64,000 bases of DNA from Gonapodya prolifera JEL478 (Eukaryota; Monoblepharomycota; Monoblepharidomycetes; Monoblepharidales; Gonapodyaceae), in the NCBI GenBank assembly GCA_001574975.1, contig KQ965751.1, positions 72,718 through 136,717 of the forward strand. The letters are read 5' to 3'. The position numbers and the translations under genes are program-made. Below, piece by piece: positions 1 through 64,000 of this stretch; the first letter of the stretch is position 1; every line of letters begins with the position of its first letter. The notes under the pieces are model-generated. The model was not told the DNA's origin, ran no database searches, and saw nothing but the letters and a program-made list of their open reading frames with translations.

Positions 1-579
1 TGGGCGAGTGTGGATCAGTTGGTAAGCGATTATGAATTTGCCGGGTTTGACAGGTGACGACGAGGGAAAGTGGTTCCGGTGGTTGCTGGGTACCGAAATA
101 AAGATTTACATGCGACGGAGTAACGGTACAAGTTAAATCAGGGTGCCAGGCAGATTGAGATGCACGGAACAATCACGGCGGAAGTGCGGGAGATTCGTGT
201 TTCGGTGGCACAGCTGAGTCCTTGGTTTCGATATCCTAACAAAGCAAACACATCAGCACCTCCCACGTGCTCGATCTGCGACTCTCGGACATTATTTTTC
301 GTGATTCGAGCGACGGAGAGGACAAAGAGTATTGAGCATTAAGGCGACAGACACCGCGACAAGAGTGAGGAGTTGACACGTGAGGGCGCAACCTGTTGAA
401 GGGCGGACAAGAGAAACGAGGTGAGAGCGGAGAGCGGGACGGGAGAGAGGGGAGAGGAAGAGGAAGAGGGCAGGAGACTGACTTCTGATTGGCGTCGGCA
501 GACACTTAGACAGACACACCTCCATTGTGGGGACTAGAAGACACCGCCACTCAACACACCCCACTCTCCACTCACCGCA
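1..579. other. Intergenic DNA upstream of the kinase gene
   Basis: No supportable gene is seen on either strand. Open frames here are short, and the minus-strand ones run on into the antisense of the kinase coding sequence. Positions 395-480 are purine-rich (GAGAG-type). The last 60 bases before the ATG at 580 presumably hold the promoter and 5' leader of the kinase gene. Confidence 0.5.
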
Positions 580-3248
580 ATGACCGAAACACCGTCTATC
601 CACATGCCGCTCGCACAGCGCATCACGGCCTCCGCTTGGGACCTGCTCATGGGCTGGGGAGCAAGAGCGGGCACGCCCTCGACGGCTTCTCAGGTTTCTG
701 TGTCGCCTGCTCCGTCCGCTCAGGAAGGTATCGGCGCAGACGCCATGGAACAAGCACATGCGCTTGCTCAGGGGCAGGGGCAGGGGAGGGAAGAAGGGAA
801 GGGCAAGACTGGGAAGAAGTCAGGAAAGGCGACGCCCGTACCAGCGTCACCCCCACGCTCGCCACGTGCAAGCGAGAGTGGCGAGAGCGACACACCGGCG
901 GCGGGGGGTGAAGCGAGCGTGAACGTGCGCGTGAGCTTGGACAAGAAGGGAAGAAAGAGTCTAGATAACGGCGGGAAGCGAAACCTGGCCGGCGTGGTGT
1001 TCAGGCGACAAGCGACCGAGGATCCAACCGAAACTGCAGGCGACGCGGGAAAGGCCGAGCGAGTGAAGATAAAGACGGACGATGCACAGACGGGCGTGAA
1101 GGTGAACGTGAACGGGGCCGGGGCTGGGGACGGGTCGACATCACTCAACGTCACACCACCACCACGCATCCAGCACCGGCATTCGCCTCCCAGTCCGCCC
1201 ATCACTCCCTCGCCACCCACACACTTCTCCTCAGCGCTGCTTGCGCAGTTGGGAACGTCGTCATCGCTTGTCGATTCGCAGTCCTCGACGGGTACTGATT
1301 CGTCAGACAGAACCGCGGGGTCGCACGAGCAAGAGCAGAAGGAGGCCAAAGTGGACAACAAGGCTGTCCCGCTTACAAAACCCGGCGGCCTGCACAAAAT
1401 ATCCTCGGATGCGACCCTGGTCTCAGTATCCTCCGACGTCCCGCAGTCCCCGACATCCCCCGACTTCCTCCCACTCTCGACGTCGCCGTCCAAGTCGACA
1501 TCCGCCTCATCCTCAACAACATCCCTCGCCCTCGCCCTCGCATCGCCCACACCATCCCGCCCGTCGCTTCCCATCTCCGCCGCCATCCCCGCTCTCCGGC
1601 CGGCACCATCATCCCAGCCCTCGTTCCACCTCTCCTCCACACCCCTCCCGCCCGCGCCTCCATCCAGCGCGCCTCCACACCCCCCACCACCCACACCTTC
1701 CCCTGCATCCCTCACCCCCACCACCTCAACCCCACCCCCAACCCGCCCCTCCACAACCCCCCCAACCCCGCCCGGGTTCCCAACGCACGCCCTCCCCCCT
1801 GCCTTTTTGGCAGCCTACACGGTCGAGTCTGTACTGGGGTCGGGCGGGTTTGGGTACGTGCTGGGGTGTACGAGGATCAAGGATGGGAAGAAGGGAGCGG
1901 CCAAGGTTGTGGAGAGGAGGGGAATTAAGAGGCAGCAGTGGGTGAATGTGGGGAGTGGGGAGTGGGTGCCCGTGGAGGTTTGGTGCTTGCAGGTGCGTTT
2001 GTGGGTGGGGCTTTCTGGGGGGCCAGGCGTCGAGGACTGCGGGGGTTGGTGGGAGAAAGACCGGCCCGAGACTAGAGGTGGACTCCAGGAGACGATGGAT
2101 CTCAGGAGTCGAGTCCACCCGAGTTCGTTTGGCGTAGGGGGTTTTCAATCCAATTCCTGACGCTTCGTATTCGTTCATCGCAGAACCTCGCGCACCAGGG
2201 GATCATCCCGCTCCTGGACTACTTCCCCGACCATAAGACGCTGGTTATCGTCATGGTACGTGTCTCGATTCCTTGGTTCGCCACCCCGTGTCCCTTCCTG
2301 ATTTCTTACCCTCGTCGCCCAACTCAATTACAGGCCCACCATGGCCGCGTCCACCCGCCATCCCCGCTCTCTCCACCACCCCTTCCCGCCTCCCCTGCCG
2401 CCCCCGCTCCCACCTCCCCCCAATTCACCACCGAATCCCCGTGCGACCTATTCGAAGCCATCGAGCTGTACGGCCCCTTCGGCGAGAACGAAGCCCAGGT
2501 CGTATTCTACCAGCTCGTGGAGGCCGTGGCGTTCCTGTGGGAACGCGGGTGGTTGCATCGTGATGTGAAGGATGAGAATGTGGTTGTGGATGTGGAGACG
2601 CTGGAGGTGCGGTTGGTGAGTTGCGTGTTTGTTGTGGGGGGTGCGCTTTTGTGTGCGGGCGCTAATGAAACCCACCGTCGCAACGAAAGATCGATTTTGG
2701 GTCAGCGAACCAACTCCCCACTGCACACGGCCGCGCGATCTTCGACAAGTTCTTTGGTACGATGACCTACGCGTCGCCGGACGTGCTCCGGGGCGGAGCA
2801 TACGATGGGGAGAAGCAGGAGGTGTGGAGCTTGGGGATCGTGTTGTGTGAGTTTGCGTTTGGGGAGGACGATTTGAGATTCGTGCTCACACAATTTCTCT
2901 GCCCCTCGCCACCACCTCACCATAGACTGCCTCCTCTTCGGCGAAGCCCCATTCTCAACTCCGCAGCAAGTCCTCGGTTCACCTCTTCGGTTCACTATCT
3001 CCTCGGCCGTACTCGCCGCCGTCCGCGCCGCACACCCTTCCTCGCTATCTCTGCGCCCTACATCCCCCCTTCTGCACGACCCTCCTCCCCGTGTGAGCGA
3101 AAGTGTGTGCGACGTGCTGAGAGGGATGCTGGAGCGGAGTGAGAATAGCAGGTGGAGCTTGGAGGAGCTCAGGCGATGCGAGTGGGTTCAGGAGGGCGGA
3201 AAGAGGTGGAGGGAGATGAGGAGGGCAAGGGGTGAGATTGATGCGTGA
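580..3248 (+). CDS. Ser/Thr protein kinase, PASK/PIM-like catalytic domain with long disordered N-terminus
   Basis: Five exons fit with consistent phases: 580-1992, 2184-2255, 2334-2615, 2690-2846 and 2926-3248, giving about 748 residues. The first ~400 residues are low-complexity (Ser/Pro/Thr rich) with no visible PAS domain. The kinase domain follows: glycine loop GSGGFGYV (about 420), an AAK lysine motif, HRDVKDEN catalytic loop (about 569), IDFGSAN (about 590), GTMTYASPDVLRGG activation segment and WSLGIVLYCLLFGEAPF. The HRDvKDEN plus IDFGSA plus YxSPdVL combination is typical of PAS kinase (Psk1/2) and PIM kinases, which phosphorylate Ser/Thr of metabolic and translational targets. Exon 3 starts with a Pro/Ala-rich stretch of about 35 residues inserted in the hinge region, which is unusual; part of it could instead be intron. 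A fragment of this gene recurs at 7131-7340. The exact subfamily is uncertain. Confidence 0.85.
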
Positions 3249-3784
3249 GGTTGGACGGAGGGAGCGGAGAGGTTAAGCGCGCGACGGATACAAACTACGG
3301 AAAGACCAAGGGGGGTCGTACGACGGACTCGAACACTTTTGAAGTTTCATGGTGGACGAGGCGGACTCTGGTCACAGTCTCTGGCTAGTCGCCGGCCTCA
3401 CCCACACTATTACTACTGGTCGGTCGATCCGCCCGCGCCACACCACCGTACGCACACTCAAGGAAAACTGCTCGAAAAAACATAAACCTCAAAAAAATGG
3501 AAGCATACTGGATACGGCCTACCGGATACCGGATATTACTTTTACCACTGCCACCCTTAAATGGACATTCACACTGGAACCGTTCTGTTACATCTCATCG
3601 CCCTTGCCATCCCCCCATTCCGTGGAACCCTAGTATTGTTGCTTGCTGTTTGTTTGTTTTGCCCCTGTCGATCGTCTTAGTGGTGGGACTTTGCGATGCT
3701 TGTTGATTTGCTTTTGAGATAATTTCCACTTACCCCCGTTAAAAAACGAAGTGTAGAGAAGATTGTAAAGCGTTACATGTTAAC
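3249..3784. other. Intergenic DNA between kinase and P450 relic
   Basis: No gene can be supported here. The open frames (for example 3349-3633) have no recognisable similarity and no consistent exon structure. The region presumably holds the kinase 3' UTR and the boundary of the truncated P450 copy. Confidence 0.4.
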
Positions 3785-4724
3785 ATTGATGATGGAATTT
3801 ATCTGCCACAATCAAAGGTGAGACACCTGCGAATACCATGGCGTTGGCCATGTCCTTTCTCGTCAAGTATCCGGACACACTAGCAAGCTCAGTAAGGAGT
3901 TGGAAGATGCGTTCCCTGGGTCGCCGTCGCAACCAGTGACTCTGGAAACCCTGAAGCATCTTCCGTAACTTAACGCTGGCCTCCACGAGACGCTCAGGCT
4001 CAATCCAATCGCACCGAAGATTTGGCGCGAGTTTTAAAAGGACACGGAGCTAGCGTGAGGGATGACAATGGGAACCCAAGAAGTACATCATCCCTGCTTG
4101 AACCATGACGTACATCCCGATTGCTGCCGTGCACAATAGTCCAAGAGGTGAGCAAAGCCCGGGATCTTTTCACTTCGGCACGCTTTTGCTTTAACCTTCA
4201 ATGCTTTGGGCATCCTCCAATGTCTCTAGTATGGCTCCGCGCGAACGAGTTCTTCCTTGAGCGCTGGCTCAGCGAGACTCGACGAGGAAGAGGTCCAGCT
4301 TGGTGACGAAAATGACACCCACACAAAGCCTTCCAATGGACCTCATGGATCGAAAGAAGGACATTGGGGAAAACGAGTTCTGTGTAACAAGCAAGCGTTC
4401 ATGCCCTTCTCGCTCGGCTCGAGGTGAGTTGAATGCTAAGACGTATCATTTTCGACTCCCCCGCACATCAAACTGTCTTCTTCTCTATCTAGGGAATGTG
4501 TGGGCCGAAATTTTGCATGGAGCGGTGAGCATATTCTGTCTTGTTTGCTTGTCTTTGCGTCTTTTGATAAGACTTCTTACCCACCTCCAGAAATGAAGGT
4601 TATCATGGGTCACATTATTCGCCGCTTTGACATCCTCCAGGATTTGACAATCGGTTGGTGTGCCGGAGGCGGACTTCATTACATACTAAATTTTGCGGCC
4701 GGATGGGCTACCGATCAAGCTTAG
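3785..4724 (+). pseudogene. Cytochrome P450 relic, copy 1 (5'-truncated)
   Basis: The sequence aligns by eye with the C-terminal half of the intact P450 at 7867-10119, starting at the I-helix (GETPANTMALAMSFLV). It then continues through LETLKHLP, a stop codon where Tyr is expected, LHETLRL (the ExxR helix), WREF followed by TAA, and ELA(S)V followed by out-of-frame sequence. Later it carries VWLRANEFFLERW (PERW region changed to LERW), VLCNKQAFMPFSLGSRECVGRNFAW (heme loop, cysteine retained) and MGHIIRRFDIL. Several frameshifts and in-frame stops are visible and the N-terminal half is absent, so this cannot encode a working enzyme. It is the most decayed member of a three-copy tandem array, and the intron positions still match those of the intact copy. 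Confidence 0.85.
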
Positions 4725-4939
4725 ACCAAGAGTCTAAATATCTTCGCATTGGGTTTAAGATGAGAGGGCACTGCATTGGTTTGTAGAAGTATTTAGATTA
4801 TTTGCGCGATTGATGTCATTCTTCGGTTCCACTTCTCCTTCGATCTGCACGCAAACTTGTTGTGTATTACTGATCAGGCAATTGGCGAGCGATGTCGCTT
4901 TGTTGACTACCTGGCTCCAGGATTCCCGATGTGGGAGGA

Positions 4940-6979
4940 ATCCATGGCTGTGACATGAGCTTTGCTATTCCCTACTGCAACGTCTACAAGCAAGTGACAG
5001 GAAAGCTGTGAGAAAGGATCATGTCCGCGCACGAACAGCACGGGTCTATTGTGAGGTATGTTTGTGGCCCGAAATCCTGTCCTTCGGGGGGTTGCGTGCG
5101 TGCGTATACTGACAAACTTGTCTTCGTGCTCCAGAGTTGCTCCCGATAAAATCAGCATCGCCGACCCGGATACTCTACAAGAGGTGAGCTGAGATTTTTC
5201 CGCCGTCGAGAAAGCATAGATACTAACCTTCGTGACACATATTCATTCTCAGCTTTTGAAGCTCGTCGATATTCCCAAGAACAAGGCGACATACAACAAC
5301 ATACAGAACGTAAAAGTGGGTGACATTTCATTCGGCGCTCACGGATTATTCGCTAACAAAACGCAACATCAGAATCGTCCAAATATCGCTTTTACGACCG
5401 ACCGCACAGACCACCGAAGGCAACGACGTGTTTTCGCACCCGCGTTCTCTGTCAAGTACCTCATGAACCTTGAGCCGCACCTTCTGGAAGCGTACAGCGC
5501 TCTGGAGAGGAAGATTCTCTCGGCGTCAAGTGACAGCGACGGTTACATGACCGTGGACATGTTCAAGGGGATTCATGCGAGTCCCACGGTTACACGAGAA
5601 GATTTCTGCACCAACGCTAAAGCATGCGCAACGAATTCCTCACGCACCCAAAGCACGTCGCGGGAGATGTCATTGCGATCACCGTGAGTACCTTTCTTTT
5701 CAAGGTGGCGCCAATCACAGCCAAGCTCACGGCGCTTCTTCCTCAGGCTTTCGGAGAAATCGTCCATCTCGTCGAAAACGGCACACACCCCTACATCACC
5801 TCGGTCGCGCAACTTGTCAAAGCCATGGCGATCCGGATGGCCGTCCCCTCGTTCGCGCGGGACGTTTACAACACGCTCGTGTACGACAAGATCAACCGGT
5901 TCCAATCCGAGTACGCCAAGGGCTGCATCAACAAGCGACGAGAGGCGAATGCGGGCGGGGACGGCCGTAACGATATTCTGCAGTGGATCGTGAATCAGGG
6001 CGATAAGGGGTCTTTGATGAGGTCGATATGGCGAATATGGTTCGCACGATGTTGGGCGCGGGATCGGAGACTACGGCCAATTTTACGGTGTGGGCCATGT
6101 CTTTACTCGTTAGCAACCCGGCCACGTTGGAGAAGCTCAGGAAGGAGCTGGACGAAAGCATTCCCAGGCTCGCCTCGACAAACACTTTTACTCGAAACAC
6201 TAAAGCACCTTCCGTACCTAAACGCCGTCCTCCACGAGACATTGAGGGTCAAGCCAATCTTGGCACAGGTGTGGAGGGAGTTCGAAAAGGATACGGAACT
6301 GAGCGTGAGGGACGACGAAGGGAACCCAAAGAAGTACATCATCCCGGCCGGAACCATGACCTACATCCCGATCGCTGCCGTACACAACAGTCCTAAAAGG
6401 TGAGTCGATTCTAGAGAGTTTTCAACCGAACGCTTTCGTTGACTTTATGGCTCCCCCAATGTCCACAGTCTGGCTCCGCGCGACCGAGTTCTACCCTGAA
6501 CGCTGGCTCGACGAGAGCAACAAAGTGGGCGAGGAAGAGACTGACGACAACAGCGCCGACGGGAAATCGTCCAACGGAACTCATGGATCCAAGGGCGGAC
6601 ATTGGAGGAAACCGGTCCTTTGCAATAAGCAGGCGTTCTTGCCCTTCTCCCTCGCCTCACGGTGAGTTTTGCCGCGTCGCACTTTCACATTCGTCACCCA
6701 CTAAACAACCCTCCCGGTCACTATTTAGGGACTGTGTTGGCCGAAACTTCGCATGGAACGGTGAGCTCATTCTGTCACATTCCCTCGGCTTTTTCATCTG
6801 CTGACGTGAATCTTCTTACCCACCCTCCAGAAATGCGCATCATCATGGGCCACCTTGTTCGTCGCTTCGACATCCTTGCAGCGTACGACGCGTCAGTAGA
6901 GGTCCCCGGGGCGGACTTCTTCACTTATCAGATTAAGCGGCGAGATGGGCTGCCGATCAAGTTTCGACCCAGAGTTTAG
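4940..6979 (+). pseudogene. Cytochrome P450, copy 2 (nearly full length, damaged)
   Basis: Most of a P450 is present: AIPYCNVYKQVTGKL, then TGA, then ERIMSAHEQHGSIV; VAPDKISIADPDTLQE; LLKLVDIPKNKATYNNIQNV; RRQRRVFAPAFSVKYLM; FGEIVHLVENG; VDMANMVRTMLGAGSETTAN (I-helix AGSET); LNAVLHETLRVKP (ExxR); FYPERW; FSLASRDCVGRNFAW (heme cysteine) and the end FRPRV. Against copy 3 it shows an in-frame TGA near 5009, loss of the N-terminal membrane anchor, a one-base deletion near 6010 and a compensating one-base insertion near 6165, which together put the I-helix out of frame for about 50 codons. The heme-loop glycine (FxxGxR) is replaced by Ala-Ser. A pseudogene is the best reading. Sequencing error could explain the paired indels but not the TGA or the missing start. 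Confidence 0.75.
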
Positions 6980-7130
6980 ATTCTAAATTTCAATTGTTGC
7001 ATAGAGTTGAAGATGTAGAAGGTGTTGCATTGGTTTGTAGAGTATCAAATAAGATTGTCTTAGCAAAATGTAAAAGATGTTCGGTCCACTCCGTCGTTCC
7101 CGGTCTTTCTCCATTTTCTCACCCACCTCA

Positions 7131-7340
7131 GCGACAGGCCCACCATGCGCACCTTGCATCTGCTTCACCCATCTCGGTTCCTACCAAGCCACCCCCACGC
7201 CGCGCATTTTTCCGAGGGAATTCCACTGCAACCTGTTCAAAGCCGTCGAGCCGCACTGCCCCTTCGGCGAGTTCGAGGCACAGACCACGTCACACCAGCT
7301 GGAGGAGGTCGTTATGTGAGTATGTGGAAGAAGGGTTGAA
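7131..7340 (+). pseudogene. Kinase gene fragment (duplicate of exon 3 of the 580-3248 gene)
   Basis: Starting at CAGGCCCACCATG this stretch parallels the acceptor and exon 3 of the upstream kinase gene (2331-2560). One frame reads CNLFKAVEPHCPFGEFEAQ, against CDLFEAIELYGPFGENEAQ in the kinase, followed by QLEEVV against QLVEAV, and then MWKKG against LWERG after a frame change. The Pro-rich insert is shorter here. No glycine loop, HRD or DFG sequence is nearby, so only about 200 bp of the gene was copied or retained. It sits between P450 copies 2 and 3, which suggests that the unit duplicated in this cluster once spanned both kinase and P450 sequence. Confidence 0.75.
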
Positions 7341-7534
7341 ATGGATTCGTCGAAATCGGGACTTTTGTTAGTCCGCTTGAGACTATTTATCTAGTGCGTT
7401 GACTTCCCCTGAACTTTGATAACTTAGCGTCTTCGGACGTGGGAGTAGTCACCACAATGGAGTGCAACCAAACCGAGGAGCTTTTCAGGATCCCTCCCAA
7501 AAGGTTCCGGGAGGCCGCATGAGAGCCCGTCAGT

Positions 7535-7560
7535 GGATTTTTGGGATTTTTGGGATTTTT
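7535..7560 (+). repeat. Short tandem repeat, GGGATTTTT x3
   Basis: Three consecutive copies of a 9-base unit, G(G)GATTTTT, lie in the intergenic DNA upstream of the intact P450. The array is short and no function can be assigned. Confidence 0.8.
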
Positions 7561-7866
7561 GTACATATGTATCAAAGGTATCGGCATTATGCGCAGAGTG
7601 GAAACTGTGGCAGCCGCGTGCTTTGTTGTTATGGAGAACTTTGAGTGTTGGGGAGAGCTTTGAGTTTGTCAGGGACTCTTCAGGTTCAGCGCATAAACCA
7701 GAACTGCCGCGCATTTTGCTCCACCGTGGCAAACCTGAGAGAGTGGGACCCCACGTGGCTCCATTTTCCATCCACTGTTTTTTCCATCCCCGAGACAAGG
7801 GTGACCACGCGTGGAAGCATCTTCCCATCAGCACGGCGGCCGCGCGGAAACATCGATTTACCAGCA

Positions 7867-10119
7867 ATGGACGAAACTCTCGAGAAACTACGGAACATCA
7901 ACCAACTCCGGCGGGCACTCACCCACCTCGTCACGCCGGCGTCGATTGTGGCAGCTGTCGCGATACTGTTCGGGACGTGGTACTTCATGTACCTGTTTGA
8001 TACGTTCGTCACGAGCAATCTCAAAGCACTCCCTGGGTCCGCCTTGGAGCTTGCGATCCCCTACTACAACGTCTTCAAGCAAATAACAGGAAAGATGAGA
8101 GAAAGGATCATTTCCGCGCACGAAAAGAAAGGGTCTATTGTGAGGAATGTCCGTAGGCGGGAAACTTCGGGTCGTGACGAGCGCCATGAACGATGTACAC
8201 CGGTACCATGTGACAAACCTGTCTTCATCCTCCAGAATAGCTCCGGATAAAATCAGCATCGCGGACCTAGATACTCTCCAACACGTGAGTTGTCTTTCTT
8301 GCACCATTGGGGGACTCGAAGAAGTCCTGAAATGTAGTGCTCTTTCAACACTCTTTCTCAGCTTTTGAAGCTCACCGACATTCCCAAGCACAAGGCGACA
8401 TACAGCCGCATCCAGCCAATAGAAGTGGGTGATCCATGATACCAAGCCAAGAGTGGTTTGCTGACAAACACAAACATCAGGGTCGACCAGCCATTGCGCA
8501 AAGTTTGGATCCCGAAGACCATAGAAGACTTCGTCGTGTCATCGCACCTGCGTTCTCCATCAAGTACCTCATGGGACTAGAGCCACTGCTTTTGCAAGTG
8601 TGCAGGTCTCTGGAAAGGAAGATTCTTTCCATGCCAAGGGACAGCGATGGGTATATCACCCTGGACTTGTTCAAGGCCATGCACGTGAGTTCTTCTCTTT
8701 TTACTCGCGGTCTTTCTGGGCCAGCGATAAATAATGTGCAATATTCCCGACGACGGAATATGTGCGTAATGAAGCACGTTGCCGCCGATATGATCGGGAT
8801 CACTGTGAGTATCACGCGCTAGAAGCGGACTCCACAGTACCTCAGAACGAATGATTCTTCGTTAGACCTTTGGAGGCACCTTTTGTCTAGTTGAGAACGG
8901 CCAACACCCCTTACCGACGTCTGTCGCGCAAATAATCAAAGCGACCGCCATTCGGATCGCGATCCCCCCGTTCGCGCGGGACGTGTACAACAAGCTCGTG
9001 TACGACCAAATCAATGATTTTCAGTACAACTTCATCAAGGACAGCATCCACAAACGACAAGCCGCCAACGCCAACGCCAATGACGGTGTATATACGGACA
9101 TTCTGCAGTGGATTGTAGACCACGGCGACAAGGGCGTCTTCGATGAAGTCGATATGGTCAACATGGCCCGTACGATGCTGACCGCGGGAGGCGAGACCAG
9201 TGCCAATACCATGGCCTGGGCGACAAGTTTACTAGTCAGCAACCCCTCCACGCTGGAACGGTTGAGGACGGAGCTAGATGATGCGTTCCCCGGCTCGCCC
9301 AATCAAGCGTTACCTCTCGAAACGCTTAAGCGTCTTCCTTACCTCGACGCTGTCCTCCACGAGACGCTCAGGCTGAAGCCAATCGTTTCCAAAGTGTACA
9401 GGGAGTTTGAAAAGGACACAGAACTGAGTGTGCGGGATGACGACGGAAACCCCAAGACCTACACCATCCCCGCTGGAACAATGACGTACATCCCGATTGC
9501 TGCCGTGCAAACCAGTTCCAAAGGTGAGCAAGAACAGTGCTTCGTCATCTTCGCATTGGCGATTCTGTGGCAAACCACTTGTGATCCCTCAGTCTGGCTC
9601 CGCGCAAACGATTTTTACCCTGAGCGCTGGCTGAATGATACCAACACAGTCACGGAGGAAGAGGTATCGCAGTTCGGCATCGATGGCAATGCTCACACGA
9701 AGTCTTCCAGCGGAATAAATAAATCCAAGGGGGGACACTGGGGAAAACCAGTTCTTTGCAACAAGCAAGCATTCATGCCATTTTCGCTCGGCGCAAGGTG
9801 AGTTGCTGCCGCATCTGAATTCCTTTCCAGTCACCATTGAGCAAACCTTACCTCTCCCTATCCAGGGACTGTGTGGGCCGAAACTTCGCATGGAACGGTG
9901 AGTTCACGAGCCCTGTCTTTGTTTTTTGCATCCCGCGTTGACTTCCATATTCCTCCCAACGCACTTTCAGAAATGAGGATTATCCTGGGACATATTATTC
10001 GCCGTTTCGACATCCTTCCTGCCTACGACACTTCAGTTGAAGTTCCAGGGGTGGATTTCATCGCGTACCAAATTTCGAGACCGGATGGGCTGCCGATCAA
10101 GTTAAAGCCGCGAGTCTAA
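7867..10119 (+). CDS. Cytochrome P450 monooxygenase, copy 3 (apparently intact)
   Basis: The ATG at 7867 starts a protein with an N-terminal membrane anchor (VAAVAILFGTWYFMYLF), as in microsomal class II P450s. Exons then carry RIAPDKISIADLDTLQH, LLKLTDIPKHKATYSRI, RRLRRVIAPAFSIKYLMG (C-helix region), AADMIGIT, the I-helix AGGETSANTMAWATS, LDAVLHETLRLKP (ExxR), FYPERW, and the heme loop FSLGARDCVGRNFAW with the thiolate cysteine, ending LKPRV and TAA. Introns are 50-80 nt. The enzyme would use NADPH-P450 reductase at the ER to hydroxylate an unknown small molecule. The segment 8685-8820 (between KAMH and MKHVAADMIGIT) is hard to resolve: it is open in frame but also begins GTGAGT, so one exon boundary is unsure. 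It is the only one of the three tandem copies with an N-terminus and all motifs. Confidence 0.85.
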
Positions 10120-10326
10120 ATTCCTTTGCGTTAAGTTGAAGCTGTGATATGTTTTTGTATTTGGCTTCCAGAATATCAGTCTCTGTGCACTCAAAATTTT
10201 ATCTTCGAAGAGACCGCATTTTTCGAACCAAAACGATATGCATATGCGGATCTTGTCAGCCCAATCTTCCCTTCAAGCTTCCTACGTTGACTTCTGCTCT
10301 AAGTACCGTCGATCCCCTTATCACAA

Positions 10327-11162
10327 TCAAGTCGCCCTCCCCGACCCAAGATTCCCGTTCCGACGTCTATCCCTCGCTAAAATTCCATCCACGTCGACAC
10401 CGCGTTCCTTCATCTGCTTGAGAATGTCCTTGTGACCAAATCGAGCAGCTTGGATGTCAGCTTTTGCACCTTGAGCGGTCACGTCAGCTCCGTGGTCCAT
10501 CGAAGCGTGGACGATAATGAGGTATCCGTTCGCCGAAGATGATATCACTGCAGAATCATCGTCGTAATGGACATCAGCTCCGTGACCAAGAAGGTATTTT
10601 ATGATGGGTTCGTCCCCACGTTCCACGGCGATGTTCAAAGCATGATCAAACTCTGTCGGAGACGGATTTACCGGGTAATGCTTAAGCAAAAGCTCAACCA
10701 TTAAAACGTTGCCACTGTAACACGCCGTGTACAACCTGTCCAAGAAATGATGATCATCCAACAGCTGCACAGGCCAATCAACTAAGAAGAGGAACATTTC
10801 CATTTGCGAACCGTATAAAGCACCGAGGATTGCGGTGATGGTATCCTCACCGCTCTCCAAGAGGAGATGAACAACGTCCTTGTACCCGTTAGAAGAGCGG
10901 TACCGAACAGCTTCGTCAGAACCAAAGTGTATATTCGCACCCTTTTCAAGCAAAAAGCACACCGCCTCAAGATTGCCGGCGCTTGCCGCCTCAGTCAGAG
11001 CCCGATTACAAGATCTCCCACCACTCGTGACGTTCACGTCTGCAACAAGACGGATATGTTGAAGGACAGCAACGTTGCCAATCGAGGATTCAGCGCAGAG
11101 AGCATGTGCAGGAGACGAGTAATACTTCAGAGCTCGAGCAGCAATGTCAGCTAGGTAATTGA
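10327..11162 (-). CDS. Ankyrin-repeat protein
   Basis: The minus-strand frame reads ankyrin repeats in order: ALTEAASAGNLEAVCFLLEKGANI, YKDVVHLLLESG, LYTACYSGNVLMVELLLKHYP, ALNIAVERGDEPIIKYLLGHGADV and a final decayed unit ending near 10440. The frame stays open upstream of the Met at 11037 through AARALKYYSSPAHALCAESS, so the true N-terminus is further upstream, perhaps near 11160 or in another exon. An N-terminal F-box-like start (LLFDFNYLADIAARAL) is possible but too short to claim. Ankyrin repeats mediate protein binding; no catalytic domain is seen. The TRP-like channel lies immediately upstream on the same strand. Confidence 0.7.
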
Positions 11163-11199
11163 AATCGAATAGAAGTGTTTGTTGAGAGCTCGTCTTCGG

Positions 11200-12396
11200 T
11201 CATGGAAGCAGAATGGCCCAATATGAGAGATGACTCAAGATGGAAGAGAGAGGAGACCAAAGCCCTTTTTGGATACTGAAGAAGAGGATTTGCCCCGCAA
11301 AGAGAAAAATTCTTGGCGCGAAGAGTACGAATTTGCAAGGGTCGAACTTCCAGGGACGGAGAAGAGGTTTTGGTACGAGGGTACGAACGAGGCACAAGCG
11401 TACAGGGTCACCATGCAGCACTGCAGTTGCCGGTGGATTGCCATTCGCGACTTTATAAATGTAACTTGGTGGATTTGATTCCCGGAACTCCTTCCACTTT
11501 CTGCGCTCCTTTTCATTCATGGTGTAGTTGAAGTAGATGGGAAACCAGTCCAACCGCTTGCGCTCCGGCGCAAACAAGATGGTGGCTTCGATTTGACAGA
11601 TCAAAAGGGAGGCTTGGAAGAGCCAGATGTTCTTCGACTGTGTGTTCAAGAGAGAAATAGAAACAACGCGTATGGATTTCCGGACCCAAAAAGAGCAAAA
11701 AGAGTGTTCACTCGGGACTTACCCTTGCAGGTGCATCTTCCGCTTTGAGATTCAGAAGAGCAGCAATTGTCGAAAAGCACAAATTCCACAAACTATTCAA
11801 TCAGCGACAGGATTCAAAAAGCATACGCACCAATCAGTACGTTGAGCAGAAGGATAGACACAAGTATAGTGCAGATGGACCGAAGAATCATTGGAGCGGG
11901 AAGTGCCTGCCACTTGTTGAGTGCGCTGAAGTCATTTCCCGCAAACATAAGTGTCTGGAAAAGTGCGCTGGGGAACTGGTCAAAAGGGTTATAGTCTTCA
12001 GAGACAGCCTGTCCGGCCGTGGGATCCGATGCCGGTAGTATGGTGTTTCGCCAAAGGAGAAAGGGAATGAATGCGAAAGCTGCAAAGAGCTGTTTCAGCT
12101 TGGGGACTAAAACGGGCAGTTTCATAACTCTGCGTACCCAAGATTTGGAAACCAAGAAGCACCAAAAACCCAAATCCACCTTTGACCATTTCTGTCACAA
12201 GCAGCAATAACGTGCCAACCGGATGAAACATCCTCATCACGAGCAATAAATCCCCCAGAGAACAGGTGTAGAGAATGCTAAATACTCCCGTGAAGGCACT
12301 TTGCCCGCCAGCACTTGTCCAATAGGGCAAAAGAGAGCGCAACAACACTTGCATCAAAGACGCCAACCATAACTTCACCGTGACCACTGAAGACAT
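11200..12396 (-). CDS. TRP-like cation channel, pore-domain part (5' end not found)
   Basis: Minus-strand exons encode hydrophobic helices in channel order. These are FSILYTCSLGDLLLVMRMF, HPVGTLLLLVTEMVKGGFGFLV (S4-S5 like), after an intron AFAFIPFLLWRNTIL (S5), a pore-loop-like FPSALFQTLMFAGNDFSAL, and LRSICTILVSILLLNVLIGAYAF (S6). A cytoplasmic tail follows (NTQSKNIWLFQASLLICQIE, then FPIYFNYTMNEKERRKW). The S6 LLNVLIGAY and the QSKNIWLFQ tail resemble TRPV-type channels (LLNMLIALM and the TRP box). The S5 exon joins the previous one in phase through a GTACGC...TTTGCAG intron near 12100-12150. Helices S1-S3 and the N-terminal ankyrin domain expected of a TRPV are not found upstream, so the gene is partial or 5'-decayed. 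It probably conducted cations; the membrane is unknown. Confidence 0.6.
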
Positions 12397-12399
12397 TCG

Positions 12400-13351
12400 G
12401 CAGGTCCAGCTTTGAGCCGCCCTCCAGTACCCCTCGAATTCAAATTTCCAGATGGAGCGTCCCCGGTTGCAGTTGCTTCAAGTTTACGACATTGAGCGCG
12501 TCAAGGCAATGAAGTGTTCAAGGCGGGGGACACTGAAGAAGCTGTAAGTCATCGCGACAGCTTTAGATTACAGAGTACCCCAGCATACATCTTGCCACCT
12601 ACGACAGCTCGCCTACTACACCCACTCGCTCACGATTATACCCACGATCGCCGGGCTGACGAACCACGTCATCGCTTTACACCATGTTGACCGATTTGGT
12701 GAAGCTGAACAAGATTGCGACGTGGCACTCCCTCGGATGACGGATCAAGGCTGACGGTGCAGGTGGATCGGGAGGACTCGGGCGAGGCGTTTCTCCAGTT
12801 TAAGGAGTGACTGAGGCGGGGGAGAGCAAGACTAGAAAGGGAATGTGTCTAAAGATCGTATTGGCCCCTGCCCTGATGTCAGCGCGATATTAAAGGAAAA
12901 GTGGAAGCGGATGATGTTGGCGGTGACCAGTCGCGTTTGGAAGCGGTCAAGCAGTCAGCTGTGAAGCGTAGGATGATTCTTGAGGAAGTGGAGGGAAATG
13001 AGGAGAAGACTGGACAGGAAGAATCGCCCGACTGAAAATGCTGTGGAAGAGGCCTCGAATGTCGCTGCATCGAACGCCTCTCTTCAACAAAGCGTGAAAT
13101 GAATCAGAAATGCTGGCAGCGCAGTGTGGCATGGATATGTTCGAAGTGGAGACTCACGAGGACGATTTGAGGAACTTTCGACCTTGAAATATATTGAGCT
13201 CCTCAGGACGTTTCTTGGGAAAAGTGAAGCCGCGTAACTATCTATTACGACGTGACCACTCATCTAGTATCGCCCACACACGCACACACACCCAACCAAT
13301 CATAACAAAACCACACAAGCACCGTCATTACTCTACACCCGTCCCACCACC
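12400..13351. other. Gap with possible decayed coding remnants
   Basis: No intact gene is visible. On the plus strand 12890-13037 reads as a charged, coding-like stretch (for example LEAVKQSAVKRRMILEEVEG) that ends in a stop, and 12470-12540 reads LQLLQVYDIERVKAMKCS, without a connecting exon structure or start codon. These may be relics of an old gene. The TRP-like gene's missing 5' exons could lie here on the minus strand, but no membrane helices are seen. Confidence 0.35.
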
Positions 13352-15252
13352 CTACGCGTCCTTGTCCGCTTTCGTGATCATCTTTTTCACCCGTTCGTAG
13401 ATCATGAACGTGATGGCCTGGCCGGGTGCTACGCGGAGAAGTCGGGGAGTGACGCCCTGAACGTTTGAACAGGTAAGAGACAAGAGATCGAAAGAACGAT
13501 CCGCGTTAATTCCACTCCGAAAGTCAAAGGCCAGGAGAACAGGCGGGTCCGCCCTCACCTTGTAAAACGCCTGCCACCCCTCGTTTTTCAAAATGTCGCG
13601 GACCAGCGTGGTCGTCCGCTGCCACGAGGACATGCGCTCGAGCTCCGACCCGGGCAGGATGCGTTGGCGCTGCACGCGGGTTTTGAGCGTGTCGATGGGG
13701 TTGTTGGCGAGGGGACCTGGCAGTTGGTTGGTGGTTTGTTTTGGGGGTTGAAGGGTTGGAGTGAGATGTGAAGGGTGATGCGGGGGGGTGAGGGGTGTTC
13801 GAGGAGTGGGAGTACAAGTTTGGGAGAGAGCAGAAACTCACCAAGAGCGCCCGAAAACCCTCCCGCAAGCAAGTGCTGCCAACTCGGGAGCGCGTCCAGG
13901 TCCTGTGTTTTCAGCAAAAAGTCCTTGATGTACTGGTACCCGGTGAAGTTGACGGCCTGGTTCGTTGCTGTAAGAGGACATCGCGGAAGGGGGTCAGTCT
14001 CCCGCTTCACACAGCTCGGTCGGCACTACCGCGCACAGGCCTCGAATTCGCTCCGCCCCGGGAAAGAGTCCTCCGACTGTGATTCGCGCTTTGGCCTCGA
14101 TATCTCTCCGCGAGGTATTCGTCTCGGTCGGGGCTATATTCGCGTCAAGGACTCGAATCGGGTTCGCTCCATGAAAAAGTCCCGGGCCGGCGCTCTCGCG
14201 ATTAAGCCTCGTTAACGCTTCCCAAGCTATTCCTCCAGGTCATCGCCTAGCTTTCTGCCACGACCTCTCCTACCTCCCCTCCCCCTCTCCAGCACCCAAT
14301 CCGACGCACCAACCTCCGCCTAGACCCACCTTGCCTCAACGCGGTAAACCCAACGCCCTTATACAGCGCGAACGGCCCTTCCTCCTTCACGATGGTATAC
14401 GCGGCCGTGAACAGGTTGCGGTACTTGGCGGCCTCAGAGGGGTCCGTCATGGACGCGCGCGCGGCTTGGACGCGGATCTGGGGTGGGCAGGTAGAGGGGT
14501 TAGCATGTGTCCACCTATCTTCCAGGACCAGATCTCGGGGCTCGCTCCGTGGGGGTATGTGTTCCGCTTCGCGAACCACTCGCTTTCGGCAGACAGCCTC
14601 TATCCGATATTTGCTCGCGATGATAGATTCCGCTCTGTCAGAGGAATGCGCCCCGGGTGGGACAGTCTCCTCGGTCGGTGCTACCGCGCATAGGCCTCGG
14701 GTTTTGGTCCGCGAAAGATCCGCCTCGCTCAGCGCTGTCGCGCTTAGGCCTCGGTTGCCCTCCCTCCGTTCGCCACGCTCACTCCACTCGCTTGAATCAA
14801 CTGACCTTGAGCACATCCATCGGCGTCACCACCAACACACTCTCCGTAACCCCGGCCGCCAACCCGGACACAAACGTCGCCCAGAACCCCGTCTTTCCCG
14901 TCACTGGGTCCCTCCCCAACAAATCCTTGTACGCCTCGAACGAAAAGAACCTGATGGCCATCTTGGGCACGATCCCGGACACGACGGCCGCCAGACCCCT
15001 GTAGAGACCGAGCGGACCGTCTTTTTGGACGATTCCGACGCCCGTTTGGATGAACCCGGGCGCCTTCACGGGGGCAGCTCCGGCAGCTCCGGCGGCCCCT
15101 CGAGACCGCGCGGGGACGTTGCGCCGCAGCTGCATGCGGACCTTGATCGTGTCCAAGGGGTGCATGCACATGGCCTCGCAGGCCCCTGCAGCGCCGCCGG
15201 CGATGAAGTGGACGCTGAGGGGGGTTTTTTGGTTGGTGGGGGATTTTGACAT
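13352..15252 (-). CDS. Mitochondrial succinate/fumarate carrier (SFC1/ACR1-like)
   Basis: Five exons join in phase: 15252-14806, 14477-14330, 13967-13842, 13716-13559 and 13456-13352, for 327 residues, the normal length for SLC25 carriers. Three repeats are present: HFIAGGAAGACEAMCMHPLD with TIKVRMQ; VSGLAAGVTESVLVVTPMDV with LKIRVQ; LLAGGFSGALGPLANNPIDT with LKTRVQ. Each has a Px[DE]xx[KR]-type motif. The opening sequence and LRQATNQAVNFTGYQYIK match the yeast SFC1 type, which exchanges cytosolic succinate for matrix fumarate across the inner membrane and supports growth on C2 compounds. Introns 1 (14478-14805, 328 nt) and 2 (13968-14329, 362 nt) are several times longer than other introns here because each contains a candidate introner-like element; introns 3 and 4 are ordinary. 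Confidence 0.92.
13985..14215 (-). mobile_element. Candidate introner-like element A (SFC1 intron 2)
   Basis: Read in the sense of transcription (minus strand), this insert consists of about four modules of 50-60 nt. Each begins with CGAGGCTTAATCGCG, CGATTCGAGTCCTTGACGCG, CGAGGCCAAAGCGCG or CGAGGCCTGTGCGCG, and modules end in TGGAGCGAACC, CGCGGAGAGATAT or CGGAGCGAATT. The last module carries GCCGACCGAG as in element B. The intron's branch-like CTGAC and acceptor lie just downstream. The element has no open frame or terminal inverted repeat that I can see. Confidence 0.65.
14535..14775 (-). mobile_element. Candidate introner-like element B (SFC1 intron 1)
   Basis: In sense orientation it starts with CCGAGGCCTAAGCGCGACAG, then GCGCTGAGCGAGG, then a second module starting CGAGGCCTATGCGCGGTAG with CACCGACCGAGG, and a third with GGCTGTCTGCCGAAAGCGAG, ending in CACGGAGCGAGCCC. 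It is followed by GCTAACCCCTCTACC and the CAG acceptor. The modules match those of elements A, C and D. The whole element lies inside a 328-nt intron whose flanking exons join perfectly (MDVLK to IRVQ). Confidence 0.65.
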
Positions 15253-16049
15253 TGGGAGGTGTGGAAGGGGTGTGGTGGGTGGGAACGGAGTGTGGTTGGG
15301 GAGTGTGGATGTAGAGGAGTGGGGTTTCAGTGGGGGTGGTGGTGTGTCTGTGCCGGGAGGGAGGGAAGGGATGGGTGAAGAACGGTGGAGAAGGTGAGCC
15401 GACGACGGGAGACGTAAGACACGAGGGAGCGGAAGGCGCAGCGACGGAAAGTGATGGAATAAAGTAAAGTCAAAGTCTCCCGCGCCGCTCGCTTCCGAAT
15501 GTCGGTTGCAGGTACGAGTCTGTGTCGGAACGTCACGTGCCCGACATGACACCCGCACAGACAGCGGCACACACGGCCAAACACAAGACACACCGCGCCA
15601 CACTCTCCGCCGGCAGCCGAATCCATCGTCTCTGCACCTCTCTCCCGTCTCCCGTGTCCGCGTGTCGTGTGTGTCGGGTCGTGATGAGTCACTCACGTCG
15701 CAGTCCTCACGTGACGTCCGATGGTCGATGTTCGCGCGGGTGCCGAGTCGTGGGATGGCGAACCGTCTGCTCCAACGCGGGGGGAGTCAATTGAACTTTC
15801 CGCAAAAGTGTGGGGCAAGACACTTTCCGGCTGAACGTCGGCAAGGCCACCCATTTTTGCCGTGACATCATATGATGAAGGTTCCGACGGAAGAAAAAGG
15901 CACGGTCGACAGGAGGGTGGCGTAGTTATACTCTTTTGCGTGCCACTATGATACGTTCTACTCAAATCGTCATTGTTTACAGTCTAACATATTTCGTCAC
16001 AGTGACATACCTAACCCCGACCATGACAGCACACCACCTCTTCAACCAA
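15253..16049. other. Intergenic region, SFC1 promoter side
   Basis: This stretch lies between the SFC1 start (minus strand) and the ALKBH1 stop. It should hold the SFC1 promoter and leader plus the 3' end of the ALKBH1-like transcript. No gene is supported. Minus-strand frames that extend upstream of the SFC1 Met are low-complexity and give no known carrier sequence, so the Met at 15252 is preferred as start. Confidence 0.5.
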
Positions 16050-17967
16050 TCAGCACACCTGCCGCACATTCACATTAATCCGTCTCCCCACCCCTCCATT
16101 CCGGACCTGCTCCGCCTCGTTCGTCATAAAGTCCGCAATCAAATCCCACTCCCCGTCTCTATCCGGTGCGTCCGCGGGGTCTCGAAAGAAGTACGAGGGG
16201 AGCGTCGATGGGAGGACGCGAGGAAGTCCTGTGAGTGTACGTGGACGTGGACGTGTAAGTGTGTGTCTTTAATGAGCGAGTGACCGCAGAGTGCAGGAGC
16301 AAGTTCCAGGAGTAAGGACTCACCGTGGAAGGACCGTCGTGTGGGACCGCTCAGCACGACGATATCACCCGAGCGAAGGAAGATGGCGATGGGCGGGCTA
16401 TCCTTTGTCGCGCCGCCTACGAGGAAGATTCCCGTGGATCCAAAACTAAAGTTTGGGTTCCGCAAAAGTCGACGATGAATTAATCGAACTCCCCCGAAAA
16501 GAGCTGTCCAGGAGAACACGAGACACCCACCTAATACTCACAAGCGGACTCTCTCCATCCGCCTCGCTCCGATCCTGATGCGCCATCAACGTATCCTTGA
16601 GCCCGTAATAATTCACAATCCCGCCCTGCGGCTCATACATCTCCGCGTCCTTCCCACCCATGACAATCTCCCGTATCCCGGGGAACCCAACCACCGCGCG
16701 CGATATATCGCTGATTTCGACAGGGACGGGCGGGGCGCCGTCCAGGATCCTCGCTCCACCGCCTGTACCGCCACCAGCACTGCCGCTGGTACTGAGCCCG
16801 ACGTACTCCTTCGTCGTCCAGTCATAGTACAACCCGATCGACGTCCATCGGATTCGGGAGTCCAGCAGCGCCGAGGGCGGGAGCGGGCGCAGGTAGTTGG
16901 CGGGTGTGGAGGGCGGGTTGGGGAGCAAGAGGTATGCTTCGACAACGCCGGGGCCGGAGGGGGTGTCGGAGGTGTCGTCGACGCTGACTGGGCCAGAGGA
17001 ATGTGCTTCGTCTGTACCTGCTTGTGGCTGGGAATCACTTCCCCCATCTCCACTCCCCGACCCCGACCCCCGACCCGCATCCTGCCCGCTGCCCGCAGGT
17101 TCCACTTTTCGCAAGGGTATCGTAAAGTCGGGCGGAAGTTCTCCTCGGGCTTCCTTCTCGCGCAGGTCCCACAGCCCGGCGCCCGGAAAGCAGACGGTGT
17201 GCGCGGTTTTGCGAATGTCCCAGTGGGTGTCTTTGCAAGTTGGGGCAGGTGAGAGGTGGGAGGTGAGACCAAAAAAAAAGAAGTCAGTCGCCGAGTTCTT
17301 GAGACCGCCCCTCGCCCATCCTCGCCCTCCCCCTCCCGAACCCACCCAAATTCGTCACATTCGGCGCCCTCGTATACTCCCTCACGCACTTCTTGACCAC
17401 CTCCCTTTCCCCTCTTGGGTGGAACGGGGACTGGATCAGCACCATGCCGGGAAATCCGGGGACTGTGAATGCGCGGGGTGGTGGGCCGGGAGAAGCCCCA
17501 GCGGAGGCATCGAGCCATCCAAAGTGAGGGGAGGAGAGACGGAGGTCGGGTGCGGGAGCGGGGTCCGACGACGGGTTCGAAGGTCCTTTAGGCAGGTCTT
17601 CCCGCCCCACACTCGCCGACCCAAGGACCACCTCTTCCAACATCCCCCTCCCCACCCACTCCTCCAGCCTCCGCATATCAATCACGCCCGACAAGTCGAC
17701 TGGCCGATCGCGTCTCTTGAAGTGCTTCTCTGCGACGCGGAACGGCGTGTACGAAGGTGCCGGGGGTGGAGGGTTGGGTTTGTGCCGGCGTGCAAGCCTG
17801 GACGTGGCGTTGATGTCGGGCGGGATGTCGGGGGCGGGTGGGGGCGGCATTGGGTGGGTGGCGAAGAGGGATGATTCACGATTTTTCTTGAGACTGTGGG
17901 CAGTGAGTGCCACGATTCTTGTGTGAAAGGCTCGCCCCCATTGACGTTTTGCCTTGTTTTCGGGCAT
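16050..17967 (-). CDS. ALKBH1-type 2-oxoglutarate/Fe(II) dioxygenase
   Basis: Four exons join with exact phases: 17967-17346, 17230-16531, 16445-16324 and 16228-16050, giving 540 residues. Key features in order are NLDTHWDIRKT, RWTSIGLYYDWTTKEYVG, GGIVNYYGLKDTLMAHQDRS with the HxD iron motif (HQD), SPLVSISFGSTGIFLVGG, LRSGDIVVLSGPTRRSFHG with the distal histidine, LPRVLPSTLPSYFF, and RRINVNVRQV, the 2-oxoglutarate-binding RxNxxxRQ-type end diagnostic of AlkB proteins. ALKBH1 proteins oxidatively demethylate tRNA and DNA bases (for example m1A, m5C oxidation in tRNA). The protein is longer than the usual ~390 residues because of Pro/Ser-rich inserts in exon 1 and a Gly/Ser/Asp-rich loop near 17000. 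Met 17967 is chosen because the frame is open; an internal Met at 17850 is a possible alternative. Confidence 0.93.
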
Positions 17968-18590
17968 CTGGACAGGACGCAGTGACGTCGTTTTGTTATG
18001 CGACGTTGGAATTTTTTTTTGTACAACCTCGGCAGACGAAATAGTCAGTTCAAAAGTAAGTTCTGTTACCCTGCGAGATTATAAGCAGAGCCAAAGGACT
18101 TGAAAATAGCATAGAGCGACTGATGGTGCGGTGGATTCGGTACATGGCCATCTAAATGAAGTGGAAGGGTGAAGGTGGGACATTCCCAGGCGTCAACCAC
18201 TGGGACATCCCACAGCAGACAAAGGGCGTTCCAACGACCTCCAACGGGGACGCAAAATGGCTGAGTATTGCTTTGGGTCTCGGCCCCCCTTGCGCTTGAC
18301 TCAGGCGACAATGCCAAGACCGAATAACCCCGACCGCCTGAAAACATGAGTTTCCGCTCCTGGTTTCCGACGTGAGGAGCACGTGGCTGGCTCGCAACGA
18401 TACAGTCTCACAGACCTTCGCTTTCTTGTAACACTACAGAATTCCCCGCAAACAATAAGGGTGTTGACCACCCTATTTCCCCACCCACCCTCAATCGGCC
18501 AAATAAAAGACCTACTTATCTTCTCTCCCTCGTGGTCGCATCGAAACCAATCGATTCCCCTCTTTCGAGCACAGCGGAAGACAACCAACC
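17968..18590. promoter_or_regulatory. Divergent intergenic region between ALKBH1-like and MFS genes
   Basis: The two genes are transcribed away from each other, so both promoters must lie in these ~620 bp. An A/T run at 18011-18019 is the only obvious simple sequence. No specific factor site can be assigned from the sequence alone. Confidence 0.5.
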
Positions 18591-21308
18591 ATGTACGTGT
18601 CCGTACCTCCCGCCCGTGTCTGCGTCTCGTTCGTTTCCGCGCGATACCTGATCACCCCACACATGTGGCGTCCACCGACAGGTCCGAGAACGCAGAGGAA
18701 AAGATGGCGCTTGACGTCGAAGGCGATGCCACATGGACACCCGGTAAGCTCCAATCGTACCATCGTTCGCCACTCGCGCCCCCCGCTGACAACGCCCTTT
18801 CCACCCGCGACCCGAATCAGAGGAGGAAAAGGCAGTTGTACGGAAGCTGGACCTGTTTATTGTGCCTTTTATCAGTCTTCTGTACCTGTGCAACTACCTG
18901 TGAGTTTTTCCATCCTTCCACTATGTGTCTCCCAGTTGCAGTTATGAACTGTTCTCATCCCCGCAGCGACCGTGGCAACCTCGCCAACGCCAAAGTCGCA
19001 AACTCCGAGTTAGTACCATCCCCCATCTCCCCTTTTCCCCCATTCTCACATTCCTTCCCCCCCGTGTCACCAGCAAAGCACACGCCGGGATGCTCGCCGA
19101 CCTCGGAATGACGCAGCTGGACTACAATTTCGTACTCGGGATCTTCTTTGTGGGCTACTCTATCGGAGAGATCCCTTCAAACTTCTTCCTCAAGTCGTGG
19201 GGTGCCAACCGGTGGTTTGCGCGTATTTGCATAAGTGAGTGATGTGCCTCGCTCGACGCTTCACAAGAATGCTGGGCTTGAACAATGTCTTCTTTTGTTA
19301 GCGTGGGGAATCTGCGCCGCCTGTATGGCCGCGATCCAAACCTACGGACAAGCTCTCGCCGTTCGCTTCCTGTTGGGAGTCGCTGAGGTAAATGTCACTG
19401 CGTTGCTTTCGTCCTTTTGAAACCAGCATCTAACGTCTTCTCTGCACCAGGCTGGATTCTTCCCCGTAAGTCTCAACCCCCACTAAATAACCCTCGCCCT
19501 CCTCGACTCTCACTCACCCAAACCTGCGCATCCCGTCCCACAGGGCGCTGGGTTCTACTTCGTTCTGTTTTACCGCCCATTCGAGCGCTCGCGCCGCCTC
19601 TCGTGGATGTTCACGACCTCCGCTCTGGCTGGTGCATTGTGAGTAGTCACACGGTGCTTACTTTGTACGTTACTTCAGTATCTTGACATGGCATTCTCAA
19701 CCAGCTCCGGCCTGTTCGCGACCGCAATCTCCAACCTTGACGGAACGGGCGGCCTCGCCGGGTGGCGGTGGATCTTCTTGCTTGAGGGGGTGAGTTGTGC
19801 ATCGTTCGGCCTACTCGCGTGGACGTGCCGTTGAAGTTCTGCTGTCAGATCCCGTCCATCATCGTGGGAATCATTACCATGTTCTACCTTCCTTCGTGTG
19901 AGTTCTTGAATCAGCGCTACGGTTCTTGCAATATTGGATCGTCTTATCTAACTTCTTCGCAACCCTGTCATTTTGGTAGACCCATCCAAATGCTGGTTCT
20001 TAACCGAACGCCAAAAGTACATCGCCGCTGAGCGGTTGCCCAAGGAAGACGTCAAGGAGAAGTCCAAGGCGTTTGTTCTGTCTGACTGGGTGAGTACCAT
20101 CTCATGTGCGGTCAAGATTGCTTGTAGGCTGGATATTGACACAACGTGACGAAACGTAGCTCGAAATGTTTAGAGACCCCAAAGTGTGGATGTTCATGAT
20201 CGTGTATTTGAGTGAGTCACGCGGCTTCTCCATATCCCCTTCCCTCCATCGCACAAGCGCTGACTGAAACCTTCCACACAGTCCACGTCAACGGCAACTA
20301 CGCCAACAGCGCCTACCTTCCCACCGTGATCTCGAACGTAAGTGTTTCCTCGGTTCCGCCCAGGTGTACTGTTTCAAACATCAATGCTCTTCGCTATCTA
20401 ATAACAGCTCGGATGGAAAGCAAACCAAGCTCAGCTCCTCACCGCACCAATTTACGTGAGTGTACTTGCTATCGCTGGTACACTTGCCACTCAATGACCA
20501 TCACTGATCACTTTATGATTCAAATTTCCACAGCTCACCCAATTCGTCTTCATCCCGATCATGGGATACCTCGCCGACAAGACCAAGAAGCCGTGGGCCG
20601 TCATAACTGGTGCAATTGTTGTCGCCGTCGTTGGCTTCTTGAGTGCGTTGTTGTTATTTCTGAGCATTTTTCACCCAGAGCGCGGCGACTGACATGCTTC
20701 TTCAGTCAATGCTATTTCGTTGAACAACGCTGTGCGATACTTCGGTCTCTTCTTGAACAATATCGGAATCGGCACCACGTTAGTATACTCGCACATTCCT
20801 TTGGAAACCTTTCCCTCCCGCTAATGGCGTGGTTCTCCACAGAGCACCCATCCTCCTCGCCTGGATCGGCCACTCTATGCTCGGTCGGGGCTCCACAATA
20901 ACTGCGGGCGCCATGTCGTTCATGTCCGGCGCTGGCCACTTGGGTGGAATTTCTGGTCCTCAAATGTTCCAAGCTGACGACTCCCGTGAGTTTCAATACC
21001 CCAGACGTTCTAGAAACGAGTCCGTGTCGGAGAAGCTGACCGTCCTTGCTTACCGACGTCTAGCCAAATACACCCGAGCTTGGTCCATCCTGGCCGCCTC
21101 CTATTGCTTGAACATCCTCACCGTTGTCGCGCTTGAGTGGATGCACAAGGGGAGGAACAATGCCCTTGCTGAAGATGTGAGTTATATCACTTCTTTTCTC
21201 GTCGTTACCCTGGTTGATGGTAACTGGTCGGACGGTGGTTTCCTGCAGGCGGAGTACGAAAAAACTCACACTGAACACTCTTCTGCTGCACCTCAGAACC
21301 AAGTCTAA
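18591..21308 (+). CDS. MFS transporter, anion:cation symporter family (Dal5/Tna1/allantoate-type)
   Basis: About ten or more short exons assemble into a 12-helix transporter. Landmarks are EEEKAVVRKLDLFIVPF, YLCNYLDRGNLANAKV (family signature DRGNlgnA), YNFVLGIFFVGYSIGEIPSN, RWFARICIAWGICAACMA, RFLLGVAEAGFFPGAGFYFV, FERSRRLSWMFTTSALAG, GWRWIFLLEGIPSIIVGI, WLEMFRDPKVWMFMIVYL, IHVNGNYANSAYLPTVISNL, APIYLTQFVFIPIMGYLAD and a hydrophilic tail ending AAPQNQV. The family imports organic anions such as nicotinate, allantoate or pantothenate with protons at the plasma membrane; the substrate here is unknown. The start codon appears to be split by the first intron (AT at 18591-18592 joined to G after ACAG near 18680, giving MSENAEEKMALD). 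The internal ATG of MALD near 18712 is an alternative. A decayed copy follows directly. Confidence 0.9.
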
Positions 21309-21689
21309 CGGAAAAATATCTCAAGTTCCTGTCTGATATCTGAGCTTTTTTGTATATCTTTATTCTTGAATCGAGTTTATATAGTTTGAGTGGAGCTTGC
21401 TTGACAAGGCCGGCGACACGGCCGCGACACTCTGCTCTAAACCGAAACCCACTCCGCCGTCAAGCGATCGCTGATGCGACAAGTCTCGACATGGTGTAAG
21501 CAACCCCATCGCCCAAACCTCCCGTTGTGCGAAAGCAAATGCTTTTTCCGAACCGCTTCTGCAGGACCACCGAGGACATCGATGTGGCTGTAGAGCTCGA
21601 CTACGCCCAGCCAGAAGAGCTCATATGGAGCAGAGGTACGTACGCCCTGTGTGATTCTATGGCATCCCTTTTGGGAGAGTTTCAACCGA

Positions 21690-23395
21690 TCACTTTTACT
21701 CGAGCAGAAGAAGAGCACACAGTCGTTCGCATACTGGACCTGTACCTCGTCCCCTGGCTCAGTTTGATTTACATGTGAGTGTCGGACTGTTTTCAGTGCA
21801 TCGTGGGTACGTGAGTGTCTCCCAACTTGACAAAAGCAACCGCGGGAATCTGGCAAATGCCCGGGTCGCAAACACCGAGTGAGCAAACACTATGTACGCT
21901 TCTTATGCGATACGAGCTTTGCTCACTGTGGTTGTCAGCATCGATAGCGGAATGCTCTCCGAGTGAGTCCCAAACGGTCTTGCTGTCTCCAGCTCCACCA
22001 AAACTATGTCACCACCCAACCAAGCCTTTCCATGTCCCAAACGGAATACAACTTTGTCCTCGGCGTATTCTTCGTAGGTTACAGCCTGGGCGAACTCCCC
22101 TCCAATTTCTTCCTCAAGGCCATGGGTGCGACAAATGGTTCTCGAGGATTTGTATTTGTGAGTGGCTGCCGAATTCGGTCATCTCGGGGGCACTAAATTC
22201 TTGCTCACGGGTCCAGCGTGGGGGATATGTGCGGCGTGCTTGGCGGCTGTGCGAACGTTTAGTCAGCTTTTGGCGGTTCGGTTTGCGCTAGGATAAGCAG
22301 AGGTACCTTGTTGAGCTCTATCTCAGCGCTCTTCATCTTGGCCTACCCGTCTTGCTCTCCTACAGGCGGGATTCTTCCCAGTGAGTATGCAAAACATGAC
22401 TGGAACGAGACAACCCCTCGACACTCTCCCCTCCAAATCAGGGCTCCGGATTCTACTTCGTCCTCTTCTAACGTCCATTCGAGCGCTCCCGTCGCCTATC
22501 GCGGATGTTTACGACGTCGGCCCTGGCTGGCGCATTGTGGGTCGCTCCATCTGCTGTCCTCGGGGTTTCCCTGACGCTGAGGCTCCGACGTCTCCCGAAC
22601 GAAAGCTCGGACCTTTTAGCGACAGGAATCAGCGAACTGGACATGGTTGGAGGGATTGATGGGTGGCGGTGGATATTTCTGTTGGAAGGGGTAAGCTTTA
22701 TTTGAACCTGAGTATTTACTTTCCCAATCAACTTTCTCACATCGCTTCCCACAGATTCCCGCCATTTTCGTCGGCTTGCTTACGCTACTCTACCTTCCGT
22801 CATGTGAGTCTCTTCCCACTGGGTCCTGCCCTTGACTTTACCCAGGAATCAACGCCCAAAAGACCCCTCCGACTGCTGGTTTCTCACACCGCGCCAAAAG
22901 CTCATCGCTGCGGCACGTTTACCGCGGAATGACGTGAAGCAAACGTCCAAGACCTTCGTGTTAAGTGATTATGTAAGTTTTGCGCTTCCGGCTAAATATC
23001 AGATCGGAACATGCGCGTGAAATTCTGGTTTGTAGATTGACCTCATGAAGGACCCGAAACTATGGATGTTTATGGTCGTTTACTTGAGTGAGTGTGGCTC
23101 TGATGAACCTTTCCTCCCGTCCGACCGACCAAATATTTACCCAAATATTCACACTTCGGAATATCGCATCCGGCACTCCCGTTCCAACGAATCTGCCAGT
23201 TCACGTCAACGGAAACTACGCAAACAGCTCGTACCTCCCCATTGTGATTAAGAATGTAAGTTCCGATCCGGATACGTGCGTACAAACACAATCCCCACCA
23301 ACCCGTGCACTCTGACAGCTTGGGTGGAAATCAAACCAGGCCCTGTTGCTTTCCTCGCCAATCTACGTAAATATGCTTTTCATCTGTTCCGTCAC
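21690..23395 (+). pseudogene. MFS transporter pseudogene (tandem copy, 3'-truncated)
   Basis: The order and exon structure of the preceding MFS gene are repeated: EEEHTVVRILDLYLVPWLSL, NRGNLANARVANT, YNFVLGVFFVGYSLGELPSN, AWGICAACLAAVRTFSQ, RFALG followed by TAA, then AGFFP, FYFVLF followed by TAA, RPFERSRRLSRMFTTSALAG, GWRWIFLLEG, IPAIFVGLLTLLYLPS, DCWFLTPRQKLIAAARLP, IDLMKDPKLWMFMVVYL, VHVNGNYANSSYLPIVI and LGWKSNQALLLSSPIY. At least two in-frame stop codons are visible, one acceptor region (near 22130) is garbled, and the last four or so helices are missing. It is therefore a dead tandem duplicate. Protein-level similarity to the active copy remains high, so the event is moderately recent. 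Confidence 0.88.
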
Positions 23396-24379
23396 GCCAT
23401 AGTGCTTGCTAACCTTACCGCAACTCCGCCCAGCTTGTCGATCTTACAGTAATCAAGATTAGTAGAGTATCGTCCCACGTATGACGCTCGTACTACTCGA
23501 AAAGCGCACTGTACGTGTGGTCACTCAAGGTTTTGCCCTCGGCGATGCTCAGGACTCCTTAGTACAGAGGAGTTTTGGAGAGGTGCTTTTCCGAATCAAC
23601 TGCCTCGAACCTTCATTCCAACGAAACTGATCCAAAATGGAACGCCGACGAGCTCGACCTTTACAGCTTCGTCTTTGCAACAAAAGACTTGAAGTGGCGG
23701 AACGTGCCCAAAACAGAAACGCAGCACTCTGAGTGGAGCACGCGGACTGCTGCTCCGATGGTACCCGGTTAGCCCCATATTTCCTCGGGTGGACATCACC
23801 ATCAAGCCGCGTGCCTACTGTCAGAGAGTTACTAATGTGCGGGATTAGATCAAGTTTTCTTGAACTCCTCCCTGGCAGCGTATCCGACGCCCCCCTATTT
23901 ACTCACTAGTCTACACTAGAAATGTAATTCCAACTCACGACTACATTTGCCCCTCCATCATTTCATGGCTTCTCACACGACCTCCAGCGCGTGACATTTA
24001 CTGTTCCATCATTTGCTCCATTGTCTTGATAGCAAACACTTCTGGAAAGGAAAATGCAGCCGGCGGACAGGAACGAATCACTCCTCGACACCGCAACTTC
24101 TTTCGCAACAACAGCTCTCGGCTGCTCTTACCGTCGCTGGACCGAAGCGATGGGCCCACATCGCACCGCTTCGGCGGAACCGTTGAGTTCCTGACTCGTC
24201 CATTACGTTACACAGTCGTGTGTGTGCCTTTCCCAACGCGGCATGACCTGGAGAAGTTACTTATTTTCCCTGGGGGAAGCGCCATCGACCATAATCCAGA
24301 AAGAAGCGTCGCGTGAAGTGTGGAATTCTTGACGAGTTTCCTTACTTCATCCAGCGATTCTTGCTGGGGAACACGGGAA
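23396..24379. other. Gene-poor stretch between MFS relic and tandem repeat
   Basis: No gene is supported. Frames such as 24026-24316 have no recognised domain and no matching exon signals. The truncated MFS copy stops at about 23395, and the sequence then loses all resemblance to the active gene. Confidence 0.4.
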
Positions 24380-25095
24380 CACGAGGACCGAGTATCTTCA
24401 TCTTCACTCCAGCGTTTATGCTTAATGCAATCTGTGTTCGTCCAAATGCAGTACGGTGCGTTGCCGAACACCGATTCGCATAGAGTACAAACCACCGATG
24501 AGAGATGATCACCACCCTTACTTCGGCAAATTGTTTTCCGTCCTAGCTTACGGTCGCCCGACGTGGTATGTTGACTGGTGACCATGATGTGAGCGCGGAA
24601 GATAATCAAGCACTGAACAAGCTTTTAGTCATTCACACATTTGTGCTTGCAGCAAACCGATATTCGACCTATGCAGTATGCTGCATGGCCGAACACCTGT
24701 TCGCTTTGAGCACGACGTACCGGGCCGGGACTCATCACCATTTATAGTACGACACCGTTTGCATTCAGTGCAAATGTGTGACATGGGTCGGCCCAAACGC
24801 TGTTTGTGACAAGTGCATGCGCAGACACCGGTTTGCTTTTAGCACAAAGCTGAGTATCATCACAATTCTCTCACACTCGACCGGGATTTATGCTCATTGC
24901 GAACCGGTGTTGGCCTGTGCATAACACGTTTGATTTGAGACAAAGCACGTCTGAGAGCCAGGATGATCATTGCCAGCTTTACTCCGGCGTTTACGGCTTT
25001 GCGAGCAACATAGAGTTTCGGTTGACCTCGTTCATTATGCCACATGGTCGAACGGAAATACGCGTTGCGCACAAAGCGCCACCGAGGATCTAGAT
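24380..25095 (+). repeat. Degenerate tandem repeat array
   Basis: Related segments recur at least four times. Near 24465 there is GCCGAACACCGATTCGC, near 24690 GGCCGAACACCTGTTCGCTT, near 24823 GCAGACACCGGTTTGCTTTT, near 24920 GCATAACACGTTTGATTTGA and near 25045 TGGTCGAACGGAAATACGCG, each followed by GAGTAC/GAGCAC/TAGCACAAA/GACAAAGCAC/GCACAAAGC. Between them a second block recurs: CTTCACTCCAGCGTTTATGC (near 24400), ACTCGACCGGGATTTATGCT (near 24877) and TTTACTCCGGCGTTTACGGC (near 24978). Spacing is about 100-230 bp. There is no coding sense. The copies are too diverged for the unit boundary to be set by eye. Confidence 0.6.
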
Positions 25096-25218
25096 CCATA
25101 CTTCAGCTTTTACACGAACCACAATCCAATTCCATGGGTGAGCTCGGACTTTTCTTATTCAGCGTCAACCACGTAGTTCTCACCCCGCCTCTCTCTCTTA
25201 CAATCCCAGATTCGTGAC

Positions 25219-25689
25219 TTGGTGATGGATTGTCTGTTTCTTGTGGCGGAGTACGTGGCGGTTCAATCACTGCCAAGTATGGTTAAACCAGAACAAGAAC
25301 CTGTCCTCGATGTCTTTCAGGATACTCATGAGCGCGTTGTGCAAGATGAGATGACGATGGCGACCTCGGACGGTGCAGCTACCAACGGACATTGTTCGCC
25401 GCTCTCCACTCGCATATTGCCTTGTATGAGACAGAAAGGGCTGGCAGAAAGTGAAGGGGCCGGCACCCATTACCCTGCAATCGCTCAGGTGTTCAACGTC
25501 TTGCGTTTCGTCCAGCTTATTGGCTTTGAGTCTACGACGCCAAGCAACTTTGAAGATTCGATGACAACCCAATTTTTGCTTTTGCTCACAGATGATACAT
25601 CTTTACCATACAATAATTACAAACTTGGCTCATTCTATAAACTCAAGGTGTCTTCCTTGCAATCTTTTCTTCTGATTCTCCAATGGTGA
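25219..25689 (+). CDS. Hypothetical ORF, 156 codons, doubtful
   Basis: A single open frame of 156 codons (MVMDCLFLVAEYV...) with no recognised domain. It could be a last exon, because CTTACAATCCCAG just before 25211 looks like a splice acceptor and would give IRDLVMDCLFLVAEYV, but no upstream exon is identifiable because the preceding DNA is the degenerate repeat. Its stop lies close to the end of the methyltransferase gene on the other strand. It is listed because nothing else explains these 470 bases, with low confidence that it is expressed. Confidence 0.2.
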   Translation: MVMDCLFLVAEYVAVQSLPSMVKPEQEPVLDVFQDTHERVVQDEMTMATSDGAATNGHCSPLSTRILPCMRQKGLAESEGAGTHYPAIAQVFNVLRFVQLIGFESTTPSNFEDSMTTQFLLLLTDDTSLPYNNYKLGSFYKLKVSSLQSFLLILQW

Positions 25690-25715
25690 CATTGTTGCCG
25701 TCCGCCGGCTCGTCA

Positions 25716-26441
25716 TCACTGCTTCATGGCAATGACCCAGAAGAAGCTTCCAGTTCCCTCCTCAACAGTATCCGCCACGACGACTTTCATGCACGCCTGC
25801 TTCAGTGCCCTTGTGTACCCATCATCCCCGAGACTGCTCCAAAACATCCACCCTTTCTCGCCCAACCACTTCTCCACCACAATCCCTTCCATGCTGGGCC
25901 CACCACCAAAATTGACCAGCATACATCCACCACTCTTGAGCCACCGCGCGGCTCTCGCAATGACCTCGCGCTGCTCGTCCTGCGGGAGGTGGATAATGCT
26001 CCACAGCGCGATCACGGCGTCAAGGGACTCGTCGGGGAAGGACACGTCCTGCTCGGACGCCATATCGGCCACGCGAAGGATGACCCGGTTCTCAGTAACG
26101 TAGGCGGACAAGTTTTCCGCCGCGAGCGCGATCTGGGCAGTGGAGATGTCGATTCCCGTGGCGTGAGTTGTGGGATTGGCGGCGAGAACTTCGCGGAGGA
26201 TCGGCACGCCAGAACCGCACCCGAGTTCGACAACTGCAGCGCTCGTTGTCGTGCTGGACCCGGACTCGGGCGCTGTTGCGGTGAGAGCGGGACACAGGCC
26301 GAAGAGCTTGGCGAGATACCGGTTTCGGAACTGGTTGTGCTTGGCTGTCCATGAGTTGTACGCGAGTGCGATCGCGTCGTAGGATGCGCTGATGCGGGGT
26401 TTGAGGTCTGCGGGGGGCGGGGAAGGATGGAAGTCGGCCAT
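25716..26441 (-). CDS. Class I SAM-dependent methyltransferase
   Basis: A single-exon gene of 241 residues starting at MADFHPSPPPADLKPRI. The fold motifs are in place: motif I VVELGCGSGVPILRE (SAM glycine loop, about residue 70), motif II ATGIDIS with the acidic residue binding the ribose, IALAAENLSAYV, VADMASEQDVSFPDESLDAV (motif IV region) and LKSGGCMLVNFGGGP. Met 26441 is favoured over the upstream in-frame Met at 26495 because conserved-looking sequence begins there. The nearest general group is the Methyltransf_11/25 type (UbiE-like); the substrate is unknown. The plus-strand frames across this locus are shadows. Confidence 0.85.
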   Translation of the reverse strand: MADFHPSPPPADLKPRISASYDAIALAYNSWTAKHNQFRNRYLAKLFGLCPALTATAPESGSSTTTSAAVVELGCGSGVPILREVLAANPTTHATGIDISTAQIALAAENLSAYVTENRVILRVADMASEQDVSFPDESLDAVIALWSIIHLPQDEQREVIARAARWLKSGGCMLVNFGGGPSMEGIVVEKWLGEKGWMFWSSLGDDGYTRALKQACMKVVVADTVEEGTGSFFWVIAMKQ

Positions 26442-26840
26442 CTTTGCAGAATCGGAGGGACGGTCTTGGCAAGGCAGCGAAAAGCGATTCAGCAAGCAGG
26501 CGGCTTACCAGAGTAACTCCTGGGGCAGCTCAGGTGGGAGGAGCAAGTGGGAGTCTTTCTGCAGCTGATTTCTCGCTTGGCTGCGCTTGACGAGTCCGTT
26601 GTTTCAATGCGAGTGCACCGATGCTGTGGCCGTCCGCGCAAACCGGCAATATTTCCTCTCTTTTCTGTCACGCTGCAATGGCCGAACACGAAGCGACTCC
26701 GCGCATTTGCTGATTTCGGGCCGGGCGGGGGGGGGGGGAACCGAAATCGAGCTGAAGATGGTTTATGATCGACCATGAAAGTCGCGATGCAGTTGGGAAT
26801 GATGACTGCCAGAAGATGCAAACGCACTAATATCTAATGA

Positions 26841-27740
26841 ATGATAACCACGCCATTGTCGATTCCACCAGTATATGACCGCCCACGGTCCTCGGCCGGA
26901 GAGACCATGCAGGTTCTTGTAAGAGAGACAACTCAACCGAGAACGTATATGAAGTCATTCCAAATCGCTCCGGGCGCCGTGTCCATAATCCCCCGAAGGG
27001 ATTTCCGTTTAGGCATTCGGGTGAACGCAGTCGGAACACTCATGAGTCTCGGAAACAACTGCCCACCGGCACAATTCCCCCGCTCTCTCTCGTCCATCGA
27101 CTTGACGCCTTTTGGACCCCTCCTGGTTGGAAAGATCGGTGGGTATCTCATCACATTTGCTCCGGTTCCATGCCATGGCACATCTCCATCCGACCCGATG
27201 ACAAGCGCTCGTGCCTGGTGGCACATCTGGCATCGGTGCCGTGTCGGCAATTCGGCTCGCGCGCGGTGGGTGTCTGGAGTAGCTTTGGGCGGCCCACGGA
27301 GCATCGACAACAAGCAATGGAACCTTTCTTATCAACACTGTCCAACACTAGGTTCGGGTACTGCAATCTTTCTCGAGCATGACGTGACGGATGAATCGCA
27401 GTGGGAGAGCGTCATCCAGAAGTACGTGTTGGCACCAGCCATGCTGTGACACGTTTCCCACACACATCACACTTTTCACCTAAATTTGTTTTGGGGACGC
27501 TCTACCGTCACGCGAAACCATCGCTTCTGTCTTCTGTGACCTGCGCACCATCCGAACAACCTGAACCAGAGTGCAAGAAACCTTTGGTGGTCCGCTCTAC
27601 GTCTTGGTCATGATAGTGCGTGGACTTGACATGAGTCAGACCTGTCGTATGCTTTGCTTTTTCTCAAACGGTAATGTTTGTGACGCCGGACGGATTCAGG
27701 GTGCCGAAATGGTTATCGATGGGGGGTCATCGTTGTAAGG
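26841..27740 (+). pseudogene. Short-chain dehydrogenase/reductase remnants
   Basis: Pieces typical of classical SDR enzymes appear, but they are disconnected. LGIRVNAVG (normally late in the protein) is at about 27010-27036. FLEHDVTDESQWESVI (normally early, after the Rossmann turn) is at about 27369-27417. FGGPLYVLVM (in place of FGxLDVLVNNAG) is near 27582, and GAEMVIDGGSSL with a stop (the normal C-terminus) is at 27699-27737. Frames change between the pieces and neither the TGxxxGxG nor the YxxxK motif is found. The order late-early-late suggests remains of two tandem copies or a rearranged one. No function is expected. Confidence 0.6.
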
Positions 27741-27905
27741 TTGCAGTGGGGAGCTTCCACACCAAATGAAAACAGCACTTTACTATGTCGCAAGTGTAGT
27801 ATTGTCGCAAATGATTATATGACTTTTCCTCGCCTGCTGTGGCCTAACTGGCGTGGCCATTTCGGCACACGCAACCGCCGACTTCTCGCTCCACCACACG
27901 CTGCA

Positions 27906-30218
27906 ATGGCGGAGCACGAAGCGACTCCCTGTCCGCACGTCTCCTCAATCGATCTCGCCGTTCTCTCCGCCACCGTCCCGCGTCTTCTCTCCGCACGCGC
28001 TGCATCGATCCGCGCAAACCCGCCGTCGGAGCAAATCCCACCCGTCCTGTGGCTCTGTCTCACCTGCGCCACGCTCACCCCATCGGGCGTATCCGCATTC
28101 GATCCGCCGCCGCGCTGCTCGGCTCTTCCCGCTTCTCCGAACGACTGCTCCACCGTTGCACTCGCCCACCCACTGACGCTCGAAATCGAGTCCGGTCTCT
28201 GCTGGTGCCACGCATGCAATGCAGACGTCCATGTGGCGCCGGGCATCAACGAGCTGGTGGACACGTGTGCCGGTGTGGTGTGTCATGCCATTGAAGATGC
28301 CGGGGGGATGGACGGTATGGGTTTTCTTATATTGTTTTATGGATTCGGTTGTTGATTCGTGCGATCTCGCATCGACGCAGATGTTCTCGGCTTCCCATCG
28401 CAATCCTCCTCTGACAACACCGGCTCTTCTGACTTCGAGCCGCCAGAACCCATATCCGACGCAGCTACCGGCTTCCCTTATCGAATCACCGCACCGGGTC
28501 TGATTAACCTTGGCCAGTGAGTGTCTCACTCTTTCCTCTAGTGTCTCGGTCCGACGTGTTTTGAAATCGTCAACCTCGTCCGCTTATATTCACTTGCAGC
28601 ACATGCTTCTTCAACTCAGCAATGCAGGTACGTACCACTTCCAACTCACAAACTGTTCGAATTCGCAACAACGTGGAAAGAGCCGCTTTACGGGATAATG
28701 GAGACACTCTCCGAAACAGTCGCTTTTCTTATTGGCATTTGCGTTTTGTATCCCACTCCGCCCGCCCGCTCTGCCTCCGCATCCTGACCTCACAACCACC
28801 CCCTCGGCCCCTCTCCCACAGAACCTCTCCCACTGCCGCCCCCTCCTCCTCCGCCTGCACACCCTGGACCCACACCTCCCTCTCCCTCCCCACTTCTCTA
28901 CTGCCCTTCCTACCCAACCCACACCCACACCCACACACGTCCACCCAGGCCCACTCACAACACCACTCTCTACCATCCTCTTATCCGTCTTCTCGCGCGC
29001 CTCGGGGTCCCTTGCCCCCTCTCCCCATGGCCCACCGTGGACACCCAAACAGGGGTACCTCCCCAACACCCCCATCGACCCAACGCCCCTCTTCGCCGTC
29101 GTGCGCCAGAAATGGGAAATGTACAGGGCGATGAGGGAGCAGGATTCGCATGAGGTTGTGCGGAGGATTTTGGATGGTGTGGGGGAGGAGCAGGATGCGG
29201 CGGTGCGGGGGGATGAGCAGGGGCAAGGCTCGGCAGACAGTACTGGTACGAAATACCGCAAGAATGTGGTGGAGGAGGTGTTTGGTGGTACGATCGTGTC
29301 GCTTTTGGTGTGTGATGCGTGCAAGTCGGTGAGTTACAGTCCCTTCCTTTCTCACTTCTAAAAACGCCATGTGCTAAGTCCGCCTCCACTTCAAAGGCCC
29401 GTGCAACACGCGAACCCACACTAGACCTCCTCGTCCCCATTCCCACACCCTCCACTTCCCCTGATCCCACCACCACCACCACCCCTTCCCCGCCACCCAC
29501 TCCCACACCCGACCCCCGCTTCCCCCTCACATCAAACCCAACGCACCTCGACCGTCTCGCCAAGTTCTTCCAGTTCCAACGCAGCACCGCCCAACCGCCC
29601 GGGGGGAGTGCAGGTGTGGTGACACTGGAGGCGTGCATCGCAAACTTATTCGCACCCGAGCGGTTGGACGGGAATGATAGCGTCGCGTGCGATACGTGCA
29701 GTGCCGCCGCCGCCGCCGCCTCTTCCCCCTCCACCGCCCCCACACGGCACCCCGCTCAAAAACGCCTCCTCCTCCTCACCCCGCTCCCCCCCGTGCTCGT
29801 CATCGGCGTAAAGCGGTTCGCGGCCGTGGGGTACACGGGGCGTGTAAGGAAGGTGAGGAAGGCGGTGGCGTTTGGGGAGCACCTCGACCTCGGTGATGTG
29901 ATCGTGGGTGAGCGCGAAGTTGGGGAGATTGTTGGGAGCGGTGGCGCCGAGGGAGGACCTTTTGCGACTGGCAAGGCGGGTGGGGAGGTGGAAATGAAGG
30001 AGGGGACGAAGTACAGACTGAGAAGCGTGGTCGTGCACGGCGGGTCGGCTGTCTGGACGGGCCATTTCTACGCCTACGTACGGGTGAACGTTGCCGGTGG
30101 CGCGCGGGAGGACGTGTGGGTGTACGCGAGCGACACCAAAGTGCGGTATGCGGAGTGGGACGAAGTGAGCAGGGCGCAGGCGTATTTGTTCTTTTACGAG
30201 AGGGTAGACGAGGTTTAG
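27906..30218 (+). CDS. Ubiquitin carboxyl-terminal hydrolase (USP) with N-terminal UBP zinc finger
   Basis: Five exons join in phase: 27906-28314, 28381-28516, 28600-28627, 28822-29328 and 29397-30218, for 633 residues. Residues 1-130 resemble a UBP-type zinc finger (CPHV near the start, LWLCLTCATL, CWCHACNADVHV). The peptidase domain follows: Cys box GLINLGHTCFFNSAMQ with the catalytic cysteine at about 184, QDSHEVVRRILDG, CDACKSARATREPTLDLLVP, the His box WTGHFYAYVR, and YASDTKVRYAEWDEV leading to AQAYLFFYER. The arrangement is that of the USP16/USP45/USP3 (yeast Ubp) group, which removes ubiquitin from substrates including histones. The 28-nt third exon encodes the catalytic cysteine. Pro/Thr-rich loops and a GCC repeat (Ala run near 29703) are insertions. 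Start chosen at the Met before CPHV. Confidence 0.9.
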
Positions 30219-30525
30219 CTGGGGCTGGGGGTGTGTGATGGGATCGCCGGGGATGGGAGGGAAAGATGAAACTCTGTTTTAAGAAACTGCGGTATAGAAA
30301 CTCTCGAAATAATGACGTTGGATGCAAATGCAAGCACGTGGAGGTTGTGGATTCCCCATACTTATAAAGTGTAGTAAAGCTGCATTTGTTTGTCTTTATT
30401 GCAAGTAAAATCGAACACAGCAATGCTCTCGCCCGCCCTACTCGCCTCCCGCGCTCTCCACGTCTGCATTTACATTCCTTCGCCCTCTCTGCTTCGTCTA
30501 ACTTGCCCTCCTCTTCCCCTCACAG

Positions 30526-31483
30526 ACCACCGGCGCTCCCGCTCCCGCTTTCTCTCATGGCGCACCGCACGTCGCCCAAGCCCGGAGCCGCCCCCCATTC
30601 CCACCCACGCACGATTCGGACGAGGAGGTAGACGACCGCGGATGGGACGGGCTGGGCTCGTCGTCCGGGTTCCATCTCGCCGACGGAAGCGACGAAGATC
30701 TTATTTTCAGGACGGACCTTGACCCAGACACGCGGTACACGTTCAGCGCGCTCAATTCGTCGCATGATGTGTCGCGGAGCACGAGAGTGGAGGGGGGTGG
30801 GGTTAGTGGGCCGGCGTCGAGGCCTGCTGAACGAGCAGCGGTTGCTCCGTCGTCCAGGCCTGAAATTGCTGGCCCACAAACGCAAGGTGTGTCGGAGGTA
30901 GCGCTCGTGGAGGCAATGAAGAAGTTGGCGAGTTTGAGCTCGCAGCAGAAGTTGGGCGAGGCTGGAGCGGGGGAAACGTCCGCCGTCGTTGCCAAGGCTA
31001 CCGAGAAGGATCTGTTGGCGTTGTTTGAAAAGAATGTGCAAGAGGTGGGCTTATGTGGAATACCGTGTCTGTTTGCTAGTGAAGATGGTGTGGTACTTGC
31101 GTTAGGCCGAGATTTACTTGGCGCTGCATGAACGATACCGTAGAGCACTTCAGCAGACGTCGATCAAAGAAAACGAGCCGCCGCTCCCACTTACAAGTTC
31201 ACAAGAGAGTCTTGGCATATTTCAGCAATCCGGAGGGCCTTTTTTACCCTCCAACACCGCCGTTCCACCCTCGGCACCACCCGCACAGACGCCGTCATAC
31301 GGGCCTCACCCAGGAGTCACCGCCACCTCTTCCACATTCCAATCATTCATTCCAAGTCGCGTGCCCACGCTTCACTTCGGCCAAGCGCCAGCGCCCGGGC
31401 CCATTGTGCGCGGGAGCCAGCTGCAGCACTTGGACTCGGAAGCCCTCGATAGGTTGTTGGAGAGGCTGAGCAGCAGGCGATAG
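30526..31483 (+). CDS. Unknown acidic/Ser-Pro-rich protein (5' end unresolved)
   Basis: Two exons are clear: an upstream one open from the acceptor CCTCACAG at about 30518-30525 to 31044, and 31106-31483 after a GTGGGC...GTTAG intron; phases agree. The protein reads DSDEEVDDRGWDGLGSSS, a short conserved-looking stretch TRYTFSALNSSHDVSRS, helical VALVEAMKKLASLSSQQKLG and EKDLLALFEKNVQE, IYLALHERYRRALQQTS, a Pro/Ser/Thr-rich middle, and a final helix SEALDRLLERLSSRR. I do not recognise the family. The start codon is probably in an exon at 30380-30520 (an ATG at 30423 has no good donor after it). The amphipathic helices at both ends suggest a coiled-coil or scaffold role, but no function can be stated. 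Confidence 0.55.
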
Positions 31484-31720
31484 AATACTGCCGATTGTGA
31501 AATGAATGGGGTGCGATCGGATGGAAATGAAATGAGGAGCCAATTCAAAATGAATACAAGAAGTTGCTTTGAATGCCCCTATGCGATTTTAATTCCTCTT
31601 GAGCTTGAGCATGGTGACGAGCATGGACCTCTTCCACGTTCGATTTTTTTTACATGGGTTCACACTTCAAAACAAGGAAAATGTAATTAAGTCACAATAA
31701 TGTCCTGAGGAAGCCATTCA

Positions 31721-34700
31721 TCAGACAACCCCCCGAATACGTTCAAGATACTGCGCTCGGAGATCCGGAGGTTCAATTCGGTCGACGTACTTCGCAGCTT
31801 CTTTGGGAGCATTGACTTTGAGGCACTCGTCCACAAATGGCTGCGGGTTTTTATTTTCGAAAATGAGTACTGACGTCCAGGCTTCACGCGAAATGCTTCA
31901 CGTACCGCAAACCCTATGGGCGACTTGGTTCTGGAGAACCTATCAAGCTCTTCCCAGTTTGATGTCCGTACGAGTGCTTTGAGCTTTAGCCACCAAAAGC
32001 TGGAAAACGAACGAACAGGTTGACATACAATGTGAGATAGAGAGCCAGCCACGGAGAGTATCTCACCGCTTGTCTGGCACTTTGAAGTCTGCTCGTATTT
32101 TTTGTGCTCGGCTTGCCTGACCCATCACCAACAGCCTGTAGACAGTATCGCTTATAGTAGCATCCAAGAACGGCCTTCCAAACTCCTTCTCGAGACTTTC
32201 TTGCACTTGAATGAGTCGAATCTCCTCTTCTGTTGCTCGCGCCTCGAAGGCAAGCTCCTTGTCCTCTGAATACAACTTCAGCGCGGCACGCAGCAAAGGG
32301 ATTCGAACTGCAGAATCTGTTCCACGGAGGCTTTCGGCCACCAGCACATCGGCACCCTCGCCTCGTCGATCGTCTTGATAATAGAAGTCCTTGAGCAAAC
32401 CAGCATCCTCGCCTCCCACCTCCCACTGTCGACGGGCGTACACTTCGAGGCGACGCGCAGCAGCTGGTTCTGACGCAACGGATCGGAAGAACTCGGCCGC
32501 AGAGAGCTTGCGGCGAAGATGGAGCAATACGAGGTTTACGAGATCGGTGTCACCTGATGCTACGGCCTTTGAGAGTGCGAGAGAGTCTGAGCCCATAGCG
32601 AGAAGTAGCGGTACAGTGTGGGACGAGTGTGGCTCGAAATCAAGAAGCTGAAACCGGAAGTGCTCGAATGATATTTTCAACGGCGACCACACTTTTCGCA
32701 GTCACTTACGGTAGTTGCAAGCGTTGTCATTCCGACACGAAACGCTTCCTTTGCGATGTCGGCGTAACTGAGGCCTGGGTACTGTTCCGATACGCTTGCG
32801 ATTCGATCAACAATCAATTTTGTGAGAGTTTCTTCATTTTCTTTGGCGCGTCGGATCTATGGCCCAAAAATAGCTTACCCTTCACGTCACAATCACCACA
32901 GGAAGTTTGCAACCTACCTTGGTCCTTGCCCAGTGGACTATGACACGTTCTCCGCTCATGGCAAGGTACTCACACACACGAAGTGCAAACAGGTGCATTC
33001 TTCGATTTATCAAACGATCCACGAGAACCTCCGGGGTCAGTCTCATATATTGACCGTACGTTATAGCCATTCCTGCACCGCCGGGGTCACGGACTCCGTT
33101 CAAGACTCTGACAGCTCGGCATGTGTCCACGAACTTTTCAGCGTTATAGCCAGTTCCTTGCCCGTCACCGTCGAGGAAACATCTAGAATATGAAACGGAG
33201 CGATCCATTTATCCAGCGAGAGACGCTGTGAAAATTGAAGGAGCACTCACTTCCCAAAGGAAGCAGCCTTGAGCAAAGCTTTTTGTGCAGCAGTAGAAAA
33301 ATCGCTTGCTGCAGCTTCGACAAGCGTGTCAATTGCAAAGGTAAGGTCGGGTCGAATAGAACGGACCAATTCATCGGCTTTTGGCGATTTGCGCTGAAAA
33401 TTATGCCACACATCAAAGTGTCAAAGTCGAACGAGTACCTCTGCGAATTTTCGTACCTCAAAGCATTCCAACGCGTCGTAAAGCGTCGCTGCTGGTCCAG
33501 TTGCGCCAATACGGAACACAGCCTCAGTTGCTGCCGGCACTTTTCCGAGAATCTCACAGGAGTCCGACGTTATTACCCTGACCGAATCAACTTCAGGCGC
33601 AAGATGAATGAAAGTGGATGGCGGAATGGTGACGGTGGCCGGTGCAGTGGCAGGGGGAAGGGGAGGATCGTAGGAGAGCGTAACATTTTCCGCATTCGGT
33701 CCCACGAGGATGATTTGCCCCTGGCGATCAATGAATTGATCTTTTGTTCTTCGGTTTGCTTTCGAAGGGGACTTTTCTGTCGAGAGCATTCCTCCGTTCC
33801 ATGCCATAGCGACGGCGTCCGTTCCACACCAAGCCATGCTGTCTGGTGGAGAGTCCATCCCGGTCTCCCAGAGGCACATGTTCTTGCTAAAGTCTGTTGA
33901 CACGACCCAGATTTTGTTGTCTTTCGTGTAGAGGGCAAGGAACTTGCCATTCGCGGAAACTGCGAGAGACAAAAATGGTCCATGCTGCGACAGGAGTTGG
34001 TCCGCAGCAGACGCCGGATCGATAAGGTAGAGCGTCGATGCAACGGCTATCAGCACCTCGACAGTGCGAGAAGGGCTCAGGTGTGGCGGTATCACCATCC
34101 AGGCGTGGGGCGGTGCAATGGTGGAAGGCGTTTGTGGTGAAGGTATTGAGGGTAAAACTCGCGGTCTTGGTGATGCAAGATCTGTCACAGCGATGAAATA
34201 ATATTGATCGGAAGGTAAAGAGGTGGTGGGGGGTTGTAGAACCATTGTTGGAACCGCCGGCGAGGAGCTGCCATTGTCGCGACGGCCAGGGCGTGGTCCC
34301 ACCATCGCAACAAGTCCTGAATTCCACATCCGGCAGTCCAACACGACAAGTCTGTCCTTGCCAACGATTCCTGGCAAGGAGGAGCTGCTCGCACTACCAG
34401 TCGACGTAGGAAGTCCTTCAATTGGCAGCTCCGGTGGCGTTCCATCTCCTCGAATTCCAACTCCTAAACCAAGACCAAATGATGTGACGACTTCGCCGAA
34501 AACGTCGCAAATAACAACAGAGCCGTCCTCGCAACAAGCAATGAGCTTCTCGGACTCGGTCCACGCCATCCGGACAAGTCGCGGCCTTGTCCAAGCGAAG
34601 GAGTGAATGAGCTTTCCTGAGGACGTGTAGAAAAACATTGTAGGAACAAGGGTGGCACTAGTCGAAATGGAGGTCGGTCCCGCAGCGCCAGGCTGGAGCA

Positions 34701-35026
34701 ACATGAGTTTCCTATCATTCCTAATTAGAGCTTAGAGTAGAAGGAAAGTTGAGTGAGTAAAACGGGGGAATCGTCTACGATTCAACACGATCCCGAACTC
34801 ACCGATGGGACCCCCAAACTGGCACACAGCGACTTGGTAGTTCGAAAGATCGGTCGGTCCCCATCCCATCGAATATAACTGAGTTCTCCTGAGTGAGTGA
34901 GAAGGATGGTTTCAAGGCCTGAAGCACAACCAACCAATTCGATATGAACCTGTAGAAAGTCGATCCAAGGAGCAGCCAGTCTGCCGTCGCTTGTGTCACA
35001 TATGTCGTGTAGGAGCTGCGAATCAT
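31721..35026 (-). CDS. VPS16: Vacuolar sorting protein VPS16 (HOPS/CORVET core subunit)
   Basis: Read on the minus strand, exons give ATADWLLLGSTFYR (Vps16 N-terminal signature), SNYQVAVCQFGGPIG, and a long exon (34704 to about 33500) with FFYTSSGKLIHSFAWTRPRL, MAWTESEKLIACCEDGSVVI and FSKNMCLWETGMDSPPDSMAWCGTDAV. These form the N-terminal beta-propeller. The Vps16_C helical domain follows (LHLRRKLSAAEFFRSVASEP, FYYQDDRRGEGADVLVAESL, LYSEDKELAFEARATEEEIR, YRLLVMGQASRAQKIRADFK), ending PFVDECLKVNAPKEAAKYVD and YLERIRGVV with TGA at 31721-31723. VPS16 bridges VPS33 to the HOPS and CORVET tethering complexes at vacuole/endosome membranes. All expected blocks are present over about 3.3 kb with six or more short introns, and I see no break. 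Confidence 0.9.
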
Positions 35027-35202
35027 GCTAGGGCGGGCCCTATTTCAAAAAAACACGGGTGTTTGCGGGAGTACAGAAGTGTAGTATGTGAGCAGTTCTT
35101 ATGTATATAAATGAAATAGAAATTCGCGAAACAAATGCCTTGCCACATCAACAACAAAAAATGCAATACGATAAATATAATAAGCTCTCCACATATCTCG
35201 CC

Positions 35203-38162
35203 TCAAGCTTCGTCGTCGGATATCGAGGCACCCGCTGATTGTAACAATCTCTGAAGTTTTGGGATCGCATTGATTGTCTCAACGGGTATCATATAGAACA
35301 GGTTGACGAGTGCTTCCATATCCTTGCTCCGGGCTAATGAGGATTCCCGGACAGATGGGTTCAAAAGGCGCAATTACAAAGTGATCGGAATCGAGTACTT
35401 ACCGTCTACCATCCGCTGGAAATTGAGCGCATATAGTAAGAGGAAGGACACAAGAGTAACAACAAAGATTGAAACTGAAGCTGCTTGCGCTTTGGCGTTT
35501 CCATCCGGAAGAAAAGATTGGAGAACGAGAGTATCGATGAGATAGAGTCCTCCTTGTACATCCAAGCTTATCTCTTGCATGATCCTAAATAACGCATTGT
35601 AAGTGTTGAGAAGGAGAAGATGGAAGTAAGGTAGGTAACACTCACATCATCAAAGTTCATGGTGGCCTTGTGACCATTAATTGGAAGAAATTGCCTTCCA
35701 TTCTGGAGAAAATCGTTGATCTACTCAGGGGACACTTGTTTAGTCGTTTACGGAGTCATGCGAGTCAAATAAAACCAACAACTAACCATATTATCAAGCG
35801 GCGACACGGTTTCGTTGTAGGCGAATCCTAATCAGGTCGTTTACCGAGAGATGACTCTGTTATGAAATCCTACGTTTTTGAGTCGGTTACCATCAGCGTC
35901 TTACCGATGGTTGAATTAAAGTTTCTAACGGAAGGATCGCAACTTGCCACCATACAGCCGAGGTCTTCCGTCAGCCTATCAAGATATCATTAATTGTGAT
36001 TCGTGACAACAAGAATTTCCTGTAGCTCCATTCGTACCAATATATCAGATCGATTGTAGTTGTTGCTTGAATTGGCTTGACGCCGTACCCGAGCATGGCG
36101 TTGCGATGGATGGCTTCGTACTGTTCAAGCCTGATGTCCAAGGTCGAGCATGAGTTCTGACATAAATTGTTGAGAATTACTCGAGAAAGGCTCACGCGTC
36201 TTTTGAAAGTGCCTATGCCCTTCCCGGCATCATATCGTGTCATCTCCAAGAAGCACCTCGTAGGACAAAGCCTTCACTGTTTCTGTCCAATACTTGGAAT
36301 AGTATGGGAGGTGCACAGGTTAATAGTTTGTCAATTTGTGTCATAATTGACATATTACCTTTCTTTGATTGGTGAAGTTAACCCAAGCAGCCGAAACCTT
36401 CGATACACTCGCTTGCAGACGAGCTGACGAATGATCCGCGAGAGTGCGGCTCCGAAAAGTGCTCCAGGCAGCAGAAGCGCGCATAGAAGAATGAACGAAA
36501 TGAAGGTTTGGTCGTTGATGAGTGCAGCACCCAGTGATATTGCGGCCTGAACATTAGCAAAACCCCAGTTAGCCCCGGCATGAATCGAGTCCGACATGAA
36601 ACGCGGTCTCACGGAAAAGTCGCGGTCGCCCAAACACCCGCACGAATGTACTGCAACGTCTCGTTGTGCATGGGCTGCTTGTGCAGTATTCCTTGGTGAG
36701 GATCTTGCCGTATCAACGGCCGGTAGAAGAAGGGATTAGGTTCTGTGATTTGGAAATGGCCGCACTGAACTGATCCTTACGAGAAGGCACGTCACGAGGA
36801 TCACGAGTTTGACGACCACTGCATGTGCATTGGTCTAAAACTTCAACCCCGAACCAAAGATACACACATCTTAGACTTACCTTGGTCGACGAACTCCCAC
36901 ACGATCAAAATCACAAGCTTAAGCATCAGGTAAAGAAAATCGGTCCGCCCGTTCGACGTGGTCATGGGATTCTTTGAAGAGCGGGGATTTCCGTCCTTGA
37001 GCGAGGCAAAGCAAAATTAAAAAAGGGAACGGAGAGCTCGACCGAAGTGGCCGAACTAACCACGTAGGCGAGCGACATGAGGAGGGGGTGTAGGGCACAA
37101 ATAGAATCAAGCCCAGCACTGGTTTCACGTCAAGACAACTATTAAAACCAGCCTCATTCGACAGAGCGCAACATCTGAACTTGCGTGAAAGGATATAAGG
37201 AATCAAGTGTGCCGGGTTCTGGTAGCACTGAATTTCAGGGTACAGCGCAAGATGGCCGTCGTTGCAATCGAGAATGCCAATATCTATTTTTTTTGCGGTA
37301 CGCAGATCAACAAACAATAGTTTCTGCGAACTCCGCTCACCTTATGGCGCAAAACGTGATGGTTCCAATCAAAATCGCCACGAGCAACCACGCGGCCGAA
37401 AACATGACGATGAAGAGGGCGTAGTACCCCGGTGGAGGGCGGTACACGAGGGGGTTGAAAAGGTAAATTATCCAGTCTGGCATTCCGGAAAACCTTGGGA
37501 GGTGGGATCGGGAATCGGAAAGATGAATGGCGGCCGTGACTGGCGTTCCGACGTGTGATTCTGAAAGGTGAAAAGACTCACTTGAATCCAGGGTGCCATG
37601 CAAAGTAAAGAAGTTGGATATCTTCGAAGAGGAGGAAGGGGATGGCGAAACTTGAGTGCACTTCGTTGCCTGTAGTCAGGAACAGTGATTCCGGAAGTCT
37701 TAAAGTCTATTCACGGGAAAAGGATTCTCGTAAATACCTGTAACCATGCTGTGCAGCACGGAGAAGAATATCGTCTCGAGTCGCGATCGAGGTGGGTCGA
37801 TTTTCTGCACGCCGTTCGAGCTCAGAATGACAGCAATAGCCTCCCCAGCAGTCATAAGCAGCACTAACATCTTTCTCCTGCTTAGGTGGTTTTGCCCCCT
37901 TTTGATTCGTCGAGGGGCGACGCTCCGTGTCCGCTCCCTCTTGAGCTCGTCGGTTGCTCACTGCGCTCATATTCTGGAACCGGCGGAGCGCTGCGATCGC
38001 GGGATCGTCTCCTCCAAAGTAATTGGGCTCCGGAGATAAGCTCTGGCGTCGTCCTTCTGGGTACGCAGCGCCATTGATGGGTTCGGATGCCCAGCTGTCA
38101 CCCGAGAACTGCAGCCGACCAGAGTCCATCGTGGGTTGACGATCCCCCAGAGCGGAAGACAA
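35203..38162 (-). CDS. Multi-pass membrane protein, possibly TmcB-like, function unknown
   Basis: Many short minus-strand exons give a hydrophilic N-terminus (MDSGRLQFSGDSWASEPING) and then a series of membrane helices: LVLLMTAGEAIAVILSSNGV, NEVHSSFAIPFLLFEDIQLL, YYALFIVMFSAAWLLVAILI, a Cys-containing loop GHLALYPEIQCYQNPAHLI, FLYLMLKLVILIVWEFVDQ, VVVKLVILVTCLL, ISFILLCALLLPGALFGAAL, an external-like segment with NETVSPLDNM and LPINGHKATMNFD, and VSIFVVTLVSFLLLYALNF. The C-terminus is EALVNLFYMIPVETINAIPK ending ISDDEA. The last segment resembles the linker after the membrane part of TmcB/TmcC-like proteins of amoebae and chytrids, but this protein ends there and has no signalling domain. Exon boundaries in the middle (36.3-37.2 kb) are approximate. 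It shares a 210-bp divergent promoter with PEX11. Confidence 0.5.
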
Positions 38163-38372
38163 GAAAGCGATCCTCGATGTCTGCGGCGGCGAGCGATGGT
38201 ACTACCGATGTGGGAATCCAGATCGCGATCAGAGTTGAGTTGTGGGAATTTCTCCGTTTCAAAGTCACGTTATAAGTAAGCAAAGCAACTCAATTAATCT
38301 GAAACGCGTCAATAGAGACCTGCTATCAATTTCGTGGACAGATATCGTTAGAGACTTATATACATTTCGCGA
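38163..38372. promoter_or_regulatory. Putative bidirectional promoter, membrane protein / PEX11
   Basis: Only about 210 bp separate the putative start codons of two divergently transcribed genes, so regulatory sequence must be shared or overlapping. The stretch is A/T-richer than its flanks (for example GACTTATATACATTTCG near 38350, a possible TATA-like site for PEX11). If the PEX11 start is further downstream, the region is longer. Confidence 0.4.
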
Positions 38373-39854
38373 GTGTCTGATATGACCAGCGATGGAAAAA
38401 ACGCCTCCGCATTGAATAGAAAAGGTTTAGACTTTGGCGAAGAATATTCTGCGACACTTTCGTGGGAAAGAAAAGCTCAGACAACGGTCGGCTGGCTAAA
38501 TGCGATTCCGGTATTCTACCGGTGGGTTCCTCTGCACGTGGAGAAGCCAGCCTTGCTCACCAGTCAAGTGAGACGCGACGAATTTCTTCCTTCCCTTTCA
38601 CCAATCGACCCTTCTCACCGCGTCGTCTCGTATCTTGTCTCAGTGTCGGACCCCAACACCCAAATCGTCGGCACTGCCGAAATCGTGGGCCACGTGGTCC
38701 CGCCTCCGAGACGCCCCACTGCTCTTGTTCTCGCCTTGCTGCTGACAAAGAAGGTCCAATCGCGGACGGATGGGCGGGACGTCCTGCTGAAAGTATGTTC
38801 GCACCACGGTGCTCGGTCTGCTCACTGACGCACTGACAGAGCCGCTGACACGGTCTCGCGCGTGTCAAGGTGCCTCAATACCTCGCCGGGACGCTGCTGT
38901 ACCTGGCATCACAGCTCGGCGTTCCGAAACCGGAAAACCAAGGTCGTTTGAACAACTTGAAGAGCAACTTCAGCGTGGCTCGGCGCATAATTCGCCTTGG
39001 TCACGTGGTGCAACCACTATCAACGGTGGTGGATGTCGTGAGGGATCTGTTGAAGCACCGCGAGGAGGTGGTGAAGCTGGAACACCCCAAGTCAGGGGAG
39101 GATTTCGCCCGTTTATTCGCTCTGTTCCAAGTGGTGAGTTACACGCCGCAGTTTTATCGGTCATTTTCAGTACTGATTTGCCGGATTCCAAGTTTCTGGC
39201 GATAGCGAACGACGTGTGCGACGACCTCGGGACGTTGTCGTCAATCGGTGTGCTACCTTCAAAGTACGCCGTGGCGGACTACTACGGGGTCCGTCTTTGG
39301 GCCACTGGGAATTTGATTGACCAATTTGAGGTGGGCTTGCGCTCAGGGCTGGTTTAACATCGCGAACTCAAGTTTTCCCCGGATATTTTAGACCTACGAG
39401 GCCACTGTACGACTTCAGACCCGGATCCAAATCCTGAAAGAAAAGGGGGAGACCAAGAAAGCGCGCGACCTGAGCGGCCAGCTGTTTATGACGCGCGCTC
39501 TCCAGGTTCAACTTTTTGCAGTGGGTCTCTTATATCGGTTTCACGTTTATTACTAATTCTTTCAATCTCACCACACTCTTCACCGTTTTTCCAACATTTA
39601 ACTCAGGACGCGGTCTGGCTGGCCACCGACATAAACCCAGAACTCGTTGGGAAAGTTCTCACAACGTTTTTCCCCGAAATCAAGCCACGGGACCACATTG
39701 GCGGTGTCGCGGCTGTCGCGGGACTCGTGTCTGGTCTTATCGGTGAGCTTTGCTGCTCCTATGGAGAGTTTTTCCCAATATTTTCAGTATCACTCACAAT
39801 GATCTCGTCGGGCCAGGACTGCATCGGACCTACACGCGGGCTTTGGAGGCTTGA
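38373..39854 (+). CDS. Peroxisomal membrane protein PEX11-like
   Basis: Exons downstream of 38740 read TDGRDVLLK joined to VPQYLAGTLLYLASQLG across a GTATGT...TCAAG intron (38792-38867), then NNLKSNFSVARRIIRLGHVV, FARLFALFQ, FLAIANDVCDDLGTLSSIGV, YYGVRLWATGNLIDQFE, TYEATVRLQTRIQILKEKGE, DAVWLATDINPELVGKVLTT and HIGGVAAVAGLVSGLI. This is the PEX11 pattern (TDGRDKxxr..qY, then fslaRKxxRlGk, with a C-terminal amphipathic and membrane helix). PEX11 proteins tubulate and divide peroxisomes. The in-frame sequence from the Met at 38373 to 38740 does not look like PEX11, so the true start may be later or in a different exon. The C-terminus is proposed as LIGLHRTYTRALEA via an acceptor at about 39816. 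Confidence 0.8.
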
Positions 39855-40006
39855 ATTGGAAAAAGTCCTCGTCCTAGACAAAATGGTCTCACTATTTCCC
39901 ACGGGCAACTTTTCTTCTATGTAAAAATCTATGACACACTATTTCACAACACAAGGCATGCCTTTGCGGACAACGAGGGACCGTGCGTCCCCCACTCCGC
40001 GGGATC

Positions 40007-41130
40007 TCAGAAGTTGCCCAAGCCGGTTACCGCTCTCAGGCGCTCGTACGTGACCCAAAACACCAATTGCTGCGATCGAGCGAACAAATTTCAGCCAAAT
40101 TTGCCATCAGTTTTTGATAATTGATGAGCCTGAACCTACCCATGGCCCCAATCTTGCCCAAGTTGGAAAGAGGCCCTTGTATAGCACGCGAAAGCCCTCC
40201 GAGCGAACAGACTTGACGAAGTAGTCTACGGTGCCACTGTAATTGGGGTTGTGTGGGTCTTGGTTCATTACCCTGGCGCCATAGTTCCTTTCACACCACA
40301 TGAACAAAACTTAGCAAACGCGCCAACACACCGCGTCTTGATCACATCCGCCGGTGTCGAAACAAGACTCGCAAATATCCCCGAGCAAATAATCGCGGCC
40401 ACGTGGGTCCAGATGTCATCCCCCGGTCGCTTTCCCGTCCAGGGATCAGGCGGAACATGTGAAGTTCGTCGTACGTGCCGAAGGATGTACGACTTTGCCG
40501 TGTCGTATGTGGCGAGCTCGCCCAAGTTGACCTGACCTCACGATAATCAGAACCTCACGTCACGTTGGGGAAAGGTAAAGCGGCCAACACGCACCAAAGC
40601 CGCTCGCTGCACCGCCGGGCTGGACCGTCGCCACAGTCCACGCACGCCACCTTCCTCCCTCGCGATCGCCAACGCGTGCCACAGGCCACGGTACCGGGGC
40701 CTGCTCGGGTTCGCACCACCTGCCGTTCCCCTTGCGGCGCTGGCTTGCATCCGCACATTTACGAGATCGGCGGGAACGGCGACGAACTGGCCCATGGCTC
40801 CCGAAATAAGGCCGCTCAGAATCCTGAAGTGTATCGGAAGCGCGTCTGGGGACCCGCCTCCTGCGAAACGCTGCCGGAGGGTTTCGTAGACAAGAATCCT
40901 TGTCCCCGTGTACCTTTACATGCCGACATTAATCAGACGCCCGCCAGACCATTGAGACTTGAAGATGTACCTCTCGGACTCACACTCACGGAATGTGACG
41001 TGCCACAGCCGGTGTGGACCCCCTGTACAGACCCGCGACACCTTCGTGGTGGACGACGGATGCGGCGAGTGGGAGCGCCCGGGGTGTCCGGCCTTTGGCT
41101 GTTTCGAATTGCATGCGGGTTTTTGTATGG
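40007..41130 (-). CDS. Mitochondrial carrier, UCP4/dicarboxylate-carrier type, first exon missing
   Basis: Minus-strand exons read HTKTRMQFETAKGRTPRAL, VVHHEGVAGLYRGSTPAVAR, TRILVYETLRQRFAGG, LSGLISGAMGQFVAVPADLV, HALAIAREEGGVRGLWRR, GELATYDTAKSYILRHV, AAIICSGIFASLVSTPADVI, KTRVMNQDPHNPNYSGTV, LYKGLFPTWARLGPWQLVFW and YERLRAVTGLGNF with TGA at 40007-40009. The PADLVNVRMQ and PADVIKTRVM signatures and the GPWQLVFWVTYE end match uncoupling-protein/UCP4-like carriers of the inner mitochondrial membrane. Repeats 2 and 3 are complete. Repeat 1 begins only at the residues after the Px[DE] motif (exon start about 41130), and no exon encoding the first helix or a start codon is found before the neighbouring gene's stop at 41384. 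The gene is either 5'-truncated or has an undetected small first exon. Confidence 0.75.
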
Positions 41131-41383
41131 CTCGGTCTGGCCGATGAACGGATTTTATGAGGTTCATCGAGAATCGAGCCGATATGAGGTCCACGATGTC
41201 CAGGCTGGAGACGAATGGCGAGGTTGTGGATGGGAGATGTGGAAAATGAACAGTTGCCATCGATTTACAACACACTTCAAGACACAGAACCCCCCCAAAC
41301 ACGACTTCCACGACCGATAAATACATGCACACACTCTACCATCCAACTCGCCACCACCACGCCACAATTTCGTCCCTAAGGCC

Positions 41384-43908
41384 CTACCGCCCACCCCCAC
41401 CGTCCTCCTTGCGGGTGATTTCCTGCGAGGTCTTGAACGAAATGACGTTGTTGGCGGCTGTGACGATATCGTCTTCGCCGAGCTGAAAAAGCCGATGTGG
41501 GATGTTGGTGTGAACATCAGTGGGCATTGCCCAGACGAGGCTTCCTCTCGGCGCACTCACCCTGACCCCACCAACCCCCTCAGCCCACAAATAACACCGA
41601 TCAATCTCCGGATGCACCTTCCTCGCAAACTCCCTGACCGTCGTGCCCGGTCTCAACAGCAAACAATCGCGAAACACACCGCCGCCGTGCCCCCCGCCGG
41701 AGAAGTTGTGGATGTTCTTGACGGGGTACGCGGGGACGAGGTGCAGGAGCTTAATGGCGGTGGTGAGCACGGAGAGTACGCCGGTGGTGCCGTAGCGGAA
41801 GAGGACGAGGTCTGGGGCGAGTGGGGTGGAGGGTGGTGTGAGATGTCAGGGAGCAGCAGAGGGTTGGGACGAAAGGCGTACCTTGAACCTTCTCCAACCG
41901 ACTACAAAAACCATCGTAAGAGCGTCGTAAGCGCACGACCACCAACACGCATTCCTCTGCATCCTGCTCCTCACCTCCGCGTCTTTTCATCCATCGTCTT
42001 CAACTTCTGTCCGCCCTCCACAGCGCCGCTCTCGTCATCCTCGGCCGTATCAAACCGATCCGTCCCCTCATGGTACCGTATGAATCCCTGCTTCGCGAGA
42101 CGCCGGAGGAATGTTTCGGCGAGGGCTGATGTGAGGACTGTGCGAGACTGGGGTGGGGGGAGCGGGCGGAGTTCCAAGTTCAGATCGAGAGGTGTGGCAT
42201 GGGTCGGCATCGAGGGTTGCAAGGGGATGGCAATGCAAGGGAAGGTAAATACACACCTCGTCGTATTTCCGACATATCTTGTCAATGTTCTTTGCCGCGT
42301 CGGGGAGGTCGATCTTGTTGAGTGCCTATCACCAACACCATTGTAACTCAAGTCATCAGCACCATTCCACCGAATCCCACAACCCCCCGAAACAGAAAAC
42401 AAGAACTACGCACAATAACAGTCGGGAACTTCTCCTCCACGAACATCTTTACAAAAGTCCTCAGCACCTCGTCGTCCCAACTCTCCAACGCCGCGATTAC
42501 GTCTTTCGTGTACGGCGTGGGGTGGTCGGGGGAGGTCAACACCTGCCGAAGCTTGTCGAGAACGGACAGGACCAGGGGTAGGCGTACACCGTACCCGGAC
42601 AGTTGCTGTTGGAGTGTGAAGGCGGGGTCGGCGTCTGGAGGGGGGCGTGGACGTGAGATATGAGTTGGCGTTGGCACAATTTGGCATTTGGCAGTTGGCA
42701 GTTGGCAATTTAGTGGTGGTATAAGGCGGGAATATGAGAGACGCACGCACGTACGTACGGCAACGTGGCGGCGCATGGTGCTGGACCATTTTGTTTTCAG
42801 GTTGTTGTAGATCCACCTAAGCATGCGTGGCGCAGAGGAAACGAAAACCGATGAGGTGGTTATAATGCATTGTGTGGTTCGAGCCGAGTTGACAGGATGT
42901 CCAAGTCGCCTCCGAGAGTACTATTCCGCTTCGCGTCGAGCGGACTCTGTACGTTCCGCGAGTCAATCTGCATCCTCGAACTCGCTGTCGCGTTTTGGCC
43001 TCGTTGTACGCTCCGCGATTAATATCACGATCCGTGGGGTAATTCGCCTCCGGTGGACTCCTTCGGTTCTTACTATCGCGCCTAGGCCTCGGGTTCGCTC
43101 CACGAGTATATATTTCGCTTCGCCGGGCATTCGCCTCCGGCGGACTCCTCAGTCAGCGCCTACCGGCACTTAGGCCGGGTTTCCTCGCGACCCTCGGACG
43201 GCTCGACTCCAGGCACTCGGCTTCGCCTCGTTCGTTCCGTATCGCCCCCCACGCCCCCCAAACTCACGCTTCAATCTCCCCCGTAAGCCACTCGACATCA
43301 TTGATAGGGTCGTACCCCACCGTCTCCTTCCCGTGCGAGTCTGTCGTGCCAGACACGTCGACCACGTGGATGAGCGCGTCGGCTGTGCGGAGGTCGTCGA
43401 GAAATTGGTTTCCGAGGCCCTATGAGGTGAGCGTGCTGTTATTCTCTGCTACATGGGGACTGTTTGCCCTGACTGGGCGCACCTTTCCTTCCGATGCCCC
43501 TGGCACGAGCCCGGCAACGTCCAGCATCTCGATCGGGACCCATCGCGTACCGTCAACGCACCGCCCTAGTCAAGCCCTTAGCGTATGTGCACAACGAGAA
43601 GTCCGCCAAAGTCGACCGCCTCACCGTATCGTGGCTTACATAGCTTCTCCTTACCGAATCTCTTGCATGCGCAGTCTATGGGCACGTACGCCACGCCGCG
43701 GTTGGGTTTTATGGTCGTGAAGGGGTAGTTTCCGACTTTTGCGGATGCGTCTGATACTGGGGACGTTGGGTTTGGGAATCGACAAAGTGGTGGTGTGAGA
43801 ACATTTGTACGGCAAGGGGGACGAACAAGACGCACCTGCGTTGAGAAAAGAGGACTTCCCCGCCGACGGCTTCCCCACGCAGGCAATCAGGACGTCCGAT
43901 GCTGCCAT
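41384..43908 (-). CDS. YchF/Obg-family GTPase, Ygr210c subfamily
   Basis: Exon 1 ([20 protein letters not shown]) carries the P-loop GKPSAGKSS. The next exons give [20 protein letters not shown] (G2 region), the cysteine-bearing insertion [17 protein letters not shown] and [20 protein letters not shown] (G3 DVAG), [20 protein letters not shown], and [12 protein letters not shown]. After the 451-nt intron come [42 protein letters not shown] (G4 NKxD) and a C-terminal TGS domain ([20 protein letters not shown], then [17 protein letters not shown]), ending RKEDGGGGR. The P-loop, DVAG and NKxD order and the CxCxRFG-type insert identify the Ygr210c branch, cytosolic GTPases/ATPases whose role is poorly known, probably ribosome-associated. 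The intron at 42817-43267 contains an introner-like element. The start lies only 99 bp from the divergent aldo-keto reductase. Confidence 0.9.
42895..43250 (-). mobile_element. Candidate introner-like element C (YchF GTPase intron)
   Basis: In sense orientation the 451-nt intron starts GTGAGT, G-rich, then CGGAACGAACGAGGCG (16 bases identical to element D). It then runs through modules beginning CGGCCTAAGTGCCGG, CGAGGCCTAGGCGCG and CGAGGCCAAAACGCG. Internal pieces include GGCGCTGACTGAGG, GAGTCCGCCGGAGGCGAATG and GAGTCCACCGGAGGCGAATT, and module ends include GTGGAGCGAACC and CGCGGAGCGTACAA. This is the longest of the four copies, with three to four modules. The flanking exons join in frame (GEIEA to WIYNN). 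Confidence 0.65.
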
Positions 43909-44007
43909 TCTCTGTTTCTCGCGTTGTGGAATGTGAAGTCACTCGCCGTCTTTGGTCACATGCACGTCCACTAATGCGATCGCAGCACGAGAATTCACAA
44001 GACAACG
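43909..44007. promoter_or_regulatory. Compact head-to-head promoter, YchF GTPase / aldo-keto reductase
   Basis: The ATG codons of the two divergent genes are only 99 bp apart, so the 5' leaders and core promoters must overlap. No TATA-like element is obvious. Confidence 0.5.
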
Positions 44008-44504
44008 ATGAGCGAGTGGCCGACGTTCACGCTCAGCTCGAGAGCGAAGATTCCTGCAGTGGGACTGGGAACGTGTAAGTCGGTTAATGCGATTCACTGG
44101 AGTTGTGGATTCGATCACTCTCCACCCGCCATCAGACTTTGGCGACGACATGAAACTCCCACAGGACCAAATCAACAATCTTGTCGAGACCGCTGTCAGA
44201 GCGGGGTACCGCCACTTCGATGGGGCTCTCGTCTGTACGTGTCTGTCGCCATCGCTACCAGCCGCCCGATTCTCTATTTCACGACCACTTTTCCAGACGG
44301 CAACGGATCCCAAATCGGAATTGCACTCGCCCGTGTCTTTGATATGGGCCTCGTCAAGCGAGAGGACATATTCTACACGTGCAAGTGTCCAGAAACAATG
44401 CTCACGGCACCAAACGTCAGGAAAGCACTCGAGCAGACGCTTGAAAGTTTGCAGCTGGACTATTTAGACTTGTACCTTTTGCACTGGCCTGTTTGTGTGA
44501 GTGC

Positions 44505-44770
44505 CGTTGGTTGGGGGTTGGCGAGACGGAACGAACGAGGCGCGAGCGACGGAGGAGCGAGTAGCGGAGTGAATTAAAGTCGAGCCTCGCGAGCGCACCG
44601 AGGACACCGAGGCCTAAGCGCATAAGGCGCTGACCGAGGCTGTCGAGCAAAGCGAGATCCGTGCGCGATGCGCGAATGATCCATCACGGAGCGAGTATTG
44701 GACCGAGGCTGTCCGCCGGAGGCGAAACATCCGCGGAGTGGAAGAATCCGGACGGAGCGAATTACAAACC
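44505..44770 (+). mobile_element. Candidate introner-like element D (aldo-keto reductase intron)
   Basis: The 318-nt intron 44497-44814 starts GTGAGT, a G/T-rich stretch, then CGGAACGAACGAGGCG (identical to element C). Modules follow with CCGAGGCCTAAGCGCATAAG, GGCGCTGACCGAGG, CACGGAGCGAG, CCGAGGCTG, TCCGCCGGAGGCGAA and GACGGAGCGAATTAC. A possible branch ACTTAAC, a pyrimidine tract and CACCAG close the intron. The host gene is on the plus strand, and the element is likewise on the plus strand, whereas elements A-C and their hosts are on the minus strand. Confidence 0.65.
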
Positions 44771-45402
44771 AGTGGATAACTTAACCCCCCTCTCCACCCC
44801 CCGCCACCCACCAGTTCTACCCCTCCAACCCCCCAATCGTGGCCAAACGGGATCTCATCACGTCTCTCGCGCCTCAAGACCCATTGTAGAACCTCGAAGA
44901 CATGTGGAAGGTCATGGAAGATCTGTACGCCGAGGGAAAAGTCCGGGCGATTGGGGTGTCCAATTATACGGTCGAGATGCTGAAGAAACTGCTGACGTTT
45001 GCGAATGTCCCACCGGCTGTTAATCAGGTTGGCGAGGCAACGCCCTTACAAGTTACACCGGTACATCAGCTGAACCGCCATTTATATCAATGCCGTTATC
45101 AACCGTCCACCCGTCCACCCTCCTCATGAAATTTTCAATGTACGAATCCCACCCATACCTCCCTCAACCCGCCCTTCTCTCCTTCTGCCACTCCCGCTCC
45201 ATCCACGTCACAGCCTACTCTCCACTTGGCGCCGGGAAGTCCGACCCACCAGTTCTCCTTTCCGACACCTTCGTCACCGCCCTTGCCTCCACCCACGCCG
45301 CACCCCGGCGCAAGTGCTGATCAATTGGAACGTGGCGAGGGGATGCAGTGTGACTCCGCGGACGCAGAGCGTGGGGAGGGCAGTGGAGAATTTTGCGAGG
45401 GT

Positions 45403-45545
45403 GAAGGGGGTGGTGAGGGAGGTGGTGAGGGAGGTGGTGAGGAAAGTGGAGACAAGGAAGAGGTACGTGGATCCGAGGGTGTTTTGGAGGGTGGACGTGT
45501 TTGGGGAGGGGGGCCTGGGAGAGGGAGAGGGAGAGGGAGATGGGG
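45403..45545 (+). repeat. Purine-rich tandem repeats (12-bp GTGGTGAGGGAG-type and 6-bp GGGAGA)
   Basis: At 45408-45445 a 12-base unit GGTGGTGAGGGA recurs about three times, encoding VVRE repeats if the aldo-keto reductase frame is followed. At 45518-45541 GGGAGA recurs four times. Both are simple-sequence expansions in the 3' end of the damaged reductase and are probably neutral. Confidence 0.8.
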
Positions 45546-45599
45546 CGTCGGCGGTACCCAAGAAGTGAAGGCAAACGGTTCAATTCAAGCATGACACAA

Positions 45600-48200
45600 T
45601 CACAGTTATATCTTTTCGTAAAAACCATAAGTAAGGTTAAGTCCAGCAGAAATGTAGCGTACGCTACCGGCGCCTTGTTCCTATGCCATAACTTCCCGAC
45701 GTGAACAAGGTCGGAATGTTCGCGCACACTGCACTCTGATTGGCACTCTCGGGACAACGTCACCGTGAACGAAAAATCGAGACAGAGGGTACGTGGCGAC
45801 AGCCTTGTGGGAAAATGTGGCGGGCCATGTGTGGACCCAAGACTTGTGTCGAATGTGACCCCTAGTCCTGGTGGGGATCTATCCACATACTTTGCAAATT
45901 GTCTGTAGGTATGAAGTGCATCAAACTTTTATTCTAACCCTTCGCACTTCCTAGCCACGACAAAAAGGGAAGCGTAGGAAGATATCCAGAACGGGCTCAA
46001 GACAGAACAATCTTAACCCTGGAAGGTGGCTTGAATTCGCATATACAGCAAAACCGAGGCTGTTTGGTAGGCATCGCAGCTCTCTCACGGACCTCTTCCG
46101 CTCCGCCCCCGCGGCCAATCAAACCGAAAGCTGACTCTTTCACGTCGCATACGCACAACAGCCACCACACGAAATGGAGCCAATAGGCATTCTACTAATG
46201 CCCAGTCGCGCGAGCGCAGGGGGCAAGGGCTGAAATTGTGATCATAGAGCTGAGCAATGCAAAAGCTACGTAGTACTGCGCCCGACAACGGGGAAGAAGT
46301 GGGACTCATAGCTGTCAGCTTTACATAGCCATTCGCTGTAAACCACCGTTGCCAGTAATTTCGCAACACACAAGACGGTATGTGAGGTGCATGCCACGGC
46401 AAAAAGGAGTCGGCCTGACGTTCAAGTTCATATTTGTCACGCATCAAGAGAGATGAGGTACGGGTTGAAGTCCTTCCTTCCTATTTTTTCGTATGGACCC
46501 TGAAATGATCAAGGTCTGCCGTGGAGAAACACAAACATTGATTACCACGCAGAAAGGCAGGTGACGTCACATGGTGAACCTTCTAATAATGGGTACAAAG
46601 TTCGCAAAATCAAGACCCTCAATTGCGAGCTCACGCAGCTATTTGGTGAGCTGCGATGGTGGCTGTGATATCCTCCAGGCGGTAGTCATGACACACCGCA
46701 AAGAAAGCCCAGGAGAGGCCAAGTGCCGGCATCTTGTCTTTGTAGCGACTTATCACAGGCGCATATGATGTCAGTTGGGTTGTTTGACATGAAAGATATG
46801 CTCTACGATGGCAGACGTCGTAATGATCGCTGGCACTCGAAATCAAATAAATCGGTGCTTCTTCCGCTGCCAAATTGATATTCGTGTGGCGCCGTGCAAA
46901 GCGTGAAGCCTCAGAACGTCGACGTGGGCGGCCGCCGAGGGGTAAATGGTGACGCCAAAACTAAACAACAAATCTTCAGGTGTTGACATCCAAACGCAGT
47001 TTTTAATTTTTGTGAGAGAATATTACCAGATACGGTCAAAGGTTGTAGAACTTCTCGACAAATGGCACCAAAAAAAAACCTAAGAGAGGTCGAGATGTTT
47101 CATGAGTGCACCAGAACTTGTTGACAAAGTTTTGAGAGACCATCCGTATGCGTCAGAATTCGTGACACGTTCCGCAGAGGCAAGAATCATACTGCTTCCT
47201 GGCACCTCAAAATCCAAAAACTAAAGAAAACACGGGCGCTCTCCGTGACATTCATACCCGTAAAAGCCTGCAGTGGTGTGGCTCGAGCTGTGTCGAGAAA
47301 ACAGTGACGCGAGGTCGCTGGTACATCCAACATGCTTAATGGTGAAGCGAGACAAGGATGGGCTTTGCTATAGAGCACCACAGTCATGACAACTTGCGGG
47401 CGAGGTGCACAAAGGGAGGTGACGTCAACACAACTCTGAGCCGCGAGCACTCATCGCACCAAGGCACTGTAGATGCCAAGTGATATAAATGTGGTCCAAG
47501 ACTGATTTTGACGGTGAAGTGGCCAGCAGCTGCAGCAAACATCGATTGGGACTTGGGCCGGCCCCAAAAGTCACATGTGGACTTGAGTACTCCCCGCAAA
47601 ACCTCAGGGCACACTGTGCTTACAAGACGTGAAGCGTCGGAATATTATACAAAAGAAGAATCACAACACCGTGGGCCGCCCCACAATACACAAAAAAGTA
47701 CATTCGTCTGTGGCAGCACAGCAATGTATGGAGACGTGCAAGTCTTTGACCGCGGTGGAAAAGATTCGTTTAGCGTGAGCAGAGACGCACACGAGGCCGA
47801 AAGCTGGATTTGGGGCGGAAACAAAAGATAGACGTGCTGCGGCCAGAGATCCCGCACTGCCAGAACACTCACTTTTCTTGATCGTGTCGCCTCGTGACAC
47901 ACTCATGACCGTGAAACATCTTTTGCGTGGAGTGCAGAGATGCGTAGGCACGGCCAGACTGCGTTGAAGTTTGCTCTTTGTGGGGTGTTCTAGAGGACAG
48001 AACCCCAATAAGCCGTGGAAAGAGTTACAGTAAAGCGACGGATAGAGAAGAATCTTGTGGAACGCATCGGACCAGACGGTCAATTTGCGATCCAAGACTG
48101 ATTACTGAAGGTCCAAGGATTTGAGTACATGTCTTCACTGACCGTTCAACAAAGCAAATAACAGGGTCTTGAAGTCGTAAACTTTGTAGAATTATCCTTG
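45600..48200. other. Gene-poor stretch, 2.6 kb
   Basis: No gene is recognised on either strand. The longest frames (minus 47661-48095, minus 46085-46447, plus 47508-47831) have no domain, no paralogue in the window and no convincing splice pattern. Base composition is more A/T-rich than in flanking genes. It might contain decayed sequence or non-coding transcripts, but nothing specific can be supported. Confidence 0.45.
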
Positions 48201-48203
48201 TAT

Positions 48204-49581
48204 TCAACTCTGGCAGTTTGGCAGGACGCCCTCTACGTTCCAAAAGTCCCTCCAACACACCGCCTTATGCTTCGCCCAATGTTTCTTCTGGCATGCAGCG
48301 TCGCAGTACATGGCCATCATCCACCGCCCGCACTTCTTCTTTGGCGCAAGGTTGAGGCACCCCACGGCCGCGCAGACCATCTCCATGCAGTGTTCTTTGA
48401 ATTGGTCCCGTCGACTGCGAACAAAATCCTGGACTTCTTTGAGTTCTTCCCGAGTGAGTGAAGCCTCCCTCACAAAAGTGAGAAAACTTCATTTCGTAAG
48501 CCGGTTCCAGCGACGCCTCGGATGCCACAAATTGCTGCCATAGGCACAAAAGATCCTCACATACGGGTATCGGGATGTTCGCAATGGATTCGACCCTGCA
48601 AAGAGCCGCGATCCAGCGGTCGTTTGACAGTCACGTCACGGCACCACACGGCCGCGTCTCTCTCCATATCCAGCATGAGCCCGTGGAAGATGATGAGCCA
48701 TGCGTGGACGTTTGGAAGCATTCGACCACGTGGGTTGGACAGGTCTGTGATTACAAATCCATTCACGTCACTCTGAATGTTGTGTGTTGCCGCGTCTAGG
48801 AGCCGTGGAAGCAGCCCTAGCGACGGTTCCAGCAAGATTCTGCGGAAGGCGCGCGACCGAACGACGATAGGACTGAGACGTCGTCCGGGTCAAATTCCTT
48901 CCCGTCTTCCGGTAAAAAGGGCACCGCAAAATCCCGACCCAGCGAGGTGCCCAGGAGCACCGACATGACCTTTCGGTGCGTGGGCATTTTCATTTGGAAT
49001 AGGGGGAGATCTTTCTGTGGGACCGTCAGCCCCACCTCCGGGTCGTTGCGTATCAAGTAGAAGGGCTGGTTGAGCCCGTCTTTGCTACTCTTCATCAATC
49101 CCGCAAACAAAGGCTGGAGACAATGAACATCACTAGCGGTTACCCAGTGCTGCGTGAGTTCGCCGATTGTCCTTCTGTAGCCGTCGTCACGGGATTCCAT
49201 GAGCGCCTAAAGTTCAGACGGACTCAACGCGGGCATGGCGGTGCTTGGGACGTAGACGGGGAGGCAGATGTTGCGTGGAGATGAAAGGAGATGAGCGAGA
49301 TGCCGAGAGCGTTGACGAGGTGTGTGGCGTCGTCGGTATTGTTCGCAAAAGAGTTTAACTCGTTGAAAGCAACTACTGATAGAGACTTCAATGTCCACCT
49401 AGTCGCTGAGGTTTCAGAGACAATTATGATGTCCGAAATATTTCTGACATTGCCATGGAAGGCCGGCGGTACCCATCCGCAATACTGAAGGAGGTCGAAC
49501 AAGATGGTGTTTTTCTCTCACTTGGGCAGCTTTCTCTGTGATAGCTGGCGACAAAGAGTTAAAGGGACGTTTCACTTTCAT
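48204..49581 (-). pseudogene. MYND zinc-finger protein, apparently damaged
   Basis: The C-terminus encodes a clear MYND finger: CAAVGCLNLAPKKKCGRW, then MYCDAACQKKHWAKHKAVC (Cys/His spacing Cx5C, then Cx3C, Hx3C). Upstream on the same strand are LFDLLQYCGWVPPAFHGNVR, TRWTLKSLSVVAFNELNSFA, NALGISLISFHLHAT, LPVYVPSTAMPALSPSEL, LMESRDDGYRRTIGELTQHW, LLEPSLGLLPRLLDAATHNI and LTREELKEVQDFVRSRRDQF. These read as one protein, but the frame changes at a run of As near 49513 (VRE to NTILFDLL). It changes again near 49268 (HAT to NICLPVYV), a TAG interrupts SPSEL/ALMES at about 49207, and another shift occurs near 48850. MYND domains bind proline-rich partners. With four defects a pseudogene is likeliest; homopolymer errors could account for one of them. 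Confidence 0.6.
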
Positions 49582-49771
49582 GGCTGTGCCACACTGACAG
49601 GCGAGGCCCCCCACGACTCCCCTTGAAATTCCAAGTGGAACCGCCAAGCCCATCGGCGTCCATCGGCATTTTCCCACCGCTCTCCATCACTTTATTTATT
49701 CCGGGTCCCCTCTCCTCTCCGAACTCCTCGACCCTCCCCTTCTCTTTCATCCACACTTCCGGCCACGTCCA

Positions 49772-51284
49772 ATGTCGCATCGAGGCCACTTCCGCCAACC
49801 CAGCGGCGCAGTCCCCTACGAGTTCATTCCCGGATCGGGTGACACCCCGAAAGTGCTCGTCGTGAACCCGGCTGTGCAGGTGTCCAGTGGGACCAGTTTG
49901 AGTGATAGGTGGGTTTTGGGAAGGAAAAGGGGGGAGGAGGCGCGAGGGTAAAAGGGCGGATGGAAGCGGAACAGAGGAAGCAAGTTTTGGTATGGGTTGG
50001 TTCTGCCGATGGGAGAGGGTTGGGTGGATCCAGAAAGCTGACAAACATGACATTGGGAGAAGGGACAACAATCACGCAGCATCACGCAACGGAAGTTCTG
50101 TTTCCTTACCAGATCACCTTTTCCACTCTCACCCATTCCTCTTCTCACCTTCTTCCCCACCCATCCACCTTCATCTCGCACCCCATACCTCCCCCCACCA
50201 GATTCTCTCAACTATACCGCAAACGCCGTGGCGCCTCCACCGCGGCACAATCCACCGCGCGCTACTCTGCCACCATGACACGGCGCACAGGGGAGGAACC
50301 TTCGGACGACGCCATGCAGGAGGTGTACGATTCCGCTTATGCCAAGGGGCAGGCTCCGTTTTACACACCTCAAAACTTCAACGCGGGCAGCGGTGGAGGT
50401 GGAGGTGGGGGATACCAAAGGCAAGGGCAGGAGCAGGGGCAACAGGGACAGAGGAGGGGCGGTGGTGGGCAGTCGTGGAATGTACGGAGGGACCAAGGCG
50501 ATCAAGGCGGTGGGGGCCAAGGATGGACGCCGGGTGAGTTTTGGATCCCAGTTCACGAGGCGTTTTCGAAGGAGACAAAGTCTAGTGCGCTTTGGGCTGG
50601 AGTTTGGGGAGACGACGTTGGTGAAAGGATACTGGATTCAAAGTGCCGATTCTGGAGTCCGGGGAGAAGCGGTCGGTGAAGGAGACCGAATGCAAGTTCA
50701 TGCTGGTGCTCGCCGTTGTGCGAACATGCTCCGGCCGTCGAATATCCTGTCACGCCTCGTCGACTTTGGCCATTACGTTTCGAATAACCGACCCCCACCA
50801 ACTCCCAGCGACTGCCGCCCCACGCCCACCCCACCTCTCGGGCCCTCGTCCAACCCAACCTTCCGCACCGCGCTCGTGGCACGTCGTCCGAGGCGCTGCG
50901 CTCCAACCAGCCGCACCAGCTGCACCACGAGGTGGCGCCGCCCTCGGCCCCATCGGTTCTGGACGAAGCGGGTACAACAACAATAACGGACCCGACGGGT
51001 ACCGCGGCGGTCGCGGTGGGCGCGGCCGGGGTCGTGGGCGTGGCGGGCGAGGAGGGTACGGCGGTGGTTCAAACGACAAGTACTCACTCGACGCAGACCT
51101 GGACGCCTACATGGCGAGTAACCCCGCCGACGGTGCTTCCAATGGTGCGGCGATGGCGCCGGTGAAGAGCGCGATGGAGAGGCGGCTTGATGATGAGATG
51201 GAAGCGTACAGAAACCAAGCGGGAGCAGGAGCAGCCCCGGAGCCTGCTGTCGGTGTGAAGCTGGATGTCGAAATGTTGGTGTAA
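49772..51284 (+). CDS. CHTOP/FoP-like (chromatin target of PRMT1) RGG protein
   Basis: Three exons join in phase: 49772-49908, 50202-50533 and 50809-51284, for 314 residues. The N-terminus has KVLVVNPAVQVSSGTSLSDR followed by FSQLYRKRR, matching the SLNERF-type start of animal CHTOP. The middle is Gly/Gln/Arg-rich. Exon 3 has an RGG block (YRGGRGGRGRGRGRGGRGGY, near 51000-51060), the kind of tract methylated by PRMT1. The C-terminus has KYSLDADLDAYMASNPAD, the FoP duplication motif (LDxELDaYM) that recruits the TREX mRNA-export helicase UAP56 in CHTOP and ALYREF. No RRM is seen, which argues against Yra1/ALYREF. The likely role is nuclear mRNA export or arginine-methylation-linked chromatin function. 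The 275-nt second intron is long but shows no introner-like modules. Confidence 0.75.
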
Positions 51285-51668
51285 TGTTGGAAGTGGTGAT
51301 TCGATGGGGAGAGATGGTAGAACAGGCGACAACAAAATTGTGTGGTATTGGAAGGGCTTGACGTCGTTTGCGACAGGCGGACTTCTCAAAAAGGTCTTCT
51401 ATTGTTAAAAAAAAAATAGCTTCTCGGTTCGAGAATAGAATAAATACTGAGTGCCTTGGTTCAATTTGGGAATAATCTGACGAGTGAAGTACGGAATGGA
51501 GTTTTTCGCGCCCATCGGTGGAGCACTCCATGCACCACATTCTTCCTTTCGAGACTCTGGAGGCTTTGTGAGCCCCGTTGTCGTCATGGCGTGGTCCCTT
51601 GAGAGGGGAACCGGAGAAGATCCTTCCGCAGAACATTTCGGCCGCCGCAATTCCACGCCAACGCGACC

Positions 51669-53394
51669 ATGGGAAACAAAAGCACTCGACACCGCAAAAG
51701 GCCCGCTAGACGATGTGGGACCAACATCGGAACTGGTGCCCCGATCAATGAGATCGACAGTCTTGCCCGAAAGTTGAGTCTCGTTGAAGGTAAAGATGGC
51801 ATTCGATCGAGTTCATTCCATAAAAATAACCTTTGCTACTACCCGCGATGTAGCCAATGACGCGTTGCTCGTAAATCAACGTCGCAATACTCGCTCGACA
51901 AAATTTGACATCCTTCAGCTCCCCTCGCAAGCTCTCCATCGTATATTCTTCCGTCTCGACCCTGGAACCTTTTACGGCACTCTTCCACTCGTTTGCCGAG
52001 GATTTTACAAATCGCTCGCTCCCCATCTTGCCCGTATCACCATCACTTACGGCGAATGTTGCAGTGTCGACACCAGCCAGCTGAACCAGAAAGAGTAGCG
52101 TACTTGCACACCTGCTCACTCTTTTCATGCCCTGCAACTCGGGTTTAATCTGTCTAGTGTCTCAGGAACCAGGTTTGAAAGCCCTCGACAGTTTCAATGT
52201 TGAGACAGTTGAAGACGTCGAGCGGAAAAGGACTGGTCCGGCAACTCCACCAAAGTTCCGTGATCGAATGTGCTACAAGTCGTTTCCTTGGTCTATGAGT
52301 CTGCAGGCTGCCAAAGCGGTGACGTCAACGTGTGCTCTGTCAACTTTGACACCTATTGGAGCCCACCTCACCGTCAACCTCAAGTGGTACAAAGCTCGTA
52401 AACCATCACACGTTATCCCTTCGTAGCAAGATATCGACAACCTCCCTAACCTCGCCATCGACGCCGCCGAGTCCTCCCTTCGGCGACGATTCGTGGTGGC
52501 GTCTGTGAACGCTCTCGTCATCACTCCATCCGGGACGTGCTCGCACTCAGTTGAATCCATCGTTTGAGGTCTGAACCCCGAGCGTCTCGTGGTACATCGA
52601 GGCAATTGGCCTCTCCGATGGGATGGATCAGATGTGGCTGGTGTCCGAGCGTTGAAAATGTCTGTGTGTTGCCATCGTGAGATGAAGGGCGTGAGGTTCG
52701 ATCAGTGGAAAGACCTTGAGTGACTCAGTGTTGAAGCGTATAGTGGAGATGCCAGCATGGCCCATCTGCTGGCAGGCTTTGCCATGGAAGGTTCCAAAAG
52801 CAAACTCACGGACTTGCATATGAGGACAAAGAGGGGAAAGTTTGATGATCCGAAAGTGGAAGTCCTAATCATGTCAAGACGTCCACTCGCTCACGAATCC
52901 ATTAGACTTGGTCTCGTCTTGATCTTTCCCTCTCTCGTCAATCTCACGCGACTCCGGCTGACCAACTGGCACTTACCCTTCCAAGAAATTTCAGAACCAG
53001 ATTTCAGCATTCGTTACGACGCCTTTACTGTGCTGCCGAGCAAGCTCCCCAATCGCACTTCGTTCGGAAATGTACTCTACTTGAAGGACCGATTCGCTTG
53101 TGGGCCAAGCAAATGGGGATACAAAAAGCTCGAAGAGCTACATCTTCGTGTTCATAAGACGAAACTGGGGAGTTTGATGAGGACCTCGCCGAGGGGTGGG
53201 CGGATGCAGGGTTTGAGATAGCCTGGCACTGCCCCAATCTCAGACATCTCTATGCTCTCGGAGACTTCGGCGCAAGTATTACGGAGAGTGTGAAAAGCTT
53301 GGTCGGCTCTGTCGGCTGTGGTCTGAGTCCAGGTACGGGGCGGTTGCAAAAAGTTATCCTTTCCGTGCCGAAAGATGTCATTGAGGATGTGTGA
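51669..53394 (+). pseudogene. F-box / leucine-rich protein with in-frame stops
   Basis: After MGNKSTRHRKRPARR and an intron, exon 2 has an F-box: FDILQLPSQALHRIFFRLDP followed by LPLVCRGFYKSLAPHL. A GTAGCG...TCTCAG intron (about 52096-52165) leads to one long frame of about 330 codons (EPGLKALDSFNVETVEDV ... LTRLRLTNWHLPFQEI ... KLEELHLRV) interrupted by TAG at 52424, TGA at 52564 and TGA near 52721. A one-base shift near 53168 is needed to continue into CPNLRHLYALGDFGASITES and KVILSVPKDVIEDV. LRR-like motifs (LTRLRLTNW, LEELHLRV, LRHLYAL) suggest an SCF substrate receptor. Tiny introns ending at the TAG/TGAG are conceivable but would be under 45 nt. A pseudogene is favoured. Confidence 0.65.
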
Positions 53395-53602
53395 CACTTA
53401 GCAGTGAAAGGGTTTCGGGATTCAAGGTTGTTGCAGAAGCGTCTTCTGGGTTGTTGGAGCAAGACGGGGATGAATAAAGGATGAACGAGAACGTTAACAG
53501 GGACAATCATGGTCAATGAATAGTGTTTCGGGTGTCTCAATGTGTCATGTTTTTAAATTAGTATCATTTTCATAAAGTTAACTTGTAAGATACTTTGAAA
53601 AG

Positions 53603-55800
53603 TTAATTGGTCAACCACTTCCGGATGCCCTCGATCAAGCCATTCAGACCCGCTTCATCTTGGGCAGCACCGTACGCATAGCACCTGTCCGGGCGGACGA
53701 CCGCCACTCGAGCATTGTACTTTTCAAACCATGCTGCAAGCACGCCCTCAAGTTCCTCCACAACCACAGTGTCCGATCCCGATTCCACACTTCGGTTGGT
53801 CCCAACCGGGTGCACCACGATCCGCTGCGCTCCTAAACTGCGCATGAAGCTGTTGCTTGAAGAAGAGAGCCAATCTAATGCCTCGATATCCTTGGCCACG
53901 ATAAGCCAGCTCATAGTCCGAGGGTGCAGAAGCGCGTCATCCATCTTGACTTTTTCCCCTGTCGCTGTTGACACCAAAGGTTGAGGGAAGAGCTTGCCAC
54001 CCGCCGAATCACCCTCTGCGACGCAGCCACCATCAAGGTCGGGGATGAAAGCTTGTCTGTAACTGCTCACTTTTCCCTCCGCCATGAGCCGCCGCATTTC
54101 CGCGTCGCGCGCCTTTGCTTTCTCCAAGTCCAGTTCTCCGATGATAAGACCAAACGACTTTCCATGACCGACGATTGTTGTCACGTGTGGGGCGCGTTCA
54201 CGTTGGTATGTTCCAAGGAGAGGAGTCGAGGAAGGCTCAATTTCAGGGTGACGGAGCATGTGTGAGAGCTTCCAAGAAAGGTTGACGGAGTCTCGAATAC
54301 CGGCACAGAGACCTTGTCCGAGGAACGGAGGCGTTTGGTGCGCTATAACAAAGAAATGTGAGTGTTCAACGATGACACTCTCACAGCACGGAATCTCAGC
54401 TCACCGGCATCTCCAGCAAGGAAAACTCTCCCCCTTTCGCTCGTCCACTTGCGGGCAACTAGTGCATGGAACCGATAGACCGCAGCACGCCACACATCCA
54501 CGGCATCCACGTCCTCCACGTATACTCCAAGCAAATTCTTGATCCGGTCCAAGCCCTTTACCGGGTCCGAGTATATCGCGGGATCTTCACCGGGAAGAAG
54601 CTTGATCTCCCAACGGCGGAGATTGCGTGGGCCGATGATGAAAGTGCCCGGGCGGTGGGGCCAGCAGTACTGACGGGACTTTGGAGGCAGAGGTGGTTGT
54701 GCGGGTCGTTGCAGCCAGGTGTCAATGACGATCCACCACTGAAGCAGAAGGGAGAACCTAAATGATGAATGTTTCTTGAAGCGACGTTGGAATAGTTTAA
54801 CTCACTTCGTCAAAGTCCAGAGAGTCGTAAGGTATCCGCAAACTCTTGCGGACAAAGCTGTTTCCAGACCCACCGTCGGCACCAATGACAAACTTCGCCC
54901 TGATACTGAACGGTTGTTTCTCTTCGTGTTTCGCCCCAGTCGGTGGTTCACTCTTTCCGCTCGACAACGCGTCCCCTGCCGACGTCTCCCCAGCACCAGC
55001 CGGTCGCTTCAAAGAAGTAGCCGAAACCACGTCCAGCATGTTCTTATCGAACTTGGCCTCACCCGTGATGTCCTTGACGTGAACCGTGACACCGCCCGCA
55101 TCCTCATCAAGCCCGACGACGCGATGCTCCAGCAGAACTTCCACAACGCCGTGGGATGGGTCACGGTCCGGAGTCGTGCGGAGGAAGCGGGACGTTCCCC
55201 GGTCGCGGAGAAATTGCTCCATTTCAGGTTGGATGAACATGACGGTGGGGAACCAGGCGAGGGGGTATGGCGGGGGCTGAAGTTCAAGAACCGAGCTGTG
55301 AGATTCTTTGAAACACCTCTGAACGATCTCCTACTCACCAAAGGATCAAAATGTTTGATAGGCTCGCCGTCCAGTCCAATGAAGGTAGTCCCCGCGTGGT
55401 TGCTACCCAATTTCGACACAAGTCAACTTCACCTTCACCGGAACATTACCTTCTTCGAGGACCACCCTCACCTAATCATCCCCGCGATCTCCTTCCCCAA
55501 CCCAATCATCTGCAACACTCTCAGCGCCTCGTGGTCCAGCACAATCGCTCTCGGTTTATCGTAAATATGCGGACTCTGCTCGACAAGCACAACCGAATGG
55601 CCCTGCAGCGCCAGCAGATTGGCAAAGAAGCCTCCAACGGGACCGTACCCTACGATCGCGACATCAAACGTTGATGCCAGATGTGTCGACCTATGCGAGT
55701 TGTCGTCTACCGTTGTGGGACCGTCGGAGAACACGTTGTACTCGTCTGTGTTCGTGGGGGGCTTGTAGAAGGCGACGCCGTTGGTGGAAAATGTGGCCAT
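53603..55800 (-). CDS. FAD-dependent aromatic-ring monooxygenase (MhpA/PheA/TetX type)
   Basis: From ATG at 55800 the protein reads [15 protein letters not shown], the dinucleotide-binding turn [20 protein letters not shown] (GxGxxG), [20 protein letters not shown] (acidic ribose ligand and RA motif), [33 protein letters not shown] (DG motif), RVFLAGDA (GD motif binding FAD ribityl), [17 protein letters not shown]-like sequence, and a C-terminal thioredoxin-fold extension ([31 protein letters not shown]) ending RKWLTN. This is the group A flavoprotein hydroxylase layout with the C-terminal domain of phenol/3-hydroxyphenylpropionate hydroxylases. It would use NAD(P)H and O2 to hydroxylate a phenolic. 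Four or more introns are short. The dimeric-barrel gene upstream is on the same strand. The substrate is unknown. Confidence 0.85.
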
Positions 55801-56073
55801 CAGGTGCGATTCGGTGTTTAGAGTGCGCTCTTTTGGTTTTTGCGCGAGGAAAAAGGCTTCATGGCAGCTGGGAGGATCGGCTCTTCCGCTTCCGGGTTCA
55901 GCCGGAGCATCCAAATCAAGAGTACACCATTAACCCGAACCGGAACTCTTTGACGAATTCGTACTTTTTTCTTTCTAAATACAAATCGAATTACGTCAAA
56001 TTCAGTTGGGAACCAGGAAATCGAGGACAACCGCAGGTTCTTTTAGTTCTCTAGCGATTAGAAGAGTCTAACA

Positions 56074-57002
56074 CTAAACATCACCAATACAACCCTTACC
56101 AGAAACGATGGGCCTGAAATTCTCCGTCACGACTGCTTGGTGAGCGGGGTGAGGACCGTACGCCTTCAACTCGTCCCAGCTCTCGTACTCTCCAACAAGC
56201 ACTGCAATCGTCCAATCACCAAAATGAGCAAGCACAAGGGTGCTGACACTACGTGAGTCAAGTCTTACCGTGGTTGTAGGGCTTCGTCCGCTCATCCGGC
56301 AGCAACCGTCCTCCAAACAGCAAGTTCCCCGGCAACCCCTGCGCCTTGCCCGCCTTGAGCCGCTCAAACCCTTTGGCCCAGTCGTCAAAGTGCCCTTCCT
56401 TGACCGCAAATGCTACGACGTGTGTGATTTTGCCCTTTGGGTTGGGCTTCACGGATTCGGGAACCTCGACGTCCAGCACGAGAGGGCCTTTGCCTTCTTG
56501 GAAGAGGGGGAAGACGCGGTTTTTGGCGACATCGAGGTCTGGTGGGCATTGTGGGGGGTCAGAATGGGGTTTCGACGTGAGCTCGCTGGCTGACTGAACG
56601 AGTGGTGAATTACAGAACTCACGAGTGGGATCAGGCTGGTACGCTTCGAACTCGGCCCTATCGGCGAACTGGACGTACAGCGCTAGCATTCATCGCAAAA
56701 AAATCACGACTAGTGAGTGTTCTTGCTCTCCATCCCCGATCTCGCCCACTCATCGAAGCATCTCACCATGAGTAAGCCCTTTAGACCTCGCCTGGTCGAT
56801 CGGTCCCGAGAACACCGGGTTTCCGGGCGCCTTTCCCTCTCTGAGACCCTCCGCGATGGCGGGAACGAGGTGTTCCTTGCCCGGGGCGACGGGGATGCCG
56901 ACTGGATGTGACACGAACGGGAAGACGGTCGATGGAAGACCATCAGAGAGTGATGGTGGGTGGAGAGGGAAGATTGGGCTTACCGAATCGAAGGATGGGC
57001 AT
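56074..57002 (-). CDS. Dimeric alpha/beta-barrel protein (EthD/NIPSNAP-like)
   Basis: Exons: MPILRF joined to VGIPVAPGKEHLVPAIAEGL, PGNPVFSGPIDQARSKGLTH joined across a GTGAGA...GCTAG intron to ALYVQFADRAEFEAYQPDPT, then DLDVAKNRVFPLFQEGKGPL, ITHVVAFAVKEGHFDDWAKG with FERLKAG, and IAVLVGEYESWDELKAYGPH followed by PAHQAVV. The pattern (HxxxfkxkeG..., then exxsweal.aY..hP.H) occurs twice, so the protein holds two ferredoxin-like barrels. Such domains occur in EthD-type and antibiotic-monooxygenase proteins that bind or protect small aromatic intermediates. Its place just upstream of the flavin monooxygenase on the same strand suggests a shared pathway. Exon 1 is only 22 nt long, so the start (57002) is less certain. 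Confidence 0.7.
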
Positions 57003-57290
57003 TTTGGAGCGTGTGGTGGATGACAAATGTCTCAATGTGGACAACGGGAGCATACAATGCAACCATTTTGGGCCGGCAAAACTGAAGCTCCGGAACTTAT
57101 TATGGCGGAAGATACTACTGATGAAAGAACAACGAAAAGGTACATCGATAAGTACGGTTTTTATGATAAGATACGACTGATAAATTATCCCACTTCCCAC
57201 TTGTCACCCGAATGCATGTACTGCCACACCAAACGATAAGTCAGCTCCTTTTTCTAAGGCCAGAACCAACAAAGGCCGACCGGCTTGAGA

Positions 57291-58141
57291 TCACATGACG
57301 AGGCATATCTTCTCCTTCTGATCTGGCTTGCCACCGCGAGCCTTACGGTCAAGTATGGGGATGGCAGCGCGTATGATTTGTTCGATCACCTGTTTGTGAG
57401 TGCCGACATGAAATTCAATGGTAAATCAGAAGGCTCGTACGAGTACGTCATGTAGGCTGTCGTACCTCAGAAACTCCTTCCCCGGCCTTGGCGGAAACTT
57501 CGAAGTACTGGGCGGCGCCGATTGATTCTGCAAGCGCGTTAGCCTGGAAAGCGCACGAGATCAGCACATTCTAACCTCTAGCACTGAGAGAACGAAAAGA
57601 CTCACTTCCTCCCTCGTGACCGCTCCCTCACCCCTTGCATCAGCCTTGAGACCAGCAAGCAGGACCGGGAGTCCGCTATCCTTCCACACCTTGACAAGCT
57701 CGGCCCACGTGTCCTGCACGTCTGAGAAGCTCTTGCGGTCGCCCACTGCGAAGCAGATCAAGACCGCGTGGGCGTTCATGCCGTCCTGCAACGCGGTCTT
57801 GCGGGTCGACGGAAGCGAGGCCACGGGCGGGTCCATATCGACGAAGGTGACCCATGCCTGGTCGCCGTCGATTGTGCGTGAGATGGCGTAGTCCCTGGAG
57901 AACACGGCTGGGAGATACTTTGTCTATTCAAGAAGAGGCGCCAGGCGGGAACAGATGAAAAATTCCAATGTGAGGCAGAAATGCGACGTGGGGCGTGAAA
58001 TGTTGGTACCGGCTCACCTCGGGGAACTTCCCACCCGACGCCGTCGTGAGGAGCGAGGTCTTGCCGACTCCCGCATTACCTGCAACGACGATCTTCTTGC
58101 GTCCGTCGTCTGGCGATACAGAGCCGTTCTTGCCGAGCATT
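57291..58141 (-). CDS. Rho/Ras-like small GTPase with atypical G3 motif
   Basis: From ATG at 58141: MLGKNGSVSPDDGRKKIVVA, P-loop GNAGVGKTSL (G1), KFPE, YLPAVFSRDYAISRTIDG (Rho-type switch I, cf. YVPTVFENY), WVTFVDMDPPVASLPSTRK (G3), LICFAVGDRKSFSDV (Rho-type), LLAGLKADARG (G4, in place of TKxD), EESIGAA-type helix, YFEVSAKAGEGVSEV (G5 SAK), and a polybasic end KPDQKEKICLVM whose last four residues form a CaaX prenylation box. The switch II sequence DTAGQE is replaced by DMDPPV, so the catalytic glutamine and conserved glycine are absent. If expressed, the protein may be constitutively GTP-bound or nucleotide-insensitive, like Rnd/RhoBTB-type atypical GTPases. Start choice is supported by the P-loop distance; the frame is also open upstream. 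Confidence 0.8.
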
Positions 58142-59781
58142 TGTTCGATTCGCGGTTCGAGGTAGAGACAGAAGCGACAGGGTTTCTTTCGCCGCCTGAA
58201 GTGTTGACCGCGTGACTGTTGGGCCGAAGCCTCTGTGGCGCGGACTCTCGCAGGGTCGGTTTGTTGTACCTGCGTCGGGTGTTGCCTGGACACGAAATAA
58301 AGAGGGTACGGCTCTGAAGCGAGAGACAGGAGAGCGCTGCGGGGCTGGACGAATCGACTTTTGGGAGCAAGGGGGTCTAAGACTGCGGGTTTGAAAAGTG
58401 TCTCCCACCTACGGAGAAACTGGACAAGAACACGGTTTTGGAATCATCCGTCAGATATAATTACGTTCACGCTACTCGTCGCTCATCTGTCTCCTTCCTC
58501 TTACTGCTTCACTTCGTTCCCCTTCGAACTGATTGACCTTACACGTATCGACGAACCGAGCTCTAAGATTTTTTGAATATCGGGAAGTAGCAAGGAAAAA
58601 TGGAAAAAATCCAGGTCATCCGCGAAATTCCAAATGATCCACGGCCAAGACACCCAGACTGTCCCCGCTACTACCAAGGAACCTTCCACATTTTGTACCT
58701 TCCTTGTCTTTTTGTTGATTGTCGAACAACTTGCCTTTCCGTAAGCACCAGCAGGTGAACCAGAGCGTTACGCCAGCAAGAAACCGAATATATATCATTA
58801 AGAAGAAACGTCAGAGTCTAGATGCTGCGCTATGGGGTTCACGTATGACTACATATACGCAACAGTTTAGAAATAAGCTCCCTCCGAAACGGGCCCATGC
58901 GCACCTCCCCCCTTTGGACGCGCCCCACGCACACTCCGCACAGGAGAACGCGCAGGCACCGTCATCTCAGTCCGGAAACCCGGCCCTAGCCGTTTAGCCG
59001 ATCCCGCTTCTGTCACTTCGCCTTCCGACTCACGGGTGCACGCGCCTGGGCCATCATCCGCCTTTTTTGTGATAAGATCTCGCCTTTTGTTTTTTGTTGG
59101 ATTCGCTCCCACAATGACCGCCCCCTCATCGCGTGGGTTGAGCGATAATCATCTTGACCTTGTGGAAGGCAAGAACGAGTGATTGCCCCTTCACACCGCA
59201 ACACGGCAGGACATTCACCACGCTGCTTGTGCTCGTGCTTTCTGGATGTCTCCTCACGGGTAGTATCTCCATGTGGAGTGTTGTTTTCATGTGCGGTGAT
59301 GGCAATGGTCTGCAGAATAGTTGCATTTTTTTGGTGGGTAAACTTAAACACGCCATTCACACCAGCGGCTGGTGGTTTCATATCCAAACCGTTACCGCGC
59401 GCACGCGAGGCGTCACAAAGCGGGAGTTATCACGGTTTGGGACCCACGTGACATACCCCAAGACCGTCTCAAAGGCCTTGTTCGCTTCAGGCGGGGGTAT
59501 CACGGCGATAGCAGCGAGTTGTCAATTTTAATGATGTGGTCCTAAAGCAGCGTACGTATTCTCGGAGGACCGAGTGCCACAACAGCACTTTCTATTGGGA
59601 AGTCAATAGAAGAGGGATTGTCAATAAACTCATTTAAATAACTTGACTTTTCTCGCTTAATTCACATCGCCCCGTTCCATAGCATCCTCCAGTCGATTTG
59701 TCGTCGGGGGGAATGTTCGTTTTTTCTTTTCGTGCTACAATCGCTGTGGTCACCTCTCATTCAAATTGCTTCTCGATCGCA
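58142..59781. other. Intergenic region, 1.6 kb
   Basis: This lies between the Rho-like gene (minus) and the ESF2-like gene (plus), so both promoters are here. No conserved frame is seen. Frames at 58719-58997 and 59154-59531 lack recognisable domains. A run of charged, low-complexity sequence at 58140-58400 on the minus strand is an upstream open extension of the GTPase frame and may be its leader. Confidence 0.4.
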
Positions 59782-61122
59782 ATGGGCAAACGAAAGAGAT
59801 CGACATTCGGTGAGGAGGGCATCGCTGAGACTCTAGTGCCGACGTCAGCGGGCCAAGGAGAACCGGCAGTGGCGGGAAATGCCTCGAAAGGATCGTCGAA
59901 GACTGTGAAGCCTTATGAGCCCGTTGAGGACGTGGAAGAAGATGACGAGGAGGTGGAAAGTCACGCCGAGAGTGACTTGAAAGATGGGGATAGTGCTGAT
60001 GGGAGCGAGGGTGGTATCGGGGAGGACGACGGAAGTGAAGGGGAGGACGACGACGGAGTGAGCGATGGCGAGGATGAGAACGACTTGGACGGAGAAGACG
60101 ATGAAGGGAGTGACGGTGAGGTGAAGGAAGACAATGCAGAAGAGGACGAAGACGGTGGTGACGGTGACGAGCAAGGTGCGTTTCTCGAAATATTGTCTGA
60201 TATCGTCGAATACGAAGTTGTAACCTCCATCGCAGGTCCCACGGACCCACGCTTCGTACTCCCAGCCGACTTTGATTCCCTCGCTGCTCCCACCACCACC
60301 ACAACCACTTCCTCCTCCTCTTCCACACGCAAAACCCGAAAAGCACCACTCGACCCATCCGCCCTCGCCGAATTCAGCAAAACCCGCGACGCCACCGGAG
60401 TCATTTACCTCTCACGCGTCCCACCCTTCATGAAACCCGAAAAACTGCGGCACCTTCTCGCCCAATACATCGACATCGGCACACGGGGCATCGGCCGCGT
60501 TTACCTCGCGCGGGAACCAGACCACGTCGCTGCGCGCCGGAAAAAGTACGGCGGGAGCAAGAAGAAGAACTACACCGAAGGGTGGGTGGAGTTTCTGTCC
60601 AAGAAGGACGCCAAAAAGGTTGCCGCGCTGTTGAACAATGTCCCGATCGGGGGGAAGAAGCGCTCCTTCTACCACGACGACATTTGGAACATCAGGTACC
60701 TGTCGGGGTTCAAGTGGACCGACCTTGCGGCGCAAGTGGCGTACGATAAGGCGGCGAGGGAGCAGCGGATGCGTCAGGAGGCCGCCCAGGCGGCGAGGGA
60801 GGTGGGAGAGTACCGGAAGAACGTGGATAAGGCCCGGATGGTGGAGGCGATGAGGGAGAAGAAGAGGGCGAAGATGGTGAAGGCGTTGGCGGAGGGTGGG
60901 CAGGGTGGAGCTGCAGGGGTGGGCGTTGGTGAAGGCGCTGGGGAGCCCCAACCGGACACCTCCCTCGTCTCGGCCGCGCCGCGGTTCAAGCGTCGATTCA
61001 AGCAGCGCAAAATCGTGGCCAACGAAGGAAGTGGACTGTTCTCGGGCGTGTGGAAGGGCAAACCGGTCAACGAGGACGTTAGGAAGGTGCAGATGAGTGT
61101 CGTGAAGAAGATGTTTGGGTAG
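59782..61122 (+). CDS. ESF2: 18S rRNA processing factor ESF2/ABT1-like
   Basis: From MGKRKRSTFGEEG the N-terminal third is strongly acidic (Asp/Glu/Gly repeats, residues about 50-130). The RRM-like domain follows: TGVIYLSRVPPFMKPEKLRH (RNP2-like beta strand), GRVYLAREP, KNYTEGWVEFLSKKDAKKVA, ALLNNVPIGGKKRSFYHDDI and WNIRYLSGFKWTDLAAQVAY. A basic coiled-coil C-terminus (EYRKNVDKARMVEAMREKKR) and PRFKRRFKQRKI follow. These blocks define ESF2/ABT1, a nucleolar SSU-processome component that stimulates Dbp8 and is needed for cleavages at sites A0-A2. The stretch 60175-60234 starts GTGCGT, ends TCGCAG, and is exactly 60 nt without stops, so it is probably an intron that leaves the frame open; spliced length is 426 residues, unspliced 446. 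Confidence 0.92.
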   Translation: MGKRKRSTFGEEGIAETLVPTSAGQGEPAVAGNASKGSSKTVKPYEPVEDVEEDDEEVESHAESDLKDGDSADGSEGGIGEDDGSEGEDDDGVSDGEDENDLDGEDDEGSDGEVKEDNAEEDEDGGDGDEQGAFLEILSDIVEYEVVTSIAGPTDPRFVLPADFDSLAAPTTTTTTSSSSSTRKTRKAPLDPSALAEFSKTRDATGVIYLSRVPPFMKPEKLRHLLAQYIDIGTRGIGRVYLAREPDHVAARRKKYGGSKKKNYTEGWVEFLSKKDAKKVAALLNNVPIGGKKRSFYHDDIWNIRYLSGFKWTDLAAQVAYDKAAREQRMRQEAAQAAREVGEYRKNVDKARMVEAMREKKRAKMVKALAEGGQGGAAGVGVGEGAGEPQPDTSLVSAAPRFKRRFKQRKIVANEGSGLFSGVWKGKPVNEDVRKVQMSVVKKMFG

Positions 61123-62337
61123 ACGTTGAATGTAAATCGAGCGGCGAGACTTTTATTTATACCCTCGTGTTGTTGCAAACAATAATATCTCGTCAATAGT
61201 TTTCCGAGCGGACGCTGTTTCTGATGCTTAGTAGCAAGCGGGACCATTTGAATGCAACCACGGGAGGGAGCGGACAGACTTCAACAGTTTTGAATGACTA
61301 GTTAGGGACTATCACACGAACGCCAGAGAAAACAAAGAGGTTTGCGGGTGTGTTGTATCTTCACGCCTACCCGCGGAACTCCTCTGGGAGGTGTTGCTGA
61401 CCCGCACAACATCCCCCGGCGACGCGCGTGGGGCGACAGGTTACTGTACACGGTTATGCTGACTAGACGCGAGACGTGACGAGTTTGTGGTTTGCAAGAG
61501 TGTAATTAGTCGAGGTAGACACAATGAATGTCGAATCGACAGAGAAGTTTATAATTACACACCTTGGACCGTGTGCTGTGCTCTAAGGACACCTCCCGTA
61601 GATTCCGTTGCCATCCTCCTTCGTCAAGACCGTTCACAGTGCTCACTGCGTCGTCACTTTACAAATCATCAGAACACTGGTCCGGCTACCGCATGACCGA
61701 CAGTCAGGGCCGACACGAAGTAGCGGGGTTTCCGATATATGTTTCAGCGCCAGCTGGTGCGCGGGGCCACTTAGCAGTGCAGAGAGGATAGGGCAATGCA
61801 GTGCAGACATGAGGGTGGTGAGACATACGGGAAAGAGAATATAGTGTCCCTTTGAGACTCACTGAGAAGTCCGACAGACGGAGAGCATTGGTGATTCCAT
61901 CAGGGAGTGGCCCAGAGGGGGTGGCCTGTTGAGGAAAGGAGGAGTTTCAGAGGAGTGGCCGGAGAACAGAGGGCGGAAAGCGAGAGGGGGAGTGCAGGAA
62001 GCGAGCGGGAGGGTGGGAGCACTCCCGGGGATGTGTGTTGGGGAAACATGGAAAAGTGTGTGGATCTGGGGAGTTCAGGGCATATTATGCCGCCCATGTC
62101 ACATTCTGGACAGCGAATCCCTCCAGTGGCGAAATTCTTCGTGGTAATTGATTTACACGTGTACTTGTGCTCTCAATATTTTTCAGCGTGTCTTCTGTGT
62201 TTCTTCGTGGGGTGTGGCGTCGGTGTCCTCGCTGGCCTCTTGATTCGCCCACCCCGCCCACAGTCACCTTTCCTCTGATCCCGTTCTCCACCTGCGGCTA
62301 CCTCGTTTCTGTGCTCTAGCACGGTGCGCTCTTGGTG
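61123..62337. other. Intergenic region, 1.2 kb
   Basis: No gene is supported. The interval 61900-62030 is a purine-rich (GGAG/GAGG) tract that generates misleading open frames on both strands. The remainder presumably holds the ESF2 3' end and the promoter of the F-box-like gene. Confidence 0.4.
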
Positions 62338-63384
62338 ATGGAGGCAGCAACGCGAACCATCCCATCGCAGGATGGTATCCATCTTCGAAAGCTCCCCAAG
62401 AATCCAGTCCCCACGTTGCCACTTGAAATCATCATTGCCATCCTCCTCCTCCCCAACAAATCTGTGAAGCGCCTACTCCTTGCATCATGTTTATGCAAAT
62501 CTCTGCATGAAATACTGCAGAACTCCGTTGTCTCGACCAAACCAACCATAAAATTTCGGGATATCACAAAGCTCGTCTGCGATGCTCGTATCGACGTGGT
62601 ACTTGCGCACCACCTTCTTCAAAAGAACGATGCCTCGTTTGTGAACACCCTCGTCGCCGAGGAACGATGCCTTGTGTGTGCTGGCGAGGTGGAGGACATC
62701 TCGTTTGGTTTACTCCACCGAAACTGCCTCATGAGGATATCGGACCACGGGGGATCGCTTGAGCGCCGGTACGCAATTTCTACGCAGGACTTGGTAGCAA
62801 TGGACTTGCGCGTTTCTCTCTTAAGAGAGCGATTGTACACATTTGGAGCAATGGACGAGGCACGGAAGCGCTACGGAACTCCCCAATCTATCCAAATCGC
62901 TTGTCATCGCATGTTCTTCTTCAAGGCCGCTCACGGAGCAGGTCTTATCCCCACAGCGAACACCGAGCTCCTCGACAGACCAATCAGCCTACTTGTTGCC
63001 GGCGTCGCGAGCGGGAAAAATTTGGTGACATGGTACTTGAGGGACCTCAGAAATGCTAGATACGAACGTGCGCGTACATTGTACAATGGACGGCACCAGT
63101 TCCAAGACTGGCAGCCAAAGGCACCTCACAAGGAAGGACGAGCTTGCCGCAATGAGTGGCGGTCGTGGCCACCATACATGCAAGCGCATGTGAAGACAGC
63201 GACGCCGAGCTTTGAGGAATGCGTCCATCTTTGGCTATCAGGGTATTTTCTAGAACGTGGTGAGCAAAGTCGAGATCTCCAGGTACTTTGTTGCGACAGA
63301 CATTCCCCGTGCAATCAACATCATGCCCAGCATATATTTGATCAGTTTGCCTTTCATCTACATCCTATTTCAAAAGTCCCATGA
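62338..63384 (+). CDS. F-box-like protein, single exon
   Basis: A single-exon frame of 348 codons from ATG at 62338. Residues about 25-60, VPTLPLEIIIAILLLPNKSV followed by LASCLCKSLHEIL, match the F-box pattern (LPxEIxxxIL...L...VCK). The rest (FRDITKLVCDARIDVVLAHH, ERCLVCAGEVEDISFGLLHR with NC, then YAISTQDLVAMDLRVSLLRE, and DLRNARYERARTLYNGRHQF) is not an obvious WD40 or LRR domain. A Cys pair (CLVC) followed by H and C at HRNC, with later CC and CxxHxxxH residues, hints at a zinc site. It would link a substrate to an SCF ubiquitin ligase through Skp1. Lack of introns is unusual here and could mark retroposition, though many such genes are intronless. Confidence 0.7.
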   Translation: MEAATRTIPSQDGIHLRKLPKNPVPTLPLEIIIAILLLPNKSVKRLLLASCLCKSLHEILQNSVVSTKPTIKFRDITKLVCDARIDVVLAHHLLQKNDASFVNTLVAEERCLVCAGEVEDISFGLLHRNCLMRISDHGGSLERRYAISTQDLVAMDLRVSLLRERLYTFGAMDEARKRYGTPQSIQIACHRMFFFKAAHGAGLIPTANTELLDRPISLLVAGVASGKNLVTWYLRDLRNARYERARTLYNGRHQFQDWQPKAPHKEGRACRNEWRSWPPYMQAHVKTATPSFEECVHLWLSGYFLERGEQSRDLQVLCCDRHSPCNQHHAQHIFDQFAFHLHPISKVP

Positions 63385-64000
63385 CTTCTCGCATGCGTGA
63401 ACCCACGAACTGTACTTGGAGTCTTCATCTTTATGCCTTTACATACCTCACTTGATTACCATACTTCTTCCACGTTCTTGTTCTTTGAACGTATGTGAAA
63501 TAGTCATAGTGAAGCGCATAGCGTAGCATCAAGCTTCCCATTTATTTATTTACTATTCTTGAATGACACTCGGGCTCTTGATAATGAGATCGCTCATACC
63601 GACATCCAAAACGATTAACCAGAGTTCAAGCAGGCTAGCCAAAGCGTGAGCAATTGTTCACACACCACGCCAGAGACATAAAGACTGCCAATGGATTAGG
63701 ACCGACATCAAACAAACATCTACGACTCCGCTTGGCGTAATCCTAACAAGCCGAAAGGGACTTCAGCTCTTCGGGAACGTCACAAAACTACTATAGAGAA
63801 CAAACAGTGTAGAGTCCCTGCCAGTCGAGGATTCACGATTGGAAAATTAAACGACGTTATCGCAATCTCTTGGAGACTGCTCAAACAGATGTCTGATGGC
63901 GTAAATATCTGTTTGCGTCCCGCTCAACCAATCTTCCGATTAACTTATCACGCTCATCTTTGCAGCCGCTGAGAGAGCTAGAAGTCCAAAAGAATAACGT
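63385..64000. other. Intergenic DNA at the window end
   Basis: No gene, repeat or RNA is recognised in the last 616 bases on either strand. Confidence 0.4.

Follow-up and report, generated by a model that had tools for sequence, protein, structure and literature searches.

A family of modular, hairpin-built elements, mainly intronic and in sense orientation, in Gonapodya prolifera

The DNA analysed here (a window of 64 kb) carries four related elements within introns of three genes, two of them in SFC1, one in the gene of a YchF-family GTPase and one in an aldo-keto reductase (AKR) gene (Table 1). An earlier note on this DNA had described four such inserts at about these places, in introns of the same genes and each running in the direction of its gene, and we agree with it on all of these points. 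A blast of the window with copies from the sampled loci (E 1e-3, at least three overlapping matches required) covered these four places and nowhere else, the shared pieces that had been quoted were found on reading, and element and gene run in the same direction in four of four cases. The host introns span 318-451 nt, as described, and the typical intron length given for this DNA, 45-120 nt, agrees roughly with our estimate: 393 predicted introns free of modules have a median of 85 nt, with quartiles of 70 and 115 nt. Gene models were predicted from DNA alone with our own gene finder, which uses an intron-length model, was retrained on the loci and cannot call introns longer than 700 nt.

Table 1. 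Elements of the window and the introns that hold them
Feature	Position (strand)	Intron length	Host gene	Remarks
Element A	14015..14215 (-)		SFC1	Most decayed of the four; genome copies give up to 10 matches over 14015-14129; end 14215 taken from the earlier note and sequence reading
Intron holding A	13968..14329 (-)	362 nt	SFC1	Spliced gene model
Element B	14562..14785 (-)		SFC1	Genome copies give up to 45 matches over the span
Intron holding B	14478..14805 (-)	328 nt	SFC1	Gene model
Element C	42983..43252 (-)		YchF-family GTPase	Head type a, adjoining the donor; span covered by up to 97 matches
Intron holding C	42817..43267 (-)	451 nt	YchF-family (YGR210-like) GTPase	Splice sites read by hand
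Element D	44509..44762 (+)		AKR	Head type a; query for the genome search; span covered by up to 86 matches
Intron holding D	44497..44814 (+)	318 nt	AKR	Gene model

The SFC1 protein was matched by the Pfam family Mito_carr in three stretches. Matches to MMR_HSR1 and YGR210-like_G4 place the GTPase in the Obg/YchF group, as a YGR210-like member, and the AKR is a probable assignment from reading of its protein. The GTPase intron was read by hand because the gene model had placed a false mini-exon at 43164-43168; its splice sites are conserved in the homeolog, where about 95 nt of element C adjoining the donor are identical (L046). Sequence related to element A is kept, by reading, in the same intron of the SFC1 homeolog, and the homeolog intron that corresponds to the host of element B bears an element with a tandem array of four copies of one module. 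The homeologous region of the AKR gene (L104) likewise has an element-bearing intron, with exon flanks as in the AKR.

We investigated the distribution of related copies across the genome. Element D retrieved 64 matches as a query, and an 18-base module had 642 matches with up to two mismatches, against one for the control, so that the window elements are not a chance resemblance; the family probably numbers a few hundred elements. The genome is that of a fungus, the fungal domain PF04082 having 72 matches in it and none in 14 control genomes; a search for 5.8S rRNA found no match. Related copies lie in introns of unrelated genes, the 8 sampled host proteins that were scanned belonging to varied Pfam families. 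For a sample of locations we took 68 exact matches to the module, chosen regardless of where they lie, which form 62 clusters: 45 are intronic and in sense, one is intronic and antisense, one is exonic and antisense, and 15 fall outside gene models. Introns thus hold 46/62 clusters, compared with 18.5% of 3720 control positions, and the sense orientation noted in the window holds genome-wide (45 to 1 among intronic copies, p about 1e-12). Similarly, among 495 predicted introns from all the loci analysed, at least two motifs were found in sense in 78, and at least two in antisense in only 2. One of these two antisense-only introns (L007) was reversed, and in sense, in another gene model. The family is therefore mainly intronic, and the earlier description of it as confined to introns is too strong, since 15/62 copies lie outside gene models.

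These outside copies are what might be expected of an ordinary dispersed, non-autonomous transposon of the MITE type, which lands anywhere and survives only where it is spliced out. Selection alone could yield the strand bias under such a scheme, because the antisense strand of the elements is richer in acceptor-like sites (7.2 per kb, against 2.0 in sense) and in donor-like sites (0.71 against 0.24 per kb). However, the clearance of exonic and antisense copies fails to explain why 15/62 clusters lie outside gene models when 43.7% of control positions do, and 7 of these 15 copies adjoin a gene model on the same strand (one such model being weak). No terminal inverted repeat was noticed on informal inspection of alignments and listings, and inspection by eye showed no duplicated target site of at least 3 nt in one clean filled/empty pair, L071/L094, nor at L069 and L055, these being the only three sites inspected. 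We accordingly regard a MITE-like origin as improbable. Donors near the outside copies are weakly enriched (score of at least 4 in 6/15, compared with 18% of controls), and a score of 7 was reached near none of the 15. One 20-base module had no exact match in the viral contigs searched.

The elements are non-coding and modular: a head of one of several types leads into a series of small hairpin modules that varies from copy to copy, and the number of modules differs between homologs. They begin a median of 18.5 nt after the donor, and within 30 nt of it in 49/76 cases, in introns of 131-658 nt. The length of intron left over beside the element (median 137 nt) exceeds that of ordinary introns (85 nt), indicating that the element ends are poorly defined, and the ends derived from blast were too loose to place the insertion point. 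A stretch without recognised modules, of median 115 nt, follows the element; at the acceptors we saw no conserved end, and the elements are flanked by host sequence both before and after. The expectation for introners that an element makes up a whole intron and is near-identical throughout is thus contradicted by the variable heads, the module-free tail and the lack of a common acceptor end. Element introns are close to ordinary introns in phase (34/27/15, compared with 151/159/89) and in donor context, and their splice sites are probably, for the most part, those of the host intron itself.

A true introner family, in which each insertion into an exon creates an intron and the plain introns of homologs are old, decayed introners, is a doubtful reading, although one with evidence of its own. 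The phases just given and the lack of a conserved 3’ end speak against it, whereas a G-run after the donor in 8/12 type-a copies, compared with 36/392 ordinary introns, looks as if donor and G-run had moved together with the head. Rapid degeneration is moreover reported for fungal introner-like elements in the portion of PMC4457414 available.

We also considered whether a misassembly had pasted one repeat into many genes, as several element introns contain N (e.g. L005, L046, L058, L064, L073 and L104), and L005 looks misjoined. The elements have dozens of different flanks, however, and are shared by diverged homologs, and reading frames and domains are intact across the predicted element-intron junctions, the junction falling within the matched Pfam stretch in 7 of 8 host proteins scanned (picked as recognisable from 45). 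An assembly artefact is accordingly very unlikely.

The modules follow a distinct loop rule. Among hairpins with a 4-bp stem and a triloop, 179/273 have the form C-GNA-G, compared with 18 in five shuffled sets together, and among tetraloop hairpins with a 5-bp stem 26/37 have GNNA loops, compared with 15 in five shuffled sets; these counts are not independent events, because the copies are related, and the sampling module itself contains one hairpin. Thirteen different GNA stems occur in at least 2 of 68 loci. The stem pairs covary, with 351, 324 and 287 of 503 complementary, compared with 203, 176 and 146 expected, and the covariation stops at the next pair (125 complementary, 148 expected). 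In the part of PMC4686876 that we consulted, ultra-stable DNA mini-hairpins are said to follow a rule of GNA or GNNA loops with G-C pairs, and the module loops, being GNA or GNNA closed by C-G, fit this rule. The tetraloops are not the GNRA loops of RNA, since 20 of the 26 are GNYA.

Covarying stems, in sense and near the 5’ splice site, might also denote a structured splicing or regulatory RNA of the host, copied because it is useful. Against this stand the 20/26 tetraloops that are not GNRA, the wide range of intron lengths and the differences in module number between homologs. Furthermore, a search of the window and five loci against Rfam yielded nothing at gathering score, and overall folding is unremarkable, with RNA hardly above shuffles: the median z was -0.41 (RNA) and -0.23 (DNA) for elements and 0.01 and 0.33 for ordinary introns, in the first 300 nt of 30 of 61 elements and in 30 ordinary introns, under energy models that gave one value to all six triloops tried. 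A host RNA element consequently seems to us a remote prospect.

The homologs of element-bearing genes distinguish between the invasion of existing introns and the gain of new ones. At 17 loci with DNA homologs, the element was shared at 10, a plain intron of 59-180 nt was present at 5, the homolog was intronless at one, and one locus was left unclassified. The plain introns, which are free of modules and lie at the same position, measure 59 nt (L063/L100), 72 nt (L048/L091), 100 nt (L057/L089), 128 nt (L071/L094) and 180 nt (L079/L098). By coordinates only, L075 is a sixth such locus, several of its paralogs having gaps of about 50-65 nt there, and at L057 three paralogs break at the same place. 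These plain introns tell against introners that create an intron with each insertion, and from the 17-locus tally we conclude that the family for the most part enters introns that already exist and sometimes creates a new one.

The best-supported intron gain is L069, a trypsin-like gene with a 245-nt element intron, about three quarters of which is element. Its six nearest paralogs are contiguous and read straight through the position, as an introner family would predict; some distant paralogs break near, and not at, its intron position. L055, of which one tandem paralog reads through without an intron, is a weak candidate that points in the same direction. The introner-like reading in the earlier note is thus supported at L069 and weakly at L055, and does not extend to the plain-intron loci; L042 and L066 give a mixed picture. 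Paralogs of L066 occur both with and without a break at the intron position. L042 was rejected as an intron gain, as its paralog L090 seems by reading to have the intron, which L107 does not. At L065 two paralog matches end at the junction, which is suggestive of an old intron and was not counted; the sole intronless paralog of L045, at 38%, is too distant for use. As to age, the sharing of elements with homologs at 10/17 loci, and in all four window introns, means that several elements are old.

We therefore favour, with a probability of roughly 0.6, a modular family that invades host introns in sense, with its hairpins copied via single-stranded DNA, and that occasionally gives rise to new introns. 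The spread through single-stranded DNA is an unproven part of this reading. Copies and modules would spread through the single-stranded DNA of the non-template strand, exposed for example in transcription R-loops or at replication, where C-GNA-G and C-GNNA-G mini-hairpins could form and be copied by slippage or template switching. The insert would then be removed by splicing, and exonic and antisense copies would be cleared by selection, the antisense strand carrying more splice-like sites. An insert outside an intron that brought usable splice signals, or landed by them, might become a new intron. The mechanism is directly testable, because the hairpin loops follow a DNA rule.

More speculatively, the family may be a new kind of selfish element that spreads without a protein of its own, its copying unit being a set of DNA-stable GNA/GNNA mini-hairpins arrayed along the non-template strand of introns under transcription; this is an unlikely reading on present evidence. 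Such arrays would pass from intron to intron via the single-stranded DNA of transcription or replication, be maintained close to the 5’ splice site and occasionally yield a new intron. If this is true, intron growth and intron gain would be joined in one physical mechanism.

How introns originate and grow is still debated, introners being a main documented source. In the present genome the family behaves as an invader of introns and, at one or two loci, as a maker of them. A comparison is built in, because many genes are present in two diverged versions, the second of which may carry the element or lack it.

The family shares features with several known systems, each known to us from parts of the published descriptions. 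The introner-like elements of Dothideomycetes (PMC4457414) are likewise fungal, with hundreds of related intronic copies in unrelated genes, longer than regular introns and in sense by definition as spliced introns. The portion consulted presents them as near-identical introns that are newly gained, whereas the elements here are modular and diverged, with splice sites that seem mostly the host’s, and a greater number of the informative cases concern introns that are also present without the element. Introners as surveyed in PMC9860276 range in copy number from 5 to more than 2,000 and in median length from 30 to 654 nt, and some families co-opt host splice sites or are without TSDs and TIRs, according to the sections available. 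They resemble the present family as non-autonomous intronic repeats, but are described as creating introns, whereas the family here mainly occupies existing ones, and the hairpin-module make-up did not appear in that part of the description. A search of one open-licence literature collection found no published description of hairpin-built introners. The sequence-similar stwintrons of Hypoxylaceae are also repeated fungal introns; as far as the excerpts describe them, an internal intron splits a splice element of the outer one, whereas the donors here look whole. Finally, the stable DNA mini-hairpins of the d(GCGAAGC) type (PMC4686876, PMC6479982, in the extracts seen) have the same C-GNA-G and C-GNNA-G loops, and CGCGAAGCG occurs both there and in the modules; they are known as a physical chemistry motif and an aptamer tool, whereas the modules here belong to a genomic element.

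By blasting copies from sampled loci against the window, we recovered the four inserts that the earlier note had placed there, all of them, as it had also proposed, within introns and running along the direction of their genes; the introns have GT...AG ends. No further copies were found in the window at the blast threshold used. The window SFC1 protein matched the Pfam domain Mito_carr in three stretches, and the GTPase protein matched MMR_HSR1 and YGR210-like_G4. The elements are also carried by the homeologs (second, diverged gene copies) of their hosts, A and B in stretch L105, C in L046 and D in L104.

Host introns of the four window elements (A to D), and plain introns at the matching place in homologs of sampled element loci
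Feature	Intron	Covered	Strand	Basis
SFC1, element A	13968-14329	14015-14129	-	blast cover, GT...AG ends
SFC1, element B	14478-14805	14562-14785	-	blast cover, GT...AG ends
YchF-family GTPase, element C	42817-43267	42983-43252	-	blast; intron read by hand; GT...AG ends
Aldo-keto reductase (AKR), element D	44497-44814	44509-44762	+	blast cover, GT...AG ends
Locus L063, homolog L100	plain, 59 nt in homolog
Locus L048, homolog L091	plain, 72 nt in homolog
Locus L057, homolog L089	plain, 100 nt in homolog
Locus L071, homolog L094	plain, 128 nt in homolog
Locus L079, homolog L098	plain, 180 nt in homolog

SFC1 and the GTPase-AKR pair lie about 30 kb apart in the same order on contigs C21 and C27, and a diverged duplicate exists for many genes, but not for all (window 41300-46200 and 13300-15300 against C27: L046, L104, L105), a pattern resembling that of a hybrid or duplicated genome. 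At window 43140-43260, about 95 donor-side nucleotides of element C are identical to L046, where an N follows, against about 84% identity over most of the exon sequence; gene conversion, constraint or assembly mixing are alternative explanations. An in-frame stop interrupts the window AKR gene at 44887-44889, a point at which the homeolog L104 stays open; by reading, a possible frame break lies beyond it, and the window copy looks decayed.

Across the surrounding genome (47.56 Mb, 207 contigs), element D has at least 64 matches (40 of 213 candidates scored), and the module (short repeated hairpin piece) TCCGCCGGAGGCGAATGA, at up to two mismatches, is matched 352 times in forward and 290 times in reverse orientation, compared with once for the control. 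We infer that whole elements number a few hundred. We inspected singly 62 exact-match clusters, the 30 top blast hits and elements A to D of the window, these sets overlapping. The clusters form a location-blind sample of 68 exact module matches (55 clusters newly retrieved, 7 earlier), and were placed with a gene finder that used no element annotation and had been trained on sequence from the loci. It assigned 45 to predicted introns in sense (in the host gene's direction), one to an intron in antisense (L017), one to an exon in antisense (L078) and 15 to DNA outside models, whereas of 3720 control positions drawn from these 62 loci, 18.5% fell in introns, 37.9% in exons and 43.7% outside. 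Thus, the proposed confinement to introns along transcription held for most copies (46/62 intronic, p ~2e-21; 45 sense against one antisense, p ~1e-12), but not for the 15 outside models.

Among these 15, five lie a short distance upstream of a same-strand model (L035, L041, L061, L067 and, with a weak model, L080) and two directly after one (L056, L083), and because these seven adjoin same-strand models, some outside copies may lie in introns of genes that were poorly modelled. At L031, L040 and L053 all nearby models are on the opposite strand, at L037, L051 and L032 they are all weak or mixed, and at L076 and L082 they are absent. The 30 best blast matches comprised 22 sense introns, two antisense copies (L009, L017), three partial sense overlaps and three without a gene, which include element D itself, though it is intronic. 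At L007 (1360-2054) the gene model was on the plus strand (sense) in one run and on the minus strand (antisense) after retraining. In the antisense copy at L009 (1381-1640), the reversed G-run of the head, the piece standing first in an element, forms a C-rich tract ending in CAG near the model's acceptor.

Antisense strands of the elements are richer than sense strands in acceptor-like (7.2 versus 2.0 per kb) and donor-like sites (0.71 versus 0.24 per kb), so antisense copies should disturb splicing; this could account for the strand bias, though it leaves the scarcity of copies outside genes unexplained.

Splice junctions lay inside the matched Pfam stretch in seven of the eight predicted host proteins (of 45) that we scanned, picked as recognisable: FMN_dh, Sacchrp_dh_NADP, AMP-binding, ABC_membrane, Transp_cyt_pur, Aminotran_5 and Trypsin. 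In the eighth, an annexin, the best and sole listed stretch stops short of the junction.

Predicted element introns have a median length of 367 nt (n=78, duplicates counted) against 85 nt in 393 plain introns, with donors, exon contexts and phases near those of ordinary introns, GTGAGT donors being somewhat commoner (35/76 versus 122/392). The first recognised piece begins a median of 18.5 nt past the donor (no more than 30 nt in 49 of the 76 distinct introns) and the last ends a median of 115 nt ahead of the acceptor (76 introns), a 3' remainder that is overestimated because decayed modules go unrecognised, making the size of the 5' bias uncertain. One of six defined head patterns stands first in 55/76; after the head there is usually a CCGAGGCCTAAGCGC...GCGCTGACCGAGG hairpin and then a varying number of modules of the TCCGCCGGAGGCGAATGA, GCGCGAAGCGC and GCGCGGAGCGC types. 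Homologs differ in module number, as in L025/L095 (introns of 350 and 227 nt), and the SFC1 homeolog has one module four times in tandem.

Second gene copies are common in this genome and serve as internal comparisons. With exon pieces beside 42 of the 45 sense introns as queries (L046, L002 and L005 excluded), we identified DNA homologs for 17 loci, retrieving 18 homolog stretches and one for AKR; two additional weak hits, to L048 and L063, stayed outside this set. Flank identity spans 72-98%, indicating that homeologs and older paralogs are mixed. The element is common to the homolog at ten loci (L050, L054, L049, L052, L064, L025, L084, L072, L070 and L006); five homologs have a plain, module-free intron at the matching place (table), one locus has intronless homologs (L069), and L042 falls in none of these classes. 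By coordinates, not sequence, several paralogs show gaps of about 50-65 nt at the L075 element intron, and three paralogs of L057 are broken at the matching place.

L069 encodes a trypsin-like product (Pfam Trypsin), and by reading the element makes up about three-quarters of its 245-nt intron, preceded by about 27 nt (donor and G-run) and followed by about 33 nt. The protein query is split at this intron (residue 80-81), and the six nearest paralogs (84, 74, 59, 55, 42 and 40% identity) are unbroken there, the nearest having one stop elsewhere in the match; two more (contigs C140, C31) are unbroken at this point and broken elsewhere. In three paralogs of about 42-47% identity (C1, C12 and one on C28), the match is interrupted at residues 67-87, close to the intron point without clearly coinciding with it, which could reflect an old intron nearby. 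At L055, the one tandem paralog (76% DNA identity) is continuous at the intron site; since the 3' half of the L055 intron (about 90 nt) looks normal, loss of the intron from the paralog is no less probable than gain.

The label introner-like, in the sense of an intron made on insertion, is supported at L069 and weakly at L055, but not at six loci where homologs keep a plain intron (L075 by coordinates), and we therefore call the family an intron-invading, hairpin-built element that is occasionally able to make an intron. It shares intron location and strand with fungal introner-like elements, as described in PMC4457414, and with introners at large in PMC9860276, where pezizomycotina fungi are the sole non-aquatic group among the eight introner-bearing groups of the main set. 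The genome studied here is also fungal.

Perfect hairpins with 4-bp stems and 3-nt loops number 353 in element introns against 130-151 after shuffling; those with 5-bp stems and 4-nt loops are mildly enriched (51 versus 28-45), and those with 4-bp stems and 4-nt loops are not (105 versus 123-143). RNA prefers GNRA and UNCG loops. In 61 trimmed elements, C-GNA-G accounts for 179/273 triloop hairpins (18 over five shuffled sets together) and GNNA for 26/37 tetraloop hairpins with 5-bp stems (20 GNYA, 6 GNRA), with UNCG in 0/37. Outward from 503 C-GRA-G anchors, complementarity greatly exceeds expectation at each of the next three pairs but not at the fourth; 13 different GNA stems occur in at least two of 68 loci. 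According to PMC4686876, a GNA or GNNA loop combined with two or more G-C pairs yields unique mini-hairpin DNA, GCGAAGC having a Tm of 78 C. The opposite strand of these hairpins carries TNC loops, so that with the sense bias it is the non-template strand that holds the form stable in DNA; because of this placement, we propose that the element may have spread by a route through single-stranded DNA, although ordinary whole-element folding scores and the common descent of the copies are points against it.

At L005 (1380-1720), one N links an RFC-like exon to an exon, donor and element of the gene of L004, a probable misjoin through the repeat. We did not find 5.8S rRNA in the genome (39 of 1607 candidates scored), so the rDNA may be absent, collapsed or overlooked. 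Window 3800-10150 holds three tandem cytochrome P450-like copies, with repeat pieces 61-85% alike and Pfam p450 found in two ORFs.
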